From: Lactiplantibacillus pingfangensis
GTDB lineage: Bacteria > Bacillota > Bacilli > Lactobacillales > Lactobacillaceae
Assembly: GCF_005404945.1 (NCBI RefSeq)
Contig: NZ_BJDG01000002.1
Span: 1 to 64,000 of the forward strand
DNA length: 64,000 nucleotides
Direction of reading: 5' to 3'
The notes beneath the pieces are model-generated. The model was not told the DNA's origin. It worked only from the letters and a program-made list of their open reading frames with translations, and did not search any database. Every line of letters starts with the position of its first letter. Within the stretch, counting starts at the first letter, position 1. The translations under genes were made by a program, and so were the position numbers. Of this stretch, positions 1 through 64,000 are shown piece after piece.

Positions 1-33
1 TTCTAAAAACAACAATCAAAGGGGATTTAACTT

Positions 34-177
34 ATGAGCTTTTTCAATGATTTTCACATTTTACCAGGTACCCATACTTCATCATACACATCAAGTGTTT
101 CCAACGATATCTTCGGTGGTTTACACAGCTTTATCTTAAACTTAGTTTCAGCATTCAAAGGCTTGTTCTCAAAATAA
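34..177 (+). CDS. 47-aa micropeptide, tandem copy 1
   Basis: I do not recognise this family. The ORF encodes 47 residues starting MSFFNDFH and ending KGLFSK, with GGGG at 21-24 nine bases ahead of the ATG. There is no signal peptide. The N-terminal half is polar (TSSYTSS), and the C-terminal half (about residues 26-45) is a Phe/Leu/Ile-rich, potentially amphipathic helix. The gene at 228 is a second copy. Eight of the codon differences between the two are silent, and the five amino-acid changes all swap hydrophobic residues, which is the pattern of a translated and selected peptide. It lies upstream of an LPxTG surface protein. A secreted leaderless peptide, a surfactant-like peptide or a membrane-active regulator are possible; function is unknown. 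Confidence 0.75.
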   Translation: MSFFNDFHILPGTHTSSYTSSVSNDIFGGLHSFILNLVSAFKGLFSK

Positions 178-227
178 GCTCGCTTAAACTAACCAACAAT
201 ACTGACTAAAAAGGGAGGATTTACATC

Positions 228-365
228 ATGAGTTTTTTCAATGATTTTCACGTATTACCAGGTACCCATACTTCATCATATACATCAAGTGTTTCAAACG
301 ACATCTTTGGTGGTTTCCATAGCTTTGTTTTGAACTTAATCTCAGCACTTAAAGGTTTGTTCTAA
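228..365 (+). CDS. 45-aa micropeptide, tandem copy 2
   Basis: Duplicate of the preceding micropeptide gene, 50 bases downstream. It is preceded by a strong ribosome binding site, GGGAGG at 213-218, nine bases from the ATG. The protein differs from copy 1 at residues 9, 30, 34, 38 and 41 (all conservative hydrophobic swaps) and ends two residues earlier, at GLF. Residues 10-29 are identical in both copies. A G/C-rich hairpin follows at 381-403, so the pair may form its own short transcript. The function is not recognised; the context is a cell-surface locus. Confidence 0.78.
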   Translation: MSFFNDFHVLPGTHTSSYTSSVSNDIFGGFHSFVLNLISALKGLF

Positions 366-380
366 GCAACCATTGTGAGT

Positions 381-403
381 GGCCCCAGTCTCAGCACTGG
401 GCC
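381..403 (+). terminator. Hairpin downstream of micropeptide pair
   Basis: GGCCCCAGT at 381-389 pairs with ACTGGGCC at 396-403 with one bulged C. There is no T run directly after it, so it may stabilise the 3' end of the micropeptide transcript rather than act as a classical terminator. A second, weaker hairpin (about 430-459) and the palindrome AAAAAGCTTTTT near 472-483 follow before the next ribosome binding site. Confidence 0.4.
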
Positions 404-509
404 ATGACGCAACGCGTATAAGCGGATGAAGATGGTGGGTTGACAAACTTGTCACCCATCATTTTCGTAAAAAAAGCTTTTTAAGGTTGTATCCGGGGAG
501 GATATCCAA

Positions 510-2852
510 ATGTCAAAAGATAATCAAAAAATGACCGGTGATTCAGTTTATCGGGTAAAGATGTATAAAGATGGCAAAAAATGGGTTTATGCTGGTGCGA
601 CAACTTTAGCCTTAGCAGCTGGCCTCGTTTTTGCAAATGTTAACGCTTCAGCTGATACGGCAGCCAATGCTAGTTCAGCTGAACCACAAACGACGCAAGT
701 AGCGTCCGCTGCGACTGATACCAGTTCTGTATCACAAACGCAAACTGTCACGCCTACAGCTGCCGCTGCACCAACGACGGCACCAACTGCTGCGCCTACG
801 ACAGCACCAACCACTGCGCCAACAACTGCCGCAGCTGAAACGCCTGCCGCTACGGCCGCAGCCGTTAGTCAAGCTGCCCCTGTTGTTTCAGCACCAGCTT
901 CTGATGCTGCGGTTACAGTTAACAGTGCTGCCAGCGTAACGGTTACGTCGACTGCAGCTAGTCAAGCGACCTCAACGGCTGCTTCGCAAGTTGCAACCGG
1001 TGCCGGTGTTGTCAAGAAAGACAGTGCCGCACAAGGTGTTGGTGCGACGGTTGATGGGACCCAATTTAGTGCTGAAGCAGGGAAGAGCTACAATGTACAA
1101 GTAACTTTAACTAAGAATTCAGCGGTTGATTGGTCAAATACTAACGGTCAATTCAGCATTAAAGGTAACGTGGCTTCTGCTACTGGGACATGGAAGTTAG
1201 CTTCTTATGTCATTGGTGGTAAGACAACTACCTTAACTGACAACGATGCCGCTGCCATGGGTCCAATCGTCTACACGGCAATTGGCGACAATGATTCAGT
1301 TATTTTGAATTATGTTTATACGGCAACGACTTCTAGTGTGACCGGTGGGTTAGACTTTGAAGATGTGCCAGATGCTAATGCTGAAACTGATGTTACCAAG
1401 GTTGGCTGGAATTATGCCACGACCGTCACAACAGATGACAACACGACTACGCCAGTAGCAGATACTGATGATGTCAATGTTTATTACTTTGTTGTCGTTG
1501 GCATGAATGCTGATGGGACACCTAATGTTAAACGGATCAACGGCGCTGCCGATGATGCCGCAGCCGAAGTTGTTCAAAACGGTGATGTTGGTGGGACTTA
1601 TACCATTACACCTGCTGATTTAGCTGGTTACACCTACATTCCACAGGATCAAAGCAATGCCCAATATGCCTTAACTGGTACCCTTGCTAAGGGTGGTGCC
1701 CATGTTGCCTTGATGTACATGGAAAATACTGGTTTAACAACCAAGTATCAAACTGCCGATGGTAGCACAGTTGCTGCTGATCAAAACTTCGTCAATGGTG
1801 CTGATGGGACCTTGACGCGTGCTGGTGGTTCTTATGAAGTTACCGCACCTGCTGTTGACGGCTTTAATTACGTTGGTTACAAGATTGGTGACGACAGCAC
1901 TGTTCAAACTGGCAATATTGCCAAAGGCGCTTTAGCTGCTGGTAACAACGTCGTTACCTTCGTCTATGAAGCAATTCCTGCTGAAAAAGCTACGGTTACG
2001 GTCAACTATGTTGATGCAGCTGGTAAGGAAATCTCACCTGCTACTTCAACTGAATACACTGTTGGCGATCCATATACAGTTGGCACGCCAGCTATTGCCG
2101 GCTACACTTACAAGTCAGCTGATAATGATTTGACCGGGACGGTTGCCGGCAATACGACAATTACCTTAACTTATGTTGCTGATGCAACACCTGTTCAAAA
2201 GGGTACCGTAACGGTAAACTATTTGGATGATGCTGGTAACGTAATTTCACCTGCCACTTCAACCGAATACAGTGTTGGCGATGCGTACAGTGTTGACACA
2301 CCAGCTATTGATGGCTACACTTATAAGTCGGCCGATGCTGCTTTAAACGGCACTGTCGCTGGTGATTCAATTGTTAACTTGACATACGGTAAGAATGGTT
2401 CTGCCACGACCGCGCCAACAACTGAACCAACCACAGCACCTACTACAGCTCCAACAACTGCACCTACTACGGCGCCAACAACCGCGCCAACGACTGACCC
2501 AGACACGAGTGATCCAGATACGATCAATCCTGGCGATGACAACAACGGTGGGACAACGACTGCGCCAGCAACGACGCCAGAAGGCAATACCACTGCACCA
2601 GTTACTGATACCACTGTAAGTGGCGATACTTTGACTGCTAGCGATAATGGGACAGCCGGCGTTGTGCCAACGAGCACTGTCTTAAAGCCAGTTGTAAGTT
2701 CAGCTGACCAAGCAACTAAGTCAGATGCCAAGACTTTACCTCAAACAGATGAAGAAAATGGCACGGCTTTAGCTGTCTTAGGTCTTAGCACCTTAGTGAT
2801 GGGTTCAGCATTGTTCTTTGGCGCGACTAAACGTCGGAAGCACCAAGCTTAA
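510..2852 (+). CDS. LPxTG-anchored surface protein with KxYKxGKxW signal and MucBP-like repeats
   Basis: A 780-residue cell-wall protein. Residues 17-25 (KMYKDGKKW) match the KxYKxGKxW signal motif, followed by a hydrophobic segment and an Ala-rich probable cleavage region near residue 48. A Thr/Pro/Ala-rich stalk (PTTAPTT repeats) follows, then a folded region of about 290 residues. Two clear tandem MucBP-like repeats lie at about 497-560 and 566-630, both with VNYxDxxGxxISPATSTEY and the GYTYKSAD motif. A second PTTAPTT stalk and the sorting signal LPQTD (743-747), a hydrophobic helix and KRRK tail complete it. GGGGAGGA at 495-502 fixes the start. Sortase anchoring and adhesion to mucus or matrix are inferred from the family. 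KxYKxGKxW signals are often linked to accessory Sec export and glycosylation, which fits the neighbouring gene at 2956. Confidence 0.93.
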   Translation: MSKDNQKMTGDSVYRVKMYKDGKKWVYAGATTLALAAGLVFANVNASADTAANASSAEPQTTQVASAATDTSSVSQTQTVTPTAAAAPTTAPTAAPTTAPTTAPTTAAAETPAATAAAVSQAAPVVSAPASDAAVTVNSAASVTVTSTAASQATSTAASQVATGAGVVKKDSAAQGVGATVDGTQFSAEAGKSYNVQVTLTKNSAVDWSNTNGQFSIKGNVASATGTWKLASYVIGGKTTTLTDNDAAAMGPIVYTAIGDNDSVILNYVYTATTSSVTGGLDFEDVPDANAETDVTKVGWNYATTVTTDDNTTTPVADTDDVNVYYFVVVGMNADGTPNVKRINGAADDAAAEVVQNGDVGGTYTITPADLAGYTYIPQDQSNAQYALTGTLAKGGAHVALMYMENTGLTTKYQTADGSTVAADQNFVNGADGTLTRAGGSYEVTAPAVDGFNYVGYKIGDDSTVQTGNIAKGALAAGNNVVTFVYEAIPAEKATVTVNYVDAAGKEISPATSTEYTVGDPYTVGTPAIAGYTYKSADNDLTGTVAGNTTITLTYVADATPVQKGTVTVNYLDDAGNVISPATSTEYSVGDAYSVDTPAIDGYTYKSADAALNGTVAGDSIVNLTYGKNGSATTAPTTEPTTAPTTAPTTAPTTAPTTAPTTDPDTSDPDTINPGDDNNGGTTTAPATTPEGNTTAPVTDTTVSGDTLTASDNGTAGVVPTSTVLKPVVSSADQATKSDAKTLPQTDEENGTALAVLGLSTLVMGSALFFGATKRRKHQA

Positions 2853-2865
2853 TTATTAAAAAAGG

Positions 2866-2935
2866 CTTGATTATTTGCTGAACGGATGGAAAGATCAGTT
2901 CGCTGACCTTTCTATTCTTTGAGCAAACAATCAAG
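2866..2935 (+). promoter_or_regulatory. Long imperfect hairpin between surface protein and coiled-coil gene
   Basis: CTTGATTATTTGCT at 2866-2879 pairs with AGCAAACAATCAAG at 2922-2935, enclosing a second partial stem (GGAAAG with CTTTC). The T-rich stretch after it is short and runs directly into the GGAGG ribosome binding site of the next gene. It may be a leaky terminator or an mRNA processing and stability hairpin that sets the ratio of the two proteins. Confidence 0.55.
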
Positions 2936-2955
2936 TTTTATGGAGGAGTTGCATT

Positions 2956-4926
2956 ATGAAGATGTTCAGTTTAAAGCGCAAAGATAAAGATGAAGAATTT
3001 GCGAGTGATTCTGGGCGCGCGACGGCCACTTCAACTGTTGCCGCACAGAAGCCCAAAGATACCCAAAGTACCACCAGCCCAAGTACGCGGCCGACAAGCT
3101 CACGGCCAGCGAGAAGTACTAGTGCAACGACTTCGCCAACGACTCCCGTTAAAGGACAAAATCGGGTTAGTCAACGTCGTGCCAGCCAAAAGGCAGCTAA
3201 AAACAGCCAAGCACTAGAACGTGAAATGGCCGATTTGAACAAGCAATATCAAGTCTTACGGGGCGAATTAAAGGTTCAATTAGTTCAAGACCGTAAACAT
3301 GAAAGCCGTCAACGGGAAACGGTCGTTGCCGATCAAGCTAATTTAAGACAACAATTGGCAGATGCTAAGCTTGCCTTCAAAAACCAAGACAAGGTTGTCG
3401 AGAATAACGACGACGAACGCCAAGCCATGGTCACGAAGATTACGACTGAACAAACTGCTTATAATGATGCTAAAGCAACACTTGCCAAGAGTGATCAAAC
3501 TTTAAGTTCATTAGCTAAAAAGATCAGTAGTTCAGAAACAAGTTTAGCCGACTTACGCAAGACTGAAGCTGACATGCGGCAAGCCATTCAAGGCGAACAA
3601 GACTTGAAGAAGTTGTTTGTCCTCATGAAGCAACAAGAAAAGCAAGCACAGGACCTTTATTCAAAGAGTGACGCTATCAACAGTGAACTCGTTAAACTTC
3701 AAAAACGGGAACAATCTGAAACGCGGCAACGTGCGAACAAAGAACATGCCATTACGACTGCTGAAAAGGCGTTACATACTGCACAAGATTCCTTAGTAGC
3801 CTATGACCGTAAGAAGAAGAGTGCGGCTGATGAACAAGACCGGACATTGAACTTATTGAAGCAAAAAATCAATCGTTTACAACATGATTATGATCAAAAT
3901 GCGCAAAACGCTGCAAATCTTGAAAAGAAGATTACTGGTATTGATAACAAACTGCAATCAGATTACGGGACGACCCATTTGGTTTCACCAGTTGAGTTTG
4001 ACCAAACGTCTCGTTACTTCCTGTTCAGCAACGATTTAATCCAGTCACTGTCACCTGAGGAACAAACCTCAATTAAGATGGTGATGGGCTTATTAAGCGA
4101 TGAAGTCAAAAGTGCGCCGAGTGTCATTACGGTTAACTACAACGATAACTTACCAGCTATCTGGAAAGGCTATCATACCAATGACTTGGTTTCTAAGGAT
4201 GCTGGCTTATACAATTTGTACTATACGATTCAAGAAAAAGTACCTGGTGAAGTGGCCAAGACTAAGTTGGAATTGCCAGACAATCCAGCTTGGGAATACA
4301 AACGGAATGAAGCCAAGCAAATTGTCTCAATCTCAGATGATGGCGGCAATTTGATCATGGACTTGAAGTATCGCAAGGATGGGGCTATTTGGTATATTAC
4401 GTACTTTAACGGGTCAATTGCAACGCGTCGAGATGTCTACGATGCTGCTGGTTTCTTATCAGTCACACAATACCTCGACCGGTCAAATAACGCGCAAGTC
4501 ACCCTTGAAAACTTCTATCGTCCAGATCATTCCGTGGCGATGATCAAACAATATGGCAATAATCATGAATTATCCATTCAACTCGTCAATGAAGACGAAG
4601 CCATCACCAATGTTTTCCATTCTGAAGAGCAATTATTAGTATGGTGGTTAGAATCTGTGATGAAGCAACAAAACAGCGTCTTGTTAATGGGTGTTAACAC
4701 ACCGTTATTTGACGAATGCTTGAAAGCGACTGATGATAAATTCCGCATTTTGCCAATCGTTTCTGCTGATGATTTGGATAATGCGCATGTCAAGGATATC
4801 ATTGCCGGTAAGAGCCAGTTAACTTCGCTTGTGGCAACTGATCCTGATGTCCAAAAAGCGATTGAAAAACAAATGACGCGCGACTTGGAAATCACCGTGA
4901 TGCCCGATGTTGCGGAACGCGTCTAA
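2956..4926 (+). CDS. Coiled-coil protein with Gtf/Asp-like C-terminal region
   Basis: A 656-residue protein without signal peptide or membrane segment, preceded by TGGAGGAG. Residues 1-75 are basic and Ser/Thr/Pro-rich. About 75-335 are a long Gln/Lys/Glu-rich coiled coil. About 340-656 form a folded region with successive beta-type motifs (YFNGSIATRRDVYD, GFLSVTQYLDRSN, LENFYRPD) followed by VFHSEEQLLVWWLESV. That order resembles the extended beta-sheet domain of accessory-Sec glycosyltransferases GtfA/GtfB, but the protein stops before a full catalytic Rossmann domain. This resemblance is by eye only. Its place directly behind a KxYKxGKxW protein suggests a cytoplasmic partner in its export or glycosylation. 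Alternatives are a cytoskeletal or scaffold protein. Confidence 0.8.
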   Translation: MKMFSLKRKDKDEEFASDSGRATATSTVAAQKPKDTQSTTSPSTRPTSSRPARSTSATTSPTTPVKGQNRVSQRRASQKAAKNSQALEREMADLNKQYQVLRGELKVQLVQDRKHESRQRETVVADQANLRQQLADAKLAFKNQDKVVENNDDERQAMVTKITTEQTAYNDAKATLAKSDQTLSSLAKKISSSETSLADLRKTEADMRQAIQGEQDLKKLFVLMKQQEKQAQDLYSKSDAINSELVKLQKREQSETRQRANKEHAITTAEKALHTAQDSLVAYDRKKKSAADEQDRTLNLLKQKINRLQHDYDQNAQNAANLEKKITGIDNKLQSDYGTTHLVSPVEFDQTSRYFLFSNDLIQSLSPEEQTSIKMVMGLLSDEVKSAPSVITVNYNDNLPAIWKGYHTNDLVSKDAGLYNLYYTIQEKVPGEVAKTKLELPDNPAWEYKRNEAKQIVSISDDGGNLIMDLKYRKDGAIWYITYFNGSIATRRDVYDAAGFLSVTQYLDRSNNAQVTLENFYRPDHSVAMIKQYGNNHELSIQLVNEDEAITNVFHSEEQLLVWWLESVMKQQNSVLLMGVNTPLFDECLKATDDKFRILPIVSADDLDNAHVKDIIAGKSQLTSLVATDPDVQKAIEKQMTRDLEITVMPDVAERV

Positions 4927-4999
4927 GAGTAACAGTCGTGGGGGATACCAGCTAGACACGACGATCACAAATGGGGTTGGAGAATTGAAAGCTGATACT

Positions 5000-5473
5000 A
5001 TGGAAAAAAAAGAAAAATATAGCGACGAAGAGTTGTTTGATAAGATTTTAGTCGGGATGTCTTGGTTAGAAAGTCATCTACGCGAGATCATTCAAACGAT
5101 GGTTGCTGACTTTGATATCTCGTTTGAACAGTTCTTAATCCTGTACTACTTGGACCATAGTTCGGATCATCGGATTACGGTAAAGGAACTGGCAGCTGAT
5201 CGACACGTTTCTTCATCGGCAATTTCGAGAAAACTGACCTATTTAATTAATAATGATTTTATTATATTAAAAATCGATCCATATGATCGCCGTTATCGTT
5301 ACTTGACACTGACAAGCAAGGGCGAAACAGCTGCGCATCTGATTGAAAAGGTCAATGAAGGACGACTACAAAAGTTTTTGGATGAATTTGGCCGTATCCG
5401 AATGTCCGAATTAAGTGATGAGCTTAAGATGGTTAACAAGGTATTGGTTGATACTAAAGAAATAAAAGGGTAG
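5000..5473 (+). CDS. MarR-family transcriptional regulator
   Basis: About 157 residues from the ATG at 5000. The fold order matches MarR: an N-terminal dimer helix, a winged helix-turn-helix at about residues 55-110 (VKELAADRHVSSSAISRKLTYL, then the wing DPYDRRYRYLTLTSKGE), and a C-terminal dimer helix. The start is uncertain: a TTG at 4985 has GGGG eight bases upstream, while the ATG lies 17 bases from GGAG. It follows the coiled-coil gene by 73 bases on the same strand, so it may be co-transcribed and could regulate the surface locus. The ligand is unknown. Confidence 0.88.
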   Translation: MEKKEKYSDEELFDKILVGMSWLESHLREIIQTMVADFDISFEQFLILYYLDHSSDHRITVKELAADRHVSSSAISRKLTYLINNDFIILKIDPYDRRYRYLTLTSKGETAAHLIEKVNEGRLQKFLDEFGRIRMSELSDELKMVNKVLVDTKEIKG

Positions 5474-5477
5474 TTTG

Positions 5478-5509
5478 AAGCGACATCTCATTTGAGGTGT
5501 TGCTTTTTT
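5478..5509 (+). terminator. Rho-independent terminator after marR-type gene
   Basis: AGCGACATCTC and GAGGTGTTGCT form a stem with a short loop, followed directly by TTTTTT. It closes the surface-locus transcription unit. Confidence 0.8.
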
Positions 5510-5595
5510 GGTGGGGCTAAAGTTTGAAAGATCAAAATCGCCAGTAACTACTGGCATGTCAATGATTAGGGCATGAAGATTAGTTGACATGACCC

Positions 5596-5782
5596 GCTTC
5601 CGGTCGCCACTGATAACATGCGACCGTGGGACCGGATCAAGCCTGAGAAACGTCTTGAGCCTCGCCCGGAACCCTTGCACAAATCGCAAGTGTCCCGGAC
5701 CGTCCGTGGCGTAACGCCGGCAAAAAGCATGCCGACCCAACGCCACCATCATGACCGATGCTATCAGTGGCGACTTCCAGCT
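5596..5782 (+). repeat. Structured intergenic repeat A, copy 1
   Basis: About 187 bp starting GCTTCC and ending CCAGCT. The closing stem is GTCGCCACTGATA (5603-5615) against TATCAGTGGCGAC near the 3' end. Inside lie three hairpins: TCAAG/CTTGA, CTTGC/GCAAG, and GTGGCGT/ACGCCAC around a CGGC/GCCG inner stem. The copy at 28938 shares an extra 5' flank of about 80 bp with it (CATGTCA...TTGACATG inverted repeat at about 5557-5591). It begins 123 bases after the marR-type stop codon. No protein is credible across it. Confidence 0.85.
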
Positions 5783-6174
5783 AATTTGACAGTGTTTGCG
5801 AGTCCGTTTGTTCTTTCAACCTTCAGCTAAATTGGTTGACCGTTAGGATATGGGCGACCATCTTCAATTGTTGCTGAGTTTATATATATTGATGTAATGG
5901 CGTCTTCGCTGTCTTTAGCGGTGTCAATTTTTGGTAAACAAAATATTAGAGAGAGTAGAATCATCATAATTGTTGTATAAAATTGGATTGAAAGGTTTGG
6001 GGCATAGCTCAAACTTAGCCACTTTCGATGACTGAGCATTTCAGTAGGTTATGGGGGCCAATCTAAAAAGCAAGTCTTGAAAGATGTTTGTGGTGTAATT
6101 ACCAAGCCCATGTGCTAATGCCACGGACACAGCGAATTATATGGCATGCTAGATATAGATTGATCGTGGGTCCA

Positions 6175-6423
6175 AATTAAAATCACGTCAGTACGATTGT
6201 ATTAACGTGATTTTAATAAAACGGTCTGTATTCGAATGTCCCACTCCGGAAGTCAGTCGGTTAGTGTGGACGTGCTGAAATTTCTCTTAGCTGAGTGGGT
6301 TGCTCAGTTTAGAGAAAGGACAGCTTTCAAGATTTGTGGGCTTGACAAAGCTTGAAAGTGAGGCTGGCGACCGCTTTGTGGCGCCAACCGGTCCCAGCTC
6401 GGGAACACTAACCGACTGACTGG
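6175..6423 (+). repeat. Intergenic repeat C, copy 1, with 17-bp terminal inverted repeats
   Basis: The core 6251-6421 is bounded by AGTCAGTCGGTTAGTGT and its perfect inverse. Between the ends are three hairpins: TTCTCT..AGAGAA, CTTTCAAG/CTTGAAAG, and a hairpin with loop GACCGCTTTGTGGC. A left extension (6175-6250) holds AAAATCACGT/ACGTGATTTT and is also conserved in the inverted copy at 62591-62848. There is no transposase ORF. It resembles a MITE or a structured RNA repeat. About 5783-6174 holds no gene I can support; a degraded hairpin (GTGGTGTAAT..AATGCCAC, about 6090-6124) lies there. Confidence 0.8.
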
Positions 6424-6557
6424 AGGAATCTGGTTAAAGACTTTTGTTTTGAGCGCTAAGTATGTTGAACGGCAACGATTATTTTGAACTTACGGCGATT
6501 GTGCCATAATGAACTTTGTGGTAATTGCATGCGAATTGAAATGTTGAGTTTTAAGAA

Positions 6558-6606
6558 AACAAAAAAGCCGTCATACGAGGTGTTAGCGACCTCGTTGACG
6601 ACTTTC
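6558..6606 (-). terminator. Terminator of tRNA-Gln (minus strand)
   Basis: On the minus strand AAAGTCGTCAACGAGGT pairs with ACCTCGTATGACGGCTTT around a short loop, and the T run reads TTTTTTGTTTTC. It lies 13 bases beyond the tRNA 3' end. Confidence 0.85.
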
Positions 6607-6618
6607 AAAACATTAAAA

Positions 6619-6691
6619 TTGGGTATACTGGGCTCGAACCAGTAAATTACGGATTCAGAGTCCGCTGCCTTACCAATTTGGCGAATACCCA
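6619..6691 (-). tRNA. tRNA-Gln (anticodon CTG)
   Basis: The minus strand gives a full cloverleaf: acceptor TGGGTAT/ATACCCA, D arm GCCAAATTGGTAAGGC, anticodon arm GCGGA-CTCTGAA-TCCGT, T arm ACTGG-TTCGAGC-CCAGT, discriminator A. Positions 34-36 are CTG, reading CAG codons. The acceptor and D-arm sequence match bacterial tRNA-Gln. The gene stands alone with its own promoter and terminator. Confidence 0.92.
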
Positions 6692-6706
6692 ATAAACAAC
6701 TATTCA

Positions 6707-6735
6707 ATTTTAACTTTATGCACAAATCATGTCAA
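6707..6735 (-). promoter_or_regulatory. Promoter of tRNA-Gln (minus strand)
   Basis: Minus strand TTGACA (6730-6735), a 17-base spacer, then TAAAAT (6707-6712), about 16 bases ahead of the mature tRNA 5' end. Near-consensus sigma-A promoter. Confidence 0.8.
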
Positions 6736-6852
6736 CACTAATCCGATAAATAGGCCTTTTTTTTGCATATAAGCGTTCTGATGCAGGCCTTGTACTTTTT
6801 CCATCGACTGTTGTACGATTAAAATACGCATAAAAAGGAAAGCGGTGGTCAC

Positions 6853-7335
6853 ATGTTGTTGGTCGTCATAAGTTTTGTGGTGATTATTCTCGGAATCGTT
6901 TTGACGTTGTTGGCGGTGCGCGGTATGAGTAAGCAGCCGTTATTCACAGTGTCGGCTGGTGCGGATGCGACCACGGCCAAACGATTGTTTAATTTTTCGC
7001 CATTTATTGATTTTCGTCTGTGGGAGCGCGGCTTGGTCATTGTTGCGGGTGTTGTAGTAGTTGCGGCGATTGTTATGGCGCTGGTTGCCTTCAAGCAAGC
7101 GGCGACTCGATTATTTGCGCTCAGCTTTGATGTCGGCTTCTTAAGCTATTTGTTAGTCTTTCAACAGTGGCTACCAGCGCACTGTGTGCGCTTTTGGGAT
7201 CAATACCCACCTATTGATCAGAACTTTCAGCTAACGCCGGTCACGACCAGACAGCGGCATCTGAGTAGTCGTTGGTTGCGAACGCTCGGCTTATTGTTGA
7301 TTGCTGCTGGGGCAACCGGGTTCTTCTTCATTTAA
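6853..7335 (+). CDS. Integral membrane protein of unknown function
   Basis: 160 residues with an N-terminal membrane segment (about 2-22), a second pair in the middle (about 65-85 and 90-110) and a C-terminal one (about 142-160), so probably four helices. The family is not recognised. AAAGGAAAG lies upstream of the ATG. The next gene, also a small membrane protein, starts 18 bases after its stop, so the two are likely co-transcribed and may act together. Confidence 0.75.
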   Translation: MLLVVISFVVIILGIVLTLLAVRGMSKQPLFTVSAGADATTAKRLFNFSPFIDFRLWERGLVIVAGVVVVAAIVMALVAFKQAATRLFALSFDVGFLSYLLVFQQWLPAHCVRFWDQYPPIDQNFQLTPVTTRQRHLSSRWLRTLGLLLIAAGATGFFFI

Positions 7336-7352
7336 GAAAAGAGGGTGGTCGC

Positions 7353-7559
7353 GTGACGGCCAAAGATTTAACACGATTGTTTAATCATATTCGGCAACAG
7401 TTAATTGTGTGGGCAGTGACGGCGATTGGGTTAGCGGTAATGCGGACCTTCTTGTTACCGCAACTGCTGACATTTGTCTTCTGGTGTAGCGTGGCTTATT
7501 GCCTAATTTTGTTTATTGGCTTGGTTGTCGTGACAATTTGGCGATTAAGGGTGAAATGA
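7353..7559 (+). CDS. Small membrane protein
   Basis: 68 residues starting at GTG 7353, chosen because GAGGG at 7341-7345 lies seven bases upstream; earlier in-frame starts would overlap the previous gene. A charged N-terminus (TAKDLTRLFNHIRQQ) is followed by two hydrophobic helices (about residues 18-38 and 42-62). The family is not recognised. It probably forms a two-gene unit with the upstream membrane protein. Confidence 0.7.
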   Translation: MTAKDLTRLFNHIRQQLIVWAVTAIGLAVMRTFLLPQLLTFVFWCSVAYCLILFIGLVVVTIWRLRVK

Positions 7560-7563
7560 AGGA

Positions 7564-7592
7564 TTGACAACACCGCTATTTTTCGGTAAGAT
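7564..7592 (+). promoter_or_regulatory. Promoter of tRNA-Glu
   Basis: TTGACA (7564-7569), 17-base spacer, TAAGAT (7587-7592), 13 bases ahead of the mature tRNA 5' end. Confidence 0.8.
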
Positions 7593-7605
7593 AGTTATTG
7601 AATTT

Positions 7606-7678
7606 TGCCCGCTGGTCAAATTGGTTAAGACGTCGCCCTCTCAAGGCGGAGTTACGAGTTCGATCCTCGTGCGGGCGA
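7606..7678 (+). tRNA. tRNA-Glu (anticodon CTC)
   Basis: Cloverleaf: acceptor TGCCCGC/GCGGGCG, D arm GTCAAATTGGTTAAGAC, anticodon arm TCGCC-CTCTCAA-GGCGG, T arm ACGAG-TTCGATC-CTCGT, discriminator A at 7678. The anticodon is CTC, reading GAG. The D arm is typical of tRNA-Glu. Like the tRNA-Gln at 6619 it is a single-gene unit with a C34 anticodon. Confidence 0.9.
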
Positions 7679-7702
7679 TTTGACAACACCTTGGGAGAAC
7701 GA

Positions 7703-7748
7703 AAAGCTTTGATAAACACTGTTATGTCAGTGTTTGTTAAAGCTTTTT
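7703..7748 (+). terminator. Terminator of tRNA-Glu
   Basis: AAAGCTTTGATAAACACTG pairs with CAGTGTTTGTTAAAGCTTT around TTATGT and ends in a T run; 25 bases beyond the tRNA. Confidence 0.88.
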
Positions 7749-7783
7749 ATTTGGACAAATTGACGTTGGGTAAACAAATTAGG

Positions 7784-7811
7784 TTTACGCAGGGAAAATG
7801 GGGACTATAAT
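7784..7811 (+). promoter_or_regulatory. Promoter for the genes at 7901 and 8155
   Basis: TTTACG (7784-7789), 16-base spacer, TATAAT (7806-7811). A direct repeat TTGACGTTGG(G/T)TAAA flanks it at 7760 and 7845, 85 bases apart, and could be an operator; that part is inference. Confidence 0.6.
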
Positions 7812-7900
7812 AGAGTTGTAGCTAGATGGGTAACGCCAAGTGGATTGACGTTGGTTAAAAATTTACCGGTAAAAAGTCAAAATAAAGGAGATCATGATTT

Positions 7901-8128
7901 TTGGTATACAAAGACGTGTTTGGAATTGACCACGAGGATTGTCACATTGTGCAGACCCGGCATGAATTCAACCGAATTTTTATTATTGAAAATGACGTTG
8001 GCTCACGGTTTACTTGTATCAAAAAAGATGCCCCGCTAGAAAAGAAAATGTCTGGTCATTGGAAGTATGCAAAGGCCAGTGATGCACCTAAAAACTACGC
8101 GGTTCCTTATAAGGCGCAAAAAAGTTAA
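7901..8128 (+). CDS. Hypothetical 75-residue protein
   Basis: Not recognised. The best start is TTG 7901, ten bases after AAAGGAG; the ATG at 7894 is in another frame and stops after ten codons. The product is soluble-looking and charged (motif GIDHEDCHIVQTRHEF, basic C-terminus PYKAQKS), with no signal or membrane segment. A small membrane protein gene follows 26 bases later. Confidence 0.6.
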   Translation: MVYKDVFGIDHEDCHIVQTRHEFNRIFIIENDVGSRFTCIKKDAPLEKKMSGHWKYAKASDAPKNYAVPYKAQKS

Positions 8129-8154
8129 GGCTACCGACTGAAAAGAGGATCGAG

Positions 8155-8427
8155 ATGCGATTGTATCAACCGTTAACCAAACATAATGGGCGCGTGCCCC
8201 GTAGTGGAAAAGTTCGTAATAATCCATTTTACGGGATTCATGGTGCCGACTGGGTCAAAAATGAGAGTGCCTCGCTATTCAATGCCGAGCACGAACAGGC
8301 GCAACCCCATCACCAACTGCATCGGCGTGTTGGTCAAACAACGCGCAAGATTTTGTGGGCGATGGTCATCGTGATTGGCATGTTGATCATTGGTTTCATC
8401 CTTTATTCATTGGCAATTAACTTTTAA
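8155..8427 (+). CDS. Single-pass membrane protein of unknown function
   Basis: 90 residues: a basic, His-rich N-terminal 60 residues (HHQLHRRVGQTTRK) and one C-terminal membrane helix (about 66-88), suggesting a tail-anchored protein with a cytoplasmic basic domain. AAGAGGA lies seven bases ahead of the ATG. It probably shares a transcript with the gene at 7901. No family recognised. Confidence 0.7.
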   Translation: MRLYQPLTKHNGRVPRSGKVRNNPFYGIHGADWVKNESASLFNAEHEQAQPHHQLHRRVGQTTRKILWAMVIVIGMLIIGFILYSLAINF

Positions 8428-8435
8428 AGCAATCA

Positions 8436-8494
8436 AATAGAACGACACTTCAGCAATGACGAAATCGTCTCGTTGAAGTGTCGTTCTATTTTAT
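8436..8494. terminator. Bidirectional terminator
   Basis: AATAGAACGACACTTCA (8436 on) pairs with TGAAGTGTCGTTCTATT; A run before and T run after, so it can end both the + strand unit and the convergent deacetylase gene. Confidence 0.88.
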
Positions 8495-8496
8495 TG

Positions 8497-9336
8497 TTAT
8501 TTAAGCAGTCCCGCAAATGTTTCTAAGGACATGCCGGGTGTGACGCGTTGACGCGTTAAATTATAAGGGTCAGTCTCGCTAGTGGCAATTCCCGGAGCGG
8601 TTGATAAGGCGTACTTGTAGCCTGCCTTTTTGGCGGCGCGGCTGGTGGCTGCATTCGCCCGGCCGGCTGGATAACAAATGACTGGCGTTTTCTGGTGCAA
8701 GTTTTGATCGAGCCAGCGTTTCGACTCAGTGAGCTCTTTAAGCTGATCGGCATAGCTGAGTTCGTTTAAATCGAGATGCCTGACGGTGTGACTCTGGAAG
8801 TCGATGACGCCGGAAGCGGCCATTTTCTTTGCATCTGCGAGGGATAAATGGTTCGGATGGGTCGCAAACCCGGTAATGAAGTTAATCGTCGCATGTTGAT
8901 GATTGGCTTTCAAAATTGGCCAGGCCGCAGTTTTGTTATCCGTGTAGCTGTCATCTAAGGTGACCCAAACGATTTTTTGTTGTGGAATCCGGTGATGAGA
9001 TAAGGCGTAAACCGCTTCGGTCGTCGTCAATGTGCGGTAATGCTGTTGTTTCAAATAAGCCATCTCAGCCTTGAATTCAGTAGCTGGGACTTTGAGGGCA
9101 TTGCCGCTGGAAATACTATGGTACATTAAAATCGGTAGTTTAACCGTTTTGACGGTTTTCCAGTCTGCATACGGCGACTTTTTGGGCTTGGTCGCTTTCC
9201 GTGTGACTTTTTTAGATGATACCGTTGAACTAGCTGCTTTAGAGTTGCTTGTGCCGCTACCACAGCCCGCTAAACCGACGATGAGTAATGTTAGCAAGCC
9301 GAAGCCTACAAAGTGTTTAAAACCCCTAAAATGCAT
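8497..9336 (-). CDS. Lipoprotein polysaccharide deacetylase
   Basis: 279 residues from the ATG at 9336, which has GGGGGAG upstream. Residues 1-25 are a lipoprotein signal (LIVGLAGCGS, lipobox Cys). A linker rich in Ser/Lys/Thr follows, then a NodB-type carbohydrate esterase 4 domain: LPILMYHSI, VWVTLDDSYTDN (metal and catalytic Asp pair), FQSHTVRH (metal-binding His pair) and CYPAGRANA. It is expected to sit outside the membrane and deacetylate peptidoglycan or another N-acetylated glycan. It is convergent with the preceding unit. The start at 9420 was rejected because it lacks a ribosome binding site and would bury the signal peptide. Confidence 0.9.
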   Translation of the reverse strand: MHFRGFKHFVGFGLLTLLIVGLAGCGSGTSNSKAASSTVSSKKVTRKATKPKKSPYADWKTVKTVKLPILMYHSISSGNALKVPATEFKAEMAYLKQQHYRTLTTTEAVYALSHHRIPQQKIVWVTLDDSYTDNKTAAWPILKANHQHATINFITGFATHPNHLSLADAKKMAASGVIDFQSHTVRHLDLNELSYADQLKELTESKRWLDQNLHQKTPVICYPAGRANAATSRAAKKAGYKYALSTAPGIATSETDPYNLTRQRVTPGMSLETFAGLLK

Positions 9337-9592
9337 AATAACTCCCCCCGAAATCTTGATTGTTTTAATTTTAACGGATTTTTTGGAATTTGGCGCGTTT
9401 TTGCTGAAAAAAACTGACAATTATTTAAGCTAGCAGTGCCCCTCAGGGAAAACTAATGTATTAAGAATTCGTTGACTTTGTTAGCAATTGTTTAATCAAG
9501 TTAAGAATGATTTAGCCCCTCTAGGCAGGCACGTTGCGGCTTGATACGATAGTGCTTGTAATCAAAAAATCACTCTTGCGGGGGAAACAAGT

Positions 9593-9985
9593 ATGAAGAA
9601 ATTAATTATTGGGTTGTTAGTTGTGATGGGCGTGAGTGTTGCGGCGCTGTTGGGTGCCGGGACGCTGACGAAGGATAGCGGGTCGGAGTTGTCAATGGCA
9701 CTCGATAACGTGAATCCGTTAGTCAAGACGAGTACTGTTTATGGTGTCACCAACACTGCGATTAAAAAAGGGAAAGGCGGCGCTGGCGAAGACATTTATA
9801 CTTATCGAATTAAGACCGTCGATGTGAAAGGCCAGGCCCGTTGGTTGACTTTTACCGCCGACAAACGGTTGAAACTAAATAAATATTTGAAGATCGACAC
9901 CAAAGGTCAGAATGTCAATAGTTGGGAAGCAGTGAGTTTACAAGCGGTTCCCAAGACCGTGGTTCAGCAATTGGCGAACAGCTAA
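9593..9985 (+). CDS. YxeA-family (DUF1093) small exported protein
   Basis: 130 residues with an N-terminal signal or anchor helix (residues 3-24) and an OB-like beta domain: YTYRIKTVDVKGQARWLTFTADKRL, then YLKIDTKGQNVNSWEAV, matching the YxeA/DUF1093 pattern. GGGGGAAAC lies upstream. Function is unknown in the family. It is monocistronic, ended by the terminator at 10046. Confidence 0.82.
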   Translation: MKKLIIGLLVVMGVSVAALLGAGTLTKDSGSELSMALDNVNPLVKTSTVYGVTNTAIKKGKGGAGEDIYTYRIKTVDVKGQARWLTFTADKRLKLNKYLKIDTKGQNVNSWEAVSLQAVPKTVVQQLANS

Positions 9986-10045
9986 ATGAAGCTGCGCCAC
10001 CAGCTGTTTTGTATTTTCAAATTATCAAGTGTAAAAAATAAGGCT

Positions 10046-10088
10046 AAAAGACGAGCAAACCAGAAAAATCAGGTTGCTCGTCTTTTTT
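10046..10088 (+). terminator. Terminator after yxeA-type gene
   Basis: AAAAGACGAGCAACC-type stem: AAAAGACGAGCAAAC pairs with GTTGCTCGTCTTTT around CAGAAAAATCAG, ending in TTTTTT. The rest of 9986-10390 holds only the promoter at 10310. Confidence 0.85.
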
Positions 10089-10309
10089 GATGTCGTCTAG
10101 ATCATCGCTTCCAGTTGCTAACCCGCCGTACTTCACGATTATAAGTCATGGAGGGTTCACCATGAGTCTAATAGTGACCGGTCCGTTATAATGACAGTAA
10201 ACGATGACTAGACACAAACTTTCGGGGCCTTAAGAAATTCTTAAACCCTTTTAGCTGTCAAAGCGTTAGAGTTGCGTTACAATGGTTTGCGTGAGACTTG
10301 TAAAGATGG

Positions 10310-10338
10310 TTGACAAAACACTGATTTTTAGCTAAATT
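10310..10338 (+). promoter_or_regulatory. Promoter of ABC exporter unit
   Basis: TTGACA (10310-10315), 17-base spacer, TAAATT (10333-10338), 52 bases ahead of the first ABC gene. Confidence 0.65.
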
Positions 10339-10390
10339 AGATAATTGCACTGTCATTAGCATAATTATATTAGTGAAGGGGAGCGTGTTG

Positions 10391-12047
10391 ATGCTTAAAA
10401 TAGCAAAAGGGCGGATCTCAACGATGGCGGTTATCGGGGCAATCTTATTTATGATTGTCCAAGTAATCGCTACTTTGAATCTACCTAGTTTGACCTCAAA
10501 TATTGTGAATAACGGGGTCGCCACAGGTAATATTAGTTATATTTGGAAAATTGGGTTTGAGATGATCGGATTTTCCTTGCTGTCTGTTGTTGCCGCCTTT
10601 GGGAATGTTTTCCTAGCTGCGCGGTCGTCACAAAAATTAGGTAAGAATTTACGTTCGGATATTTATAAAAAGGTTATTAATTTTTCGAATGATGAATTCG
10701 ACAAGGTTGAAACCTCTTCATTAATTACACGAACAACTAATGACGTGGTCCAGATTCAAAACGTTGCGATGATGGCGTTACGGATGATGATTATGGCGCC
10801 CATCATGTTGGTCGGGGCGAGTTTTCTGGCCTATACCAAGAGTCATGAATTAACTTGGATCTTTGTCGTTTCAATTCCGGTATTATTGATCTTTATTGGG
10901 ATAGTCATGGCTTTTGCAATTCCATTATTCCGAGCGATGCAAACCAAGACCGACCGGATCAACTTAGTTTTCCGTGAAGGCTTGACTGGGGTTCGGGTTA
11001 TTCGGGCGTTCCGTCAAGATAAATTTGAACAAGATCGTTTTGAAGGTGCGAATAAAGACTACACCCAAAATGCGATTAAAGTTAACACCATCGTGGCGTT
11101 GGCTTTTCCAATCATGACGTTGATCATGAGCGGGACTAACGTTGCGATTGTCTGGTTTGGTGGTCAATTGATCAGTAGCCAAACGATGCAAGTCGGGAAC
11201 ATGATTGCGTTCATGACTTACGCCATGCAAGTTTTAATGAGCTTTATGTTGCTGGCGATGGTCTTTGCCTTGATTCCACGGGCTGCCGCTTCAGCAACCC
11301 GGATTCAAGAAGTCTTAGATATTGAAACTAAAATTAATGATCCAGAAAAGCCCGTGGCGTTGCCTGCAACGAAACAACACAGCTTGGCTTTTGACCACGT
11401 TGATTATCGTTATCAAACGGCAGAACAGTTGGCGCTGGCAGATATTGATTTCAGTGCCCATTCAGGTCAAACCGTCGCCATCATTGGTGGGACTGGTTCT
11501 GGGAAGACCACACTGGTTAATTTGATCCCACGGTTTTATGACATTGAAAAAGGTGCAGTGAAGCTTGATGGGGAGGACGTTCGCAGCTTAAAGACGGCGG
11601 ACCTCCATCGGGCAATTTCCTTTGTGCCACAAACGGCGACACTGTTTACCGGGACTATTCGGGATAATTTGAAGTTTGGGAATGCGGATGCAACGGATGA
11701 CGAAATTTGGCATGCGTTAGAAATTGCGTGGTCAACGGCAACGTTTGGCGATTGCGCGTGCGTTAGTTAAGCAAGCGTCTGTCTACGTGTTTGATGATTC
11801 GTTCTCAGCCTTAGACTTTAAGACCGATGCGCAATTGCGGGCTGAACTGCGTCAAGATGACCAAGTGCAACAAGCAGTGGTTGTCATCGTGGCCCAACGA
11901 ATTGCAACGGTTGCTGATGCAGACTTAATTCTCGTGTTAGATAACGGGAAGTTAGTTGGTAAAGGCACCCATCAAGAATTAAAAGCGAACAACGAAGTTT
12001 ATCAAGAAATTATGAAGTCACAATTACGAGAGGAGGATCAACTGTAA
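10391..12047 (+). pseudogene. ABC exporter half-transporter, frameshifted by an internal deletion
   Basis: Start ATG 10391 follows AAGGGGAG. The membrane domain (residues 1-300) and the beginning of the ATPase are intact: Walker A GGTGSGKTT, Q-loop FVPQTATLFTGTIRDNL. At about 11730 the reading jumps from DEIWHALEIA straight into GQRQRLAIARALVKQ in another frame, so the stretch holding the helical subdomain and the LSGGQ signature start is missing. The first frame ends at 11770 with a scrambled tail. The second frame continues to 12047 with the remains of Walker B (VYVFDDSFSALD) and the H-loop region, where VIVAQRIATV lacks the usual His. Its stop overlaps the next ABC gene (TAATG). The partner at 12047 is intact, so the heterodimer is probably lost unless the truncated subunit still assembles. 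Confidence 0.9.
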
Positions 12048-13936
12048 TGAGTGAAAAGAAATCAACAAGTGCGGATACGCCACGTCCATCAGGCCCACGT
12101 CATGGCCCTGGTGCGCAAGGCTTAGTCGAAAAGCCGAAGAGCTTCTGGAAAACGGCTTGGCGCTTAATGAAATACATGTCTGATCGCTGGGTCGGTTTAG
12201 CGATTGTCATGATTTTTGCGATTGCATCGGTGATCTTCCAAATTCGAACGCCTAAGATTTTAGGGGAAGCTACGACTGAAATTTACAAAGGCATTATGAA
12301 AGGTGCTGCCCAACAAAAGGCCGGCATTAGTCAATCTGGTTATCCAATTAACTTTGAGAAGATTGGCGAAATTATCCTAGTTGTCATCTTGATGTATGTG
12401 GCATCAGCGTTATTCAACTTTGCCCAACAATATATTATGACGCGAATTTCGCAAGGCACCGTTTATAAATTGCGACGGTCATTTAAAGGTAAAATGCAAA
12501 ACGTTCCCATCTCATACTATGATACCCATTCAAACGGGGATATTATGAGTCGGGCCGTCAACGATATGGATAACATCGCCAATACATTGCAACAAAACTT
12601 AACGCAAGCGGTCACGAGTACCGTGACCTTTGTGGGGACGTTGTGGATGATGTTGTCGATTAGTTGGAAATTAACGTTGATTGCCTTAGTTACGATTCCT
12701 TTGAGTGTCGTCGTCGTTGGGGTGATTGCGCCAAAATCACAAAAATATTTTGGCATTCAACAAAAGAGTTTAGGCTTATTAAACAACCAAGTTGAAGAAA
12801 ATTATGCTGGTCACGTGGTTATCAAGAGTTTCAATAAGGAACAAGATGCCATTGACGACTTTGAAGTTCAAAATGACAATTATTATCAATCAGCCTGGAA
12901 AGCACAATTTATTTCTGGGATTATCATGCCATTAATGATGTTCCTGAACAATATTGGCTACGTCTTTGTCGCGATTATTGGTGGGATTGATGTTGCGAAC
13001 GGGAAAGTTACCCTTGGGAACATTCAAGCGTTCTTACAATATACCCAACAATTTTCACAACCAATTTCACAATTGGCCAACTTATTGAACACAATTCAAT
13101 CAACTGTCGCTTCTGCTGAACGAGTCTTTGAAGTCCTTGACGAAGAAGAAATGGTCCAGACGCATTCAGAATTACCAGCTGAAACGGATAGCGATAACTT
13201 AATTAGTTTAGAACATGTTCAATTTGGTTATACGGATGATGCCCTGCTGATGAAGGACTATAACTTAGATGTGAAACGTGGTCAACAAGTCGCCATCGTT
13301 GGACCGACTGGTGCCGGTAAGACGACCATTATTAACTTACTTGAACGCTTTTATGATATTAAAGGTGGCTCGATTCGGTTGAACGGTGTTGATACCCGTG
13401 ATTTGAAGCGGGAAGACTTACGTTCTCATTTTGCAATGGTCTTACAAGATACTTGGCTGTTTACCGGGACCATTTTCGACAACTTGAAATACGGTCGTGA
13501 AGACGCGACTGACGATGAAATCTATGCGGCAGCTAAAGCAGCCCACGTGGATGACTTTGTGCGCAAGTTACCAGATGGCTATCAGACCATTCTGAATGAA
13601 GAAGCGTCCAACATTTCACAAGGTCAACGTCAATTATTGACCATTGCGCGGGCCTTCGTAGCTGATCCCGAAATTTTGATTTTGGATGAAGCGACAAGTT
13701 CTGTTGATACACGGACTGAAGTGCATATTCAACATGCGATGGAACGGCTATTGAAGAACCGGACGAGTTTCGTCGTTGCCCATCGGTTATCAACCATTCA
13801 AGGTGCCGATAACATCATTGTCATGAATCATGGTTCAGTGGTTGAAACCGGGACGCATGAAGAATTGATGGCACAAAATGGCTTTTACGCTGACCTGTAC
13901 AACAGTCAATTTACCGGGAACATTAGCTTAGACTAA
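12047..13936 (+). CDS. ABC-type multidrug/lipid exporter, permease-ATPase fusion
   Basis: 629 residues. A Pro-rich N-terminus, six membrane helices (about 45-360), then a complete ATPase: Walker A GPTGAGKTT, Q-loop MVLQDTWLFTGTIFDNL, signature NISQGQRQLLTIARA (variant of LSGGQ), Walker B ILILDEATSSVD and switch His in VAHRLST. It overlaps the upstream pseudogene by one base, the normal arrangement of heterodimeric exporters (LmrCD/BmrCD type). In that class one site is usually degenerate; here this subunit keeps canonical motifs. Substrate unknown. Confidence 0.93.
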   Translation: MSEKKSTSADTPRPSGPRHGPGAQGLVEKPKSFWKTAWRLMKYMSDRWVGLAIVMIFAIASVIFQIRTPKILGEATTEIYKGIMKGAAQQKAGISQSGYPINFEKIGEIILVVILMYVASALFNFAQQYIMTRISQGTVYKLRRSFKGKMQNVPISYYDTHSNGDIMSRAVNDMDNIANTLQQNLTQAVTSTVTFVGTLWMMLSISWKLTLIALVTIPLSVVVVGVIAPKSQKYFGIQQKSLGLLNNQVEENYAGHVVIKSFNKEQDAIDDFEVQNDNYYQSAWKAQFISGIIMPLMMFLNNIGYVFVAIIGGIDVANGKVTLGNIQAFLQYTQQFSQPISQLANLLNTIQSTVASAERVFEVLDEEEMVQTHSELPAETDSDNLISLEHVQFGYTDDALLMKDYNLDVKRGQQVAIVGPTGAGKTTIINLLERFYDIKGGSIRLNGVDTRDLKREDLRSHFAMVLQDTWLFTGTIFDNLKYGREDATDDEIYAAAKAAHVDDFVRKLPDGYQTILNEEASNISQGQRQLLTIARAFVADPEILILDEATSSVDTRTEVHIQHAMERLLKNRTSFVVAHRLSTIQGADNIIVMNHGSVVETGTHEELMAQNGFYADLYNSQFTGNISLD

Positions 13937-13950
13937 AGGAGGGGTGTCAA

Positions 13951-14919
13951 GTGTTTCGAAAAACAACATTCGTTGCCGTCACAGCTGGGCTGCTCGCCGT
14001 TGTTTTAGCCGGTTGTGGGCAAAATAGCCTATCAACGACCAAATCAACGTATACGCGAAGTGGACTAGTTGCGAGCGTGAAGGGCCGTAGTAATCAGAAG
14101 ACGGTCAGTTACCGCTTAGACGGGCAAAAGACTAAAACAGCGAAAGTGCATAACAATACGTTTATTATTCAAGTGCCAACCAAGACAACCCGCCAAACGG
14201 TCAAGTTAACGGCCGGCAGTGCGAAAAAGACGGTTTATGTCAAGAGTGCCAAGCGTTTAACCACCTATACCAAGATGGCAACGGCTTATAATCAAGCGTT
14301 GATTGGCTCGAAAATGACCAAATCGCAACAGCAGGCGGCACAAAAGTTACAAGTTCAAGGCGCTGCGTTGAAGAAACAACAGGCGACGATCCAAGCGGCA
14401 GTTACCAAGGCAAAAGCCCAAGTCGCTGCCGGTGGGACCGAAGCTGCGACTGGCGCCGCAACATTGCAAGCGCAACAAGCCGCGGCTGCTAAGCTTCAAA
14501 CGCAAGCCGCAAGTTTGAAGGCGAGTCAGAAAACTGTCGCTGCTGCGATGAAGACCGCTAAAGCCAAAGTTAAGGATGAGCTTTTGCCGACTAAAGTGCC
14601 AACGGGTGTGACCAACGTCTTAACCACTAAAGATTACAAGATTCGAATGAACGTTCAATCTGGTGATGTGATGGGGACGGCAATGATTGTGCCAACCAAG
14701 GCCTTTAAGAACAAGACCCGTCAAAAGAACTTTGGAACGTCATTTGCGTTGTTAAGCAGCACTTCTGGCGCTGACGCTAAACAAGTAATGAAGAAATTCA
14801 GTAAAGAGACTAAGAGTAACAAGAGCAGTACCACGACAATTGATCCAATTGTTTCAAAAGGGGTCCGCTTTACGATCGGTGTCTCCAGCTCTGATTTATA
14901 TATCTTTATGACCAAATAA
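13951..14919 (+). CDS. Lipoprotein of unknown function
   Basis: 322 residues starting at GTG 13951 after AAAGGAGGGG. Lipobox VVLAGCGQN at about residues 18-26. Residues 30-100 are a beta-type Lys/Thr-rich domain, 105-205 an Ala/Gln/Lys-rich coiled region, and 215-322 a C-terminal alpha/beta domain ending SSSDLYIFMTK. It follows the ABC gene by 14 bases, so it is co-transcribed with the exporter and may be an accessory surface factor. Family not recognised. Confidence 0.82.
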   Translation: MFRKTTFVAVTAGLLAVVLAGCGQNSLSTTKSTYTRSGLVASVKGRSNQKTVSYRLDGQKTKTAKVHNNTFIIQVPTKTTRQTVKLTAGSAKKTVYVKSAKRLTTYTKMATAYNQALIGSKMTKSQQQAAQKLQVQGAALKKQQATIQAAVTKAKAQVAAGGTEAATGAATLQAQQAAAAKLQTQAASLKASQKTVAAAMKTAKAKVKDELLPTKVPTGVTNVLTTKDYKIRMNVQSGDVMGTAMIVPTKAFKNKTRQKNFGTSFALLSSTSGADAKQVMKKFSKETKSNKSSTTTIDPIVSKGVRFTIGVSSSDLYIFMTK

Positions 14920-14926
14920 TTTCGTC

Positions 14927-14973
14927 AAAAAAGCACTTATCACGGCCACAGCGGTTGTGATAAGTGCTTTTTT
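14927..14973 (+). terminator. Terminator after ABC-lipoprotein unit
   Basis: AAAAAAGCACTTATCAC pairs with GTGATAAGTGCTTTTTT around a short loop. Confidence 0.9.
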
Positions 14974-15060
14974 AGTCAAATGACTAAAGGTTGAGAGACG
15001 GAAATCACTAATAAACGCAGTCGTACCAGAACATTGGTGATGAAAAAAGCCAACGTTGTC

Positions 15061-15247
15061 GCTTCCGGGCGTCGCCGATTACATGCGGACGAGGGACCAG
15101 GCCAAGCCTGAGGAGCGGTCTTGGCCTTCGCCCGGAATAGTTGCAAACACCGCAACTATCCCGGACCGTCCGTCCCGTAAGACCGGCAAGAAACTGCCGC
15201 TCAAACGGGACTTTCACGTCCGATGCAATCAGCGACGCCCTACAGCT
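15061..15247 (+). repeat. Structured intergenic repeat A, copy 2
   Basis: The most diverged copy, and the most informative. Closing stem GGGCGTCGCCGAT against ATCAGCGACGCCC. Hairpins: GGCCAAG/CTTGGCC, AGTTGC/GCAACT (CTTGC/GCAAG in most copies) and GTCCCGT/ACGGGAC (GTGGCGT/ACGCCAC elsewhere). In each case both sides changed together. It begins 142 bases after the lipoprotein stop. 15248-15438 holds nothing I can support. Confidence 0.85.
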
Positions 15248-15438
15248 AGGCTAGTGGTTTTAAGGATAAAAAACTCAAAAGCAGTTGATTTGAGTCTTAA
15301 AATTATGGCATCAGTTAGCAATGTGTTGAATTTTGTTGGCTGCTTTCATTGGCCGTCCGTGGTGTAAAGTCGGTCAAAAAATAGAAGTGTTTATTATTGA
15401 TGTGATGCTGTCCACGATTGTTCTAAAGTTGTAAATCG

Positions 15439-15768
15439 TTACTCAAATGACAACTCTAAGAAATAGCGATTTTTACTCGGTAAATGGGCGGTTGATACCC
15501 ACACTTCATGGTAGTTGGGAACTTTTTTCTCGGTGTAATCGAAGAAAAAGTCTAATAAGCCACCATTTTTAGCAACAAACTCATCTTCAAAACGGTTGAC
15601 GAGCAGTTTATCATTTGGGAAATAGATTTCGGGATTCGCAACTTTGATTCGATCGGGAATCGCCATGCGTACCACGTTGGTGTATTCGGGCGTGGTAAAG
15701 GTGATTTCAGCCGGGTGATGGACGATATAGAACAAGACATTATAAATTGAATCAGAATTAATAGCCAC
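15439..15768 (-). CDS. Hypothetical protein, about 109 residues
   Basis: Not recognised. The frame is open to 15816, but a TATAAT box on the minus strand (15800-15805) lies inside the longer version, so I prefer GTG 15768, ten bases after AAAGGA. The product is soluble, acidic and aromatic-rich (IYNVLFYIVHHPAEI, LLDFFFDYTEK), ending NRYFLELSFE. It is divergent from bcaT; the perfect palindrome ACACGTGT at about 15813-15820 sits between the two. Confidence 0.65.
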   Translation of the reverse strand: MAINSDSIYNVLFYIVHHPAEITFTTPEYTNVVRMAIPDRIKVANPEIYFPNDKLLVNRFEDEFVAKNGGLLDFFFDYTEKKVPNYHEVWVSTAHLPSKNRYFLELSFE

Positions 15769-15849
15769 GACGAACCAGTCCTTTGTTAAATTTGTGTCTA
15801 TTATACCAAAAAACACGTGTTTTTCATGAAAAATCTTTCCGGATGCTAC

Positions 15850-15878
15850 TTGACAAAGCTCTCATAAACTATTAATCT
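15850..15878 (+). promoter_or_regulatory. Promoter of bcaT
   Basis: TTGACA (15850-15855), 17-base spacer, TAATCT (15873-15878); 90 bases of leader follow before the ATG at 15969. Confidence 0.7.
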
Positions 15879-15968
15879 TTTAATTAAATTCCAATTAATT
15901 AACTGTTGGTTGCCTCAGTCGCCACAGATTATTTAGGAATAAATTACATATAAAGGAAGTTGACTTAA

Positions 15969-16997
15969 ATGGCAGATGTACAACTAGATTGGAATAACTT
16001 AGGGTTTAATTATCGGAATCTCCCATATCGTTATCGGGCTTATTATAAAGATGGCGAATGGGTTAAACATGAATTAACTGGTGATGCGACCTTACATATT
16101 AGTGAAGGCTCAACTGCGTTACATTATGGTCAACAAGATTTTGAAGGGTTAAAAGCGTATCGGACTAAGGATGGGAGCGTTCAATTATTCCGGCCTGATC
16201 GTAATGCGGCCCGAATGCAAACCAGCTGTGAACGGCTTCTCATGCCACAAGTGCCGACTGACATGTTTGTCGATGCGGTCAAACAAGTCGTTAAGGCCAA
16301 CCAAGATTACGTGCCACCATATGGGACTGGCGCAACGTTGTACTTACGGCCACTCATGATTGGTGTTGGCGGTAATATTGGTGTGCATCCAGCGCAAGAA
16401 TACATCTTTACGGTTTTTGCCATGCCTGTCGGTAGCTACTTCAAAGGTGGCATGACTCCAACGAACTTTACCACTTCAAATTATGACCGGGCTGCGCATA
16501 AAGGGACTGGGGCCTATAAAGTTGGTGGGAACTACGCTGCCAGCTTGTTCCCTGGGCAAGAGGCGCACGCCAATGGTTATTCCGACTGTGTCTATCTTGA
16601 CCCAGTTGAACACAAGAAGATCGAGGAAGTCGGTTCTGCAAACTTCTTTGGGATTACGAAAGATAACAAGTTTGTGACGCCAAAGTCACCATCAATCTTG
16701 CCATCAGTCACCAAGTATTCACTACTTTACTTGGCTGAGCACAAGTTTGGCATGGAAACAGAACAGGGTGACGTTTATATTGATGACTTGGATCGGTTCG
16801 CTGAAGCTGGCGCTTGTGGGACTGCGGCCGTTATCTCACCAATTGGTGGGCTAGAACACAACGGCAACTTACACGTCTTCTACAGTGAAACTGAAGTTGG
16901 CCCAGTTACCAAGAAACTTTATGATGAATTAACTGGGATTCAATTCGGTGATCGTGAAGCGCCTGAAGGTTGGATTCAAAAGGTTGACTTAGACTAA
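15969..16997 (+). CDS. bcaT: Branched-chain amino acid aminotransferase
   Basis: 342 residues, full length for the PLP-dependent fold-type IV family. It transfers the amino group between Leu/Ile/Val and 2-oxoglutarate. Visible motifs: HYGQQDFEGLKAYR, RPDRNAARM, GTGAYKVGGNYAAS with the PLP Lys, and GTAAVISPIGG near the C-terminus. AAAGGAAG precedes the ATG. It is monocistronic. In lactobacilli this enzyme feeds 2-oxo acids to hydroxyacid dehydrogenases, such as the HicDH at 47543. Confidence 0.95.
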   Translation: MADVQLDWNNLGFNYRNLPYRYRAYYKDGEWVKHELTGDATLHISEGSTALHYGQQDFEGLKAYRTKDGSVQLFRPDRNAARMQTSCERLLMPQVPTDMFVDAVKQVVKANQDYVPPYGTGATLYLRPLMIGVGGNIGVHPAQEYIFTVFAMPVGSYFKGGMTPTNFTTSNYDRAAHKGTGAYKVGGNYAASLFPGQEAHANGYSDCVYLDPVEHKKIEEVGSANFFGITKDNKFVTPKSPSILPSVTKYSLLYLAEHKFGMETEQGDVYIDDLDRFAEAGACGTAAVISPIGGLEHNGNLHVFYSETEVGPVTKKLYDELTGIQFGDREAPEGWIQKVDLD

Positions 16998-17013
16998 ATT
17001 GAGATTATGAACG

Positions 17014-17044
17014 AGTCTGGAAGTTATCATTTCCAGGCTTTTTT
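17014..17044 (+). terminator. Terminator of bcaT
   Basis: GTCTGGAA pairs with TTTCCAGGC around GTTATCA, followed by TTTTTT. Confidence 0.85.
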
Positions 17045-17065
17045 GATGTGTAGCTGAAGGTTGTC

Positions 17066-17247
17066 GCTTCCGGCTGGGACTGATAACATGCGGCCGTGGG
17101 ACCGGTCCAAGCCAAGCGCGTCTTGGCCCTCGCCCGGAACCCTTGCAAAAATCGCAAGTGTCCCGGTCCGTCCGTGGCGTAAAATCGGCAAAGACAGCCG
17201 ATTAACGCCACCTTCACGACCGATGTTATCGGTCCCAGCCTTCAGCT
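17066..17247 (+). repeat. Structured intergenic repeat A, copy 3
   Basis: Closing stem GGCTGGGACTGATAACAT against ATGTTATCGGTCCCAGCC, extended inward by CGGCCGTG/CACGACCG, giving about 21 pairs with one bulged G. Hairpins CCAAG/CTTGG, CTTGC/GCAAG, GTGGCGT/ACGCCAC. AGCTGAAGG at 17052-17060 can extend the stem against the terminal TTCAGCT. It begins 69 bases after the bcaT stop. Confidence 0.88.
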
Positions 17248-17394
17248 ATTAGGTCTGTCTGACGGAGTACTCATCACGAGTTTAGTTTAGGTATGATGAT
17301 ATTGCCCTGTTCATATTTTTTGTACTTGCAACCTTTAGTATTCGAATACATTGATCTGAAAGTGGCGTTGTATTTATGACAGACGCCTTAATTT

Positions 17395-17520
17395 TGGTCA
17401 GTGCAAAATTTCTCTTGGTCGGAGGATTGGTTGACAAAGAAGCCCCCTTCATCTCAAATTAAGTTACAGACAATAATAGAGAGAAGCAGTCTTCCATGAA
17501 ATAAATTTTAGTCGATTTTG
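17395..17520 (+). repeat. Conserved block upstream of repeat B, copy 1
   Basis: About 120 bp similar to 48899-49022. Shared landmarks: GTGCAAAATTT, TTGACAAA (TTGACA at 17431-17436), CTTCAT, CAATAATAGAGAG, then CATGAAATA. It lies between the A and B copies of this gap. No -10 box at proper spacing is convincing. The rest of 17248-17790 shows no supportable gene. Confidence 0.55.
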
Positions 17521-17790
17521 AAGAAAAAAGTAAAGGGGCAAATAATTTTATTGCAGTTTGAGTTGGTGTTAATTAAAGCGTTAAGTAGCTTATTTAGTTT
17601 GATCATTGCAGCTTTGTTAGAGCAGATTTACGCCTGTACAACAGTGGACAGGTGCTCGAGTGTTACGAACGGACAGTCGAACCTTGAATGGTTTGTTGGG
17701 CACGATTTTTCTCAACGCCGTTTAGTTCAATGGATGGTTATTTGGCGAATATTTTTAGGTGACCGATAGTTCAAAACAATGCACAATTCT

Positions 17791-18043
17791 AGCCGTGAGG
17801 GGGCTTCGTTTGGAGCTCAGCCGTGGCGTTTGACTTAGCGCGGTGATTTGTCCGCGGTTAGTCAAAAACCAGCTTTTGAGACCGCTTTTTGGCTCAAAAC
17901 TGGTTCATGGCGTTCCAGCCCCAAACGAAGTCCCCGGTAGGCGGAAATTAGTGCTATTCGTCAATCAATTGACAATCTGGAATTTGAATGAAAGACCTAA
18001 CAGTAATGAATTTGGAGTGAACCGAGAAAAAACTTGATACTTA
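17791..18043 (+). repeat. Structured intergenic repeat B, copy 1
   Basis: Core 17791-17950 (160 bp). The long closing arms GGGGGCTTCGTTTGG and CCAAACGAAGTCCCC enclose TTTGACT/AGTCAAA and a second hairpin with arms TTTTGA/TCAAAA around loop GACCGCTTTTTGGC. A 3' tail to about 18043 (TGAATGAAAGACCTAACAGT...) is shared with the copies at 29716 and 49049. It lies 219 bases ahead of the hydrolase gene. Confidence 0.85.
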
Positions 18044-18168
18044 ATAATTTTGATAAGCATAAGTGCATTGGCTTGTCCTAAGTTATAATAAGCTTGATAT
18101 TAAGGGCAGCTAGTACTAGCGACAAATTCGATACAATGCTGAACAAATTAGTAAAATTAAAGAGAGAA

Positions 18169-19215
18169 ATGAGACAAACGATGAGTTTTGAACGAACTAA
18201 AACTGAAATCCAACGATTAGTCGCTGAAAAAATTATTCCCGGCGCCAGTTATGCCGTGATTCAAGGAAATCGAGTTGAACAGGCACAAGTCGGGGTGGCT
18301 GAGCTCAAGCCGGAAATCAAGCCACTTTGGCCGCATGCGGTCTATGATTTGGCTTCCGTGACGAAGGTGGTTGGTACAACCACGGTGGCGCTGCAATTGA
18401 TGGCAGCTGGTCAGTTGGCGATTGAGCGGCCGGTCCATGATTACTTGCCAGCTTTTGAGAATCGGCAAGTGACAGTCCTGAATCTCATGACACATACAAG
18501 CGGCATCAGTGGCTATATCCAAAATCGGAACGCCTTGCCGGCAGATGAACTGCTAGCGGCGATTCAAAAATTGCCAATTAGCCAAGCAAATTTGAATCAT
18601 CGCGTAATTTATACTGATTTGGGATTAATCCTGACCGGGATGATCATTGAAAAAATCCTCGACCAATCGATTCAAACCGCTGTGACTGAACGTGTGCTAC
18701 AGCCACTTGGATTGCCAGATGCCACTTTTAAGCCAGTTGTGGCCCAGGCCGTCCCGACGACCTATTCACCGAAAAATGGGCTATTACAAGGTGTTGTCCA
18801 CGATCCTAAAGGCCAAATTTTGGGTGAACATTGCGGCTCAGCGGGTTTATTTGCGAGTGTCGACGATTTGGTTCAATTTGCTAAATTGATGCTAGGACAG
18901 GTGACCAATCCAGGGGTTTTGACGCCAGCGACGATTGAAAGTCTGTATCATGATTGGACACCCAATCATCACTTACGACGGAGTTTTGGCTGGAATCTTT
19001 GGCATATGGGAAGTGAGCGCACACCCATCATTTTCCATACGGGCTATACGGGGACGCTCTTGATGCTGGATCGTGAAAGTCAGTCAGCCCTAGTTTTCTT
19101 ATCAAATCGGGTGCATCCAGTGGCACATAACGCGAACTTTTTACCTGCACGGCGGCGATTAATTGCCGCGTGGATCGCTGATGTCGTCAATAATCAACCA
19201 GGAGGACTTGTTTAA
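18169..19215 (+). CDS. Serine hydrolase of the beta-lactamase/class C (EstB, PBP-like) family
   Basis: About 348 residues from ATG 18169 (ATG 18181 is an equally possible start; ribosome binding sites are weak). Catalytic motifs of the S12 family are visible: S-x-x-K in LASVTKV, Y-x-D in VIYTDLG, and HTG in FHTGYTG. There is no signal peptide or membrane segment, so it is a cytoplasmic esterase or peptidase-like enzyme rather than a wall PBP. A TATAAT box lies at about 18084. The next gene overlaps its stop (TAATG). Confidence 0.88.
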   Translation: MRQTMSFERTKTEIQRLVAEKIIPGASYAVIQGNRVEQAQVGVAELKPEIKPLWPHAVYDLASVTKVVGTTTVALQLMAAGQLAIERPVHDYLPAFENRQVTVLNLMTHTSGISGYIQNRNALPADELLAAIQKLPISQANLNHRVIYTDLGLILTGMIIEKILDQSIQTAVTERVLQPLGLPDATFKPVVAQAVPTTYSPKNGLLQGVVHDPKGQILGEHCGSAGLFASVDDLVQFAKLMLGQVTNPGVLTPATIESLYHDWTPNHHLRRSFGWNLWHMGSERTPIIFHTGYTGTLLMLDRESQSALVFLSNRVHPVAHNANFLPARRRLIAAWIADVVNNQPGGLV

Positions 19216-19604
19216 TGAATAAAACTAAAACGACTATCGAATCTTTTTACGCACCATTCAATACCGGAAAAACGGCCGGTTATGACGCGATCCTAGCACC
19301 AACTTGGGTCAATCATCCTAATGATCCGGGTCAAACGCCGGACCTAGCCGGTTTTAAGGCCGGTGTACTGGATTTCAGACGGGCTTTTGACAATTTTGAG
19401 TTAACCATTCTTAAAATTATTATTGATGGCAATGATGTGGCCGTCCATCTGAAGATGACTGGCAAAATGATTGGCAGTTTCGCCGGATTTCCGGCGACGC
19501 AGCAAGTCGTGACATTTTATGGCTTAGATCGACATGAATTAGCAGCTAATGGACAAATTTTGGCGACTTGGCATTTTGAAGATTTCGACGGCTTGCAGGC
19601 ATAA
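19215..19604 (+). CDS. SnoaL-like polyketide cyclase / ester cyclase-like protein
   Basis: 129 residues with the NTF2-like fold pattern of SnoaL-type proteins: an N-terminal helix (IESFYAPFNTG), WVNHPNDPGQTPDLAGFKAGVLDFRRAF, then beta strands IIDGNDVAVHLKMTGKMIGSFAGFPA and a C-terminal EDFDGLQA. Its ATG overlaps the stop of the hydrolase, implying translational coupling. The substrate is unknown; in most firmicutes these proteins are uncharacterised. Confidence 0.8.
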   Translation: MNKTKTTIESFYAPFNTGKTAGYDAILAPTWVNHPNDPGQTPDLAGFKAGVLDFRRAFDNFELTILKIIIDGNDVAVHLKMTGKMIGSFAGFPATQQVVTFYGLDRHELAANGQILATWHFEDFDGLQA

Positions 19605-19715
19605 TTCAACGGCAATCGCATAATCGTTGTCGCTGAAATAATTAAATCGGTTTCACAACCGCTTTCATTTATGCTAAAATTTAACTATAAATCAAGTAAA
19701 TGGAGCGTGCATACA

Positions 19716-20681
19716 ATGAGTGAACCTTATTTCTTAGAACCAGTATTCCACGAAAAAATCTGGGGCGGTTCCCGGTTGAAAACTGATTTTGGCTACGATA
19801 TTCCGAGTGATCATACTGGCGAATGTTGGGCCATTTCTGCCCATCCACATGGCCCAGCGACCGTTGAAAATGGGCCTTATAAGGGCATGACTTTAGATAA
19901 GGTCTGGGCCGAACATCGTGATGTCTTTGGCAATGCCAAGGGCGATGTTTTCCCACTGTTGACTAAGATCTTGGATGCTAGTGAAGACTTATCCGTCCAA
20001 GTTCATCCTGACGATGCGTATGCCGCCGAGCATGAACACGAACTAGGTAAGACCGAATGCTGGTATGTAATTGCCGCTGAACCAGGGGCCACCATGATTT
20101 ATGGTCATCATGCTAAGACCAAGGCGCAATTGGCCGACTGGATTCATAACGGCGAATGGGATAAGTTATTCCGGCGCGTACCAGTCAAGCCTGGTGACTT
20201 CCTTTATGTCCCATCTGGCACGATTCATGCGGTGGGTAAAGGGATCATGGTACTTGAAACGCAACAGAGTTCCGATACGACTTATCGGCTGTATGACTGG
20301 GATCGGGTTGACAAAACCACGGGTCAGAAACGGGAACTTCATTTACAACAATCCATTGATACGACGATTGTGCCTCATGAAGATCCTAAATTAGACATTA
20401 CCACAACTCAAGTTGGCGATGCGACGGTCACTAAGTACGTGCAATCACCATTCTTCGGCGTTTGGCAATGGCGGTTAACGGATGGTCAAGCAACGTTTAA
20501 TCGTGGTAAAGCGCCATACACCTTAGTTTCAGTTTTAGATGGTAAGGGGCGTATTATGGTTGACGGCAAAGATTATCCCTTGGCAAAAGGTGTCCACTTC
20601 ATCTTGCCATTTGACGTCAAACAATGGACGCTAAAAGGTAACTTACAAATTATTGCTTCTGAACCTGGGGAACAAGCTTAG
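19716..20681 (+). CDS. manA: Mannose-6-phosphate isomerase, class I
   Basis: 321 residues from ATG 19716 with TGGAGCG upstream; an extended -10 (TGCTAAAAT) lies at 19672-19680. It interconverts mannose 6-phosphate and fructose 6-phosphate, zinc-dependent. Motifs: FHEKIWGGSRL, GECWAISAHPHG, LSVQVHPDD with metal ligands, GKTECWYVI, and FLYVPSGTIHAVGKG. It is monocistronic with its own terminator, convergent with gatD-murT. Confidence 0.94.
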   Translation: MSEPYFLEPVFHEKIWGGSRLKTDFGYDIPSDHTGECWAISAHPHGPATVENGPYKGMTLDKVWAEHRDVFGNAKGDVFPLLTKILDASEDLSVQVHPDDAYAAEHEHELGKTECWYVIAAEPGATMIYGHHAKTKAQLADWIHNGEWDKLFRRVPVKPGDFLYVPSGTIHAVGKGIMVLETQQSSDTTYRLYDWDRVDKTTGQKRELHLQQSIDTTIVPHEDPKLDITTTQVGDATVTKYVQSPFFGVWQWRLTDGQATFNRGKAPYTLVSVLDGKGRIMVDGKDYPLAKGVHFILPFDVKQWTLKGNLQIIASEPGEQA

Positions 20682-20702
20682 ACAGTTAACCCCTTTAAAT
20701 TA

Positions 20703-20749
20703 TAAAAAAGATTGATAATCGCAATTTACGATTATCAATCTTTTTTTAG
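20703..20749. terminator. Terminator between manA and gatD
   Basis: AAAAAGATTGATAATCG pairs with CGATTATCAATCTTTTT; symmetrical A and T runs could serve both strands. Confidence 0.88.
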
Positions 20750-20833
20750 TTGGTCACTGATATTATCATGAAAAAATGACCAGGCACTTAAAATCACCAT
20801 AAAATTTATTTATGAGTTAAAGGGGTGTCTTAA

Positions 20834-21556
20834 TTAGGGCTTAACAACCACGTTTTTAGTGAGGTCTTCATGAAGCTGATCCAGTGCGCTAAAGTCGGCG
20901 TCCGGATATTTGCGTTGTAACGCTAGTTTTAAAATCCGTTTGGCGAGGGCTTCATTACGGGCCAAAATGGGACCGTGGAAGTAAGAGCCAAACGTGTTTT
21001 TATAAATGACACCCTCGGTTTGGTCTTGGCCATTATTACCATGACCTTGAAGGACGTCACCAAGTGGGCGTTCGCCCTTACCAAGAAAAGTCGTGCCGTT
21101 ATGGTTTTCAAAGCCGTAATAAGTCTGACCCGTTTCAGCGTTTTTAATGGTGATATTACCAATGAAGCGATTATTGTCTTGACTCAACGTGTAGTGGTCC
21201 AAGGCAGCAATTCCCGGAATCTTTTCGCCGTGGGCACCGATGTAGTAGTGACCGAGCATTTGAAAACCGCCACAAATGGCTAGGAAGGGACCCCCGGCTT
21301 CAATGTAGTCCGTTAGTGGCACTTTCTTCGTTTGTAAATCTTTTGAGACGATCGTTTGCTCGTAATCTTGGCCGCCACCGAATAACACAAAGTCATATTT
21401 AGCCGGGTCAAATTGGTCGTCTAAACTGATCAGTTCGGTGTTGATCGTGGCGTCGACGGCTTTCGCATAATAGCCCATCGCTAAAATGTTGCCAATATCA
21501 CCATACGTGTTCATTAAGTCGCCATATAAATGTGCGGCGTTTAAGGTGTATGTCAT
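20834..21556 (-). CDS. gatD: Lipid II isoglutaminyl synthase, glutaminase subunit
   Basis: 240 residues. This class I glutamine amidotransferase supplies ammonia to MurT to amidate D-Glu in lipid II to D-isoglutamine. Nucleophile Cys in FLAICGGFQMLG, oxyanion loop VLFGGGQDYEQ, catalytic His region GSYFHGPILARN. The start at 21556 was chosen because GGGGGA lies upstream and the murT stop ends only one base before; the frame is open further up but would overlap murT. It acts at the inner membrane face during peptidoglycan synthesis. Confidence 0.94.
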   Translation of the reverse strand: MTYTLNAAHLYGDLMNTYGDIGNILAMGYYAKAVDATINTELISLDDQFDPAKYDFVLFGGGQDYEQTIVSKDLQTKKVPLTDYIEAGGPFLAICGGFQMLGHYYIGAHGEKIPGIAALDHYTLSQDNNRFIGNITIKNAETGQTYYGFENHNGTTFLGKGERPLGDVLQGHGNNGQDQTEGVIYKNTFGSYFHGPILARNEALAKRILKLALQRKYPDADFSALDQLHEDLTKNVVVKP

Positions 21557-21557
21557 G

Positions 21558-22904
21558 TTAGGCCATCCCCCCATCAATAATGCCTTGACTAGCAAGTTGT
21601 TTACGCAATTGTAGCATCGCGGTATAAGTGGCGACGACGTAGACTTGTTGCGTTGGTAATTTTTGAATTTCAGCGGTCATGTTTGTCAAATCAGGCACAA
21701 TGGTCAGATCCTTGGTTGGCACGCCAGCGACCTTCAAACGGAACGTGATGTCACGATAACGTTCACCACCACTAATATAAGCCGGAACGTTCAGTTTGGG
21801 TAACTGCTCGAAATCGCCATCCCAAATCCAACTCGTATCAATGCCGTCCGCATAATTCGCATTCAGCAAGGCGGCGAAGGAGAAGGGGCGGTCGTCCGTA
21901 CTAATCATTTGCAAGACTTGATTCAGTCCAACCGGATTCTTGACTAAGATCAAGGTCACAGCTTTGTCGCCTACGTGAAAAATTTCTTGGCGGCCAAAGA
22001 CTTGTTCATCGTTTTCGCTGAGCGCGTGAGAGATTTTAACTGGATTAACGTCCATGAAACGACCAACGGCATAGGCAGCTAAAGCATTATAAATGTTATA
22101 TTGACCACCAATATTTAGATGCATCGTCTGGCCGTTGATTTCGAAGTCGGATGACGTTGGGGTCATCTTGGTCAGGGCATTCAATTTATAAGTTAATTGT
22201 GGCCGTTCAAAACCACAGTGCGGGCAGAAATACTTGCCCATATTGCTATAAGTCCGACGGTGATAGTGCAAGATATGCTGACAAACCGGGCAAAGCAGGC
22301 CATCGGTATTGGCCGGTGCTTGCTCGTCAGCATCAGGTTGGTAATCAAAGCCATAATATAAAATTGGATTTGGCAACTTTTTCGAATGAAAGAGTGGTAA
22401 ATCACCATTTGCGATGATGGTCGCATCGGGTGCCAAGGCGACGCCGTCTAAGATTTTTTGATAAGTGGTATAAATTTCACCATAACGATCCATTTGATCA
22501 CGGAAAATATTCGTGAAGACAAAGGCTTTCGGCGTAATATACTTAGTTACCATAATCACATTGGCTTCGTCGACTTCCAAGACGGCTAACGGTTTTTGAT
22601 GCGATTTTGGCGCAGTTAAAAAGGTCGTGACAATCCCTTGTTTCATATTGGAGCCACTCGGATTAGTTAAAATGTCTGGATATTGTTCTTTTAACACTTT
22701 GACAGTGAGGGCGGTCGTCAAGGTTTTACCGTTGGTGCCGGTAATGACGATCACATCGTAATTTTTGGCAAGCTGTTTTAAAATAGCTGGATCAAGCTTT
22801 AACGCGAGTTTTCCAGGTAGCGAACTTCCGCCGCCACGAAAGGTATGCAAAAACCAATAGGCGGACTTTCCAGTCCAAGTTGCCACGGTACTTTTGATTG
22901 ACAT
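21558..22904 (-). CDS. murT: Lipid II isoglutaminyl synthase, Mur ligase-like subunit
   Basis: 448 residues. Mur ligase P-loop VITGTNGKTLTT at about 54-65, EVDEAN and the ATP-binding core, then a Cys4 zinc-ribbon-like insertion (LLCPVCQ ... FCPHCGF) typical of MurT, and the C-terminal DUF1727 region (NPVGLNQVLQMI). It partners GatD directly downstream. Amidation of the stem peptide is needed for cross-linking in Gram-positives. Confidence 0.95.
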   Translation of the reverse strand: MSIKSTVATWTGKSAYWFLHTFRGGGSSLPGKLALKLDPAILKQLAKNYDVIVITGTNGKTLTTALTVKVLKEQYPDILTNPSGSNMKQGIVTTFLTAPKSHQKPLAVLEVDEANVIMVTKYITPKAFVFTNIFRDQMDRYGEIYTTYQKILDGVALAPDATIIANGDLPLFHSKKLPNPILYYGFDYQPDADEQAPANTDGLLCPVCQHILHYHRRTYSNMGKYFCPHCGFERPQLTYKLNALTKMTPTSSDFEINGQTMHLNIGGQYNIYNALAAYAVGRFMDVNPVKISHALSENDEQVFGRQEIFHVGDKAVTLILVKNPVGLNQVLQMISTDDRPFSFAALLNANYADGIDTSWIWDGDFEQLPKLNVPAYISGGERYRDITFRLKVAGVPTKDLTIVPDLTNMTAEIQKLPTQQVYVVATYTAMLQLRKQLASQGIIDGGMA

Positions 22905-23120
22905 AATTATATGAACCCCTAACTGTATAAATAAAAGCTGACTTTTGCAGCTGTTCTCTCAAGTATTTTATACTGAACGCTTATAAAAGAAAAGCGTTTG
23001 TCCCGCTTATCACCTGCATTTACGAAATCATTAACCCTTTTTCGCGGTTGGTTGCTGAAATTAACGTTTAAATCAGCTATAATTAAAAAGAATATGGGTT
23101 TGAAAAGGGGACCGAGAAGC

Positions 23121-23699
23121 TTGGCACAGTTATTTTTTCGATATGGCGCAATGAATAGTGGGAAAACCATTGAAATTTTGAAAGTTGCTCACAACTATGA
23201 AGAACAGAATAAATCCGTCATTATTATGACGAGCGGATTAGACAGCCGTGATGGAGTTGGCTACGTGGCGAGTCGCATCGGTTTGAAGCGGGAAGCCATG
23301 CCGGTATTTGACGAGACGAACGTTTATGACGTCGTGAAAGCAACCAATCCGGATGCCGCTTGTGTCTTAATTGATGAAGCCCAATTTTTAAAGAAACATC
23401 ATGTTTTGGAACTAGCACATGTCGTGGACGAGTTAAATATTCCAGTCATGACATTTGGGCTAAAAAATGATTTTCGAAATGACTTATTTGAAGGTAGCAA
23501 ATACCTGTTGTTGTATGCGGATAAAATTGAAGAGATGAAGACCATCTGCTGGTTTTGTCGTAAAAAGGCCATTATGAATTTACGCTTTCATGATGGTGAA
23601 CCAGTTTATGAAGGCGAGCAGGTGCAAATTGGTGGCAATGAAACTTATTACCCCGTTTGCCGTCGTCACTACTTCTATCCACCGAAATTAACGAAGTGA
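23121..23699 (+). CDS. tdk: Thymidine kinase
   Basis: 192 residues starting at TTG 23121, ten bases after AAAAGGGG; the open frame from 22998 lacks a fitting start. P-loop [11 protein letters not shown], Walker B-like VLIDEAQFL, lasso region [10 protein letters not shown], and Cys4 zinc site (CWFC ... CRRH), all type II thymidine kinase features. It phosphorylates thymidine and deoxyuridine in salvage. The prfA gene follows 14 bases later. A TATAAT-like box lies near 23079. Confidence 0.94.
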
Positions 23700-23713
23700 G
23701 GAATTAACCAAGT

Positions 23714-24796
23714 ATGGATAAATTTTTTGATAAATTACAAGCGGTTGCCGATCGGTATGAAGAACTCGGTGAATTGCTAAGTGATCCAGAAGTCATCGCT
23801 GACTCTGATCGCTTCATGAAGCTTTCTAAAGAAATGGGAAGTATTCGCGAAACGGTCGAAAAGTATAACCAATATAAAGACGTGACGAGCCAAATCGCTG
23901 AAAACGACGACTTATTGCGTGAAAAACTTGATGATGACATGAATGCCATGGTCAAGGAAGATTTGAAACAGTTGAACGCGCAAAAAGAGACCCTTGAACA
24001 CGAAATTACCTTACTGATGTTGCCACAAGATCCTAATGATGATAAAAACATCATCATGGAAATTCATGGCGCTGCTGGTGGTGATGAAGCGAGCTTGTTT
24101 GCTGCTGACTTGTTCAACATGTATTCCAAGTATGCGGAACGTCAAGGCTGGAGCGTGGAAGTCGCTGACCGTAATGAAACTGAAGTCGGTGGCTTTAAAG
24201 AAATCGTTTTAATTATTTCAGGAAATAAAGTTTATTCTAAACTGAAATATGAGAGTGGCGCACATCGGGTTCAACGGGTGCCAGTTACGGAATCTGCCGG
24301 TCGGGTGCATACGTCAACCGCGACTGTTGGGATAATGCCAGAAGCCAAAGATGTTGATATCAAGTTGGAACAAAAGGATATTCGAGTCGACGTGTTCCGG
24401 TCATCTGGTGCCGGTGGTCAGCATATTAACAAGACGTCTTCCGCTGTCCGCATGACTCATTTGCCAACTGGGATCGTCGTTTCGATGCAAGATCAACGGT
24501 CACAACAACAAAACCGGGCGAAAGCCATGGAAATTTTGCGGGCGCGGGTCTACGATTATTACCAGTCACGTGAACAAAACCAATACGATGCTGAACGGAA
24601 GTCGGCCGTTGGGACCGGGGATCGTTCAGAACGAATTCGGACTTACAATTATCCACAAAACCGGGTGACTGATCATCGCATCGGCTTGACTTTGAACAAG
24701 TTGGACCGCATCATGAACGGTGAATTAGACGAAATCATCGACGCCTTAGTTTTGGCGGATCAAACTAAAAAGATCGAGCAGTTAGCGAATGACTAA
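23714..24796 (+). CDS. prfA: Peptide chain release factor 1
   Basis: 360 residues, standard RF1 length, no programmed frameshift. Codon-reading tripeptide PVT in [15 protein letters not shown], and the peptidyl-hydrolysis GGQ in [16 protein letters not shown]. It recognises UAA and UAG. It overlaps prmC by 8 bases; PrmC methylates the GGQ glutamine, so the coupling is functional. Confidence 0.96.
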
Positions 24797-25643
24797 GTTA
24801 CCGGAAAAACCAACGTATTTTGAAGCCCAGCAGTGGGCTTCTTTTTGTCTAAAAACGGCAACCTTACCCGTTGATAGCGGTCGCTTTTTATTGTTAGGCT
24901 TGAGTCAACTCGATCAGACGCAATTACTGGTTCATTATCGTGAACAGTTGCCGGCAGCGTTGTGGCAAGCTTACCAAGCGGCAATTAAGCGAGTGGTGGC
25001 TGGTGAACCAGCCCAATACGTCCTTGGTCGTGCGCCATTTTATGGCCTCGAGCTGGATGTGACGCCCGCGGTGCTGATTCCACGGGTGGAGACAGAGGAA
25101 TTAGTGGACTGGCTCTTAACGGATGAAGCGGACGTGACTGACTTGTCAGTGTTAGATGTCGGGACCGGCTCCGGCGCAATTGCGTTAGCGTTGAAGCAGG
25201 AACAGCCAAACTGGCAGTTGACCGCGAGCGATATTTCGGCAGCGGCCCTAACCGTTGCCGAGGCGAATGCGGCCCGATTAAACTTAACCGTTAGTTTTCA
25301 GCAGAGTGATTTGTTCGCTCAACTCGGAGATCAACGGTATGATGTGATTGTCAGCAATCCACCGTATATCGCCGAGAACGAGAAACCAGTGATGGATGCG
25401 AGTGTGCTTAATTATGAACCGCAGCAGGCGTTATTTGCTGAACATGATGGGTTAGCAATTTATGAACAACTGGCACGGCAAGTTGCGTCGCATTTAACCG
25501 CACACGGCCGGTTGTATTTGGAATTTGGTTATCATCAAGGGCCAGCGATTCAAGCGTTATTTGCAACTGCATTACCTGAGGCCACGGTGACGCTGCGCCA
25601 AGATATGGCTGGTCATGACCGGATGCTTCGAGTTGTCCTGTAG
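24789..25643 (+). CDS. prmC: Release factor glutamine methyltransferase
   Basis: 284 residues with an N-terminal helical RF-binding domain (1-75) and a SAM methyltransferase domain: [14 protein letters not shown], then the catalytic VSNPPYI. It methylates the GGQ glutamine of RF1 and RF2. The start overlaps prfA by 8 bases (ATGACTAA). Confidence 0.95.
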
Positions 25644-25679
25644 CTAGTCACAGATAAAAAAGAAGGATTGAACAATATA

Positions 25680-26699
25680 ATGGAAACTAAAGTTTTTAAA
25701 CCCGCAGAAGTCGCTGCGGCAGCTAAATTGATTCAAGCAGGTCAGCTCGTGGCCTTTCCAACCGAAACCGTGTACGGCTTAGGTGCCGACGCGACCAACG
25801 TCACTGCAGTTAAACAAGTCTATCAAGCAAAAGGTCGGCCAAGTGACAATCCGTTGATTGTACACGTGGCGGATGTTGCGACGGTCGAACGCTTTGCCAA
25901 ACCGTTATCACCCGCGGCAAAGAAGTTAATCAAAGCCTTTTGGCCGGGGCCGCTGACAATGATTTTCAACTTGAAGCCTGACGCCTTAGCGCCCGAGGTG
26001 ACTGGCGGCTTAACAACGGCAGCGTTTCGAAACCCCAATAATGAAGCAACCTTGAACTTGATTCGAGCAGCTGGGACCCCAATTGTCGGGCCTTCCGCGA
26101 ATACGTCAGGCAAACCTAGTCCGACGACCGCCCAACACGTTTTACATGATTTGGCAGGAAAAATCGCCGGGATCTTAGACGATGGTCCAACTCAGGTTGG
26201 GGTCGAATCAACGGTCTTAGATCTTTCAGGCCAGCAACCGGCGATTCTACGGCCTGGTGCCGTCACGGCCTCGGCAATCGAAGCAGTCATTGGTGAGCGC
26301 GTGTTGACTGAACAACATCACGTGGGTGCGACGGAAGTCCCTAAGGCGCCCGGAATGAAATACAAACACTATGCGCCGGACGCCCAAGTCTATATTGTGG
26401 ATCATCGTAGCGATTGGCCAGCGGCTTTGGCTTGGGCTGGCAAGCAATCAATCCAGATGGGCGTCATGGCGACTGATGATATTTTAGCTGAGAATCAACT
26501 ACCAGTAAATTGCGAACGATTTTCTCTAGGATTAGATGTTCAATCGGCAAGCCGAGAATTATTTGCGGGACTTCGGCACTTTGATACCGAAACTGAAATT
26601 AAAGATATTTTGTGCCAAGCCTTTGATGATCAGGGGTTAGGTGCTGCCTACATGAATCGATTAAATAAATCAGCCGGTCAAACTCATTTTAGTGTATAA
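25680..26699 (+). CDS. tsaC2: Threonylcarbamoyl-AMP synthase (Sua5/YwlC)
   Basis: 339 residues from ATG 25680. The N-terminal YrdC domain shows PTETVYGLGADA, KGRPSDNPL, GPSANTSGKPSPT and VESTVLDL. The C-terminal Sua5 domain follows the KYKHYAPDAQVYIV linker. It makes threonylcarbamoyl-AMP for the t6A37 modification of ANN-reading tRNAs. It lies 36 bases after prmC, in the same unit. A glyA -10 (TATAAT, 26695-26700) sits over its last codons. Confidence 0.93.
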   Translation: METKVFKPAEVAAAAKLIQAGQLVAFPTETVYGLGADATNVTAVKQVYQAKGRPSDNPLIVHVADVATVERFAKPLSPAAKKLIKAFWPGPLTMIFNLKPDALAPEVTGGLTTAAFRNPNNEATLNLIRAAGTPIVGPSANTSGKPSPTTAQHVLHDLAGKIAGILDDGPTQVGVESTVLDLSGQQPAILRPGAVTASAIEAVIGERVLTEQHHVGATEVPKAPGMKYKHYAPDAQVYIVDHRSDWPAALAWAGKQSIQMGVMATDDILAENQLPVNCERFSLGLDVQSASRELFAGLRHFDTETEIKDILCQAFDDQGLGAAYMNRLNKSAGQTHFSV

Positions 26700-26756
26700 T
26701 GATTGAAATCGGGAAAACCCGAAAGTTGTCACTTGCGAAATGGAGGAGAATTATTC

Positions 26757-27995
26757 ATGAATTACCAAGAACAAGATCCAGAAGTTTGGGCTGCAATTAG
26801 TAAGGAACAGGCGCGCCAACAACATAATATTGAGTTGATTGCGTCAGAAAACATTGTGTCTAAAGGTGTAAGAGCTGCGCAAGGCAGTGTTTTGACGAAC
26901 AAGTACTCCGAAGGCTATCCTGGTCATCGTTTTTACGGTGGAAATGAATTTATCGATCAAGTGGAAACCTTAGCGATTGAACGGGCTAAGAAATTATTTG
27001 GTGCGGAATATGCGAATGTGCAACCACACTCTGGTTCACAAGCCAATGCCGCGGCCTACATGGCATTGATTCAACCGGGGGACCGCGTTATGGGGATGTC
27101 TTTAGACGCTGGCGGCCATTTAACGCATGGGTCAAGTGTCAACTTTTCGGGGAAATTATACGATTTTCAAGGTTACGGCTTAAATCCAGAAACGGAAGAA
27201 TTGGATTATGACGCGATTTTAGCGCAAGCTAAGGCCTTCCAACCAAAATTAATCGTGGCTGGGGCATCTGCGTACAGTCGCCTGATTGATTTTGCGAAAT
27301 TCCGTGAGATTGCGGATGCAGTCGGCGCCATGTTGATGGTTGATATGGCCCATATTGCTGGTTTAGTTGCGGCTGGCTTACATCCCAATCCAGTTCCTTA
27401 TGCGGACGTGGTCACGACGACAACGCACAAAACATTGCGCGGCCCTCGTGGTGGGATGATCTTAGCTAAGGCGGAATACGGTAAGAAGATCAACTCTGCC
27501 GTTTTCCCTGGCAATCAAGGTGGCCCGTTAGATCACGTGATTGCGGGTAAGGCAGTGGCATTTGGCGAAGATTTACAACCTGAGTTTAAAACGTATGCCA
27601 AGCAAATTATTGCGAATGCGCAGGCTATGGCGGCAGTCTTTAATGACTCTGACTTAGTGCGGGTTATTTCAGGCGGGACTGATAACCATTTGATGACGAT
27701 TGATGTGACTAAATCCGGTTTAAACGGTCGGCAAGTGCAAGACTTGTTAGACACGGTTTACATTACGGTCAACAAAGAAGCGATTCCAAATGAAACATTG
27801 GGAGCCTTTAAGACTTCTGGCATTCGTTTAGGAACGCCAGCAATTACGACCCGTGGCTTTAACGAAACGGATGCGGCCAAAGTGGCAGAATTAATTCTTC
27901 AAGCACTGAGCGCGCCCGAAGATCAAGCAAATTTGGATGCGGTGAAGGCCCAAGCTTTAGCCTTAACGGCAGCCCACCCAATTGATGTCGACTAA
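26757..27995 (+). CDS. glyA: Serine hydroxymethyltransferase
   Basis: 412 residues from ATG 26757 with GGAGGAG upstream. PLP Lys in [14 protein letters not shown]; also [15 protein letters not shown] and [10 protein letters not shown]. It interconverts serine and glycine with tetrahydrofolate, the main source of one-carbon units. A small hairpin TCGGGAAAACCCGA precedes the ribosome binding site, and a TATAAT box lies in the end of the upstream gene, so it can be transcribed separately. Confidence 0.96.
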
Positions 27996-28010
27996 TTAAA
28001 AATGAATTTG

Positions 28011-28041
28011 AAGCGACTGGCGAAATGCTGGTCGTTTTTTT
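28011..28041 (+). terminator. Terminator of glyA
   Basis: GCGACTGGC pairs with GCTGGTCGT around GAAAT, followed by TTTTTT. Confidence 0.75.
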
Positions 28042-28171
28042 ATTCCTGTAAATATAAACAGAATTATTCGATTTTTTACGAGTTTTTCATAACTAATCAC
28101 GCAGAGCCCTAGTTTTTTGTCGATAAATTAGCTACAATAGAAAGAAATCACTAAGGAGCGTGCACAGAAAC

Positions 28172-28801
28172 ATGGGTAAGTTTGAGGTTTTGAATCATCC
28201 GCTCATTCAACATAAGTTAACGATCATTCGGGAAAAAGAATGTGGGACAAAAGTATTTCGGGAAATGGTCAACGAAATATCCACATTGATGGCTTACGAA
28301 GTTTCACGTGATATGCCATTAAAGGATATTGAAATTGAAACCCCAATTACAAAGACGACTCAGAAAACTTTGGCAGGTAAAAAAGTCGCAATTGTGCCGA
28401 TTTTACGTGCCGGTTTAGGGATGGTCGATGGCGTCTTGAACATGATTCCAGCTGCTAAAGTTGGTCATGTCGGGATGTATCGTGATGAAGAAACGCTGAA
28501 GCCAGTGGAATATTTCGTCAAGTTGCCAAGCGACATTTCGCAACGTCAATTATTTGTCGTTGATCCAATGTTAGCTACTGGTGGGTCAGCCATCATGGCG
28601 ATGGACATGTTGAAGAAGCGCGGTGCTAGCAACATTAAGTTTATGTGCTTAGTTGCCGCTCCAGAAGGTGTTAAGGCACTTCAAAAGGCACATCCAGACG
28701 TTGATATTTATACAGCAGCGCTTGATGATCATTTGAACGAAGACGGCTATATCGTGCCAGGCTTGGGCGATGCCGGTGACCGGTTATTCGGTACGAAGTA
28801 A
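28172..28801 (+). CDS. upp: Uracil phosphoribosyltransferase
   Basis: 209 residues, the typical UPRT length, from ATG 28172 (AAGGAG at 28153-28158). PRPP-binding loop [32 protein letters not shown]-terminal uracil site [13 protein letters not shown]. It makes UMP from uracil and PRPP. It functionally pairs with the uracil permease at 30173. Confidence 0.95.
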
Positions 28802-28817
28802 TTAATTGAATTTATCG

Positions 28818-28852
28818 AAATCTCGTTGGCAACTTGCTGGCGGGATTTTTTG
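28818..28852 (+). terminator. Terminator of upp
   Basis: AAATCTCGTTGGC pairs with GCTGGCGGGATTT around AACTT, followed by a T run. Confidence 0.8.
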
Positions 28853-28937
28853 CTTCTAAGTAAAGGTTGAAAGAGAAAAATCGCTAATAATTACCGCCAT
28901 GTCAATGATTAAGGCGTGAAGATTAGCTGACATGGCC

Positions 28938-29124
28938 GCTTCCAGTCGTCACTGATAACATGCGGCCGTGGGACCGGGTCAAGCCTGAGGAACGTCTTGG
29001 CCCTCGCCCAGAACCCTTGCACAAATCGCAAGTGTCCCGGACCGTCCGTGGCGTAACGCCGGCAAGAAACATGCCGACCCAACGCCACCATCACGGCCGA
29101 TGCTATCGGCGGCGACTTTCAGCT
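28938..29124 (+). repeat. Structured intergenic repeat A, copy 4
   Basis: Closing stem AGTCGTCACTGATA against TATCGGCGGCGACT (G-T pairs and one mismatch), hairpins CAAG/CTTG, CTTGC/GCAAG, GTGGCGT/ACGCCAC. It shares the longer 5' flank with copy 1 (CCATGTCAATGATTA...GCTGACATGG, about 28897-28936). It begins 137 bases after the upp stop. Confidence 0.85.
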
Positions 29125-29283
29125 AATTTAACTGTTTTTAGGTTAGGATTTAGCGGAAGCGGAATTACCACTAATTTGGAAGTGTCTGTTACCTATATGA
29201 CAGTATTTACAAGCCCTTTTATTCTTTCAACTTTCAGTTTCTAAGTAAAAGGGCTCATGAGTACCGCTGTAGCTGTGAAAATC

Positions 29284-29365
29284 AGCTTCCGGTTGTCACT
29301 GATGTACTGATGTCATGCGAGCGAGGAACCGGGAGAAGCCTTAAAAGGCGGTCTTCTCCCTCGCA
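29284..29365 (+). repeat. Truncated repeat A fragment
   Basis: Starts GCTTCCGGTTGTCACTGATG and keeps only the 5' arm and first hairpin, here GGGAGAAG/CTTCTCCC, a new compensated version of TCAAG/CTTGA. The sequence diverges after CCCTCGC. The stretch 29366-29715 otherwise shows only the hairpin at 29483. Confidence 0.7.
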
Positions 29366-29482
29366 TTGTGCAATGTATGCTTTGGATTGAATTACAACTA
29401 ATAGTGCCTCTTTGAGGGCGATTTTAGTAAAAAGGGTGCTAATGTTTTGGGTTCTATGAAAAAAGTTATTAACCAACTTTGG

Positions 29483-29513
29483 AAAATCATTTCTAAATCA
29501 GAAATGATTTTTC
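29483..29513 (+). terminator. Terminator-like hairpin in the upp-pyrP gap
   Basis: AAAATCATTTCT and AGAAATGATTTT form a perfect stem around AAATC, followed by TCT. No gene precedes it closely, so it may end a transcript running through the A repeats. Confidence 0.55.
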
Positions 29514-29715
29514 TACCATAATATATGATAATTGTCGCATCGCTTTAAACGGTTCTAAATGTCGATATAATCCATTTTAAAACTAATTGACCAATTGGCT
29601 TGAAGCTACTGGTAATCATTGTGTGTCGACGTATTTAAACGAAAAATGCAGTGAGAGGACGACTGAACACTTGACTCAAAGCGATAACGATGGCTTTCAA
29701 AGGAAGAATTAGCAT

Positions 29716-29968
29716 AGCCGTGAGGGGGCTTCGTTTGGGGCTCAGCCGTGGCGTTTGACTTAGCGCGGGTCTTGTCCGCGGTTAGTCAAAAACCAGCTTT
29801 TGAGACCGCCCTTTGGCTCAAAACTGGTTCATGGCGTTCCAGCCCCAAACGAATCCCCCGGTAGGCGGAAATTAGCAGGATTCGTGAATTAATTGATGAG
29901 CTGGAACTTGAATGAAAGACTTAACAGTAATGAATTTAGAGAAAACGAAGGAAAACTTGACACTTACC
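29716..29968 (+). repeat. Structured intergenic repeat B, copy 2
   Basis: Core 29716-29874. Closing arms GGGGGCTTCGTTTGGGGCT and AGCCCCAAACGAATCCCCC (one mismatch), inner hairpins TTTGACT/AGTCAAA and TTTTGA-loop-TCAAAA with loop GACCGCCCTTTGGC. The 3' tail GAATGAAAGACTTAACAGT is shared with the copy at 17791. It sits ahead of the pyrP promoter. Confidence 0.87.
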
Positions 29969-29983
29969 CATAACCAACCGCTA

Positions 29984-30012
29984 TTGACAAAACAAATCAA
30001 CTCAAGTAAACT
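29984..30012 (+). promoter_or_regulatory. Promoter of pyrP
   Basis: TTGACA (29984-29989), 17-base spacer, TAAACT (30007-30012); transcription would begin just ahead of the PyrR leader. Confidence 0.8.
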
Positions 30013-30035
30013 TATTTCAATTAAACAGTTCCTTT

Positions 30036-30140
30036 AATTTAGCTCAGAGAGGCTGAAAAGGATTTGATCGGATCTTCACCATGAAATGGTGGAGCCAATT
30101 CAGACAGACCAGCCGCTTTGAGTGGGGGTCTGTCTTTTCT
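30036..30140 (+). promoter_or_regulatory. PyrR-type attenuator leader of the uracil permease
   Basis: CAGAGAGGCTGAAAAGG at 30045-30061 matches the conserved PyrR-binding loop (AGAGAGG). An antiterminator region with TTCACC/GGTGGA follows, then the terminator AGACAGACC/GGTCTGTCT with a T run at 30102-30138. In known PyrR systems UMP-bound PyrR stabilises the binding loop and allows termination, so uracil uptake drops when pyrimidines are plentiful. Confidence 0.85.
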
Positions 30141-30172
30141 TTTGACTAAAAATTCATCGTGAGGGGTGCATT

Positions 30173-31453
30173 ATGGCAAAGCAAAAACCATTTCATAATG
30201 ATGATGTCGTACTCGACATTCATGACCGACCAAAATTTGGTAGTTGGCTCGGGTTATCAATTCAGCATTTATTTTCCATGTTCGGCTCGACCGTCCTAGT
30301 CCCAATCTTGGTCGGCTTAAATCCTGGGATTGCGTTATTCAGTTCTGGGGTTGGGACCTTGATGTACATTTTAATTACCCGGCACAAGATTCCCGCGTAC
30401 ATGGGTTCTAGTTTTTCTTTCATTGTCGTCATGCAATCATTGATGAAAACGGCGGGGTATCCGGCGATTGCGCAAGGGACTGTTGCGGTTGGCTGTGTTT
30501 ACTTATTGGTCAGTCTCTTGGTCACGTTGATTGGTTCCGACTGGATTGACAAGGCCTTGCCACCAATCGTGGTTGGACCAATTGTCATGGTGATTGGGTT
30601 ATCACTGGCGAGCACCGCGGCTAAAGACGCGACAATTAATGGTAATAACTATGATATTCGCTTCTTTGCGGTTGCCATGTTAACCATGATTTTAACGGTC
30701 ATCTTTAATATGTATTTACGTGGTTTTATGAGCCTCGTACCAATCTTATTAGGCATTGTCTCCGGCTACTTAATTGCCGTATTGTTCGGGATTGTTGATT
30801 TTACCCCCGTAATGCAGGCAAAATGGTTTGCCTTGCCTAATTTCCAAATTCCATTCATTAATTATCATCCTGGGATTTATTGGGGCGCAATTTTTAGTAT
30901 GGCACCAATTGCCTTTGTCACGATGTCGGAACATATGGGTCACATTATGGTCTTAAACAAATTGACCAAGCGGAATTTCTTCAAAGATCCAGGCCTGAGC
31001 CATACCTTAGCTGGTGATGGGACGGCGTCAATTATTGCTGGGTTCGTTGGGGGCCCGCCTGTGACTTCTTATGGTGAAAATATTGGTGTCTTGGCCATCA
31101 CGAGAGTCCATAGTATTTATGTCCTTGCTGGGGCGGCATTCTTCGCGATTGTTTTCAGTTTTGTGGGCAAATTATCTGCACTGATTCAGAGTATTCCTTC
31201 ACCAGTCATTGGTGGGGTCAGCTTTCTCCTTTTCGGGGTCATTGCTTCCAGTGGGATGCGAATTCTAATTGATAATAAAATTGATTTTAATTCAAAAAGA
31301 AATTTAATGATTGCTTCTGCCGTGTTGGTCATTGGAATTGGTAACGCCTATTTACAAATTGGTAGTTTTCAATTTAGTGGGCTAGCAGTTGCGACCGTGT
31401 TAGGAATTATTATGAACTTAGTGCTGCCAAAGACGGCGGTTAATGAGAAGTAA
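30173..31453 (+). CDS. pyrP: Uracil permease (NCS2/UraA family)
   Basis: 426 residues with about 12 to 14 membrane helices. Family motifs: GLSIQHLFSMFGSTVLVP at the N-terminus, PAYMGSSFSFI, VTMSEHMGHIMVLNKL, and TSYGENIGVLAITR carrying the NCS2 signature. It imports uracil by proton symport at the cell membrane. It lies behind a PyrR attenuator and works with upp upstream. Confidence 0.95.
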   Translation: MAKQKPFHNDDVVLDIHDRPKFGSWLGLSIQHLFSMFGSTVLVPILVGLNPGIALFSSGVGTLMYILITRHKIPAYMGSSFSFIVVMQSLMKTAGYPAIAQGTVAVGCVYLLVSLLVTLIGSDWIDKALPPIVVGPIVMVIGLSLASTAAKDATINGNNYDIRFFAVAMLTMILTVIFNMYLRGFMSLVPILLGIVSGYLIAVLFGIVDFTPVMQAKWFALPNFQIPFINYHPGIYWGAIFSMAPIAFVTMSEHMGHIMVLNKLTKRNFFKDPGLSHTLAGDGTASIIAGFVGGPPVTSYGENIGVLAITRVHSIYVLAGAAFFAIVFSFVGKLSALIQSIPSPVIGGVSFLLFGVIASSGMRILIDNKIDFNSKRNLMIASAVLVIGIGNAYLQIGSFQFSGLAVATVLGIIMNLVLPKTAVNEK

Positions 31454-31502
31454 GCGGAAACATCAAGATGTAAAAAATGAAAATATGTGAAACTTCATGA
31501 AA

Positions 31503-31549
31503 ATTCCACGGTATCAAAGCGGCTAAAGCCCTGATATCGTGGGATTTTT
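31503..31549 (+). terminator. Terminator of pyrP
   Basis: ATTCCACGGTATCA pairs with TGATATCGTGGGAT around AAGCGGCTAAAGCCC, followed by TTTTT. Confidence 0.82.
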
Positions 31550-31576
31550 AACAAGTGACCAAATAATGAAATTGTT

Positions 31577-31605
31577 TTGAATTTTTAGGTTAGTGGTGGT
31601 ATTAT
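31577..31605 (+). promoter_or_regulatory. Promoter of the ATP synthase operon
   Basis: TTGAAT (31577-31582), 17-base spacer, TATTAT (31600-31605). The leader of about 120 bases holds the small hairpin AATTAGAG/CTCTAATT. No atpI gene is present between this promoter and atpB. Confidence 0.7.
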
Positions 31606-31731
31606 TACCATTGTATTTTAATTAGAGGTGACTCTAATTTACTATTTCATGTTTCGATACAATTGACGTTAATTGTTCCACACGTTATGGTTATCGTGTA
31701 CACCGAAATTAAGGAAAAGAGGTGATATTCA

Positions 31732-32702
<971 letters not shown>

Positions 32703-32755
32703 TCATTGGTCAACGAGTTCATTTTAATGAAAATGAAAGAAGGAGGTGTCATTAG

Positions 32756-33263
32756 ATGCTCTCGCATTTAATTCTCGGTGCATCATCCAGTTTATACCTT
32801 GGCGATATGTTATTTATTGCGATTAGTTTTATCGTTTTGATGGCGTTGATTGCGAAAGTTGCTTGGAACCCAGTCACAAAAATGATGGGCGAACGGGCGG
32901 ACAAAATTGCCAACGATATTGATTCAGCGAAGAAGTCTCGTCAAGAGGCGACTGATTTAGCTGAACAACGGCGTGAAGCCTTATCACATTCACGGAGCGA
33001 AGCGAGCGATATTGTCGCTGATGCTAAGCAAAGTGGTGAGAAGCAACGCACGACGATTGTCGCTGACGCTCAAAACGAAGCTACGCAGTATAAACAAAAC
33101 GCGCGTAAAGATATTGAACAGGAGCGTCAAGATGCCTTAAAGAACGTCCAAGCTGACGTGGCTGATATTTCAGTTGAAATTGCTTCTAAGATTATTAAGA
33201 AGCAATTGGACCCTGAAGGCCAACAGGCATTAATCAATTCGTATATTGAAGGGTTGGGAAAGC

Positions 33264-33274
<11 letters not shown>
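32756..33274 (+). CDS. atpF: ATP synthase F0 subunit b
   Basis: 172 residues: one N-terminal membrane helix (about 12-35) followed by a long charged helix (RADKIANDIDSAKKSRQEA and on) that forms the peripheral stalk. AGGAGGTG precedes the start. Its end overlaps atpH by 11 bases, which suggests translational coupling. Confidence 0.95.
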
Positions 33275-35356
<2,082 letters not shown>

Positions 35357-35386
35357 TAAATGGCTGAAAAGGATGGTGAGTAGTGC

Positions 35387-36331
35387 ATGGCAGAATCATT
35401 AATGGATGTCAAGCGCCGGATTGACTCAACCAAGAAGACCCATCAGATTACGTCAGCAATGCAAATGGTTTCGACATCTAAGTTGAACCAGATTCAAAAG
35501 CATACTGGCACCTATCAGGTGTATGCTTCAAAAGTTGAAAGCATCGTTTCACATCTTGCCAAAGCTCATCTGATGTCAGCGAGCGCTGGTGTTCCGAACA
35601 GTAATTCCAATACCATTTCGGTTAGTGAATTATTGGCTCAACGCCCCGTTAAACGCACCGGTTTATTAATCATTACCTCTGATCGAGGGTTGGTGGGAAG
35701 CTATAATTCGAACGTCTTGAAACAGACGAACGACTTTATGCGTCAACACCAATTAAATGCTGATAATGCCGTCGTGTTAGCGGTTGGTGGCACTGGTGCG
35801 GATTTCTATAAGAAGAACGGCTTAAACGTTGCCTATGAGTATCGTGGCGTTTCAGACGTCCCAACTTTTAAAGAAGTCCGTGAAATCGTTAAAACAGTGA
35901 CCTCGATGTACCATAATGAAGTCTTTGATGAATTGTATGTTTTCTATAATCACTTTATCAACCGTTTATCTTCCGGATTCCGGTCAGTTAAAATGCTACC
36001 GATTTCTGAAGAAACGTTTGCGCAAAGTGAAAAGGATAACCGTCCAGCCAAAGACAGTCGAGTTGATGTCGGTCCCGAGTATGAAATGGAACCTTCAGAA
36101 GAAGCAATTTTGTCGGCCGTGTTGCCACAATATGCTGAAAGCTTGGTTTATGGTGCAATCTTGGATGCCAAAACTGCTGAACATGCCTCATCGTCAACGG
36201 CGATGAAGGCGGCATCAGATAATGCTGGCGATTTAATTGATAAGTTGAATCTGAAATATAACCGTGCGCGTCAAGCTGCCATTACGACGGAAATCACCGA
36301 AATTACTGGTGGTTTGGTTGCGCAAGAATAA
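35387..36331 (+). CDS. atpG: ATP synthase F1 subunit gamma
   Basis: 314 residues. The central shaft helices sit at both termini: [19 protein letters not shown] at the start and [19 protein letters not shown] at the end. It includes the lactobacillus-type insert near residues 60-85. It couples rotation of the c ring to the catalytic head. Confidence 0.96.
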
Positions 36332-36350
36332 CGAATTTGGGAGGAATTAA

Positions 36351-37760
<1,410 letters not shown>

Positions 37761-37771
37761 GAGGGGTTAAC

Positions 37772-38200
37772 ATGGCTGACAATGCAAGCTCATTAACCGT
37801 TAGCATCGTTACTCCAGACGGTCAGGTCTATGAAAGTAAGACGCCAATGTTAATCGTTCGTACGATTAACGGCGAATTAGGAATTTTGCCGAACCATATT
37901 CCCATGATTGCTTCTTTAGCAATTGATGAAGTTCGAATCAAGCAACAAGAATCAGATCAGGAAGACGATGAAATTGCCGTTAATGGTGGTTTTGTTGAGT
38001 TCAGTGATAATGTTGCCACGATTGTGGCGGATAGTGCTGAACGTCAGAACGATATTGATGTTGCCCGGGCCGAAAATGCCCGGAAACGAGCTGAAAGTCG
38101 GATTCAAGAAGCCCAACAAAAGCATGATGATGCTGAGTTGGCGCGGGCACAAGTCGCATTGCGGCGTGCCGTGAACCGATTGCATGTGGCTCACCGGTAA
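37772..38200 (+). CDS. atpC: ATP synthase F1 subunit epsilon
   Basis: 142 residues: N-terminal beta sandwich (TVSIVTPDGQVYE, GELGILPNHIPMIASL) and the C-terminal helical hairpin ending LRRAVNRLHVAHR. It is the last gene of the operon, and a terminator follows at 38234. Confidence 0.95.
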   Translation: MADNASSLTVSIVTPDGQVYESKTPMLIVRTINGELGILPNHIPMIASLAIDEVRIKQQESDQEDDEIAVNGGFVEFSDNVATIVADSAERQNDIDVARAENARKRAESRIQEAQQKHDDAELARAQVALRRAVNRLHVAHR

Positions 38201-38233
38201 TCTTTCTCGAAGACGTTTTATCATACCAAAATC

Positions 38234-38270
38234 AAAGTATCTACAGCCGATGGTTGTGGATACTTTTTTT
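38234..38270 (+). terminator. Terminator of the ATP synthase operon
   Basis: AAAGTATCTACAGCC region: AAAGTATC(TA)CA pairs with TG(TG)GATACTTT, ending in a T run. Confidence 0.87.
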
Positions 38271-38313
38271 GCAACTAAAAAAGTAAGCCCATATAGATTA
38301 GTTAAGTGTTGTC

Positions 38314-38497
38314 GCTTCCGGTTGTGGCTGATAACATGCGGTCGTGGGACCGGCCTGAGCCAGGCACGTCTCAGGCCGATCCCGGAACCCTTTCAAAAAC
38401 CGAAAGTGTCCCGGTCCGTCCGTGGCGTAATGTCGGTAAAAACCAGCCGATGTAATGCCACCATCACGACCGATGGGATCAGTCGCAACGGCCAGCT
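38314..38497 (+). repeat. Structured intergenic repeat A, copy 5
   Basis: Closing stem GTTGTGGCTGAT against ATCAGTCGCAAC, plus CGGTCGTG/CACGACCG. Hairpins CCTGAG/CTCAGG, CTTTC/GAAAG and GTGGCGT(A)/AATGCCAC. The first two are compensated changes relative to copies 1 and 3. It begins 114 bases after the atpC stop. Confidence 0.87.
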
Positions 38498-38628
38498 AAA
38501 GTTTAATGGGATATGGAGAACAGGATTTTAGCGTGTTATTTTCGTGACAATTTTGTTGATTACGACAAGTGTCGTTGCCGCAGTGCTGGTGATGGTTGCT
38601 ATCTGTGAGTTTGACGATAAGTTGTTTG

Positions 38629-38640
38629 TTAGTTAACTAA
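38629..38640. repeat. Palindrome TTAGTTAACTAA, site 1
   Basis: Perfect 12-bp palindrome followed by TCA; an identical site with the same TCA lies at 38810. Candidate operator pair, 181 bases apart, upstream of the hairpin RNA at 38897 and of murA. Role inferred only. Confidence 0.45.
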
Positions 38641-38809
38641 TCACGAGATTAGAATATGAAGCGTTTACATCATCACTTGGCTTAAAACGTGTAAACTAGT
38701 TGAAGGACAGTCTCAGTGGTCGAAAGCCACTTCCTTTTAATTTCATCATGCAATGATTTGCTACTAAGAAGTCGGCTTAGGTTGGCTACTTGTTACTAGC
38801 AAGTGCTAT

Positions 38810-38821
38810 TTAGTTAACTAA
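38810..38821. repeat. Palindrome TTAGTTAACTAA, site 2
   Basis: Second copy of the palindrome. The palindromic TGTTAAAAATGTAACA follows at about 38841-38856, and the -10-like box at 38897 lies 75 bases downstream. Confidence 0.45.
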
Positions 38822-38896
38822 TCATAGCCAGATGACAAAATGTTAAAAATGTAACACTTTTGTAAAATGTAATATTTATTCGTTAAGGGTTTATGT

Positions 38897-38971
38897 TATG
38901 ATGATTAGGAAACTACTAGGGCTACCAACTGATTTCGCGATATTGTTGTGGCGGAATCAGCGGATTTTTTT
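38897..38971 (+). ncRNA. Candidate small RNA or attenuated leader upstream of murA
   Basis: A -10-like TATGAT (38897-38902) is followed by about 60 transcribed bases ending in a strong terminator: CTGATTTCGC (38929-38938) pairs with GCGGAATCAG (38951-38960), then CGGATTTTTTT. There is no ORF, and murA starts 212 bases later. It may be a short RNA or a premature stop for murA transcription. The -35 region is weak. No known riboswitch class is recognised. Confidence 0.45.
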
Positions 38972-39005
38972 AGTTGTAGTTTATGCGTATTTGGATTGCT
39001 TTTTG

Positions 39006-39034
39006 GGGCACACAATCGTTTTAATTGTGTGCCC
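39006..39034. terminator. Perfect hairpin upstream of murA
   Basis: GGGCACACAAT and ATTGTGTGCCC form an 11-bp perfect stem around CGTTTTA. No T run follows. It may be an operator or an mRNA structure. 39035-39182 shows nothing else I can support. Confidence 0.45.
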
Positions 39035-39182
39035 GGTCGTAAGTATCGGCTAGGACTGAAATTGCTTGTCGAACCCAATCAAGGCGGCTAGCAGTGACTG
39101 AGGTCTTTGTAAGCGACTTAAGTGGCATCCAAAATTTTGCAAGCTGGTTTTGTTTATTATCGTTTGTGATGGAGGGTTATCC

Positions 39183-40499
39183 ATGGAGGAAATTGTAGTT
39201 CATGGCGGTCATCGTTTGACAGGTAATGTCCATATCGAAGGTGCCAAGAATGCAGTATTGCCAATTCTAGCGGCTGGGTTGCTGGCTAGTTCAGGCACGA
39301 CACATTTAACAAATGTGCCCGTATTATCAGATGTTTTCACGATGAATAGTGTGTTACGTTTTTTGAATACTAAAGTTGATTTTGATGAAATTAATAAAAC
39401 GGTTGATATTGATGCCAGTCATCAATTATCAGCAGAAGCACCGTTCCAATACGTTTCAAAGATGCGCGCTTCCATTGTTGTGATGGGGCCGCTGTTAGCA
39501 CGGTTAGGGCACGCGAAGGTTGCGATGCCTGGTGGCTGTGCCATTGGATCACGGCCGATTGATTTGCACCTAAAGGGGTTGAGTGCTTTAGGTGCCGAAA
39601 TTGAACAGCATGATGGCTACGTGGAAGCTCGTGCTAGCCAATTACATGGTGCGTCAATTTACTTGGATTTTCCAAGTGTCGGCGCGACGCAAAATATTAT
39701 GATGGCCGCAACGTTAGCCAAGGGAACGACGACCATGGAAAACGTGGCCCGAGAACCTGAAATTGTGGACCTAGCCAATATCTTGAATCAGATGGGTGCG
39801 AAGGTTACGGGTGCGGGTACCGAAACGATTCGGATTGAAGGGGTTCCTGCCATGCACGGCTGTGAACATAGTATCGTGCAAGATCGAATCGAAGCTGGGA
39901 CGTTCATGGTCGCAGCTGCGGTAACGCAAGGCAATGTGCTCGTTGAAGATGCAATTGCCGAACATAACAAGCCCTTGATTTCTAAAATGCGCGAGATGGG
40001 TGTCACGGTTACTGAAGAGGTTGCTGGGATTCGGGTCATTGGCCCATCGAAGTTGAAGCCAACTTCAGTTAAAACGATGCCGCATCCAGGTTTTCCAACG
40101 GATATGCAACCACAAATGACCATTTTGCAGCTATGTGCTCAGGGCACAAGTTTGCTGACTGAAACGGTCTTTGAGAACCGGTTCATGCATCTTGAGGAAT
40201 TACGGCGGATGAACGCAGATTTTAAAATTGAAGGACGTTCCGTGATTATGTATGGCCCAACTGATTTTAATGGTGCCCAAGTCACTGCGACCGATTTACG
40301 GGCAGCAGCTGCTTTGGTCATTGCTGGCTTGGTCAGTCATGGTTATACGGAAGTCACTAATTTGAAGTATTTGGATCGTGGCTACTTTAATTTTCATGGT
40401 AAATTGGCACAGTTGGGTGCAGAAATTGAACGGATTGATGTTCCTGATGAAGCCGTCTACGCGTTGAATCCTGATTTTGCCCATGAAGCGGCCGAATAG
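39183..40499 (+). CDS. murA: UDP-N-acetylglucosamine 1-carboxyvinyltransferase
   Basis: 438 residues from ATG 39183 with GGAGGG upstream. It transfers enolpyruvate from PEP to UDP-GlcNAc, the first step of peptidoglycan synthesis. [12 protein letters not shown] at the N-terminus and the catalytic, fosfomycin-target Cys in [15 protein letters not shown]. Low-GC Gram-positives carry two MurA paralogues; this one lies next to mbl and rodA. Confidence 0.96.
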
Positions 40500-40515
40500 G
40501 ATGAAAAAATAGCTT

Positions 40516-40560
40516 ACAAAACCTTCAAAATGCGATAAACTCGTGTTTGAAGGTTTTTTT
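40516..40560 (+). terminator. Terminator of murA
   Basis: AAAACCTTCAAA pairs with TTTGAAGGTTTT, followed by further T residues. Confidence 0.88.
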
Positions 40561-40588
40561 ATGAAAAAAGTCATTCAGGAGGAACAGT

Positions 40589-41143
40589 ATGTTCATAAAT
40601 ATTATTGATAAACACATCTCATTAAAACCAACGGAAGTGGCGGATGCCGAACCATTGTTTGATTTGGTCGATGCGAATCGTCAACATTTAAAGCCCTGGA
40701 TGCCTTGGGTCGATGCGACGGCGACGGTTGCCGATGAACGCCATTTTATTGAAACGATGTTAACTAAACAAGCCAAAGCTGAAGTTTTCATTGCCACGAT
40801 CGTCGTTGACGGTGAAGTGGCTGGTATGATTGATGTCCATAACATCAGTGCGGTAAATCATCATGGCGAAATTGGTTATTGGCTAGGCCAAACGGTCGTG
40901 GGTAAAGGTGTGATGACCAAAGCGCTTGAACGAATTGAAGAAATTGCGTTTACCGAACTGGACTTGCACAAGTTGAACTTGGCTGCGGATGTTGCGAATG
41001 ACCGTAGTCGTGCGGTGGCAGAACGTCGCCAATACCATTTGGACGCCACCTTGCCTGAGAATATCTTAATCAATGGGCAATACAAGGATGAGGCAATTTA
41101 TTCAATCACCGTTGACGAATGGTCTAAGCGCCGCGACGACTAG
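40589..41143 (+). CDS. GNAT acetyltransferase, RimJ/RimL type
   Basis: 184 residues. LKPTEVADAEPLFDLVDANRQHLKPWMPW at the N-terminus, IGYWLGQTVVGKGVMTKAL as the acetyl-CoA loop and LNLAADVANDRSRAVAERR as the RimL-type motif B. The probable role is ribosomal-protein or small-molecule N-acetylation. In many homologues the last motif reads N-x-x-S; here NDRSRAVAERRQ keeps it. AGGAGGAA precedes the start. Confidence 0.88.
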   Translation: MFINIIDKHISLKPTEVADAEPLFDLVDANRQHLKPWMPWVDATATVADERHFIETMLTKQAKAEVFIATIVVDGEVAGMIDVHNISAVNHHGEIGYWLGQTVVGKGVMTKALERIEEIAFTELDLHKLNLAADVANDRSRAVAERRQYHLDATLPENILINGQYKDEAIYSITVDEWSKRRDD

Positions 41144-41214
41144 AACACGCGTTAAGTCTCGAAATTGAAAGGGGCAATTACCGCAGGCGACTAGTTCGCA
41201 GGCGGTATTGAGTA

Positions 41215-41223
41215 TGCTATAAT
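41215..41223 (+). promoter_or_regulatory. Extended -10 promoter of the mbl operon
   Basis: TGCTATAAT, an extended -10 with perfect TATAAT, 40 bases ahead of the mbl ATG. No clear -35 box. Confidence 0.6.
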
Positions 41224-41262
41224 GAAAAGTTGTATAACTGCAAGTTTGAGAGGAGCAAAAAC

Positions 41263-42258
41263 ATGGCTTTAGATATTGGTATCGACTTAGGTACTGCCAA
41301 TGTTTTGATTTATGTATCAGGGAAGGGCATTGTGTTAAATGAACCATCTGTCGTTGCCATTGATACGAACACGAATCAAGTATTAGCAGTCGGGTCGGAA
41401 GCCTATCAAATGGTTGGGAAGACCCCTAGCAACATTCGGGCAATCCGACCATTGAAGGACGGGGTAATTTCAGACTTTGATGTTACCGAAGAAATGTTGT
41501 CTTATTTCATTAAAAAATTAAATGTCCGTGGCATTATGTCACGCCCAAGTATTATGATTTGTACACCAACGAATACCACCGAAATTGAACGCAAAGCGAT
41601 TTTACAAGCCGCTGAAAAATCTGGTGGGAGTAAGGTCTATTTGGAAGTTGAACCGAAAGTCGCTGCAATTGGCGCCGGCATGGACATCTTCCAACCACGT
41701 GGTAATATGGTCATCGACATTGGTGGTGGGACTAGTGATATCGCTGTGTTATCTTTAGGCGATATTGTGGCTAGCAGCTCATTGCGGCTAGCTGGCGACC
41801 GGATGAATCAAGATATTGCCAACTACGTTAAAGACGAACATCATTTATTAATTGGCGAACGGACTGCTGAAAATGTTAAGATTCAGATTGCCCAAGTCTT
41901 CAAGCAAGACGATGATGACGATCAAGTCATGCAAGTTCGTGGTCGTGATACGGTTACCGGGATGCCACGTTCGATTGATTTGGATTCTAATGAAGTCGAA
42001 GTTGCCATTCATGATACGTTGATGCAGATTGTGTCGACAGCCCATCATGTCATGGAAACTTTACCACCAGAAATTTCTGCCGATATTATTGATCGCGGGA
42101 TTATGTTGACCGGTGGGGGCGCGTTACTACGCGGCTTAGATCAATTAATTAGTGAAAACTTAAAGGTTCCAGTGATGGTTGCTGAGCACCCCTTGAATAA
42201 TGTGGCGCAAGGTGCCGGAATCTTATTGGAACATATGCAAAAGAGTCAGAAAAAATAA
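41263..42258 (+). CDS. mbl: MreB/Mbl-type actin homologue
   Basis: 331 residues from ATG 41263 after GAGAGGAGC. Actin-like phosphate loops IGIDLGTANVLIYV and DIGGGTSDIAVLSLG, adenosine motif MLTGGGALLRGLD. It polymerises under the membrane and guides rod-shaped wall growth. It is followed without a gap by yidD and two more envelope genes, so it heads an operon. Confidence 0.93.
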   Translation: MALDIGIDLGTANVLIYVSGKGIVLNEPSVVAIDTNTNQVLAVGSEAYQMVGKTPSNIRAIRPLKDGVISDFDVTEEMLSYFIKKLNVRGIMSRPSIMICTPTNTTEIERKAILQAAEKSGGSKVYLEVEPKVAAIGAGMDIFQPRGNMVIDIGGGTSDIAVLSLGDIVASSSLRLAGDRMNQDIANYVKDEHHLLIGERTAENVKIQIAQVFKQDDDDDQVMQVRGRDTVTGMPRSIDLDSNEVEVAIHDTLMQIVSTAHHVMETLPPEISADIIDRGIMLTGGGALLRGLDQLISENLKVPVMVAEHPLNNVAQGAGILLEHMQKSQKK

Positions 42259-42264
42259 TTGGCG

Positions 42265-42519
42265 ATGAAACACGTCTTAATCAGCAGTATTCGCTGGTAT
42301 CAACGGGCGATTTCTGCGTTTTCGCCGGCACACTGTCGCTATTGGCCAACTTGTTCTGCCTACACGATCGAAGCCATCGATCGTTTTGGCGCTGCACGAG
42401 GTGGCTTGATGGGGGTGGCGCGAGTTTTACGCTGCCAACCCTTTGTTAAAGGTGGCTTTGATCCAGTGCCAGCGAAATTTTCATTACGTCGTAATCCGGC
42501 CTTTAAGGAGGAAAAGTAA
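42265..42519 (+). CDS. yidD: Membrane protein insertion efficiency factor
   Basis: 84 residues from ATG 42265 (a TTG two codons earlier touches the mbl stop). The family signature [24 protein letters not shown] and the paired Cys are present, then [17 protein letters not shown]. It assists YidC/Oxa1-type insertion. Coupled to mbl and to the DUF2969 gene, which starts directly after its stop. Confidence 0.93.
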
Positions 42520-42747
42520 TTGTCAAACAAAGATAAAGCAGTTTCAGTAACGCTTAATGAAACTAAGGTGAATGATCAGACCATCACCGAAGTTTTAATC
42601 GGCAAACAAGTGATTGGTCAAGTGACTCAAACGGGCGACCGATTTGACGCTGAGTTGTCGAGCGATACGCAACCTTTTGCGCATACAAAATCGTTCGATG
42701 AAAGTTTACAAGAAGTCATTTCAGCGTACCACTTACACAAAGGCTAA
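42520..42747 (+). CDS. DUF2969 protein
   Basis: 75 residues starting at TTG 42520 after AAGGAGG. It is a small acidic beta-type protein (VTLNETKVNDQTITEVLIGKQVIGQV) matching a Lactobacillales-specific family of unknown function. Its constant place between yidD and rodA suggests an envelope role, which is inference. Confidence 0.85.
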   Translation: MSNKDKAVSVTLNETKVNDQTITEVLIGKQVIGQVTQTGDRFDAELSSDTQPFAHTKSFDESLQEVISAYHLHKG

Positions 42748-42762
42748 TTTTTAGTTAACCTT

Positions 42763-42794
42763 CAACCTGGTTCCGATTATTCGGCACCAGGTTG
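42763..42794 (+). terminator. Hairpin between DUF2969 gene and rodA
   Basis: CAACCTGGT pairs with ACCAGGTTG around a 14-base loop. A TATAAT box follows at 42798-42803, so rodA may have its own promoter behind a leaky terminator. Confidence 0.6.
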
Positions 42795-42839
42795 TTGTAT
42801 AATCAAGCTTATCTTAGGAAAATAAGGAGCGTTATTATT

Positions 42840-44045
42840 GTGGCAGAAGAATCTAGACTTCGTGGTCAAGCAGAAGACTCACGGATTGATTGGGGTATTA
42901 TTTTCTCAATCATGATGCTAGGCTTGATTGGGCTGGCCTCAATTTATGTCGCCGCCAGTCACGATTCAAGTGTAGTTAATGTGACCAAACAAGTTGTGAC
43001 CCAAATCATGTGGTTTGTGATTGGGACAACGTTGGCTATTATTATTATGCAATTTGACTCCGAACAACTCTGGCGGGTGGCGCCATTGGCCTACTGGTTC
43101 GGGATATTCCTCTTGGTGGCGGTCTTAGTCTTGTATAGTCGCTCAATGTATGCAAGCACTGGGGCCAAAAGTTGGTTTGCCGTTGGATCATTAACCTTTC
43201 AGCCGTCAGAAATTATGAAGCCCGCGTTTATTTTGATGTTAGGGCGGGTCGTGACCAATCATAATACAGAATATCCGGCACATACGACAGCCGGTGATTG
43301 GCAATTAATCGGTAAGTTAGTCGCTTATACCGTGCCATTAATTATTTTATTAAAATTACAAAATGACTTTGGGACGATGTTGGTCTTTTTCGCCATTTTG
43401 GGTGGCGTGATTTTGGTCTCTGGGATTTCTTGGCGGCTACTTGCACCAGCATTTGGTATTGTATTCGTGTTTGCTGGGACGGTGCTTTTTCTAGTTATTA
43501 CCAATAGTGGCCGGAGCATTTTGGAAGCAGTTGGCTTCAAAGCTTATCAATTTGCACGAATTGATACTTGGCTAAATCCCTCAACCGATACGTCAAACAA
43601 CGCGTATCAAGTTTGGCAAAGTATGAAGGCGATTGGTTCTGGTCAGATTACTGGTCGTGGCTTTAATGTCTCACACGTCACGGTACCGGTTCGTGAATCT
43701 GATATGATCTTTTCCGTCATTGGCGAGAACTTTGGTTTCATCGGTTGTACGATTGTCGTGTTATTATATTTCTTATTAATTTATCAAATGATCCGTGTGA
43801 CTTTTGATACAAAAAATGAGTTTTATGCTTACATTTCGACTGGGGTTATTATGATGATCTTATTCCATGTTTTTGAAAATATTGGAATGAGTATTGGACT
43901 ATTACCAATGACCGGGATTCCGTTGCCGTTTATTAGTCAAGGGGGTTCGGCGTTGATTGCGAATATGGCCGGGATTGGGCTAATCATGTCGATGCGGTTC
44001 CATTACAAGTCATACATGTTTAGCCGCAATGATCGGTTTGAATAA
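42840..44045 (+). CDS. rodA: SEDS peptidoglycan glycosyltransferase RodA
   Basis: 401 residues from GTG 42840, ten bases after AAGGAG. Ten membrane segments; SEDS motifs GAKSWFAVGSLTFQPSEIMK and IPLPFISQGGSALIANMAGIGLIMS. It polymerises lipid II during side-wall growth. Neighbouring mbl supports RodA rather than FtsW. Confidence 0.92.
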   Translation: MAEESRLRGQAEDSRIDWGIIFSIMMLGLIGLASIYVAASHDSSVVNVTKQVVTQIMWFVIGTTLAIIIMQFDSEQLWRVAPLAYWFGIFLLVAVLVLYSRSMYASTGAKSWFAVGSLTFQPSEIMKPAFILMLGRVVTNHNTEYPAHTTAGDWQLIGKLVAYTVPLIILLKLQNDFGTMLVFFAILGGVILVSGISWRLLAPAFGIVFVFAGTVLFLVITNSGRSILEAVGFKAYQFARIDTWLNPSTDTSNNAYQVWQSMKAIGSGQITGRGFNVSHVTVPVRESDMIFSVIGENFGFIGCTIVVLLYFLLIYQMIRVTFDTKNEFYAYISTGVIMMILFHVFENIGMSIGLLPMTGIPLPFISQGGSALIANMAGIGLIMSMRFHYKSYMFSRNDRFE

Positions 44046-44065
44046 TGAGTTAAATCAAGGAAAGC

Positions 44066-44374
44066 ATGGTGTTGAATATGAGTGAAGATGCAAATTATTT
44101 TTGGACAAAAGATACTGACGGTCATACCCGAATTGGGTTAACAAAAGCTGCGCATGAAGCCTTAGGCGAAGTGAAGTATGCTGAGTTACCCGCCGTTGGT
44201 GACAAGGTTAGCCAAAAAGAAGCTTTCCTGAGCATTGAAGCAACTAAAGCAGTTTCAGAATTTAACTGCCCCATCAATGGGACAGTAACGGCGGTTAATC
44301 CCGCTTTGAAAGATGATTTTAAAGCCTTGAACAGTTTAGAAGATGGCGTCGCTTGGTTAATTGACGTCGATTAA
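44066..44374 (+). CDS. gcvH: Orphan glycine cleavage H-like lipoyl protein
   Basis: About 102 residues; the start may be 44066, 44069 or 44078, as AAGGAA sits close by. GcvH-like fold with the lipoyl Lys in FLSIEATKAVSEFNCPINGTV. No gcvP, gcvT or gcvL lies in the window. In organisms without the glycine cleavage system, H proteins are known to relay lipoate to 2-oxoacid dehydrogenases, which is the likely role here. Confidence 0.85.
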   Translation: MVLNMSEDANYFWTKDTDGHTRIGLTKAAHEALGEVKYAELPAVGDKVSQKEAFLSIEATKAVSEFNCPINGTVTAVNPALKDDFKALNSLEDGVAWLIDVD

Positions 44375-44383
44375 TTTTGGGGC

Positions 44384-44412
44384 TTGACAAGCAAAAAAGT
44401 CCTCGGTATACT
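44384..44412 (+). promoter_or_regulatory. Promoter of metNPQ
   Basis: TTGACA (44384-44389), 17-base spacer, TATACT (44407-44412). Confidence 0.85.
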
Positions 44413-44418
44413 CAGGAC

Positions 44419-44719
44419 ATTAATAATTCATTAGAAAATGTCATTTTGAAGAGATGAGTACGCGGCAGCGACTACTAAGAGAGTCCCAGTTTGGTGCAAA
44501 GGGATTAGGCGTGAAGCGGAAGATGGTCTTGAATCAATGCAATTCGGCGAGCAATGGTTAGCCGGGTTTGGATTGCACCCATTATCGTGCAGAGTTAAGA
44601 ACTAACTCTTGAGACAGCTTGTGTGAGCAAGTTGCAAAGATGGGTGGTACCGCGAGACTAAGCTTCTCGTCCTATTGGTTATGATGGTGATCATAATTGA
44701 TAGGACGAGAAGCTTTTTT
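44419..44719 (+). promoter_or_regulatory. T-box leader (methionine type) of metNPQ
   Basis: A leader of about 300 bases. Stem I motif AGAGAGTCCCAGTTTGG, specifier region GGAAGATGGTC with ATG at 44523-44525, and the T-box sequence GGTGGTACCGCG at 44643-44654. The terminator AGCTTCTCGTCCTAT/ATAGGACGAGAAGCT with a T run ends it. Uncharged tRNA-Met should favour read-through. The specifier call fits the downstream methionine importer but was read without folding software. Confidence 0.88.
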
Positions 44720-44805
44720 GTTTGCAATGTGATTGAGATTGATAAATGATTAAGACAATAAAATTGGTTCAGACCAATTTCACTGGCATAAGAGGAGGAA
44801 ATGAC

Positions 44806-45837
44806 TTGATCGAATTTAAAGATGTGACCAAAACATTTGATAGCAAGCAAGGCAGCGTGCATGCGGTTCAAGATGTGAACTTAAAAATCGAAGATGGCCA
44901 TATTTATGGCATTGTTGGTTATTCCGGCGCGGGTAAAAGTACCTTAATTCGGATGTTAAATGGGCTTGAAACGCCGACGAGTGGGGCCGTTAATATTGAC
45001 GGTGTTGAAATTTCAGCATTAACTGGGGCGGCGTTACGAGAACAACGCCATAAGATCGGCATGATTTTCCAACATTTCAACTTATTGTGGTCGCGCACGG
45101 TTTTGGAAAATATTATGTTTCCATTGGAAATCGCCGGTAACAATAAAGCCGATGCCAAGAAAAAAGCGGAGCATCTGGCTGAGTTAGTTGGGTTGACTGG
45201 TCGCGAAACGGCGTATCCTTCCGAGTTATCTGGAGGCCAGAAGCAACGGGTTGGGATCGCTCGGGCGTTAGCTAATGACCCACAGATTTTGCTTTCCGAT
45301 GAAGCAACCAGTGCGTTGGATCCACAAACCACTGATGAAGTGCTGGATTTATTACTAGACATCAATAAAAAATTGAATTTGACGATTGTGCTAATCACCC
45401 ATGAAATGCATGTTATTCGTAAGATCGCGGATCATGTGGCCGTCATGGAAGACGGTAAAATTGTTGAACAAGGCCCCGTTTTGGAAGTCTTTAAACGACC
45501 CAAGCAGGCTGTGACCAAACGTTTCGTGAACGAAGAAGTGACACCATCCTTGAACGAAACCACCGCGGTTGTGGGACAATTGCTTGAAAAGTATCCGAAA
45601 GGAACCATCGTTCAATTAACTTTCCATGGCGATCAAGCGCAATTACCAATCGTTTCGGAAATGTTGAAGCAATATACGTTAGACTTAAACATTATCGAAG
45701 GGGCGATTCACCAAACCCAAGAAGGGGCGATCGGCTCGTTATATATTCAAATTAGCGGTGATCAGGATCAACTTGATGGCGCGCTAGCTTACCTACAAAA
45801 AATGCGCGTTGAAACGGAGGTCTTGAATCGTGAATAG
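44806..45837 (+). CDS. metN: Methionine ABC importer, ATPase
   Basis: 343 residues starting at TTG 44806 behind AGAGGAGG. Walker [10 protein letters not shown], signature [14 protein letters not shown], Walker [13 protein letters not shown], switch His ITHEMH. The C-terminal 100 residues form the NIL domain, which binds methionine and inhibits transport. It overlaps metP by 8 bases. Confidence 0.95.
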
Positions 45838-46522
45838 TCAGGGATTAGGCTCATACTTTAATTTCTCAACTGTTGATTGGGGTAACATGTTGAGTTCTAC
45901 TTGGGAAACGATTTGGTTGACCTTAGTGTCCATGATCGTTGTCGCAATTTTAGGCATCGCGTTAGGCTTGCTATTATTCGAAACGACGAACAGCCAAAAC
46001 CCATTGGCTAAATTACTCAATTGGGTGGTTGCCTTATTCGTCAACGTCTTTCGGTCCATTCCATTTATTATTTTAATTGTTTTGTTATTACCAATCACGC
46101 AAAAATTGGTCGGGACGATTATCGGTCCCAGAGCAGCCTTGCCGTCACTTATCATTTCGGCGGCGCCATTTTATGCCCGGATGGTTGAGTTAGCCTTTCA
46201 TGAACTTGATCATGGGGTCGTTGAAGCGGCAGAATCCATGGGAGCTACCCGCTGGCAGATTATTCGCAAGGTGTTATTGCCTGAAAGCATGCCAGCATTA
46301 GTTTCTGGTATCACCGTGACCACGATTTCGTTGATTGGTTATACCGCAATGGCTGGCGCGATTGGTGCTGGGGGCCTTGGTAACTTGGCTTACCAAGATG
46401 GGTTCCAATCGAATAACAATGCGATTACGTTAGTCGCAACAGTTATTATTGTGATTATCGTCTTTATCTTTCAGTTTATCGGTGATTTTGCGGTCAAGCA
46501 TATCGATAAACGCGCAAATTAA
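45830..46522 (+). CDS. metP: Methionine ABC importer, permease
   Basis: 230 residues, five membrane helices, GTG start at 45830 overlapping metN. The ATPase-contact EAA loop is [26 protein letters not shown]. Gram-positive naming metP; equals metI of Enterobacteria. Confidence 0.94.
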
Positions 46523-46577
46523 CGGGTTTAGGCAATTTTAAAAAAGGGTTCAACAATTTGATTAGGAGGAATTAAGT

Positions 46578-47405
46578 ATGCGAAAAAAGCGGATTTTAGG
46601 GTTATTAGCTGTGGCGGCAACGGCCTTTTTATTAGTCGGATGCGGCAAGTCAACGTCTTCAAAGACGACGACCATTACAGTTGGGGCTTCAGCGGTGCCA
46701 CACGCTGAGATTTTAAAACATATCCAACCAGAATTGAAAAAGGAAGGCGTTAACTTAAAGATTAAAGTTTTCCAAGATTACGTTTTGCCGAATAAGGCCT
46801 TGGCTTCTAAAGAATTGGATGCTAATTATTTCCAGCATGTGCCATTTTTAGATAACTGGAACAAAGAGAATAACGGTAGCATAGTTTCAGCAGGCGCCGT
46901 TCACTTGGAACCAATCGGGGTTTTCTCAAAGAAAGTCAAAAATCTTAAAGACTTAAAAGACGGCGCAACCGTCTTAGTTAGCAGCAATGTTGCTGACTAC
47001 GGCCGAGTCTTAACTTTGTTCAAAGATGCTGGACTGATCACCTTGAAGAAGGGGACCGACATTACGTCAGCTAATTTTAGTGATATCGCGACGAATAAGA
47101 AGCACTTAGTCTTCAAGCATTCTTACGAAGCAAAGCTAATGCCTCAATTTTACAAGAATAATGAAGGCGACGCCGTTGTCATCAATGCCAACTATGCGGT
47201 TCAAGCTGGTTTAGATCCACGCAAAGATGCCATCGCGCTTGAAAAATCCGATTCGCCATACGCTAATATCGTGGCGGTTCGGAAGGGTGACAAAGATAAG
47301 CCAGCTATTAAGAAATTAATGAAGGCACTTCGGTCGAAGAGCACCCAAACTTGGATCAAGAATCATTACAAAGGGGCAATTTTGCCAGTTAGCTCAACCA
47401 ACTAA
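46578..47405 (+). CDS. metQ: Methionine-binding lipoprotein
   Basis: 275 residues with lipobox FLLVGCGKS at about 17-25 and the NlpA/MetQ fold: VGASAVPHAEILKHIQP, DANYFQHVPFL, YAVQAGLDPRKDAI. It is membrane-anchored on the outside and delivers methionine to MetNP. TAGGAGGA precedes the start. AEILKHI marks the MetQ subgroup. Confidence 0.94.
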   Translation: MRKKRILGLLAVAATAFLLVGCGKSTSSKTTTITVGASAVPHAEILKHIQPELKKEGVNLKIKVFQDYVLPNKALASKELDANYFQHVPFLDNWNKENNGSIVSAGAVHLEPIGVFSKKVKNLKDLKDGATVLVSSNVADYGRVLTLFKDAGLITLKKGTDITSANFSDIATNKKHLVFKHSYEAKLMPQFYKNNEGDAVVINANYAVQAGLDPRKDAIALEKSDSPYANIVAVRKGDKDKPAIKKLMKALRSKSTQTWIKNHYKGAILPVSSTN

Positions 47406-47411
47406 AACGGT

Positions 47412-47444
47412 GAAAAGTCAGTCTGAAAATGACTGGCTTTTTGT
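47412..47444 (+). terminator. Terminator of metNPQ
   Basis: AAAGTCAGTC pairs with GACTGGCTTT around TGAAAAT, followed by T residues. Confidence 0.75.
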
Positions 47445-47476
47445 TTACATTAAAATCGCATGAGACTAGGCGCCGC

Positions 47477-47505
47477 TTGACTTTAGCCCCCCTGCAAGGT
47501 ACGCT
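47477..47505 (+). promoter_or_regulatory. Promoter of hicD
   Basis: TTGACT (47477-47482), 17-base spacer, TACGCT (47500-47505). Confidence 0.6.
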
Positions 47506-47542
47506 AACTTTAGCAAATAATTTACAGAATGGAGTTAGTGTT

Positions 47543-48466
47543 ATGCGTAAATATGGTGTGATTGGTTTAGGTCAAGTTGGGGCAACAGTCGCTTACACAT
47601 TAGTGCAACATGGGACCGTTGACGAGTTAGTTTTGATTGATCATGATGAAGCCTTGGCACGCGCACAAAAGTTAGACTTAGATGATGCGTCGCCACGCTT
47701 GGGTTCCACAACTAAAATAATTTTGAATGATTATGCGGCCTTAGCGGATGCAGAAGTGCTGATTGTGGCTTCTGGGAATATCGGGGCCATTGATATGACT
47801 AGCTCAAAGGGGCGTTTTGGTGAATACGAGTCTAATCAAGCGATCGTTCGCGATATTGCACCTAAAATTGTGGCATCTGGTTTTAAAGGCATTTTAATTG
47901 ATATTATGAATCCTTGTGACGTAATGACCGACTATTTACAACGCATGACCGGCTTCGCCCGCAACCGGGTCTTTGGCACTGGGACGTTCTTGGACACTGC
48001 TCGGATGCAAAAATACGTTGGCCAAGCCTTAGGCACTAACGGTAAAAATGTGGCCGGCTATGTTTACGGTGAACACGGCAATTCACAATTTGTTGCGTGG
48101 TCAACCGTCGCGGTCAATGGTCAACCCATTGCAAACTTTAAAACTTTAGACTTGAAACAGCTTGAAGAAGATGCCCGTCAAGGCGCTTTTGCCGTTATGG
48201 CAGGGAAGCACTACACTAACTTTGCGATTGCCACTTGTGGGGTGCGACTTGCGGAAGCAGTCAGCGCCGACGAACAACTTGCTTGTCCAGTATCAGCCTT
48301 TGATCCTGATTTCGGCACCTACGTTGGGATGCCAGCCGTGATTGGCAAGAACGGGATTGAATCACTGATTCATTTGGAACTGACCGCTGCAGAGCAGGAC
48401 TCATTAGCTTCGTCAGCCAAATTCATCAAGTCAAAGGTTGATGTCTTACCACAGGCGGCAAAATAG
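47543..48466 (+). CDS. hicD: L-2-hydroxyisocaproate dehydrogenase (LDH/MDH family)
   Basis: 307 residues from ATG 47543 with TGGAG upstream. Rossmann motif GVIGLGQVGATVAYTL, Asp for NADH (VLIDHDE), substrate Arg region and catalytic His in GEHGNSQFVAW. The motif IMNPCDVMTDYL replaces the VxNPVD of true lactate dehydrogenases and fits HicDH enzymes. It reduces branched 2-oxo acids, using products of the BcaT reaction. Confidence 0.88.
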   Translation: MRKYGVIGLGQVGATVAYTLVQHGTVDELVLIDHDEALARAQKLDLDDASPRLGSTTKIILNDYAALADAEVLIVASGNIGAIDMTSSKGRFGEYESNQAIVRDIAPKIVASGFKGILIDIMNPCDVMTDYLQRMTGFARNRVFGTGTFLDTARMQKYVGQALGTNGKNVAGYVYGEHGNSQFVAWSTVAVNGQPIANFKTLDLKQLEEDARQGAFAVMAGKHYTNFAIATCGVRLAEAVSADEQLACPVSAFDPDFGTYVGMPAVIGKNGIESLIHLELTAAEQDSLASSAKFIKSKVDVLPQAAK

Positions 48467-48504
48467 CCGACAAACAAACTACTAGCCCAAATAATTAGTC
48501 GTTT

Positions 48505-48537
48505 CAACGAAGCTCGCTTTCGTTGGGCGGCTTTTTA
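48505..48537 (+). terminator. Terminator of hicD
   Basis: CAACGAA pairs with TTCGTTG around GCTCGCT, followed by GGCGGCTTTTT. Confidence 0.75.
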
Positions 48538-48581
48538 GGTTAGTCGTTGAAAGCGGGCCTGCTAGTAAACACTTGCCTGCC

Positions 48582-48729
48582 GCTTCCAGTTGGGACTGAT
48601 TGCATGCGGTCGTGGGACCGGTCCGAGCCAGGGGCGTCTCGGACCTCGCCCGGAACCCTTGCAAAAGGCGCAAGTGTCCCGGACCGTCCGTGGTGTAAAG
48701 ACCGATACAATCAGTCCCAACCTTCAGCT
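48582..48729 (+). repeat. Structured intergenic repeat A, copy 6 (short form)
   Basis: Closing stem GTTGGGACTGATTG against CAATCAGTCCCAAC (compensated against copies 1 and 3), hairpins GTCCGAG/CTCGGAC and CTTGC/GCAAG. The third hairpin is deleted (about 40 bases missing after GTGGTGTAA). It begins 116 bases after the hicD stop. Confidence 0.85.
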
Positions 48730-48898
48730 AAGTTGGCATAGTGGGAACAGGTAGAGTCAGTCAGCATACAGGCGACTAAAAAAACATGGATCATCGGCTT
48801 TTAGGTGAAGCTGCAAACCATCCTTGGGCTAAGGCATGTAGTCATAAATACTTGTAGCTGTCCGATCTTTAGGTCGTGCTTGACGCGCTAAATTTATA

Positions 48899-49022
48899 CG
48901 GCTCGTGTAAAATTTTTCTCAGCAGGAAAATAGTTGACAAAAAGACACTTTCATTTCTAAGTGAGTCACCACACACCCAATAGAGAGTAGTGGTCTCACA
49001 TGAAATAGTTGAATACTAAATG
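48899..49022 (+). repeat. Conserved block upstream of repeat B, copy 2
   Basis: Similar to 17395-17520: GTGTAAAATTT, TTGACA at 48934-48939, CTTTCATTTC, CAATAGAGAG, TCACATGAAATA. 48730-48898 shows nothing else I can support. Confidence 0.55.
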
Positions 49023-49048
49023 GTCAACTCAAAATAGCACACAGATAT

Positions 49049-49250
49049 AGCCGTGAGGGGGCTTCGTTTGGGGCTCAGCCGTGGCATTTGACTTAGTGCG
49101 GTGGTTTGTCCGCGGTTAGTCAAAAACCAGCTTTTGAGACCGCTTTTTGGCTCAAAAATGGTTCATGGCGTTCCAGCCCCAAACGAAGCCCCCGGCAGGC
49201 GGAAATTAGAACGAAAGACTTAACGGTTATGGATTTAGAGAGAATTTGCC
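49049..49250 (+). repeat. Structured intergenic repeat B, copy 3
   Basis: Core 49049-49208 (160 bp). Perfect 19-bp closing arms GGGGGCTTCGTTTGGGGCT and AGCCCCAAACGAAGCCCCC; hairpins TTTGACT/AGTCAAA and TTTTGA-loop-TCAAAA with loop GACCGCTTTTTGGC. The tail AACGAAAGACTTAACGGT matches the other copies. It lies 124 bases ahead of the DUF2785 gene. Confidence 0.88.
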
Positions 49251-49331
49251 CCATACATTAACGTGTAAGCGATGTGCAAAGTCTGGCAATCATGATAAAA
49301 TGAAGGATAAAAACGAGCAATCGAGGTTATT

Positions 49332-50306
49332 ATGGAAGCACAGAAATTAGCAACTTTAAAAGCTGACGTGACGAAGCTACGCCAACAATTACGTGCTGGT
49401 GACTTGTATCAATCACTCCCACAGCGGCTGGGCGACTTGATTGATCAAATACCAGTGACACCGGCCACAACCGTTGTTGCGGTGGACGATGGCGACGTTT
49501 TAGATTTAATCAAACAGTTACACGCTGGCTTGGATGCTGGCAACCTTACCGAAATTAATGACGACCAATTGACTTTATTGTTGGCACATCTGGGCTCAAC
49601 GAATGCGCTGGTTCGCGATCGGGGCTGCTACTATTTGCTCAACGAGGCGTTACAGCAGCAATTGTTGACGAGTGATCAGTTAGGAACGATTTTTGATACG
49701 TTGGTGCAAGATGATCATTTATTTACACATATTGATCAACCGGAAAATGATGGCGTCTATCAACGGTCATTTTCAATCTTGATTTTATCGGTATTGTTAT
49801 ACGCCGATCACGCTGGCATGGCCTTTATGACCGCAGCACGCTTGGAACAGGTGGTGCAACAATTTACGACTTACTTGCTCTTAGAACGGGATACGCGTGG
49901 TTTCGTGGCTGATCATGGTTGGGCTCACGCCTTTACGCACATGGGGAACTTGTTAGACGAACTGGCAGATGAGAATGAGTTGGCTCGGGCCGATAAATTG
50001 ATGATGTTAGCGTGTTTGATTGAACGCTACCAGCGCTTGACGACACCACTGATTTTTGGCGAAGCTGAGCGGTTATCCACTTACTTGGCGTTGATTACGA
50101 CTAAAGATGACCTCTATGCAGATTATTTGTTGCGGGCCTTTAAAAAGTGGCATCAGCGCTTAGCAATGGGCGCGGCACCTGCCAGTGAGGCTGCTTGGAC
50201 TCGGGTGTTTAATCGCAATCGGTTATTGGAAGCCATGGCGTTACATGATGATTTTCCAACGTCAATTGTGGATTATTTAGATGACGAATTAGAATTCTTA
50301 GGTTAG
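49332..50306 (+). CDS. DUF2785 protein
   Basis: 324 residues, all-helical. The central motif RDTRGFVADHGWAHAFTHMGNLLDELAD matches the DUF2785 family core, which has conserved His and Asp residues. The function is unknown; a HEAT-like or hydrolase fold has been suggested for such helical repeats, but I cannot support either from sequence. It is followed by an oxidoreductase 20 bases later, likely one unit. Confidence 0.85.
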   Translation: MEAQKLATLKADVTKLRQQLRAGDLYQSLPQRLGDLIDQIPVTPATTVVAVDDGDVLDLIKQLHAGLDAGNLTEINDDQLTLLLAHLGSTNALVRDRGCYYLLNEALQQQLLTSDQLGTIFDTLVQDDHLFTHIDQPENDGVYQRSFSILILSVLLYADHAGMAFMTAARLEQVVQQFTTYLLLERDTRGFVADHGWAHAFTHMGNLLDELADENELARADKLMMLACLIERYQRLTTPLIFGEAERLSTYLALITTKDDLYADYLLRAFKKWHQRLAMGAAPASEAAWTRVFNRNRLLEAMALHDDFPTSIVDYLDDELEFLG

Positions 50307-50326
50307 TTTGAAAGGGAGTTACGGTG

Positions 50327-51355
50327 ATGCAAGCAAAAGCAGTTGGCGCATATGCTGGACACGCAATCAGTGATGAAAAGGCGTTTGAGGACGTGACGAT
50401 TGAGGTTGCGCAACCGACTGGACGCGACGTTTTAGTCGAAATTCAGGCTGTTTCAGTCAATCCGATTGATACGAAACAACGACAAACGCAACCAGCCACG
50501 CAGATTCCGCGGATTTTAGGCTTTGATGCGGTTGGTCGCGTGATTGCAGTGGGCGACGCGGTGACGAGTCTGATGACGGATGATGTTGTTTATTATGCTG
50601 GTGCCAATGATCGACCCGGCAGCAATGCCCAATATCAACTGGTCGATGAACGTTTGGCCGCACTCGCACCGAAAAATTGGGCGGTGACGGCCGCCGCGGG
50701 GTTACCGTTGACTGGGTTGACCGCCTGGGAAGCGTTATTTGAAAAGTTGGCTTGGCAACCGGCCAAAAATGCTAATGCCGGGCACTCAGTCTTAATTGTT
50801 AATGGTGCTGGTGGTGTCGGTTCAGTCGCGATTCAATTGGCAAAATGGGCGGGCCTGACGGTGATTACGACTGCCGGACAATCTAAGACGACTGCTTGGG
50901 TCAAAGACCTCGGCGCTGATATTGTCTTGGATTATCATCAAGATTTGGCGACGCAACTCGCCGCGCATCAGATTAGCACGGTGGACAGTGCAATTTTGTT
51001 ACAGTCCACTGATGCGTATTTACCGATAGTGGCACCGTTGATGCGGCCGTTAAGCACCATCGTTGCGGTGGTCACGAATGCTGAACCATTACCGATGGCA
51101 CTTTTAAAAGCAAAAAGTTTAAACTTTGCTTGGGAATTCATGTTCACGAAAGCCGACTATCAGTTGCCAGAAATGGCGACCCAAGGCATGATTTTGGCGA
51201 AGATGGCCCAGTTGGCAGATGATGGCATTTTGCAACCAACGACGAAAAAAGTGATTGACGGCATTAGTGCCGCGACCTTAAAAGCGGCCCATGCTAGCGT
51301 TGAAACGGGGCAAATGTTAGGTAAATTAGTCTTAACGGCTCCCTTTAATGCATAA
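50327..51355 (+). CDS. MDR-family NAD(P)-dependent oxidoreductase, zinc-free type
   Basis: 342 residues from ATG 50327 (AAAGGGAG eight bases upstream). GroES-like N-terminus VLVEIQAVSVNPIDTKQR, LGFDAVGRVIAVG, then Rossmann motif LIVNGAGGVGSVAIQLAKWAG. The zinc-ligand Cys and His of alcohol dehydrogenases are absent, so it is nearer to quinone or enone oxidoreductases. Substrate unknown. Confidence 0.9.
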   Translation: MQAKAVGAYAGHAISDEKAFEDVTIEVAQPTGRDVLVEIQAVSVNPIDTKQRQTQPATQIPRILGFDAVGRVIAVGDAVTSLMTDDVVYYAGANDRPGSNAQYQLVDERLAALAPKNWAVTAAAGLPLTGLTAWEALFEKLAWQPAKNANAGHSVLIVNGAGGVGSVAIQLAKWAGLTVITTAGQSKTTAWVKDLGADIVLDYHQDLATQLAAHQISTVDSAILLQSTDAYLPIVAPLMRPLSTIVAVVTNAEPLPMALLKAKSLNFAWEFMFTKADYQLPEMATQGMILAKMAQLADDGILQPTTKKVIDGISAATLKAAHASVETGQMLGKLVLTAPFNA

Positions 51356-51454
51356 TAGCGGTTTCAAAGTTGCAAAACTATTTCCAATTTTAACAAGGTA
51401 TTGTAAAATTAGGACAGCCGTAATATGAAATAAATCTTGATAGGATGAACATAA

Positions 51455-52567
51455 ATGGACACACAAAAAAAGATCCATGTTGGCATGTTGTTTGGCGGAA
51501 ACTCTTCTGAACATGACGTTTCGAAGCGTTCCGCTCATAATATTTACGATGCAATGGACAAAAACAAGTACCAGATTGACTTATTCTTGATTACCAAGAA
51601 TGGGATTATCTTAAGTGATGCGGCAACGCGTCGGATCTTTGATGGTGAACCAGAAGATAAAGTCGTGGCAGAAGAACTGCCTAAGCTGGATATGAGTGAT
51701 CCATTGGCGCCAATCAAGAATTTGGCAGCGGCCAAGGACATTGATATTTTCTATCCAGTTGTGCATGGCAACTTGGGTGAAGATGGCACTTTACAAGGGT
51801 TATTCAAGTTATTGAAAAAGCCTTATGTTGGCAGTGGCGTCTTAGCCTCCGCAGCAAGTTTTGATAAGGACATTACGAAGCAAATCTTGACGCATCACCA
51901 TATTCAAAATACGAAGTACGTGGTTGTCACACCTGAAAATCGGGAACAGATGACTTATGCGTATTTGACAGAACATGTGGGTGCGCACTTGTTTATCAAG
52001 CCAGCCAACCAAGGCTCCTCGGTTGGGATTCACAAAGCTGAAAATGAACAAGACTATTTAGACGGGTTAGCGGATGCCTTCAAATATGATTACAAGATCT
52101 TAGTTGAAGAATCCATTGATCATCCACGCGAAGTGGAATGCTCAATTTTAGGGAACGAAGATGCCGTGGCTTCCAAGCTGGGGGCCATCGACGTGCCTAA
52201 GAGCGACACGTTCTATGATTATAATAATAAGTTCGTGGATGCTAGTGGTGTCACGTTTGAATTACCGGTTGACTTACCTGCTGATTTGACAAAACGAATT
52301 CAAGACATGTCATTAGGGGCTTTCAAAGCTTTGGGCTTGAAGGGTATGGCACGTGTGGACTTTTTGGTCTCTGAAGATGGCGAACCTTATTTGGGTGAAA
52401 TCAACACCTTGCCTGGATTCACTAACATTAGCTTGTATCCAAAATTGATGGAAGTTTCAGGGATTGGTTATACTGATTTAATCGATCGTCTGATTCAACT
52501 TGGTTTTGACGAATTCAAACGTCAATCTGAGATTCATTATGATTTCGTGGCGTTGGACGCAGAATAG
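51455..52567 (+). CDS. ddl: D-alanine-D-alanine ligase
   Basis: 370 residues. ATP-grasp fold: FGGNSSEHDVSKRSA, HGNLGEDGTLQG, FIKPANQGSSVGI, EINTLPGFTNISLYPKL. It makes the D-Ala-D-X dipeptide of the wall precursor. The active-site omega-loop residue that separates D-Ala from D-Lac ligases is Phe in intrinsically vancomycin-resistant lactobacilli; here the candidate segment reads SDTFYDYNNKFVD, consistent with the D-Lac type by memory, not tested. Confidence 0.94.
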   Translation: MDTQKKIHVGMLFGGNSSEHDVSKRSAHNIYDAMDKNKYQIDLFLITKNGIILSDAATRRIFDGEPEDKVVAEELPKLDMSDPLAPIKNLAAAKDIDIFYPVVHGNLGEDGTLQGLFKLLKKPYVGSGVLASAASFDKDITKQILTHHHIQNTKYVVVTPENREQMTYAYLTEHVGAHLFIKPANQGSSVGIHKAENEQDYLDGLADAFKYDYKILVEESIDHPREVECSILGNEDAVASKLGAIDVPKSDTFYDYNNKFVDASGVTFELPVDLPADLTKRIQDMSLGAFKALGLKGMARVDFLVSEDGEPYLGEINTLPGFTNISLYPKLMEVSGIGYTDLIDRLIQLGFDEFKRQSEIHYDFVALDAE

Positions 52568-52584
52568 TTCAGTTAAACGCTTGA

Positions 52585-52625
52585 AACGGTCGAGGTGAAA
52601 GTGATTTCATCGCGACCGTTTTTTA
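52585..52625 (+). terminator. Terminator of ddl
   Basis: AACGGTCG and CGACCGTT pair around an inner AGGTGAAAGTGATTTCATCG that forms a further small stem; T run after. Confidence 0.87.
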
Positions 52626-52646
52626 CATATTGGGGAAACGAGGGCG

Positions 52647-54197
52647 ATGGTGACGAAAATTTTGATTGGGCTAAAACGGGGCAACAATCAACTTAGTGGC
52701 CCGTTGAGTTTTTGGTGGGTGAGTGGCTTCTTTTGGGCGTTAATGGTGAAATGGTTAGGTCTGCAATTTGGCGGCTGGGTTAGTTTACTTGGCCTACTCG
52801 GATTAAGTTTTTGGTTGCCGATCTTGGCGGAACGGACGAGTGCACAAGCCTGGTCTTGGCGTCAACGAGGTTTTATCTGGCTTGGTCAATTGATTCTGGG
52901 ATTAATTTGGTTACCCTTTGGCTGGGGTGGGTATTTAGCCACACTGCAAGCCAGTATTCAGTTGCCGGCCGAGTTTCAAAATACGCTTTTCATGACCCGT
53001 TATGATTGGTTACCGTGGGTGGTCCCGATTTGGGGACTGTTATGGCTAGGGTCACTCAAATGGCTACCGGCGTGGCGCAATCAGCTTCAGGCGCCTACCG
53101 GATGGCGGGACTGGTGGCGACAAGGTTGGCGGCAACGGTGGTGGCCAGTATGTCGTAAGTTGGTTAGGTTAGTTGGCTGGGTCATTGGTTGGCTAATGCT
53201 GGCGCTGGTCTTAATTTTGGTGACTGGTGGGCTGGAAAATGGCAACGTTGAACTTGGCCGCATTGTCGCTATTTTAAGTGTGGCGAGTTTGCAAGGGCTG
53301 GCCTGGGTCATTTTGGCCAGTTGGTGGGCCGGCTGGTTTAAGCTGCCGATGACAAGGCCTACCAAACTGAGTCGTTATTTAATCACTGGGCTGATAATTG
53401 TGACAATCGGCGGTGCGAGGTGGTGGCTACAAACGCCCCCAACGGCCACAACAGCCATTATTGCGCATCGGGGTGTCAATGGTGACGATGGTGTGCAAAA
53501 TACCACGAGCGCCCTTAAAAGGACGGTACAGGCGACAACCCCGGCCTATGTCGAAATGGACATTCAACCGACCGCTGATCGCCACTGGGTCGTCATGCAC
53601 GATCCGACCTTACAAAATTTAGCCGATAAGCCGGGTCCGGTGCAGGCTTATCGCTTACAACAACTGGCAGGCTTGCCGTTAAGAGAGCATGGGCAACGTG
53701 GCGAATTGAGCACCTTTAACCAATACATGCGTGCGGCACAAAAATTGAAACAGCCTTTGTTGGTCGAGATCAAGGCTGTCGGTGATGCCGTTCAGTTGAT
53801 TTCGCCATTTGCGGACCAGTATGCGGCCAAGATTGCCGCCGGTGGTGGCGCGATCCACTCGCTAGATTATCAAGTGCTCGTCCGGCTAAAGCAACGGACC
53901 CGGCAGTTGCGTGTCGGTTATATCACACCATTTTATTTAACCGCGTTCACGCCCAACGTGGCGAATTTCTACTCGTTACAAGCATTGACCGTTACTCGAG
54001 AACAACTTGCAACGGCGAAACGTGAGCATAAAGCGGTCTATCTGTGGACTGTTGATCGGCCGATGCAGCTACAGCGGCTCTCAGCACTTGGTCCAACGGG
54101 GATCATCACGAATCAACCGGGACGGCTGCGCCGATTGCAAAACCAAGCACCGCACTATTATTTTTACCAGCTTATTAATTGGGTAATTAGTTTATGA
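52647..54197 (+). CDS. Membrane-anchored glycerophosphodiester phosphodiesterase
   Basis: 516 residues. Six or so membrane helices fill residues 15-265. A GDPD TIM barrel follows: IIAHRGVNGDDGVQNT, VEMDIQPTADRHWVVMHDPTL (metal ligands E, D and catalytic His), LLVEIK, VYLWTVD and GIITNQP. The usual PENT after HRG reads VQNT, so the first metal-binding Glu is replaced by Gln or shifted, a variant I recall from lactobacillus membrane GDPDs. It probably cleaves glycerophosphodiesters or lipoteichoic-acid units. Confidence 0.9.
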   Translation: MVTKILIGLKRGNNQLSGPLSFWWVSGFFWALMVKWLGLQFGGWVSLLGLLGLSFWLPILAERTSAQAWSWRQRGFIWLGQLILGLIWLPFGWGGYLATLQASIQLPAEFQNTLFMTRYDWLPWVVPIWGLLWLGSLKWLPAWRNQLQAPTGWRDWWRQGWRQRWWPVCRKLVRLVGWVIGWLMLALVLILVTGGLENGNVELGRIVAILSVASLQGLAWVILASWWAGWFKLPMTRPTKLSRYLITGLIIVTIGGARWWLQTPPTATTAIIAHRGVNGDDGVQNTTSALKRTVQATTPAYVEMDIQPTADRHWVVMHDPTLQNLADKPGPVQAYRLQQLAGLPLREHGQRGELSTFNQYMRAAQKLKQPLLVEIKAVGDAVQLISPFADQYAAKIAAGGGAIHSLDYQVLVRLKQRTRQLRVGYITPFYLTAFTPNVANFYSLQALTVTREQLATAKREHKAVYLWTVDRPMQLQRLSALGPTGIITNQPGRLRRLQNQAPHYYFYQLINWVISL

Positions 54198-54560
54198 TAG
54201 CGACTGTGGTTAAAATGAGAAGATTAAGAAATAGCGAGTGCTTTTAAAAGACGGCAGAATAGTCTTTTTTGATGGGATAGGTTAATAATTATAAACACTG
54301 TTAAATTCTAGTTTGAATCGGTTTCATTAGTCCGGTGACTGAGTTAACTATGCGTAAATTAGTTGTGATAACTAATCAGAAAGCTGGATAATTATTAAGT
54401 GAACTGGGACATTAACCCTAGTATAACTTAATATTAAATAAGAATTACTCTTATTTCTTGCGTATTATCACTTATCTGAATATAATAATATGCGTAATTG
54501 GTATTGTCCAATTTGACTGTGGACAACTGATTATTTAATCGAAACTTGAGGATTGATTAG
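54198..54560 (+). other. AT-rich intergenic region upstream of the RRNPP-like regulator
   Basis: About 360 bases, clearly richer in A/T than its surroundings. It holds several TAATxATTA-type runs and the partial palindrome TTAGTTGTGATAACTAA at about 54359-54375. No gene is supportable. A transfer or regulatory-DNA origin is possible but not shown. Confidence 0.4.
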
Positions 54561-54626
54561 ATGTTAGCGACGTTGGGCTTGCGAGTGGGGTCGGGGCTAA
54601 CGGTGATTAAATTAGTGTTAGGTTGA
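54561..54626 (+). CDS. Candidate 21-aa hydrophobic peptide upstream of regulator
   Basis: ATG 54561 with TGAGGA eight bases upstream, encoding MLATLGLRVGSGLTVIKLVLG and a TGA stop. It ends 26 bases before the regulator ATG. It could be a leader peptide or a peptide signal for the TPR regulator. The evidence is only the ribosome binding site, the hydrophobic composition and the position; chance remains a serious alternative. Confidence 0.35.
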   Translation: MLATLGLRVGSGLTVIKLVLG

Positions 54627-54652
54627 GGCAGTAGACAAAAGAGGGGTTTAAG

Positions 54653-55549
54653 ATGAGAATATTGGGAGAGAAAGTTCGGCAATTCCGGAAGCGTAAAGGC
54701 ATGTCGCAAAAAGAATTGGCGGAGGGTATTTGTACCCAAGCAACGATTAGCTTAATTGAGAAAAAAAGCAAGATTCCTAGCATGAAAATTATGATGAAAA
54801 TTTGTAATCGATTAGGAATTCGTTTGTCTGATGTGATCGTGGAAAATGATGATCAGTTATATCGCACCTTCAAAAAAATTGATTCTTTGATTCGACATGA
54901 TCAGTTGGAAGCGGCTAATGATGTCTTTACTAAGATTCGACCAAAACAGCTCCGGAGTAATACCGACAAGAAACAATACTATTACTATGAGGGCTATATC
55001 CAATTAGTGTTGAATGACAATCCTGATGAAGCCATTTTTAATTTTGGGATGTTATTGAACCAATTTGTGAAGTCGAGTCATGATATGTTTGCCATTTTGG
55101 CAACATTAGGCACTGGACTAGCCTACGAACGTAAGCAGTCCTATGACAAGGCAGAAATCTTCGTCAAGCAAGCCGTCGCAACGCTCCATACGATGGATGC
55201 CCAAGCGATGCCAATTGGCGATGATGATTATTTACAAAATGAAATTTTGATTTATGCCTCCGCGGCGCAACTTTATGCGAAAATCAATTTCCCAGAGGAA
55301 GCGTTGGAGTTAATTGATTTGGCCTTGAAGAAGGCACAAGAAAGCCAGTCATTGTACTTGTTAGATCGGCTGTACGCGCAAAAGGCGGCCAACGAAGTGG
55401 TCTTAAATAATGTGGCTTCGGCGCATGATCACTACTACGTCGCTTACGCGTTGAGCTTAGTGACACATAATGAAAAGCTCACTCAGAAAATTACTAAAGA
55501 AATGGCTGAATATCACATTGCACCTTTGCAAGTGGCCAATGAAGCTTAA
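54653..55549 (+). CDS. XRE helix-turn-helix regulator with TPR-like C-terminus (RRNPP/Rgg-like)
   Basis: 298 residues. N-terminal helix-turn-helix (1-60): KVRQFRKRKGMSQKELAEGICTQATISLIEKKSKIPS. Residues 75-295 are helical repeats of TPR type (YYYEGYIQLVLNDNPDEAIFNF, YAKINFPEEALELIDLAL). This is the PlcR/Rgg/PrgX-like build, in which short imported peptides bind the TPR groove. No classical peptide gene follows it; the small ORF at 54561 is the only nearby candidate. The gene ends in a clear terminator. Confidence 0.88.
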   Translation: MRILGEKVRQFRKRKGMSQKELAEGICTQATISLIEKKSKIPSMKIMMKICNRLGIRLSDVIVENDDQLYRTFKKIDSLIRHDQLEAANDVFTKIRPKQLRSNTDKKQYYYYEGYIQLVLNDNPDEAIFNFGMLLNQFVKSSHDMFAILATLGTGLAYERKQSYDKAEIFVKQAVATLHTMDAQAMPIGDDDYLQNEILIYASAAQLYAKINFPEEALELIDLALKKAQESQSLYLLDRLYAQKAANEVVLNNVASAHDHYYVAYALSLVTHNEKLTQKITKEMAEYHIAPLQVANEA

Positions 55550-55557
55550 TTAAAAAA

Positions 55558-55596
55558 TGACATCCAGTATTGCGTGAAAGCAACTGGGTGTTTTGT
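55558..55596 (+). terminator. Terminator of the RRNPP-like gene
   Basis: ACATCCAGTATTGC pairs with GCAACTGGGTGT around GTGAAA, followed by TTTTGTGTTT. Confidence 0.78.
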
Positions 55597-55616
55597 GTTT
55601 GTTAGGGGGATTTGAA

Positions 55617-56189
55617 ATGCTAAAACAATGGGGACCCGCTTTTTCAGTCGGGGTGATCAACAGTTTGATTTTGATCTGGCTTTGGGGCGTGTGGCGCCGC
55701 TGGTCAGTACCGGTTCAGCTTAACCAGCAGTTGTTGATGGTGATTACTGCGGCTTATTTACTTTCTCTGGTTGCACCATTCCTATTGAGTGAAAATTTTC
55801 ACTGGCAACCAAGCAAAGTCATTTGGCATTGGATGTTAGGTTGGTTAGGTTACGGTATCGCGTTAATGTTCGTACCCAGCTGGTTTACAGTGACGCAGGC
55901 GAATGAGATCGGGCTTGGATTTGTATTCAGTTTCGCAGGCATTCTATGTGTTGATGCGCCACGTAACGGCGTACTTGGAATTCGTGTCAGCTGGACCTAT
56001 GCTTCCGAGGCAGTTTGGCATCAAACAAATCGGTTAGGTGGCTGGCTGTTGTATGGCAGTGGCCTAGTCGGGATTGGCCTCAGTGCTTGGCAACCGGCTG
56101 TTGGGATGGTACTGGTGATTATGCCAGGTTTAATCAGTTGTGGGATTGCGTTGGTGTACGCTTATTGGTTGTCGCGGCGAACCGTGTGA
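55617..56189 (+). CDS. SdpI-family membrane protein
   Basis: 190 residues from ATG 55617 behind AGGGGGA. Six membrane segments. Between the fourth and fifth is the SdpI signature: GVLGIRVSWTYASEAVWHQTNRLGGW. In Bacillus SdpI is an immunity protein against the SDP toxin and a receptor in autoregulation; most homologues are uncharacterised. Its position next to a peptide-sensing type regulator is suggestive but no toxin gene is visible here. Confidence 0.87.
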   Translation: MLKQWGPAFSVGVINSLILIWLWGVWRRWSVPVQLNQQLLMVITAAYLLSLVAPFLLSENFHWQPSKVIWHWMLGWLGYGIALMFVPSWFTVTQANEIGLGFVFSFAGILCVDAPRNGVLGIRVSWTYASEAVWHQTNRLGGWLLYGSGLVGIGLSAWQPAVGMVLVIMPGLISCGIALVYAYWLSRRTV

Positions 56190-56223
56190 CAGGGCTGAGC
56201 TAGGCTAACTTTTAGCAAAAATA

Positions 56224-56276
56224 AAAAGGCATCATGACGGTACTTTCAACTGAAAGCCATCATGATGCCTTTTTAT
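56224..56276. terminator. Bidirectional terminator between sdpI-type gene and usp
   Basis: AAAAAGGCATCATGA pairs with TCATGATGCCTTTTT with an inner CGG/CC(A) extension. Confidence 0.9.
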
Positions 56277-56287
56277 GAATCAATTAA

Positions 56288-56773
56288 TTACTTTTTCTTT
56301 GGTTTAGGTGCTGGTTTGTTTTCCAAATCAGTCCGAACAACGAGAACATCACAAACTGCCATTCGAGTCACATATTCTGTGACAGAACCGATTAAGAGCC
56401 GTTCAACCGCGTTTAGCCCAGTGGCACCAATCATAATTAGGTCAATGCCCAAATCTTTAGGCACATCGCGTGCGATGATCGTCTTTGGTGCGCCGTATTC
56501 GATGGAATAATCGACGTTATCCAAGCCTTCCGACTTTGCTTCTTCGACATATTTGTCTAATGTCTTTTGAGCAGTATCGGTAACTTGCTCAACCATGGTC
56601 GTGTCAAAACTAGAAATGTTCTGGAATGCCCGGGTATCAACCACGTGCACCATGTGAACTGACGCTTTAGGACCGTTACGCTTGGCAACAGCGACCGCCT
56701 TTTTAAATGCTAATTCCGCTTCATAAGACCCATCTACGGGAACTAAGATATGTTGGTATTGTTGTAACATCAT
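56288..56773 (-). CDS. Universal stress protein
   Basis: 161 residues from ATG 56773 (GAGGGG five bases upstream). UspA fold: HILVPVDGSYEAELAFKKAVAVAK at the N-terminus and the ATP motif MIGATGLNAVERLLIGSVTEYVTRMAVCDVLVVR in segments, with the G-x2-G-x9-G-S/T pattern. The tail is basic (KPAPKPKKK). Stress-related nucleotide-binding protein. Confidence 0.93.
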   Translation of the reverse strand: MMLQQYQHILVPVDGSYEAELAFKKAVAVAKRNGPKASVHMVHVVDTRAFQNISSFDTTMVEQVTDTAQKTLDKYVEEAKSEGLDNVDYSIEYGAPKTIIARDVPKDLGIDLIMIGATGLNAVERLLIGSVTEYVTRMAVCDVLVVRTDLENKPAPKPKKK

Positions 56774-56844
56774 TCTCACCCCTCAATACTTTATACTTAT
56801 ATTGTAAAGGTTTTCGTAAAAAATAAAAAGCGTTTTCTCTCGAT

Positions 56845-57120
56845 TTACATGAAACTGATGAGTAGCAGGCCAATTGCCATCATAATTAAACAACCGCTCG
56901 CGAGCACTAACGCAATAATGACAGTACTTTGATAGAATATGGTAATGGCGCTACCGATTGCAACCAGTAACATCAAGCATCCACCATAACGGGCAATATG
57001 CCGGACTGTGGCAGACGCTGTCGGATCAAAAGTGAGAAAACGTTTATTTTGATGACGAACGAGGTAGTAACCAAGTCCGGCAGCGATTACGGTGTAGAGG
57101 ATTAAGGGTAGGGTGATCAA
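56845..57120 (-). CDS. Small three-helix membrane protein
   Basis: 91 residues, TTG start at 57120 ten bases after AGGAGG. Three hydrophobic helices (about 2-20, 46-64, 68-90) and a conserved-looking loop RFLTFDPTASATVRHIARYGG. Family not recognised. On the minus strand between usp and the 6S RNA gene. Confidence 0.72.
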   Translation of the reverse strand: MITLPLILYTVIAAGLGYYLVRHQNKRFLTFDPTASATVRHIARYGGCLMLLVAIGSAITIFYQSTVIIALVLASGCLIMMAIGLLLISFM

Positions 57121-57180
57121 AAGTTGGACGCCTCCTGAAAAAAATTAGGTATTTGTTGGCTGTTTTCAATGGTGCGGTTT

Positions 57181-57311
57181 TAGTTGAATGGTCGTAACGT
57201 GTTCGCTCGGACTGAGGGTTCCGCTTGCTACGCTAGCCACAGAATGCACAAAACGCATTTTGTGGTTAGCTAGGCAATGCTCACCCTCAAACCGTCCTCG
57301 TTCACACTCAA
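57181..57311. repeat. Long imperfect hairpin element E
   Basis: A single-copy inverted structure of about 130 bp. Nested arms: GTTGA/TCAAC, GTGT/ACAC, GGAC/GTCC, GAGGGT/ACCCTC, then GCTAGCCACA against TTGTGGTTAGC with AATGC/GCATT at the tip. It lies between the 6S RNA terminator and the 57120 gene. It resembles the other intergenic elements in size but shares no obvious sequence with them. Confidence 0.6.
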
Positions 57312-57340
57312 CAAAAAAGGGCCAGGACAAGTCCTGACCC
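57312..57340 (-). terminator. Terminator downstream of 6S RNA (minus strand)
   Basis: GGGTCAGGAC pairs with GTCCTGGCCC around TT, followed by TTTTTT on the minus strand. A T7 run also lies at 57357-57363, right after the 6S 3' end. Confidence 0.8.
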
Positions 57341-57361
57341 ACGGAAGTTTCCTTCCGAAAA

Positions 57362-57548
57362 AAACTAGTGGTGCCGTTAGTCGCCCTTCAGTATTGACCC
57401 GCTTCAAGGCAGGTGGGATCGGCTGTATAGCCTTCTAACTACCAAATGATAAGGCATGTTATGATGACTACCTAAAGCCAATCCCAAAGTAGTATTAATT
57501 GTTCGGCAACACTTTGTTTAGAGCAATGCGCACACCTTAGTAATTTCG
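57362..57548 (-). ncRNA. ssrS: 6S RNA
   Basis: On the minus strand a transcript of about 185 bases folds as one long rod. The ends pair (ACTAAGGTG with CACCACTAGT), then GTGTTGCCG with CGGCACCAC. GGGATTGGC pairs with GCCGATCCC further in, leaving an open central bubble as in 6S RNA. Length, promoter and its place directly downstream of rarA fit; I recall the 6S-rarA neighbourhood in other Firmicutes. 6S RNA sequesters sigma-A RNA polymerase in stationary phase. Confidence 0.8.
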
Positions 57549-57554
57549 ACTATT

Positions 57555-57583
57555 AGTCTAGCATATTAAAATAAAAGTTGCAA
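57555..57583 (-). promoter_or_regulatory. Promoter of 6S RNA (minus strand)
   Basis: TTGCAA (57578-57583), 17-base spacer, TAGACT (57555-57560) on the minus strand, predicting a start near 57547. Confidence 0.72.
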
Positions 57584-57606
57584 TGATTGTACTGGCGATA
57601 AGGATG

Positions 57607-58887
57607 TTAGCGGTTTCTTTGGTTAGCTTTTAATAATTTTTTATATTGTTCACCAAGGGCAGTTTCATAGCGGCCGTTGGACTTAGGCTGGTAATATTCA
57701 GCGTGCTTAATCGCATCTGGTAAATATTGTTGTGCAACCCAATCTCCCGGGTGATCATGGGGATAGTCGTAGCCAACCCCATGGCCTAATTTAGCGGCAC
57801 CGGAATAGTGGGCGTCCTTTAAGTCCGCCGGAATATCACCGAAGTGGCCACTGCGAACTTTGTCCAATGCGCCATCAATCGCGCCCATGGCTGAGTTTGA
57901 TTTTGGCGATAAGGCGAGTTCGATGACCGCATTCGCTAGGGGAATCCGCGCTTCGGGTAACCCTAGCTGATCGGCTGCCTGACAAGCTGCAACTGCATGA
58001 GCACAGGCGGCGGGATTGGCTAAGCCGACATCTTCATAGGCGATGACCATCAAACGCCGCATAATGCTCTTTAAATCGCCAGCTTCGACTAGCCGTGCCA
58101 TGTAATGAAGCGCGGCATTTGCATCAGAGCCCCGAATTGATTTTTGAAATGCCGAGATGACATCGTAATGGGCATCACCGTCTTTATCTGCGGAGAGGGC
58201 CTTCTTTTGGAGACATTCTTCGATAATTGCTTGTGTGATGGTCACGCCAGTTTGGCTGTCATCTTTAGAAGAGAGCACCGCTAATTCAAGGCCGTTCAGC
58301 GCGCTACGTAAATCGCCATTCGTTGCGGTACACAAATGGTGCATCGCCGCTGGTTCTAGGTCAACATGATAGTGACCGAGGCCGCGTTCGTCATCCGTTA
58401 AGGCACGTTTGACGGCAATTTCAATATCGTTCGGCATCAGTGACTGTACTTCAAAAATTTGCGTCCGGCTACGGATGGCCGGATTAATACTGATGTACGG
58501 ATTTTCGGTTGTCGCGCCAATCAAAATAATGCGGCCACTTTCCAAATGGGGCAAGAGAAAGTCTTGTTTGGTTTTATCTAATCGGTGGATTTCATCCAAC
58601 AGTAAAATGACCGTGCCGCTCATTTTAGCTTCTTCGGCGACGATTTGTAGCTGTTTCTTACTATCGGTGGCGGCATTCAACATGCGAAACGCATATTTGG
58701 TCGAGCCAGCAATCGCACTGGCAATGCTGGTCTTGCCAGTACCTGGTGGCCCGTATAAAATCATTGAAGATAAGCGCTTGGCTTTAACCATTCTCGCAAT
58801 GATTTTGCCGGGGCCAACTAACTGTTGTTGGCCGACAACTTCTTCAATTGTTTTGGGACGCATGCGATAGGCTAATGGTTGTTGCAT
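57607..58887 (-). CDS. rarA: Replication-associated recombination protein A
   Basis: 426 residues from ATG 58887 with AAGGAGGG upstream; the frame is open to 59067 but the protein family begins at MQQPLAYRMRPKT. AAA+ ATPase: Walker A LYGPPGTGKTS, Walker B ILLLDEIHRLDKTKQD, sensor 1 IGATTENPY. It acts at stalled forks (MgsA/WRNIP1 family). Divergent from gshAB. Confidence 0.94.
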   Translation of the reverse strand: MQQPLAYRMRPKTIEEVVGQQQLVGPGKIIARMVKAKRLSSMILYGPPGTGKTSIASAIAGSTKYAFRMLNAATDSKKQLQIVAEEAKMSGTVILLLDEIHRLDKTKQDFLLPHLESGRIILIGATTENPYISINPAIRSRTQIFEVQSLMPNDIEIAVKRALTDDERGLGHYHVDLEPAAMHHLCTATNGDLRSALNGLELAVLSSKDDSQTGVTITQAIIEECLQKKALSADKDGDAHYDVISAFQKSIRGSDANAALHYMARLVEAGDLKSIMRRLMVIAYEDVGLANPAACAHAVAACQAADQLGLPEARIPLANAVIELALSPKSNSAMGAIDGALDKVRSGHFGDIPADLKDAHYSGAAKLGHGVGYDYPHDHPGDWVAQQYLPDAIKHAEYYQPKSNGRYETALGEQYKKLLKANQRNR

Positions 58888-58963
58888 AATACCCTCCTTA
58901 CAAAAACTAGTCTTAATTATTATAGCATTTGCGGCCGTTTGCGCCGATTGATTGGCTTCAACG

Positions 58964-58992
58964 TTGACCGATAGCCCGCCATATGATACAAC
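58964..58992 (+). promoter_or_regulatory. Promoter of gshAB
   Basis: TTGACC (58964-58969), 17-base spacer, TACAAC (58987-58992), 33 bases ahead of the start codon. Confidence 0.55.
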
Positions 58993-59025
58993 GAAATTAT
59001 CAAGATAATAAGGATGGATAAAAAT

Positions 59026-61278
59026 ATGGAAGTCGATGCAATTGGAAAAGCAATGATGCAGTACCAATTAGTGCCACTGGTCAGTCAATCCAACGTGGGG
59101 CTAGAAGTGACCATGCAGCGCGTCAATGCTCAGGGGAAACTTTCCACTCAGCCCTATCCGCAAGTCTTTGGCAGTCAGCGGCAGAATCCGCAGATTCACA
59201 ATGCCTTTGCGCAGACGCAATTAAAATTAACCACCCCGGCGATGGCTGATCTGCCGTCACTGATGTCATATTTAGCTGGTTTGAACACAACGGCTCGGCG
59301 AGCATTAGCTGCCGAAGATTATTTGTGGCCGTTATCAAGTACCCCAATTCTCCCAACTGATTTAACCAAAATTCCATTTGCCGAAGCAGATGAAGTTGGG
59401 TTTAAACGCCGTCAACAACAAAGTCAGCACTATCAACTTGAGAAGTTGATGACGACTGGCGTTCACGTGAACCTCAGCTTTAATGAACAATTATTTACGC
59501 GATTATATGCCGAAACGTTCCATCAACACTATTCAAGTTATGTTGAGTTTCGCAATGCCATTTATTTAAAAGTGGCACAAGGTTTCGTGCGGATGAATTG
59601 GTTAATTCAATACTTGTTTGGCGCGACCCCCACGTTGCGTGTTGCGGAGGCCACTGCCAAACGGCAACGAACGAGTGTCCACGGTCCGGCAGGGCGCAAG
59701 AGTGCCGTTCAAGGTGACTATACGTCAATTGATCGGTATGTCGCGAAGTTACAGGCGGCTGTTCGGAGCCACAAGCTTGTTGCGGTCAGTGATTTTGACG
59801 GGCCAGTTCGGTTTAGAAGTACCGGATCTTTGACGACGCTTGGCCGCCAGGGCGTTTATTATTTGGAATATTGTGGCCTCGATTTGGACCCAACCAAGGC
59901 GACTGGTGTCGATCAAAATGCGATTGAATTTATGCGGTTGTTGGCCAGCTATTTTGTCATGATGCCGGCGCTACCAACGGCGATGGTTAGTCAGGTGAAT
60001 GCACAGGCTGACCAGTTGACCACCCAAGTGACGATGGAAAATCCAACCACAGCGAGTGCCCAAGCGCAACCGGCTAGTCAAGTTTTGGATGCTTTGGCCG
60101 ACTTTGCCAAAGCCTATGGGTTACCAGCCAGTGATACCGTTCTATTGCGGCATTTGAAGGCCCGTGTGACTGATCCCAAATTGACGCCGAGTGCCCAAGT
60201 TGCGCAACAACCAGATCTCTTAAACTGGGCAATCAAACAGGCTAAACAGTCACAAGCTGCGGCACTGGCAGAACCGTTTCGTTTACCCGGCTTCACTGAC
60301 TTGAATTTGTCGAGTCAACTATTGGCTGAACAAGCGTTAGCACGGGGCGTCAAAGTTGATATTGTTGATGCGCCCGCTAATATTTTACGCTTGACGCACG
60401 GTAAGTCAGCACAACTAGTTGTTGACGGTAGCGGCACGGATTTGAATCCACAGGCCTTGACGACTGTCTTAGCACACAAAGCCGCCGCTAAACAAATCAT
60501 GGCTGAGCAAGGGGTGCAAGTGCCGGCGTCGCAAACTTATCGTTCAGCCAATCAATTAATTGATGATTACGATCGTTATGCGGCCGGTGGCGGGATCGTG
60601 CTTAAAGGCACCGAAACGACTCGGGCCGTGGTTGCTTTTCGGATTATGCCGGAACGGGCGTTGTTTGAGCAAGTTGTTCGTCAGCTATTTGAGCAGACCA
60701 AGTCAGTCATGGCCGAAGAGTTGATTGTGGCCTCGAGCTATCGGTTCCTAGTTATTGATGGGCAAGTTAAAGCAATCGTTGAACGGCTACCAGCCAATAT
60801 TGTCGGCGATGGGCGGACAACCGTTCAAGAGCTGTTAGCGCGTAAAAATGCCCGGCCACTGCGCGGGACCGCCTTTGAAAAGCCACAGTCTGAGTTGAAA
60901 TTAGGGACGGTCGAACGCTATCGGCTCAAATCATATCACTTAGATTTAGATACGATTGTTAGTCGCGGCACTCAGATCCTGCTTCGCGAAGATGCGACCT
61001 TTGGCAATGGGGCCGACGTTTTAGATGCAACCGGCGATATGCATCAGTCATACATTGATGCCGTCGAAAAACTTGCGGCCGACTTAAAGCTCAAAGTCGC
61101 AGGGGTGGACGTGATGATTCCAAATCTATATGCGGAATTTACACCAGAACATCCTGAAATGGCCGTCTATCTAGGGATTCATGCGGCACCATTCTTATAT
61201 CCGCATATTTTTCCAATGTTTGGGGCCAGTCAACCAGTGGCGGCGCAATTATTAAAAACGTTATTCCCAGAAATTTAG
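59026..61278 (+). CDS. gshAB: Bifunctional glutamate-cysteine ligase / glutathione synthetase
   Basis: 750 residues from ATG 59026; an in-frame ATG at 59014 overlaps the AAGGATG Shine-Dalgarno and is less likely. Residues 1-440 are the gamma-glutamylcysteine ligase part (VHVNLSFNEQL, RNAIYLKVAQGFVRMNWLIQYLFGA in segments). Residues 470-750 are an ATP-grasp domain (GGGIVLKGTETTRAV, SYRFLVIDGQVKAIVERLPANI, VDVMIPNLY). Fusion of GshA and GshB activities is typical of GshF in Firmicutes, giving glutathione without separate genes. Confidence 0.93.
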   Translation: MEVDAIGKAMMQYQLVPLVSQSNVGLEVTMQRVNAQGKLSTQPYPQVFGSQRQNPQIHNAFAQTQLKLTTPAMADLPSLMSYLAGLNTTARRALAAEDYLWPLSSTPILPTDLTKIPFAEADEVGFKRRQQQSQHYQLEKLMTTGVHVNLSFNEQLFTRLYAETFHQHYSSYVEFRNAIYLKVAQGFVRMNWLIQYLFGATPTLRVAEATAKRQRTSVHGPAGRKSAVQGDYTSIDRYVAKLQAAVRSHKLVAVSDFDGPVRFRSTGSLTTLGRQGVYYLEYCGLDLDPTKATGVDQNAIEFMRLLASYFVMMPALPTAMVSQVNAQADQLTTQVTMENPTTASAQAQPASQVLDALADFAKAYGLPASDTVLLRHLKARVTDPKLTPSAQVAQQPDLLNWAIKQAKQSQAAALAEPFRLPGFTDLNLSSQLLAEQALARGVKVDIVDAPANILRLTHGKSAQLVVDGSGTDLNPQALTTVLAHKAAAKQIMAEQGVQVPASQTYRSANQLIDDYDRYAAGGGIVLKGTETTRAVVAFRIMPERALFEQVVRQLFEQTKSVMAEELIVASSYRFLVIDGQVKAIVERLPANIVGDGRTTVQELLARKNARPLRGTAFEKPQSELKLGTVERYRLKSYHLDLDTIVSRGTQILLREDATFGNGADVLDATGDMHQSYIDAVEKLAADLKLKVAGVDVMIPNLYAEFTPEHPEMAVYLGIHAAPFLYPHIFPMFGASQPVAAQLLKTLFPEI

Positions 61279-61304
61279 TCCTGGGTGACATTTTTTCGCT
61301 AATA

Positions 61305-61375
61305 ATCAAAAAAACATCAGCTCGTGATGACTTGAGGCAGTGCTTCAAGTTGTGACGAGCTGATGTTTTCAGTTT
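61305..61375. terminator. Bidirectional terminator between gshAB and yueI-type gene
   Basis: AAACATCAGCTCGT pairs with ACGAGCTGATGTTTT; an inner TTGA(G)GC/GCTTCAA hairpin sits in the loop. Confidence 0.88.
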
Positions 61376-61836
61376 TAAAATAATTTTTTTAATTTTCCAA
61401 ATAAGCCAGTTGATTTTTGCGGTGTTCCGGGTTGGGCGGTATTGAGTGGATAACGTTGATCGATATCAATCACATCTTGATTGATGGCGGTAGCCGCCGT
61501 GAAAACTAGGGCATAATTTTCATCGCCAGTTCGGTAACTATCATCCGTTTTGATGGTGAACTGCACGTTGGCTTTGGCCGCAGCTTGCAAGTAAGGACCA
61601 AGTATGTCTTGATCAAGATTGCCATTAATGTATAGGCGGTAATCTGGGTGTGCTGTGAAAGCCAGACTGAGTTGGTCCACATAATGATGGCGCTTGATTT
61701 GGTAGACGGTGACGGCAACTTCGACACGTTCACGAAATGTGCCCAGATATTTATTTTGTTCATCTGGATGAAGTTGTGGAGTCCCATGCATCGCGCTTTG
61801 AATCCGATCAACGGGTTGCATTTCTTTGTCAGCCAT
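61375..61836 (-). CDS. YueI-family (DUF1694) protein
   Basis: 153 residues from ATG 61836 after GGATG. The family core DRIQSAMHGTPQLHPDEQNKYLGTFRERV is clear, followed by an alpha/beta domain with LYINGNLDQDILGPYLQAA. The C-terminal tail is Lys/Pro-rich. Function unknown in the family. Convergent with gshAB, divergent from the DUF1054 gene. Confidence 0.88.
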   Translation of the reverse strand: MADKEMQPVDRIQSAMHGTPQLHPDEQNKYLGTFRERVEVAVTVYQIKRHHYVDQLSLAFTAHPDYRLYINGNLDQDILGPYLQAAAKANVQFTIKTDDSYRTGDENYALVFTAATAINQDVIDIDQRYPLNTAQPGTPQKSTGLFGKLKKLF

Positions 61837-61917
61837 TGTCAAACATCCTTTCTCTGATTATCATATAATTGTAGCATGTTCCAGAGTTAAATGCGAAAAA
61901 CGAAAGCAGGGAAAACT

Positions 61918-62532
61918 GTGTTTACAAAATCAGACTTTGACTTATTTGATGACCCGACCTTAGCGGGACGCATGGCTCAAATTAAAACGGTGATTGATCC
62001 TAAATTTGAGGCCGTGACGCCGCAACTCCTACCAATCCTGGAAGCGAGTGGCCTAACCTTTTATCCGCATATTGCCAAGCACTTGCGTCGCTTCAAGAAT
62101 CCACCCGTCGACACCTGGGTAGCTTTCAGTGAGAATAAGCGCAGTTACAAAGCATTGCCGCATTTTGAATTAGGATTGTGGCCGGATCGTCTGTTTTGTT
62201 ATTTTGACATTCTTGATGAGGGGAAAGCTGCAGTGCAGGCAAGCATCACGCCGGCAGACTTACAAAAGCTATTCAGTCAATTGCCTAGCGACTATTTAAT
62301 TAGTCATGATCACAGCGTCGCGAAGATGCAGCCGGCAACACCTGAAGCAATCACCGCGGTGCTTGACCGCTTTGCACAATATAAGCACAGCGAATTAGTA
62401 GCTGGACGGGCCATTATGCTGGACTCGCCACTGTTAGCCGATGAAGCGGCACAATTAGCCTTTATCCAAGAGACCTTCAAAACACTACTGCCAATTTATT
62501 TACCAATTATGGCTGGGGTAGGGAGAAAATAG
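61918..62532 (+). CDS. DUF1054 (YktB-type) protein
   Basis: 204 residues from GTG 61918, seven bases after AGGG; the in-frame ATG at 61891 has no ribosome binding site and lies just behind a TATAAT box (61864-61869). The family N-terminus FTKSDFDLFDDPTLAGRMAQIK and HIAKHLRRFKNPPVDTWVAFSENKRSYK are present. Function unknown. Confidence 0.87.
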   Translation: MFTKSDFDLFDDPTLAGRMAQIKTVIDPKFEAVTPQLLPILEASGLTFYPHIAKHLRRFKNPPVDTWVAFSENKRSYKALPHFELGLWPDRLFCYFDILDEGKAAVQASITPADLQKLFSQLPSDYLISHDHSVAKMQPATPEAITAVLDRFAQYKHSELVAGRAIMLDSPLLADEAAQLAFIQETFKTLLPIYLPIMAGVGRK

Positions 62533-62590
62533 CCGACTGGGCTTTTCCCAAAGCATAAAGACTCCAAGATAAAAGTTTTTGAACGAGTCC

Positions 62591-62848
62591 CGCCAGTCAG
62601 TCGGTTAGTATTACCGAGCTGGGACCGGTTGGCGCCAAAAAGCGGTCGCCAACCTCACTTTCAAGCTTTGCCAAAGGCAGCAAAGCTTGAAAGATGTCTA
62701 TTCTCTAAGCCGAGCAATGCACTCAGCTAAGAGAATTTTCAGCACGTCCACACTAACCGACTGACTTCTGGGGTGGGTCATTCGATCAAGGCTGTTTTAT
62801 TACTAAAGTAATGTCAATACAATCATACTGACGTTATTTTAGTTTGTC
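62591..62848 (-). repeat. Intergenic repeat C, copy 2 (inverted)
   Basis: Reverse-complement copy of 6175-6423. The core 62595-62766 has ends AGTCAGTCGGTTAGT and ACTAACCGACTGACT. Hairpins CTTTCAAG/CTTGAAAG and GGTTGGC-loop-GCCAACC, loop GACCGCTTTTTGGC. The extension (about 62767-62845) carries the same ACGTCAGTATGATTGTATT segment, with stem differences explained by G-T pairs. Confidence 0.82.
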
Positions 62849-62865
62849 TTTACTGTCAAGCTGCA

Positions 62866-63029
62866 GGTGGTGTGTCGTGGAATTTACTGTGTGGGTGGCG
62901 TTAGCGCATGCAGGTTGCGCTTACACCACGGGCGCCTTTCAAGACTTGTTTTTAAGGCTTGAAAGCGAGGTTCCAGACCGCACTTTAGGCTGGAACTGTC
63001 CCCCACAGTAAATGGAATGACACACCACC
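62866..63029 (+). repeat. Structured intergenic element D
   Basis: Closing stem GGTGGTGTGTC against GACACACCACC, then TTTACTGTG/CACAGTAAA. Inside are three hairpins: GTGGCGTTAGCGC/GCGCTTACACCAC, CTTTCAAG/CTTGAAAG, and TTCCA-loop-TGGAA with loop GACCGCACTTTAGGC. The second and third match repeat C in sequence. Single copy in this window. Confidence 0.78.
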
Positions 63030-63070
63030 GAAAGCGGCCTAGTTTAGGTTGATCTCCAGCCTCAAGATAC

Positions 63071-63106
63071 AAAAAAACACGCCGCAATTGCGACGTGTTT
63101 TAATAA
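63071..63106 (-). terminator. Terminator of rpsD (minus strand)
   Basis: AACACGTCGC pairs with GCGGCGTGTT around AATT, followed by TTTTT on the minus strand. Confidence 0.87.
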
Positions 63107-63113
63107 CTGGAAA

Positions 63114-63722
63114 TTAAAGTTTGTTGTAGTATTCAACGATAAGTGATTCGTCGATGTCTGCTTCAAGTTCTTCACGTTGTGGTAAGCGAGTTAATGAACC
63201 TTCAAGCTTATCAGCGTCGAATTGAACGAAGTTAGGACGTGAAACAACGGCTTCAACTGCACCGGTGATGACGATTAACTTCTTAGACTTTTCACGAACT
63301 GAGACAACTTGGCCGACTTGCACTTCGTATGAAGGGATGTCAACACGTTTGCCATCAACAGTGATGTGACCATGGTTAACCAATTGACGAGCTTGGCGAC
63401 GAGTGGTAGCCAAACCTAAGCGGTAAACCATGTTGTCTAAACGACGTTCGAGTAAGATCATGAAGTTAACACCATGCTTACCTTCGCGGATTTTACCAGC
63501 TTTGATAAATAAGTTAGAGAATTGACGTTCAGTTAAACCGTACATCATCCGTAACTTTTGCTTTTCACGTAATTGGGTACCGTATTCAGAAAGCTTTGAG
63601 TGACGACCTTGACCATGATCACCAGGTGCATAAGGGCGACGAGCTAATTCTTTACCAGTACCTGAAAGAGACATTCCCAAACGACGGGAGATCTTCCAAC
63701 TTGGACCTGTATAACGAGACAT
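63114..63722 (-). CDS. rpsD: 30S ribosomal protein S4
   Basis: 202 residues. [24 protein letters not shown] at the N-terminus and the S4 RNA-binding domain [34 protein letters not shown] in segments. It binds 16S rRNA early in assembly and often represses its own mRNA. GGAGGAAA precedes the ATG. Alone here, away from the main ribosomal operons, as usual in Bacilli. Confidence 0.97.
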
Positions 63723-63894
63723 ATGTTGTTTCCTCCAATAATTTTAGTTGGAGTAAAATAATCCGATGTGAGTTCGATATTCGTTCAGATTGAACTGCAG
63801 TTTTCGCCATTGCAGCCGCAGGTTACTAACTGACCAATAAGTGGCACCAATCTGTTGACGAGCTTACCCACTCACTGCTGCATTATTTTACACA
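63723..63894 (-). promoter_or_regulatory. Leader of rpsD, candidate S4 autoregulatory RNA
   Basis: An untranslated leader of about 170 bases between the promoter and the rpsD ribosome binding site, with self-complementary parts such as CTGCAATGG/ (minus strand TGCGGCTGCAATGGCG, AAACTGCAG). S4 leaders that bind S4 and block translation are known in Bacilli. I could not confirm the fold. Confidence 0.5.
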
Positions 63895-63900
63895 AAGAGT

Positions 63901-63929
63901 AGCATAGCATGCCGACTTACTTTAGTCAA
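63901..63929 (-). promoter_or_regulatory. Promoter of rpsD (minus strand)
   Basis: TTGACT (63924-63929), 17-base spacer, TATGCT (63901-63906) on the minus strand. The -35 box overlaps the stop codon of the upstream partial gene. Confidence 0.78.
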
Positions 63930-64000
63930 TGTGTTGCACGAGGATCTTCGCGAATTCGGCGAGCTCTAATTCATTTTCGGCCGTGAAACGGTCAAGTGAA
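63922..64000 (-). CDS. C-terminal end of a GAF-domain protein (YtsP-like), partial
   Basis: The window edge cuts the gene. The last 25 residues read SLDRFTAENELELAEFAK then ILVQHID and stop at 63922. The LDRF-x-AE-[DN]E-x2-L-x2-[FL]-x8-HI pattern fits the C-terminus of small GAF proteins (free methionine-(R)-sulfoxide reductase type), often next to rpsD in Bacilli as I remember. The call rests on this short tail only. Confidence 0.55.
   Translation of the reverse strand, partial: SLDRFTAENELELAEFAKILVQHID

Follow-up and report, generated by a model that had tools for sequence, protein, structure and literature searches.

A probably mobile intergenic repeat with facing three-hairpin modules in Lactiplantibacillus pingfangensis and other lactic acid bacteria

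The window analysed here, a stretch of 64,000 nucleotides from Lactiplantibacillus pingfangensis (contig NZ_BJDG01000002.1, positions 1 to 64,000), was originally predicted to carry a repeat in six copies (5596, 15061, 17066, 28938, 38314 and 48582) and one fragment (29284), and all of these were found at those positions on the plus strand. The stems listed for them are present, namely the closing stem, a first hairpin of the TCAAG/CTTGA type, a second of the CTTGC/GCAAG type and a third of GTGGCGT/ACGCCAC or GTCCCGT/ACGGGAC; beyond these there is an extra inner stem of the CGGTCG/CGACCG type, and the third hairpin contains an additional hairpin. Up to three hairpins per copy are indeed seen, but the limits given for the unit do not hold, as it also takes in the terminal inverted repeats beyond them and, for many copies, a second module. 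No open reading frame of at least 120 amino acids lies over any of these copies.

A MITE copy of type C with a shortened right part (5517–5826, +) has its left end at 5517–5530, a module (+) at 5593–5783 and its right end at 5813–5826, with no target duplication recognised. A type B MITE copy (14984–15248, +) starts with the left end CTAAAGGTTGAGAG at 14984 and carries module (+) at 15058–15248, its right end not being recognised. In an old MITE copy of type A (17054–17338, +), CTGAAGGTTG lies immediately 5' of module (+) at 17063–17248 and the right end lies at 17325–17338; here too no target duplication was recognised. The type C MITE copy at 28860–29237 (+) runs from a left end at 28860 through module (+) at 28935–29125 to a right end reaching 29237, and has a target duplication, with the flanks CTTCTAAG and TTTCTAAG. 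It is followed by a module (+) fragment (29285–29420, +) that consists of the 5' side of the closing stem and the first hairpin only. Further on lie a module (+) without recognised terminal repeats (38311–38498, +) and a module (+) without the third hairpin (48582–48729, +), after which comes a partial (−) match at 48773–48836.

A covariance model search over the window and related genomes, as proposed with the original prediction, was carried out with a model, R1, built from the second module without any of the originally noted copies. R1 recovers all six copies (25.1–53.9 bits), misses the fragment, and adds seven matches in the window. Besides the partial match at 48773 (−), these are a module of another sequence class (6266–6404, −, 48.3 bits); three modules (−) inside the direct-repeat family D1, at 17812–17944 (within 17771–17951, 32.0 bits), at 29737–29867 (within 29695–29875, weak with 22.7 bits and E 7e-4) and at 49070–49202 (within 49029–49209, 31.2 bits); and a facing pair, the left half of which is a module (+) of another class (62612–62751, 46.6 bits) and the right half a module (−) (62878–63015, 85.4 bits).

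The whole unit is about 540 bp long and runs from the end CTRAAGGTTGAAAG through a three-hairpin module (+) and a second three-hairpin module (−) to a matching end, and the repeat first noted is one arm only of this element. The second module diverges from the first in sequence, folds alike and has the opposite orientation. Each module measures about 140–190 nt, and the two sides of its outer stem stand about 150 nt apart. Against dinucleotide shuffles, the single copy 17063–17248 gave z = −8.80 when folded as RNA and −7.57 as DNA. Copies were collected with a 24-nt core pattern, the remainder of the core not being selected for; allowing up to two mismatches, the pattern occurs at 146 places in the genome, compared to 0 for the reversed control. 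The copy sets drawn from these places (100 of the 146 among the matches listed) comprised 97 copies in one set and 111 in another.

The CTRAAGGTTGAAAG terminal inverted repeats stand at both ends of type C copies and of the copies in the related genomes G001 and G002. Ends are not recognised in many old copies; in the host genome (G000), one or both are lacking from 64 of 111 copies. A target duplication of 7–8 bp was recognised: among 69 bounded copies, 40 have 6–9 matching flank bases (36 of them at least 7), compared to a mean of 1.6 and a maximum of 6 of 69 in 300 shuffles of the flanks, and 13 of 17 bounded copies in G001 carry one. IS4-family elements with matching ends occur in the host genome (locus L191, with a split gene) and in relatives; paired ends surround the IS4_4 transposase gene at L191, L291, L292, L293 and L295, not at L296, and a 7-bp flank match of these transposase-bearing elements was found for L292 and L293 only. 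Because of the terminal repeats, the target duplications and the IS4-family elements with the same ends, the element in this Lactiplantibacillus clade is, judged from sequence, an IS4-related MITE. The copies in G001 are 97.5% alike, and the presence of a copy at a given gap differs among relatives. The original prediction had set itself against a mobile element whose stems come from recent inverted duplication; the element does appear mobile, but its stems are not explained in that way, because the arms differ strongly in sequence yet keep the fold.

Transposition of the core alone was also considered. Repeats flanking the right end of the core itself were found in 22 of 114 copies without the full pair of ends (mean of 13.6 and maximum of 22 in shuffles) and in 22 of 80 copies with the full pair (mean of 13.6 and maximum of 21). 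In the latter set they stem mainly from a repeat internal to the element; given this and the small excess, they were discounted as evidence. The copy 17063–17248 had no match at E 1e-5 in plasmid and phage collections.

The module extends further. It was found in 19 of 21 genomes of the genus, 2 being without a match, compared to 5 of 21 with IS4_4 matches; with stricter filters than in the genus search, it was found in 16 of 101 genomes of the family, which represent 8 of 40 genera including its own, and in three genomes from two other families. R1 gives approximate E-values, and among the family genomes G093 and G101 are each supported by a single near-limit match. Per-genome counts are to be read as 'at least', the candidates scored per genome being at most 150 for the genus, 32 for the family and 22 for the other families. 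Tens to more than 100 intergenic gaps are occupied in several lactic acid bacteria. Neighbouring modules less than 600 bp apart are almost always arranged as facing doublets: 25 of 27 are (+,−), 2 are (−,−) and 0 are (−,+). In the Furfurilactobacillus loci, neither CTRAAGGTTG ends nor a clear target duplication was seen.

As originally predicted, changes on one side of a stem are accompanied by changes on the other. In 95 copies from six genomes, 92.1% of cells are paired compared to 82.5% after shuffling, and 527 cells are doubly changed compared to 165 in shuffles, levels reached in 0 of 500 shuffles; when one side was slid, 35–56 double-change cells were left at 2–3 columns and 95–135 at 1 column. 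This alignment, A2, comprises 95 of 223 copies, chosen by a recognised right end, by length and by a maximum number per genome, and at least two of its sequences (L093 and L281) depart from the family midway. In a second count, with the seventh helix one column off, 356 double changes were observed compared to about 55 expected, the expectation being a rough independence estimate that ignores relatedness. Across genera, two-sided change was found in 25 of 37 pairs (27 sequences).

The AGCC and GTCT loop columns are invariant in the 27 sequences spanning genera, and in the core, conservation averages 0.84 for unpaired and 0.82 for paired letters. The most invariant junctions, ACATG and GGACC, sit within the motif used to find copies, and conservation of that 24-nt stretch is therefore by choice. 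Singleton variation is 0.026 in the core and 0.030–0.036 in the arms for type C, and 0.033 and 0.044–0.045, respectively, for type B; shared variation in the arms exceeds that in the core two- to fivefold, and old copies have lost arms and retained the core. In the genome G010, 33 of the 36 copies retain a full-length core, both ends being recognised in 7 of the 36, one of these 7 with a left arm of normal length. Shortened cores also occur (9 of 76 measured type A/C and 5 of 24 type B in G000, 3 of 40 in G002), these lengths depending on automated end detection, which may set ends at the wrong place.

Whether the fold matters as DNA or RNA was approached through departures from pairing, counted on module copies alone. 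Among 6,200 cells, 193 are G-U and 189 A-C; one-sided departures number 305 and 306, respectively, the seventh helix being in register for the former count and the 527-cell test and one column off for the latter. Across genera, 35 G-U and 64 A-C were counted among 2,621 cells, this count and its alignment, A4, being fitted to the covariance model. G001 alone has 44 G-U and 14 A-C (one helix off register), and in Furfurilactobacillus the relation is reversed (4 and 30). Of the features expected of a structured RNA, compensatory changes are thus present, and a much greater tolerance of G-U than of A-C is not. Because the two departures are about equal, the pairing pattern favours DNA over RNA as the folded form. 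Fold energy did not serve to choose a strand: folding favours the minus strand in 169 of 177 copies, with a mean advantage per genome of 8.6–14.7 kcal/mol, and this is read as composition because in the one tested copy the energies of the shuffled sequences move by as much (z −8.80 and −8.77).

Selection of the pairing in a transcript, with a structured non-coding RNA (an sRNA or 3' UTR element) riding on a MITE, is in our view unlikely, even though a multi-branched fold with conserved loop letters is typical of RNA. With gene orientations taken from ad hoc ORF picking, the nearest upstream gene is on the same strand for 91 of 111 host-genome copies, and copies in co-directional gaps lie with rather than against the genes at 47:11 in the host genome and 17:5 in G010, but this bias is absent in G001 (5:4) and G002 (13:10), and the large sets have no G-U excess. 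A search of Rfam 15, likewise proposed earlier, gave no module match at gathering scores. The nearest entry, RF02616 SSRC8_2 (Streptococcus sRNA 8), resembles the hairpin region of streptococcal R1 loci over about 60 of its 281 positions, and according to excerpts of PMC3675131, Northern blots revealed SSRC8 in S. pyogenes; however, the matches at the three loci reach 34.6–38.1 bits where the gathering score is 72, and they lie on the strand opposite to the module. No SSRC8_2 match was reported in the searched lactobacillus stretches.

We give a similarly low probability to an ordinary MITE with functionless hairpins, in which template switching during replication perfects imperfect palindromes and so keeps stems paired. 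The element is a MITE by the evidence above, G-U and A-C are balanced as DNA-level correction would yield, singleton variation in the core is just somewhat under that in the arms, and unpaired letters are on average hardly more conserved than paired ones. Against this, the fold and its AGCC...GTCT loop letters persist over genera and into other families, the sides of the outer stem are far apart, shared variation in the core is reduced, and old copies keep the core. The compensatory changes that the original prediction took as selection on base pairing are real, but such repair may account for them as well as selection. As for in-place selection, same-orientation orthologous copies have core identities of 0.74–0.87 (10 listed of 16 pairs). 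Most of these pairs seem to have arisen by independent insertion of types peculiar to each species, L100/L270 being the one pair that looks shared.

Finally, a host-adopted intergenic site (for a nucleoid protein, gyrase or an insulator) selected at each place is improbable, since the full-length G010 cores and the preference of G000 copies for gene 3' ends are set against the occupation of the same gaps, across species, by unlike copy types in both orientations, a presence that varies between species, and two genus genomes without a match.

Among known systems, IS4-family MITEs share with this element terminal inverted repeats in common with a transposase-bearing element, a 7–8-bp target duplication, the lack of a long open frame, high copy number and T-rich intergenic targets; different from them, the interior here consists of two diverged three-hairpin folds with compensatory changes, and the fold also occurs in genera in which no such ends were observed. 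REPINs, in excerpts of PMC3116915, are likewise intergenic units of two structured inverted modules plus spacer, but their module is one short REP, and the present IS4-type MITE is not associated with a Y1 (RAYT-type) transposase. A Y1/RAYT link was rejected: Y1_Tnp occurs in 13 of the 21 genomes of the genus, among them the two without the module, and is absent from the module-bearing G001, G004, G007, G010, G011, G012, G015 and G020. The ERIC, Bcr1 and Efa-1 stem-loop families (excerpts of PMC2267715) are also intergenic repeats with a predicted fold, in some cases for both strands; the sole lactobacillus family in these excerpts is Lac-1 of L. johnsonii, which is genic, and no family with this fold was seen among the table rows covered. 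No description of this repeat was recognised in the part of the open-licence PMC literature covered.

We therefore consider it probable that the repeat is a small non-autonomous mobile element in which two three-hairpin modules face each other in a REPIN-like doublet, and that its fold is important at the DNA level. An IS4-type transposase would bind the ends and move the element in this clade, with insertion into T-rich DNA, often beside terminators. Both modules would be kept folded as DNA, as single-strand hairpins or cruciforms, and a putative protein would read the fold together with the conserved loop letters AGCC...GUCU; no such protein was found. The likeliest use would be the element's own spread or tolerance, as for the REP hairpins of REPINs, rather than neighbour-by-neighbour gene regulation. 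Points that we count against this reading are the overlap of the streptococcal relative with SSRC8, the few genus genomes with IS4_4, imperfect strand symmetry, the near-equal conservation of paired and unpaired letters, the invariant junctions inside the search motif, and the Furfurilactobacillus loci without these ends. More tentatively, the modules could be order-wide mobile repeats, their ends recognised as folded three-hairpin DNA and not by sequence, as an analogue of REPINs or attC with a putative recombinase or binding protein of their own, and captured as a MITE by IS4-type transposons in one Lactiplantibacillus clade.

The lack of an Rfam model for this module leaves a large annotation blank in these genomes. 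An old question about structured intergenic repeats, whether they are selected as RNA, as DNA or as neither, becomes testable here by a simple count together with probing, and should the fold itself prove to be the recognised feature, the element would be a new example of DNA mobility guided by structure.

All six copies of the three-hairpin repeat (5596, 15061, 17066, 28938, 38314 and 48582) and the fragment (29284) were found in the window where the original prediction had placed them. A 24-nt pattern from the core, the structured repeat between the arms, occurred at 146 places in the 2.9-Mb genome (reversed control, 0), and none of the 111 copies examined there lay inside an open frame of more than 150 codons. 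The 97 copies aligned fall into three sequence types: 49 of type A, 28 of type C and 20 of type B. The alignment showed that the predicted repeat unit was real but bounded too short. Type C copies, and those of two compared genomes, G001 and G002, share a conserved block that starts at CTAAAGGTTGAAAG, spans the predicted repeat plus a second, likewise structured stretch, and closes with CTTTCAACCTTCAG or a close variant, giving a complete element of about 540 bp. Matching flanks of 6-9 bases, mostly 7 or 8, were present in 40 of the 69 copies with both ends, compared to a mean of 1.6 and a maximum of 6 copies when the right flanks were shuffled among copies. Outside the window, the same genome contains a 1,460-bp element (G000:C2:121196-122655) that shares its ends with the repeat and carries a split IS4-family transposase gene. 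IS4_4 genes in other genomes had these ends at four of five further loci inspected, with 7-bp flank matches at two, and the IS4_4 family profile had matches in 5 of 14 control genomes, none above its cut-off. Given these ends, the target duplications and the IS4-family genes bounded by the same ends, the repeat in its own clade is an IS4-type MITE, and as a mobile unit it agrees with the MITE description in every feature tested. In locus L191, a 387-codon frame (434-1597, +) that by eye looks like an IS110-type transposase adjoins the split IS4 element.

Read on the opposite strand, the second stretch shows a closing stem, GGGAC and three hairpins, the first of which has AGCC...GTCT, and it differs in sequence from the first module. 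By its predicted fold, the second arm is the same three-hairpin module as the first. Among 27 neighbouring module matches less than 600 bp apart, 25 were arranged (+ then -), two (-,-) and none (-,+), and the spacer was 99-138 bp in 17 of the 25 facing pairs. In 17 Furfurilactobacillus facing pairs, neither recognisable CTRAAGGTTG ends, the terminal repeats of the own clade, nor a clear target duplication was found. Because these doublets stand without them, the shared design is the doublet rather than the IS4 end. The available part of PMC3116915 describes REPIN doublets as 93% inverted with compensatory changes, a plan like that of this family; however, the Y1 transposase, the partner of REPINs, is not associated with this module. 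MITEs are described as AT-rich with stable stem-loop transcripts in PMC10969869, whose main text lacks the words Lactobacillus and Lactiplantibacillus, and the single lactobacillus family shown in the portion seen of PMC2267715 is genic. Our literature search recognised no published description of this repeat family.

A covariance model (R1) built from 27 second modules, with none of the predicted copies included, detected all six copies, with scores of 25.1 to 53.9 bits, plus seven further matches within the window. Other features of the window are a PyrR binding-site leader (30027-30140, +; RF00515, 59 bits), a 6S RNA (57358-57546, -; 46.8 bits, barely above the Rfam threshold of 46.4) and a 147-nt sequence present twice (23-169 and 217-363; 86% alike, 194 bp apart) upstream of the gene at 510. 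Of 21 genomes of the genus, 19 gave module matches with R1, eight of them at least 100 and the poorest at least five. The two genus genomes lacking a match, G018 and G019, are both about 2.6 Mb with several Y1 transposase matches each. Within the Lactobacillaceae, R1 matched 16 of 101 genomes, representing 8 of the 40 genera covered, the own genus among them; under stricter settings, in 148 genomes sampled across the order, it matched the own genome and three genomes of two other families, but none of the remaining own-family genomes in that sample. Genomes G330 and G419 are probably streptococcal, judging from an Rfam sub-match and neighbours resembling purine genes by eye. Locus L350, from another family, has two module copies within 1 kb (612-755 and 1496-1630 (-)) with very long, well-paired stems and common outer ends AGACTTCT / AGAAGTCT.

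At the gap of copy 15061, modules were present in four of 12 relatives (L001, L002, L007, L008) and absent from eight, with both flanking genes alignable in all 12, and at that of 17066 a module was present in L005; this comparison scores presence or absence per gap, not aligned empty sites. The four module sequences at the former have little in common with the predicted type. A transporter gene in the window has homologues of 90-93% identity in ten Lactiplantibacillus species and one further assembly, on which basis we take the genome to be of that genus. Some 1.8 kb downstream of the transporter, nhmmer located modules at four Furfurilactobacillus loci, a placement by distance that does not imply equivalent gaps. 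In L148, L227 and L253, three species share stretches of 270-960 bp downstream of the repeat, at one and the same gap, with 95-99.7% identity, although their other flank is just ~79-80% alike; this can be read either as fresh transfer or as a very conserved unit. L094 combines two cores on one strand (G000:C3:67626 and 67780), type B following type A at a distance of 154 bp, by either nested insertion or recombination between types.

The G001 copies are 97.5% alike, and large deletions affect 3 of the 18 cores measured there and 5 of the 16 right parts, roughly as their lengths would predict; in G010, the core is full-length in 33 of 36 copies and both ends were found in only 7 of 36; the own genome (G000) is intermediate: of the 76 type A/C cores measured, 9 are shortened. 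Compared with the arms, the core has two to five times less shared variation and just slightly less private variation. Since shared variation is much lower in the core and deletions mostly spare the G010 cores, spreading lineages retain the core, and it may to some extent also be kept in place. In co-directional gaps, copies were oriented with the genes at 47:11 in G000, 17:5 in G010, 5:4 in G001 and 13:10 in G002. At insertion sites in G001, a left-hand T run (9/17) was about as frequent as a right-hand A run (8/17), whereas in G000 the left-hand T run predominated (17/47 versus 5/47). The orientation bias may come from retention, target or both.

The predicted covariation of the stems was borne out: with helices placed on the consensus by eye, the 95 copies, drawn from six genomes, gave 527 cells with two-sided changes versus 165 in shuffles, 34 of 54 pairs with such changes versus 21.0, and 92.1% paired cells versus 82.5%, and none of 500 shuffles equalled the observed value on any of five pairing measures, indicating that pairing is truly conserved. 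Sliding one side by one column left 95-135 double-change cells, and by two or three columns 35-56; this control weighs more than the shuffles because relatedness inflates double-change counts. Core identity averages 0.84 for unpaired and 0.82 for paired letters, and as the most invariant core junctions belong to the search motif, and are hence conserved by the choice of copies, core conservation does not decide between RNA and DNA. In 27 second modules of several genera, gathered independently of that motif, the AGCC and GTCT loop columns do not vary, which speaks for a putative reader of the fold.

In a transcript under selection, one-sided changes to G-U should survive more often than those to A-C, an expectation resting on general knowledge of RNA families, set here against counts from this repeat family alone. 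G-U was not appreciably commoner in the three larger sets: 193 versus 189 (6,200 cells, 114 copies), 305 versus 306 one-sided departures (223 copies) and 35 versus 64 (2,621 cells, 74 module matches, several genera). G001 by itself favoured G-U (44:14), in the direction of a structured RNA whose pairing is selected in the transcript, and the Furfurilactobacillus set did the opposite (4:30), to which a few shared columns contribute in part; many such departures occur in one copy only and may be unselected. We keep the RNA explanation alive mainly because hairpins of the module's relatives overlap SSRC8, an S. pyogenes sRNA that PMC3675131 reports as detected on Northern blots; SSRC8 corresponds to part of these hairpins, but on the other strand. 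In the single copy tested, both strands fold equally well relative to shuffles. As G-U is not in excess of A-C and both strands fold alike, we read this as pairing maintained, or corrected, at the DNA level. The family is thus a mobile element in which two copies of a widespread three-hairpin module face each other, and its fold most likely matters as DNA.
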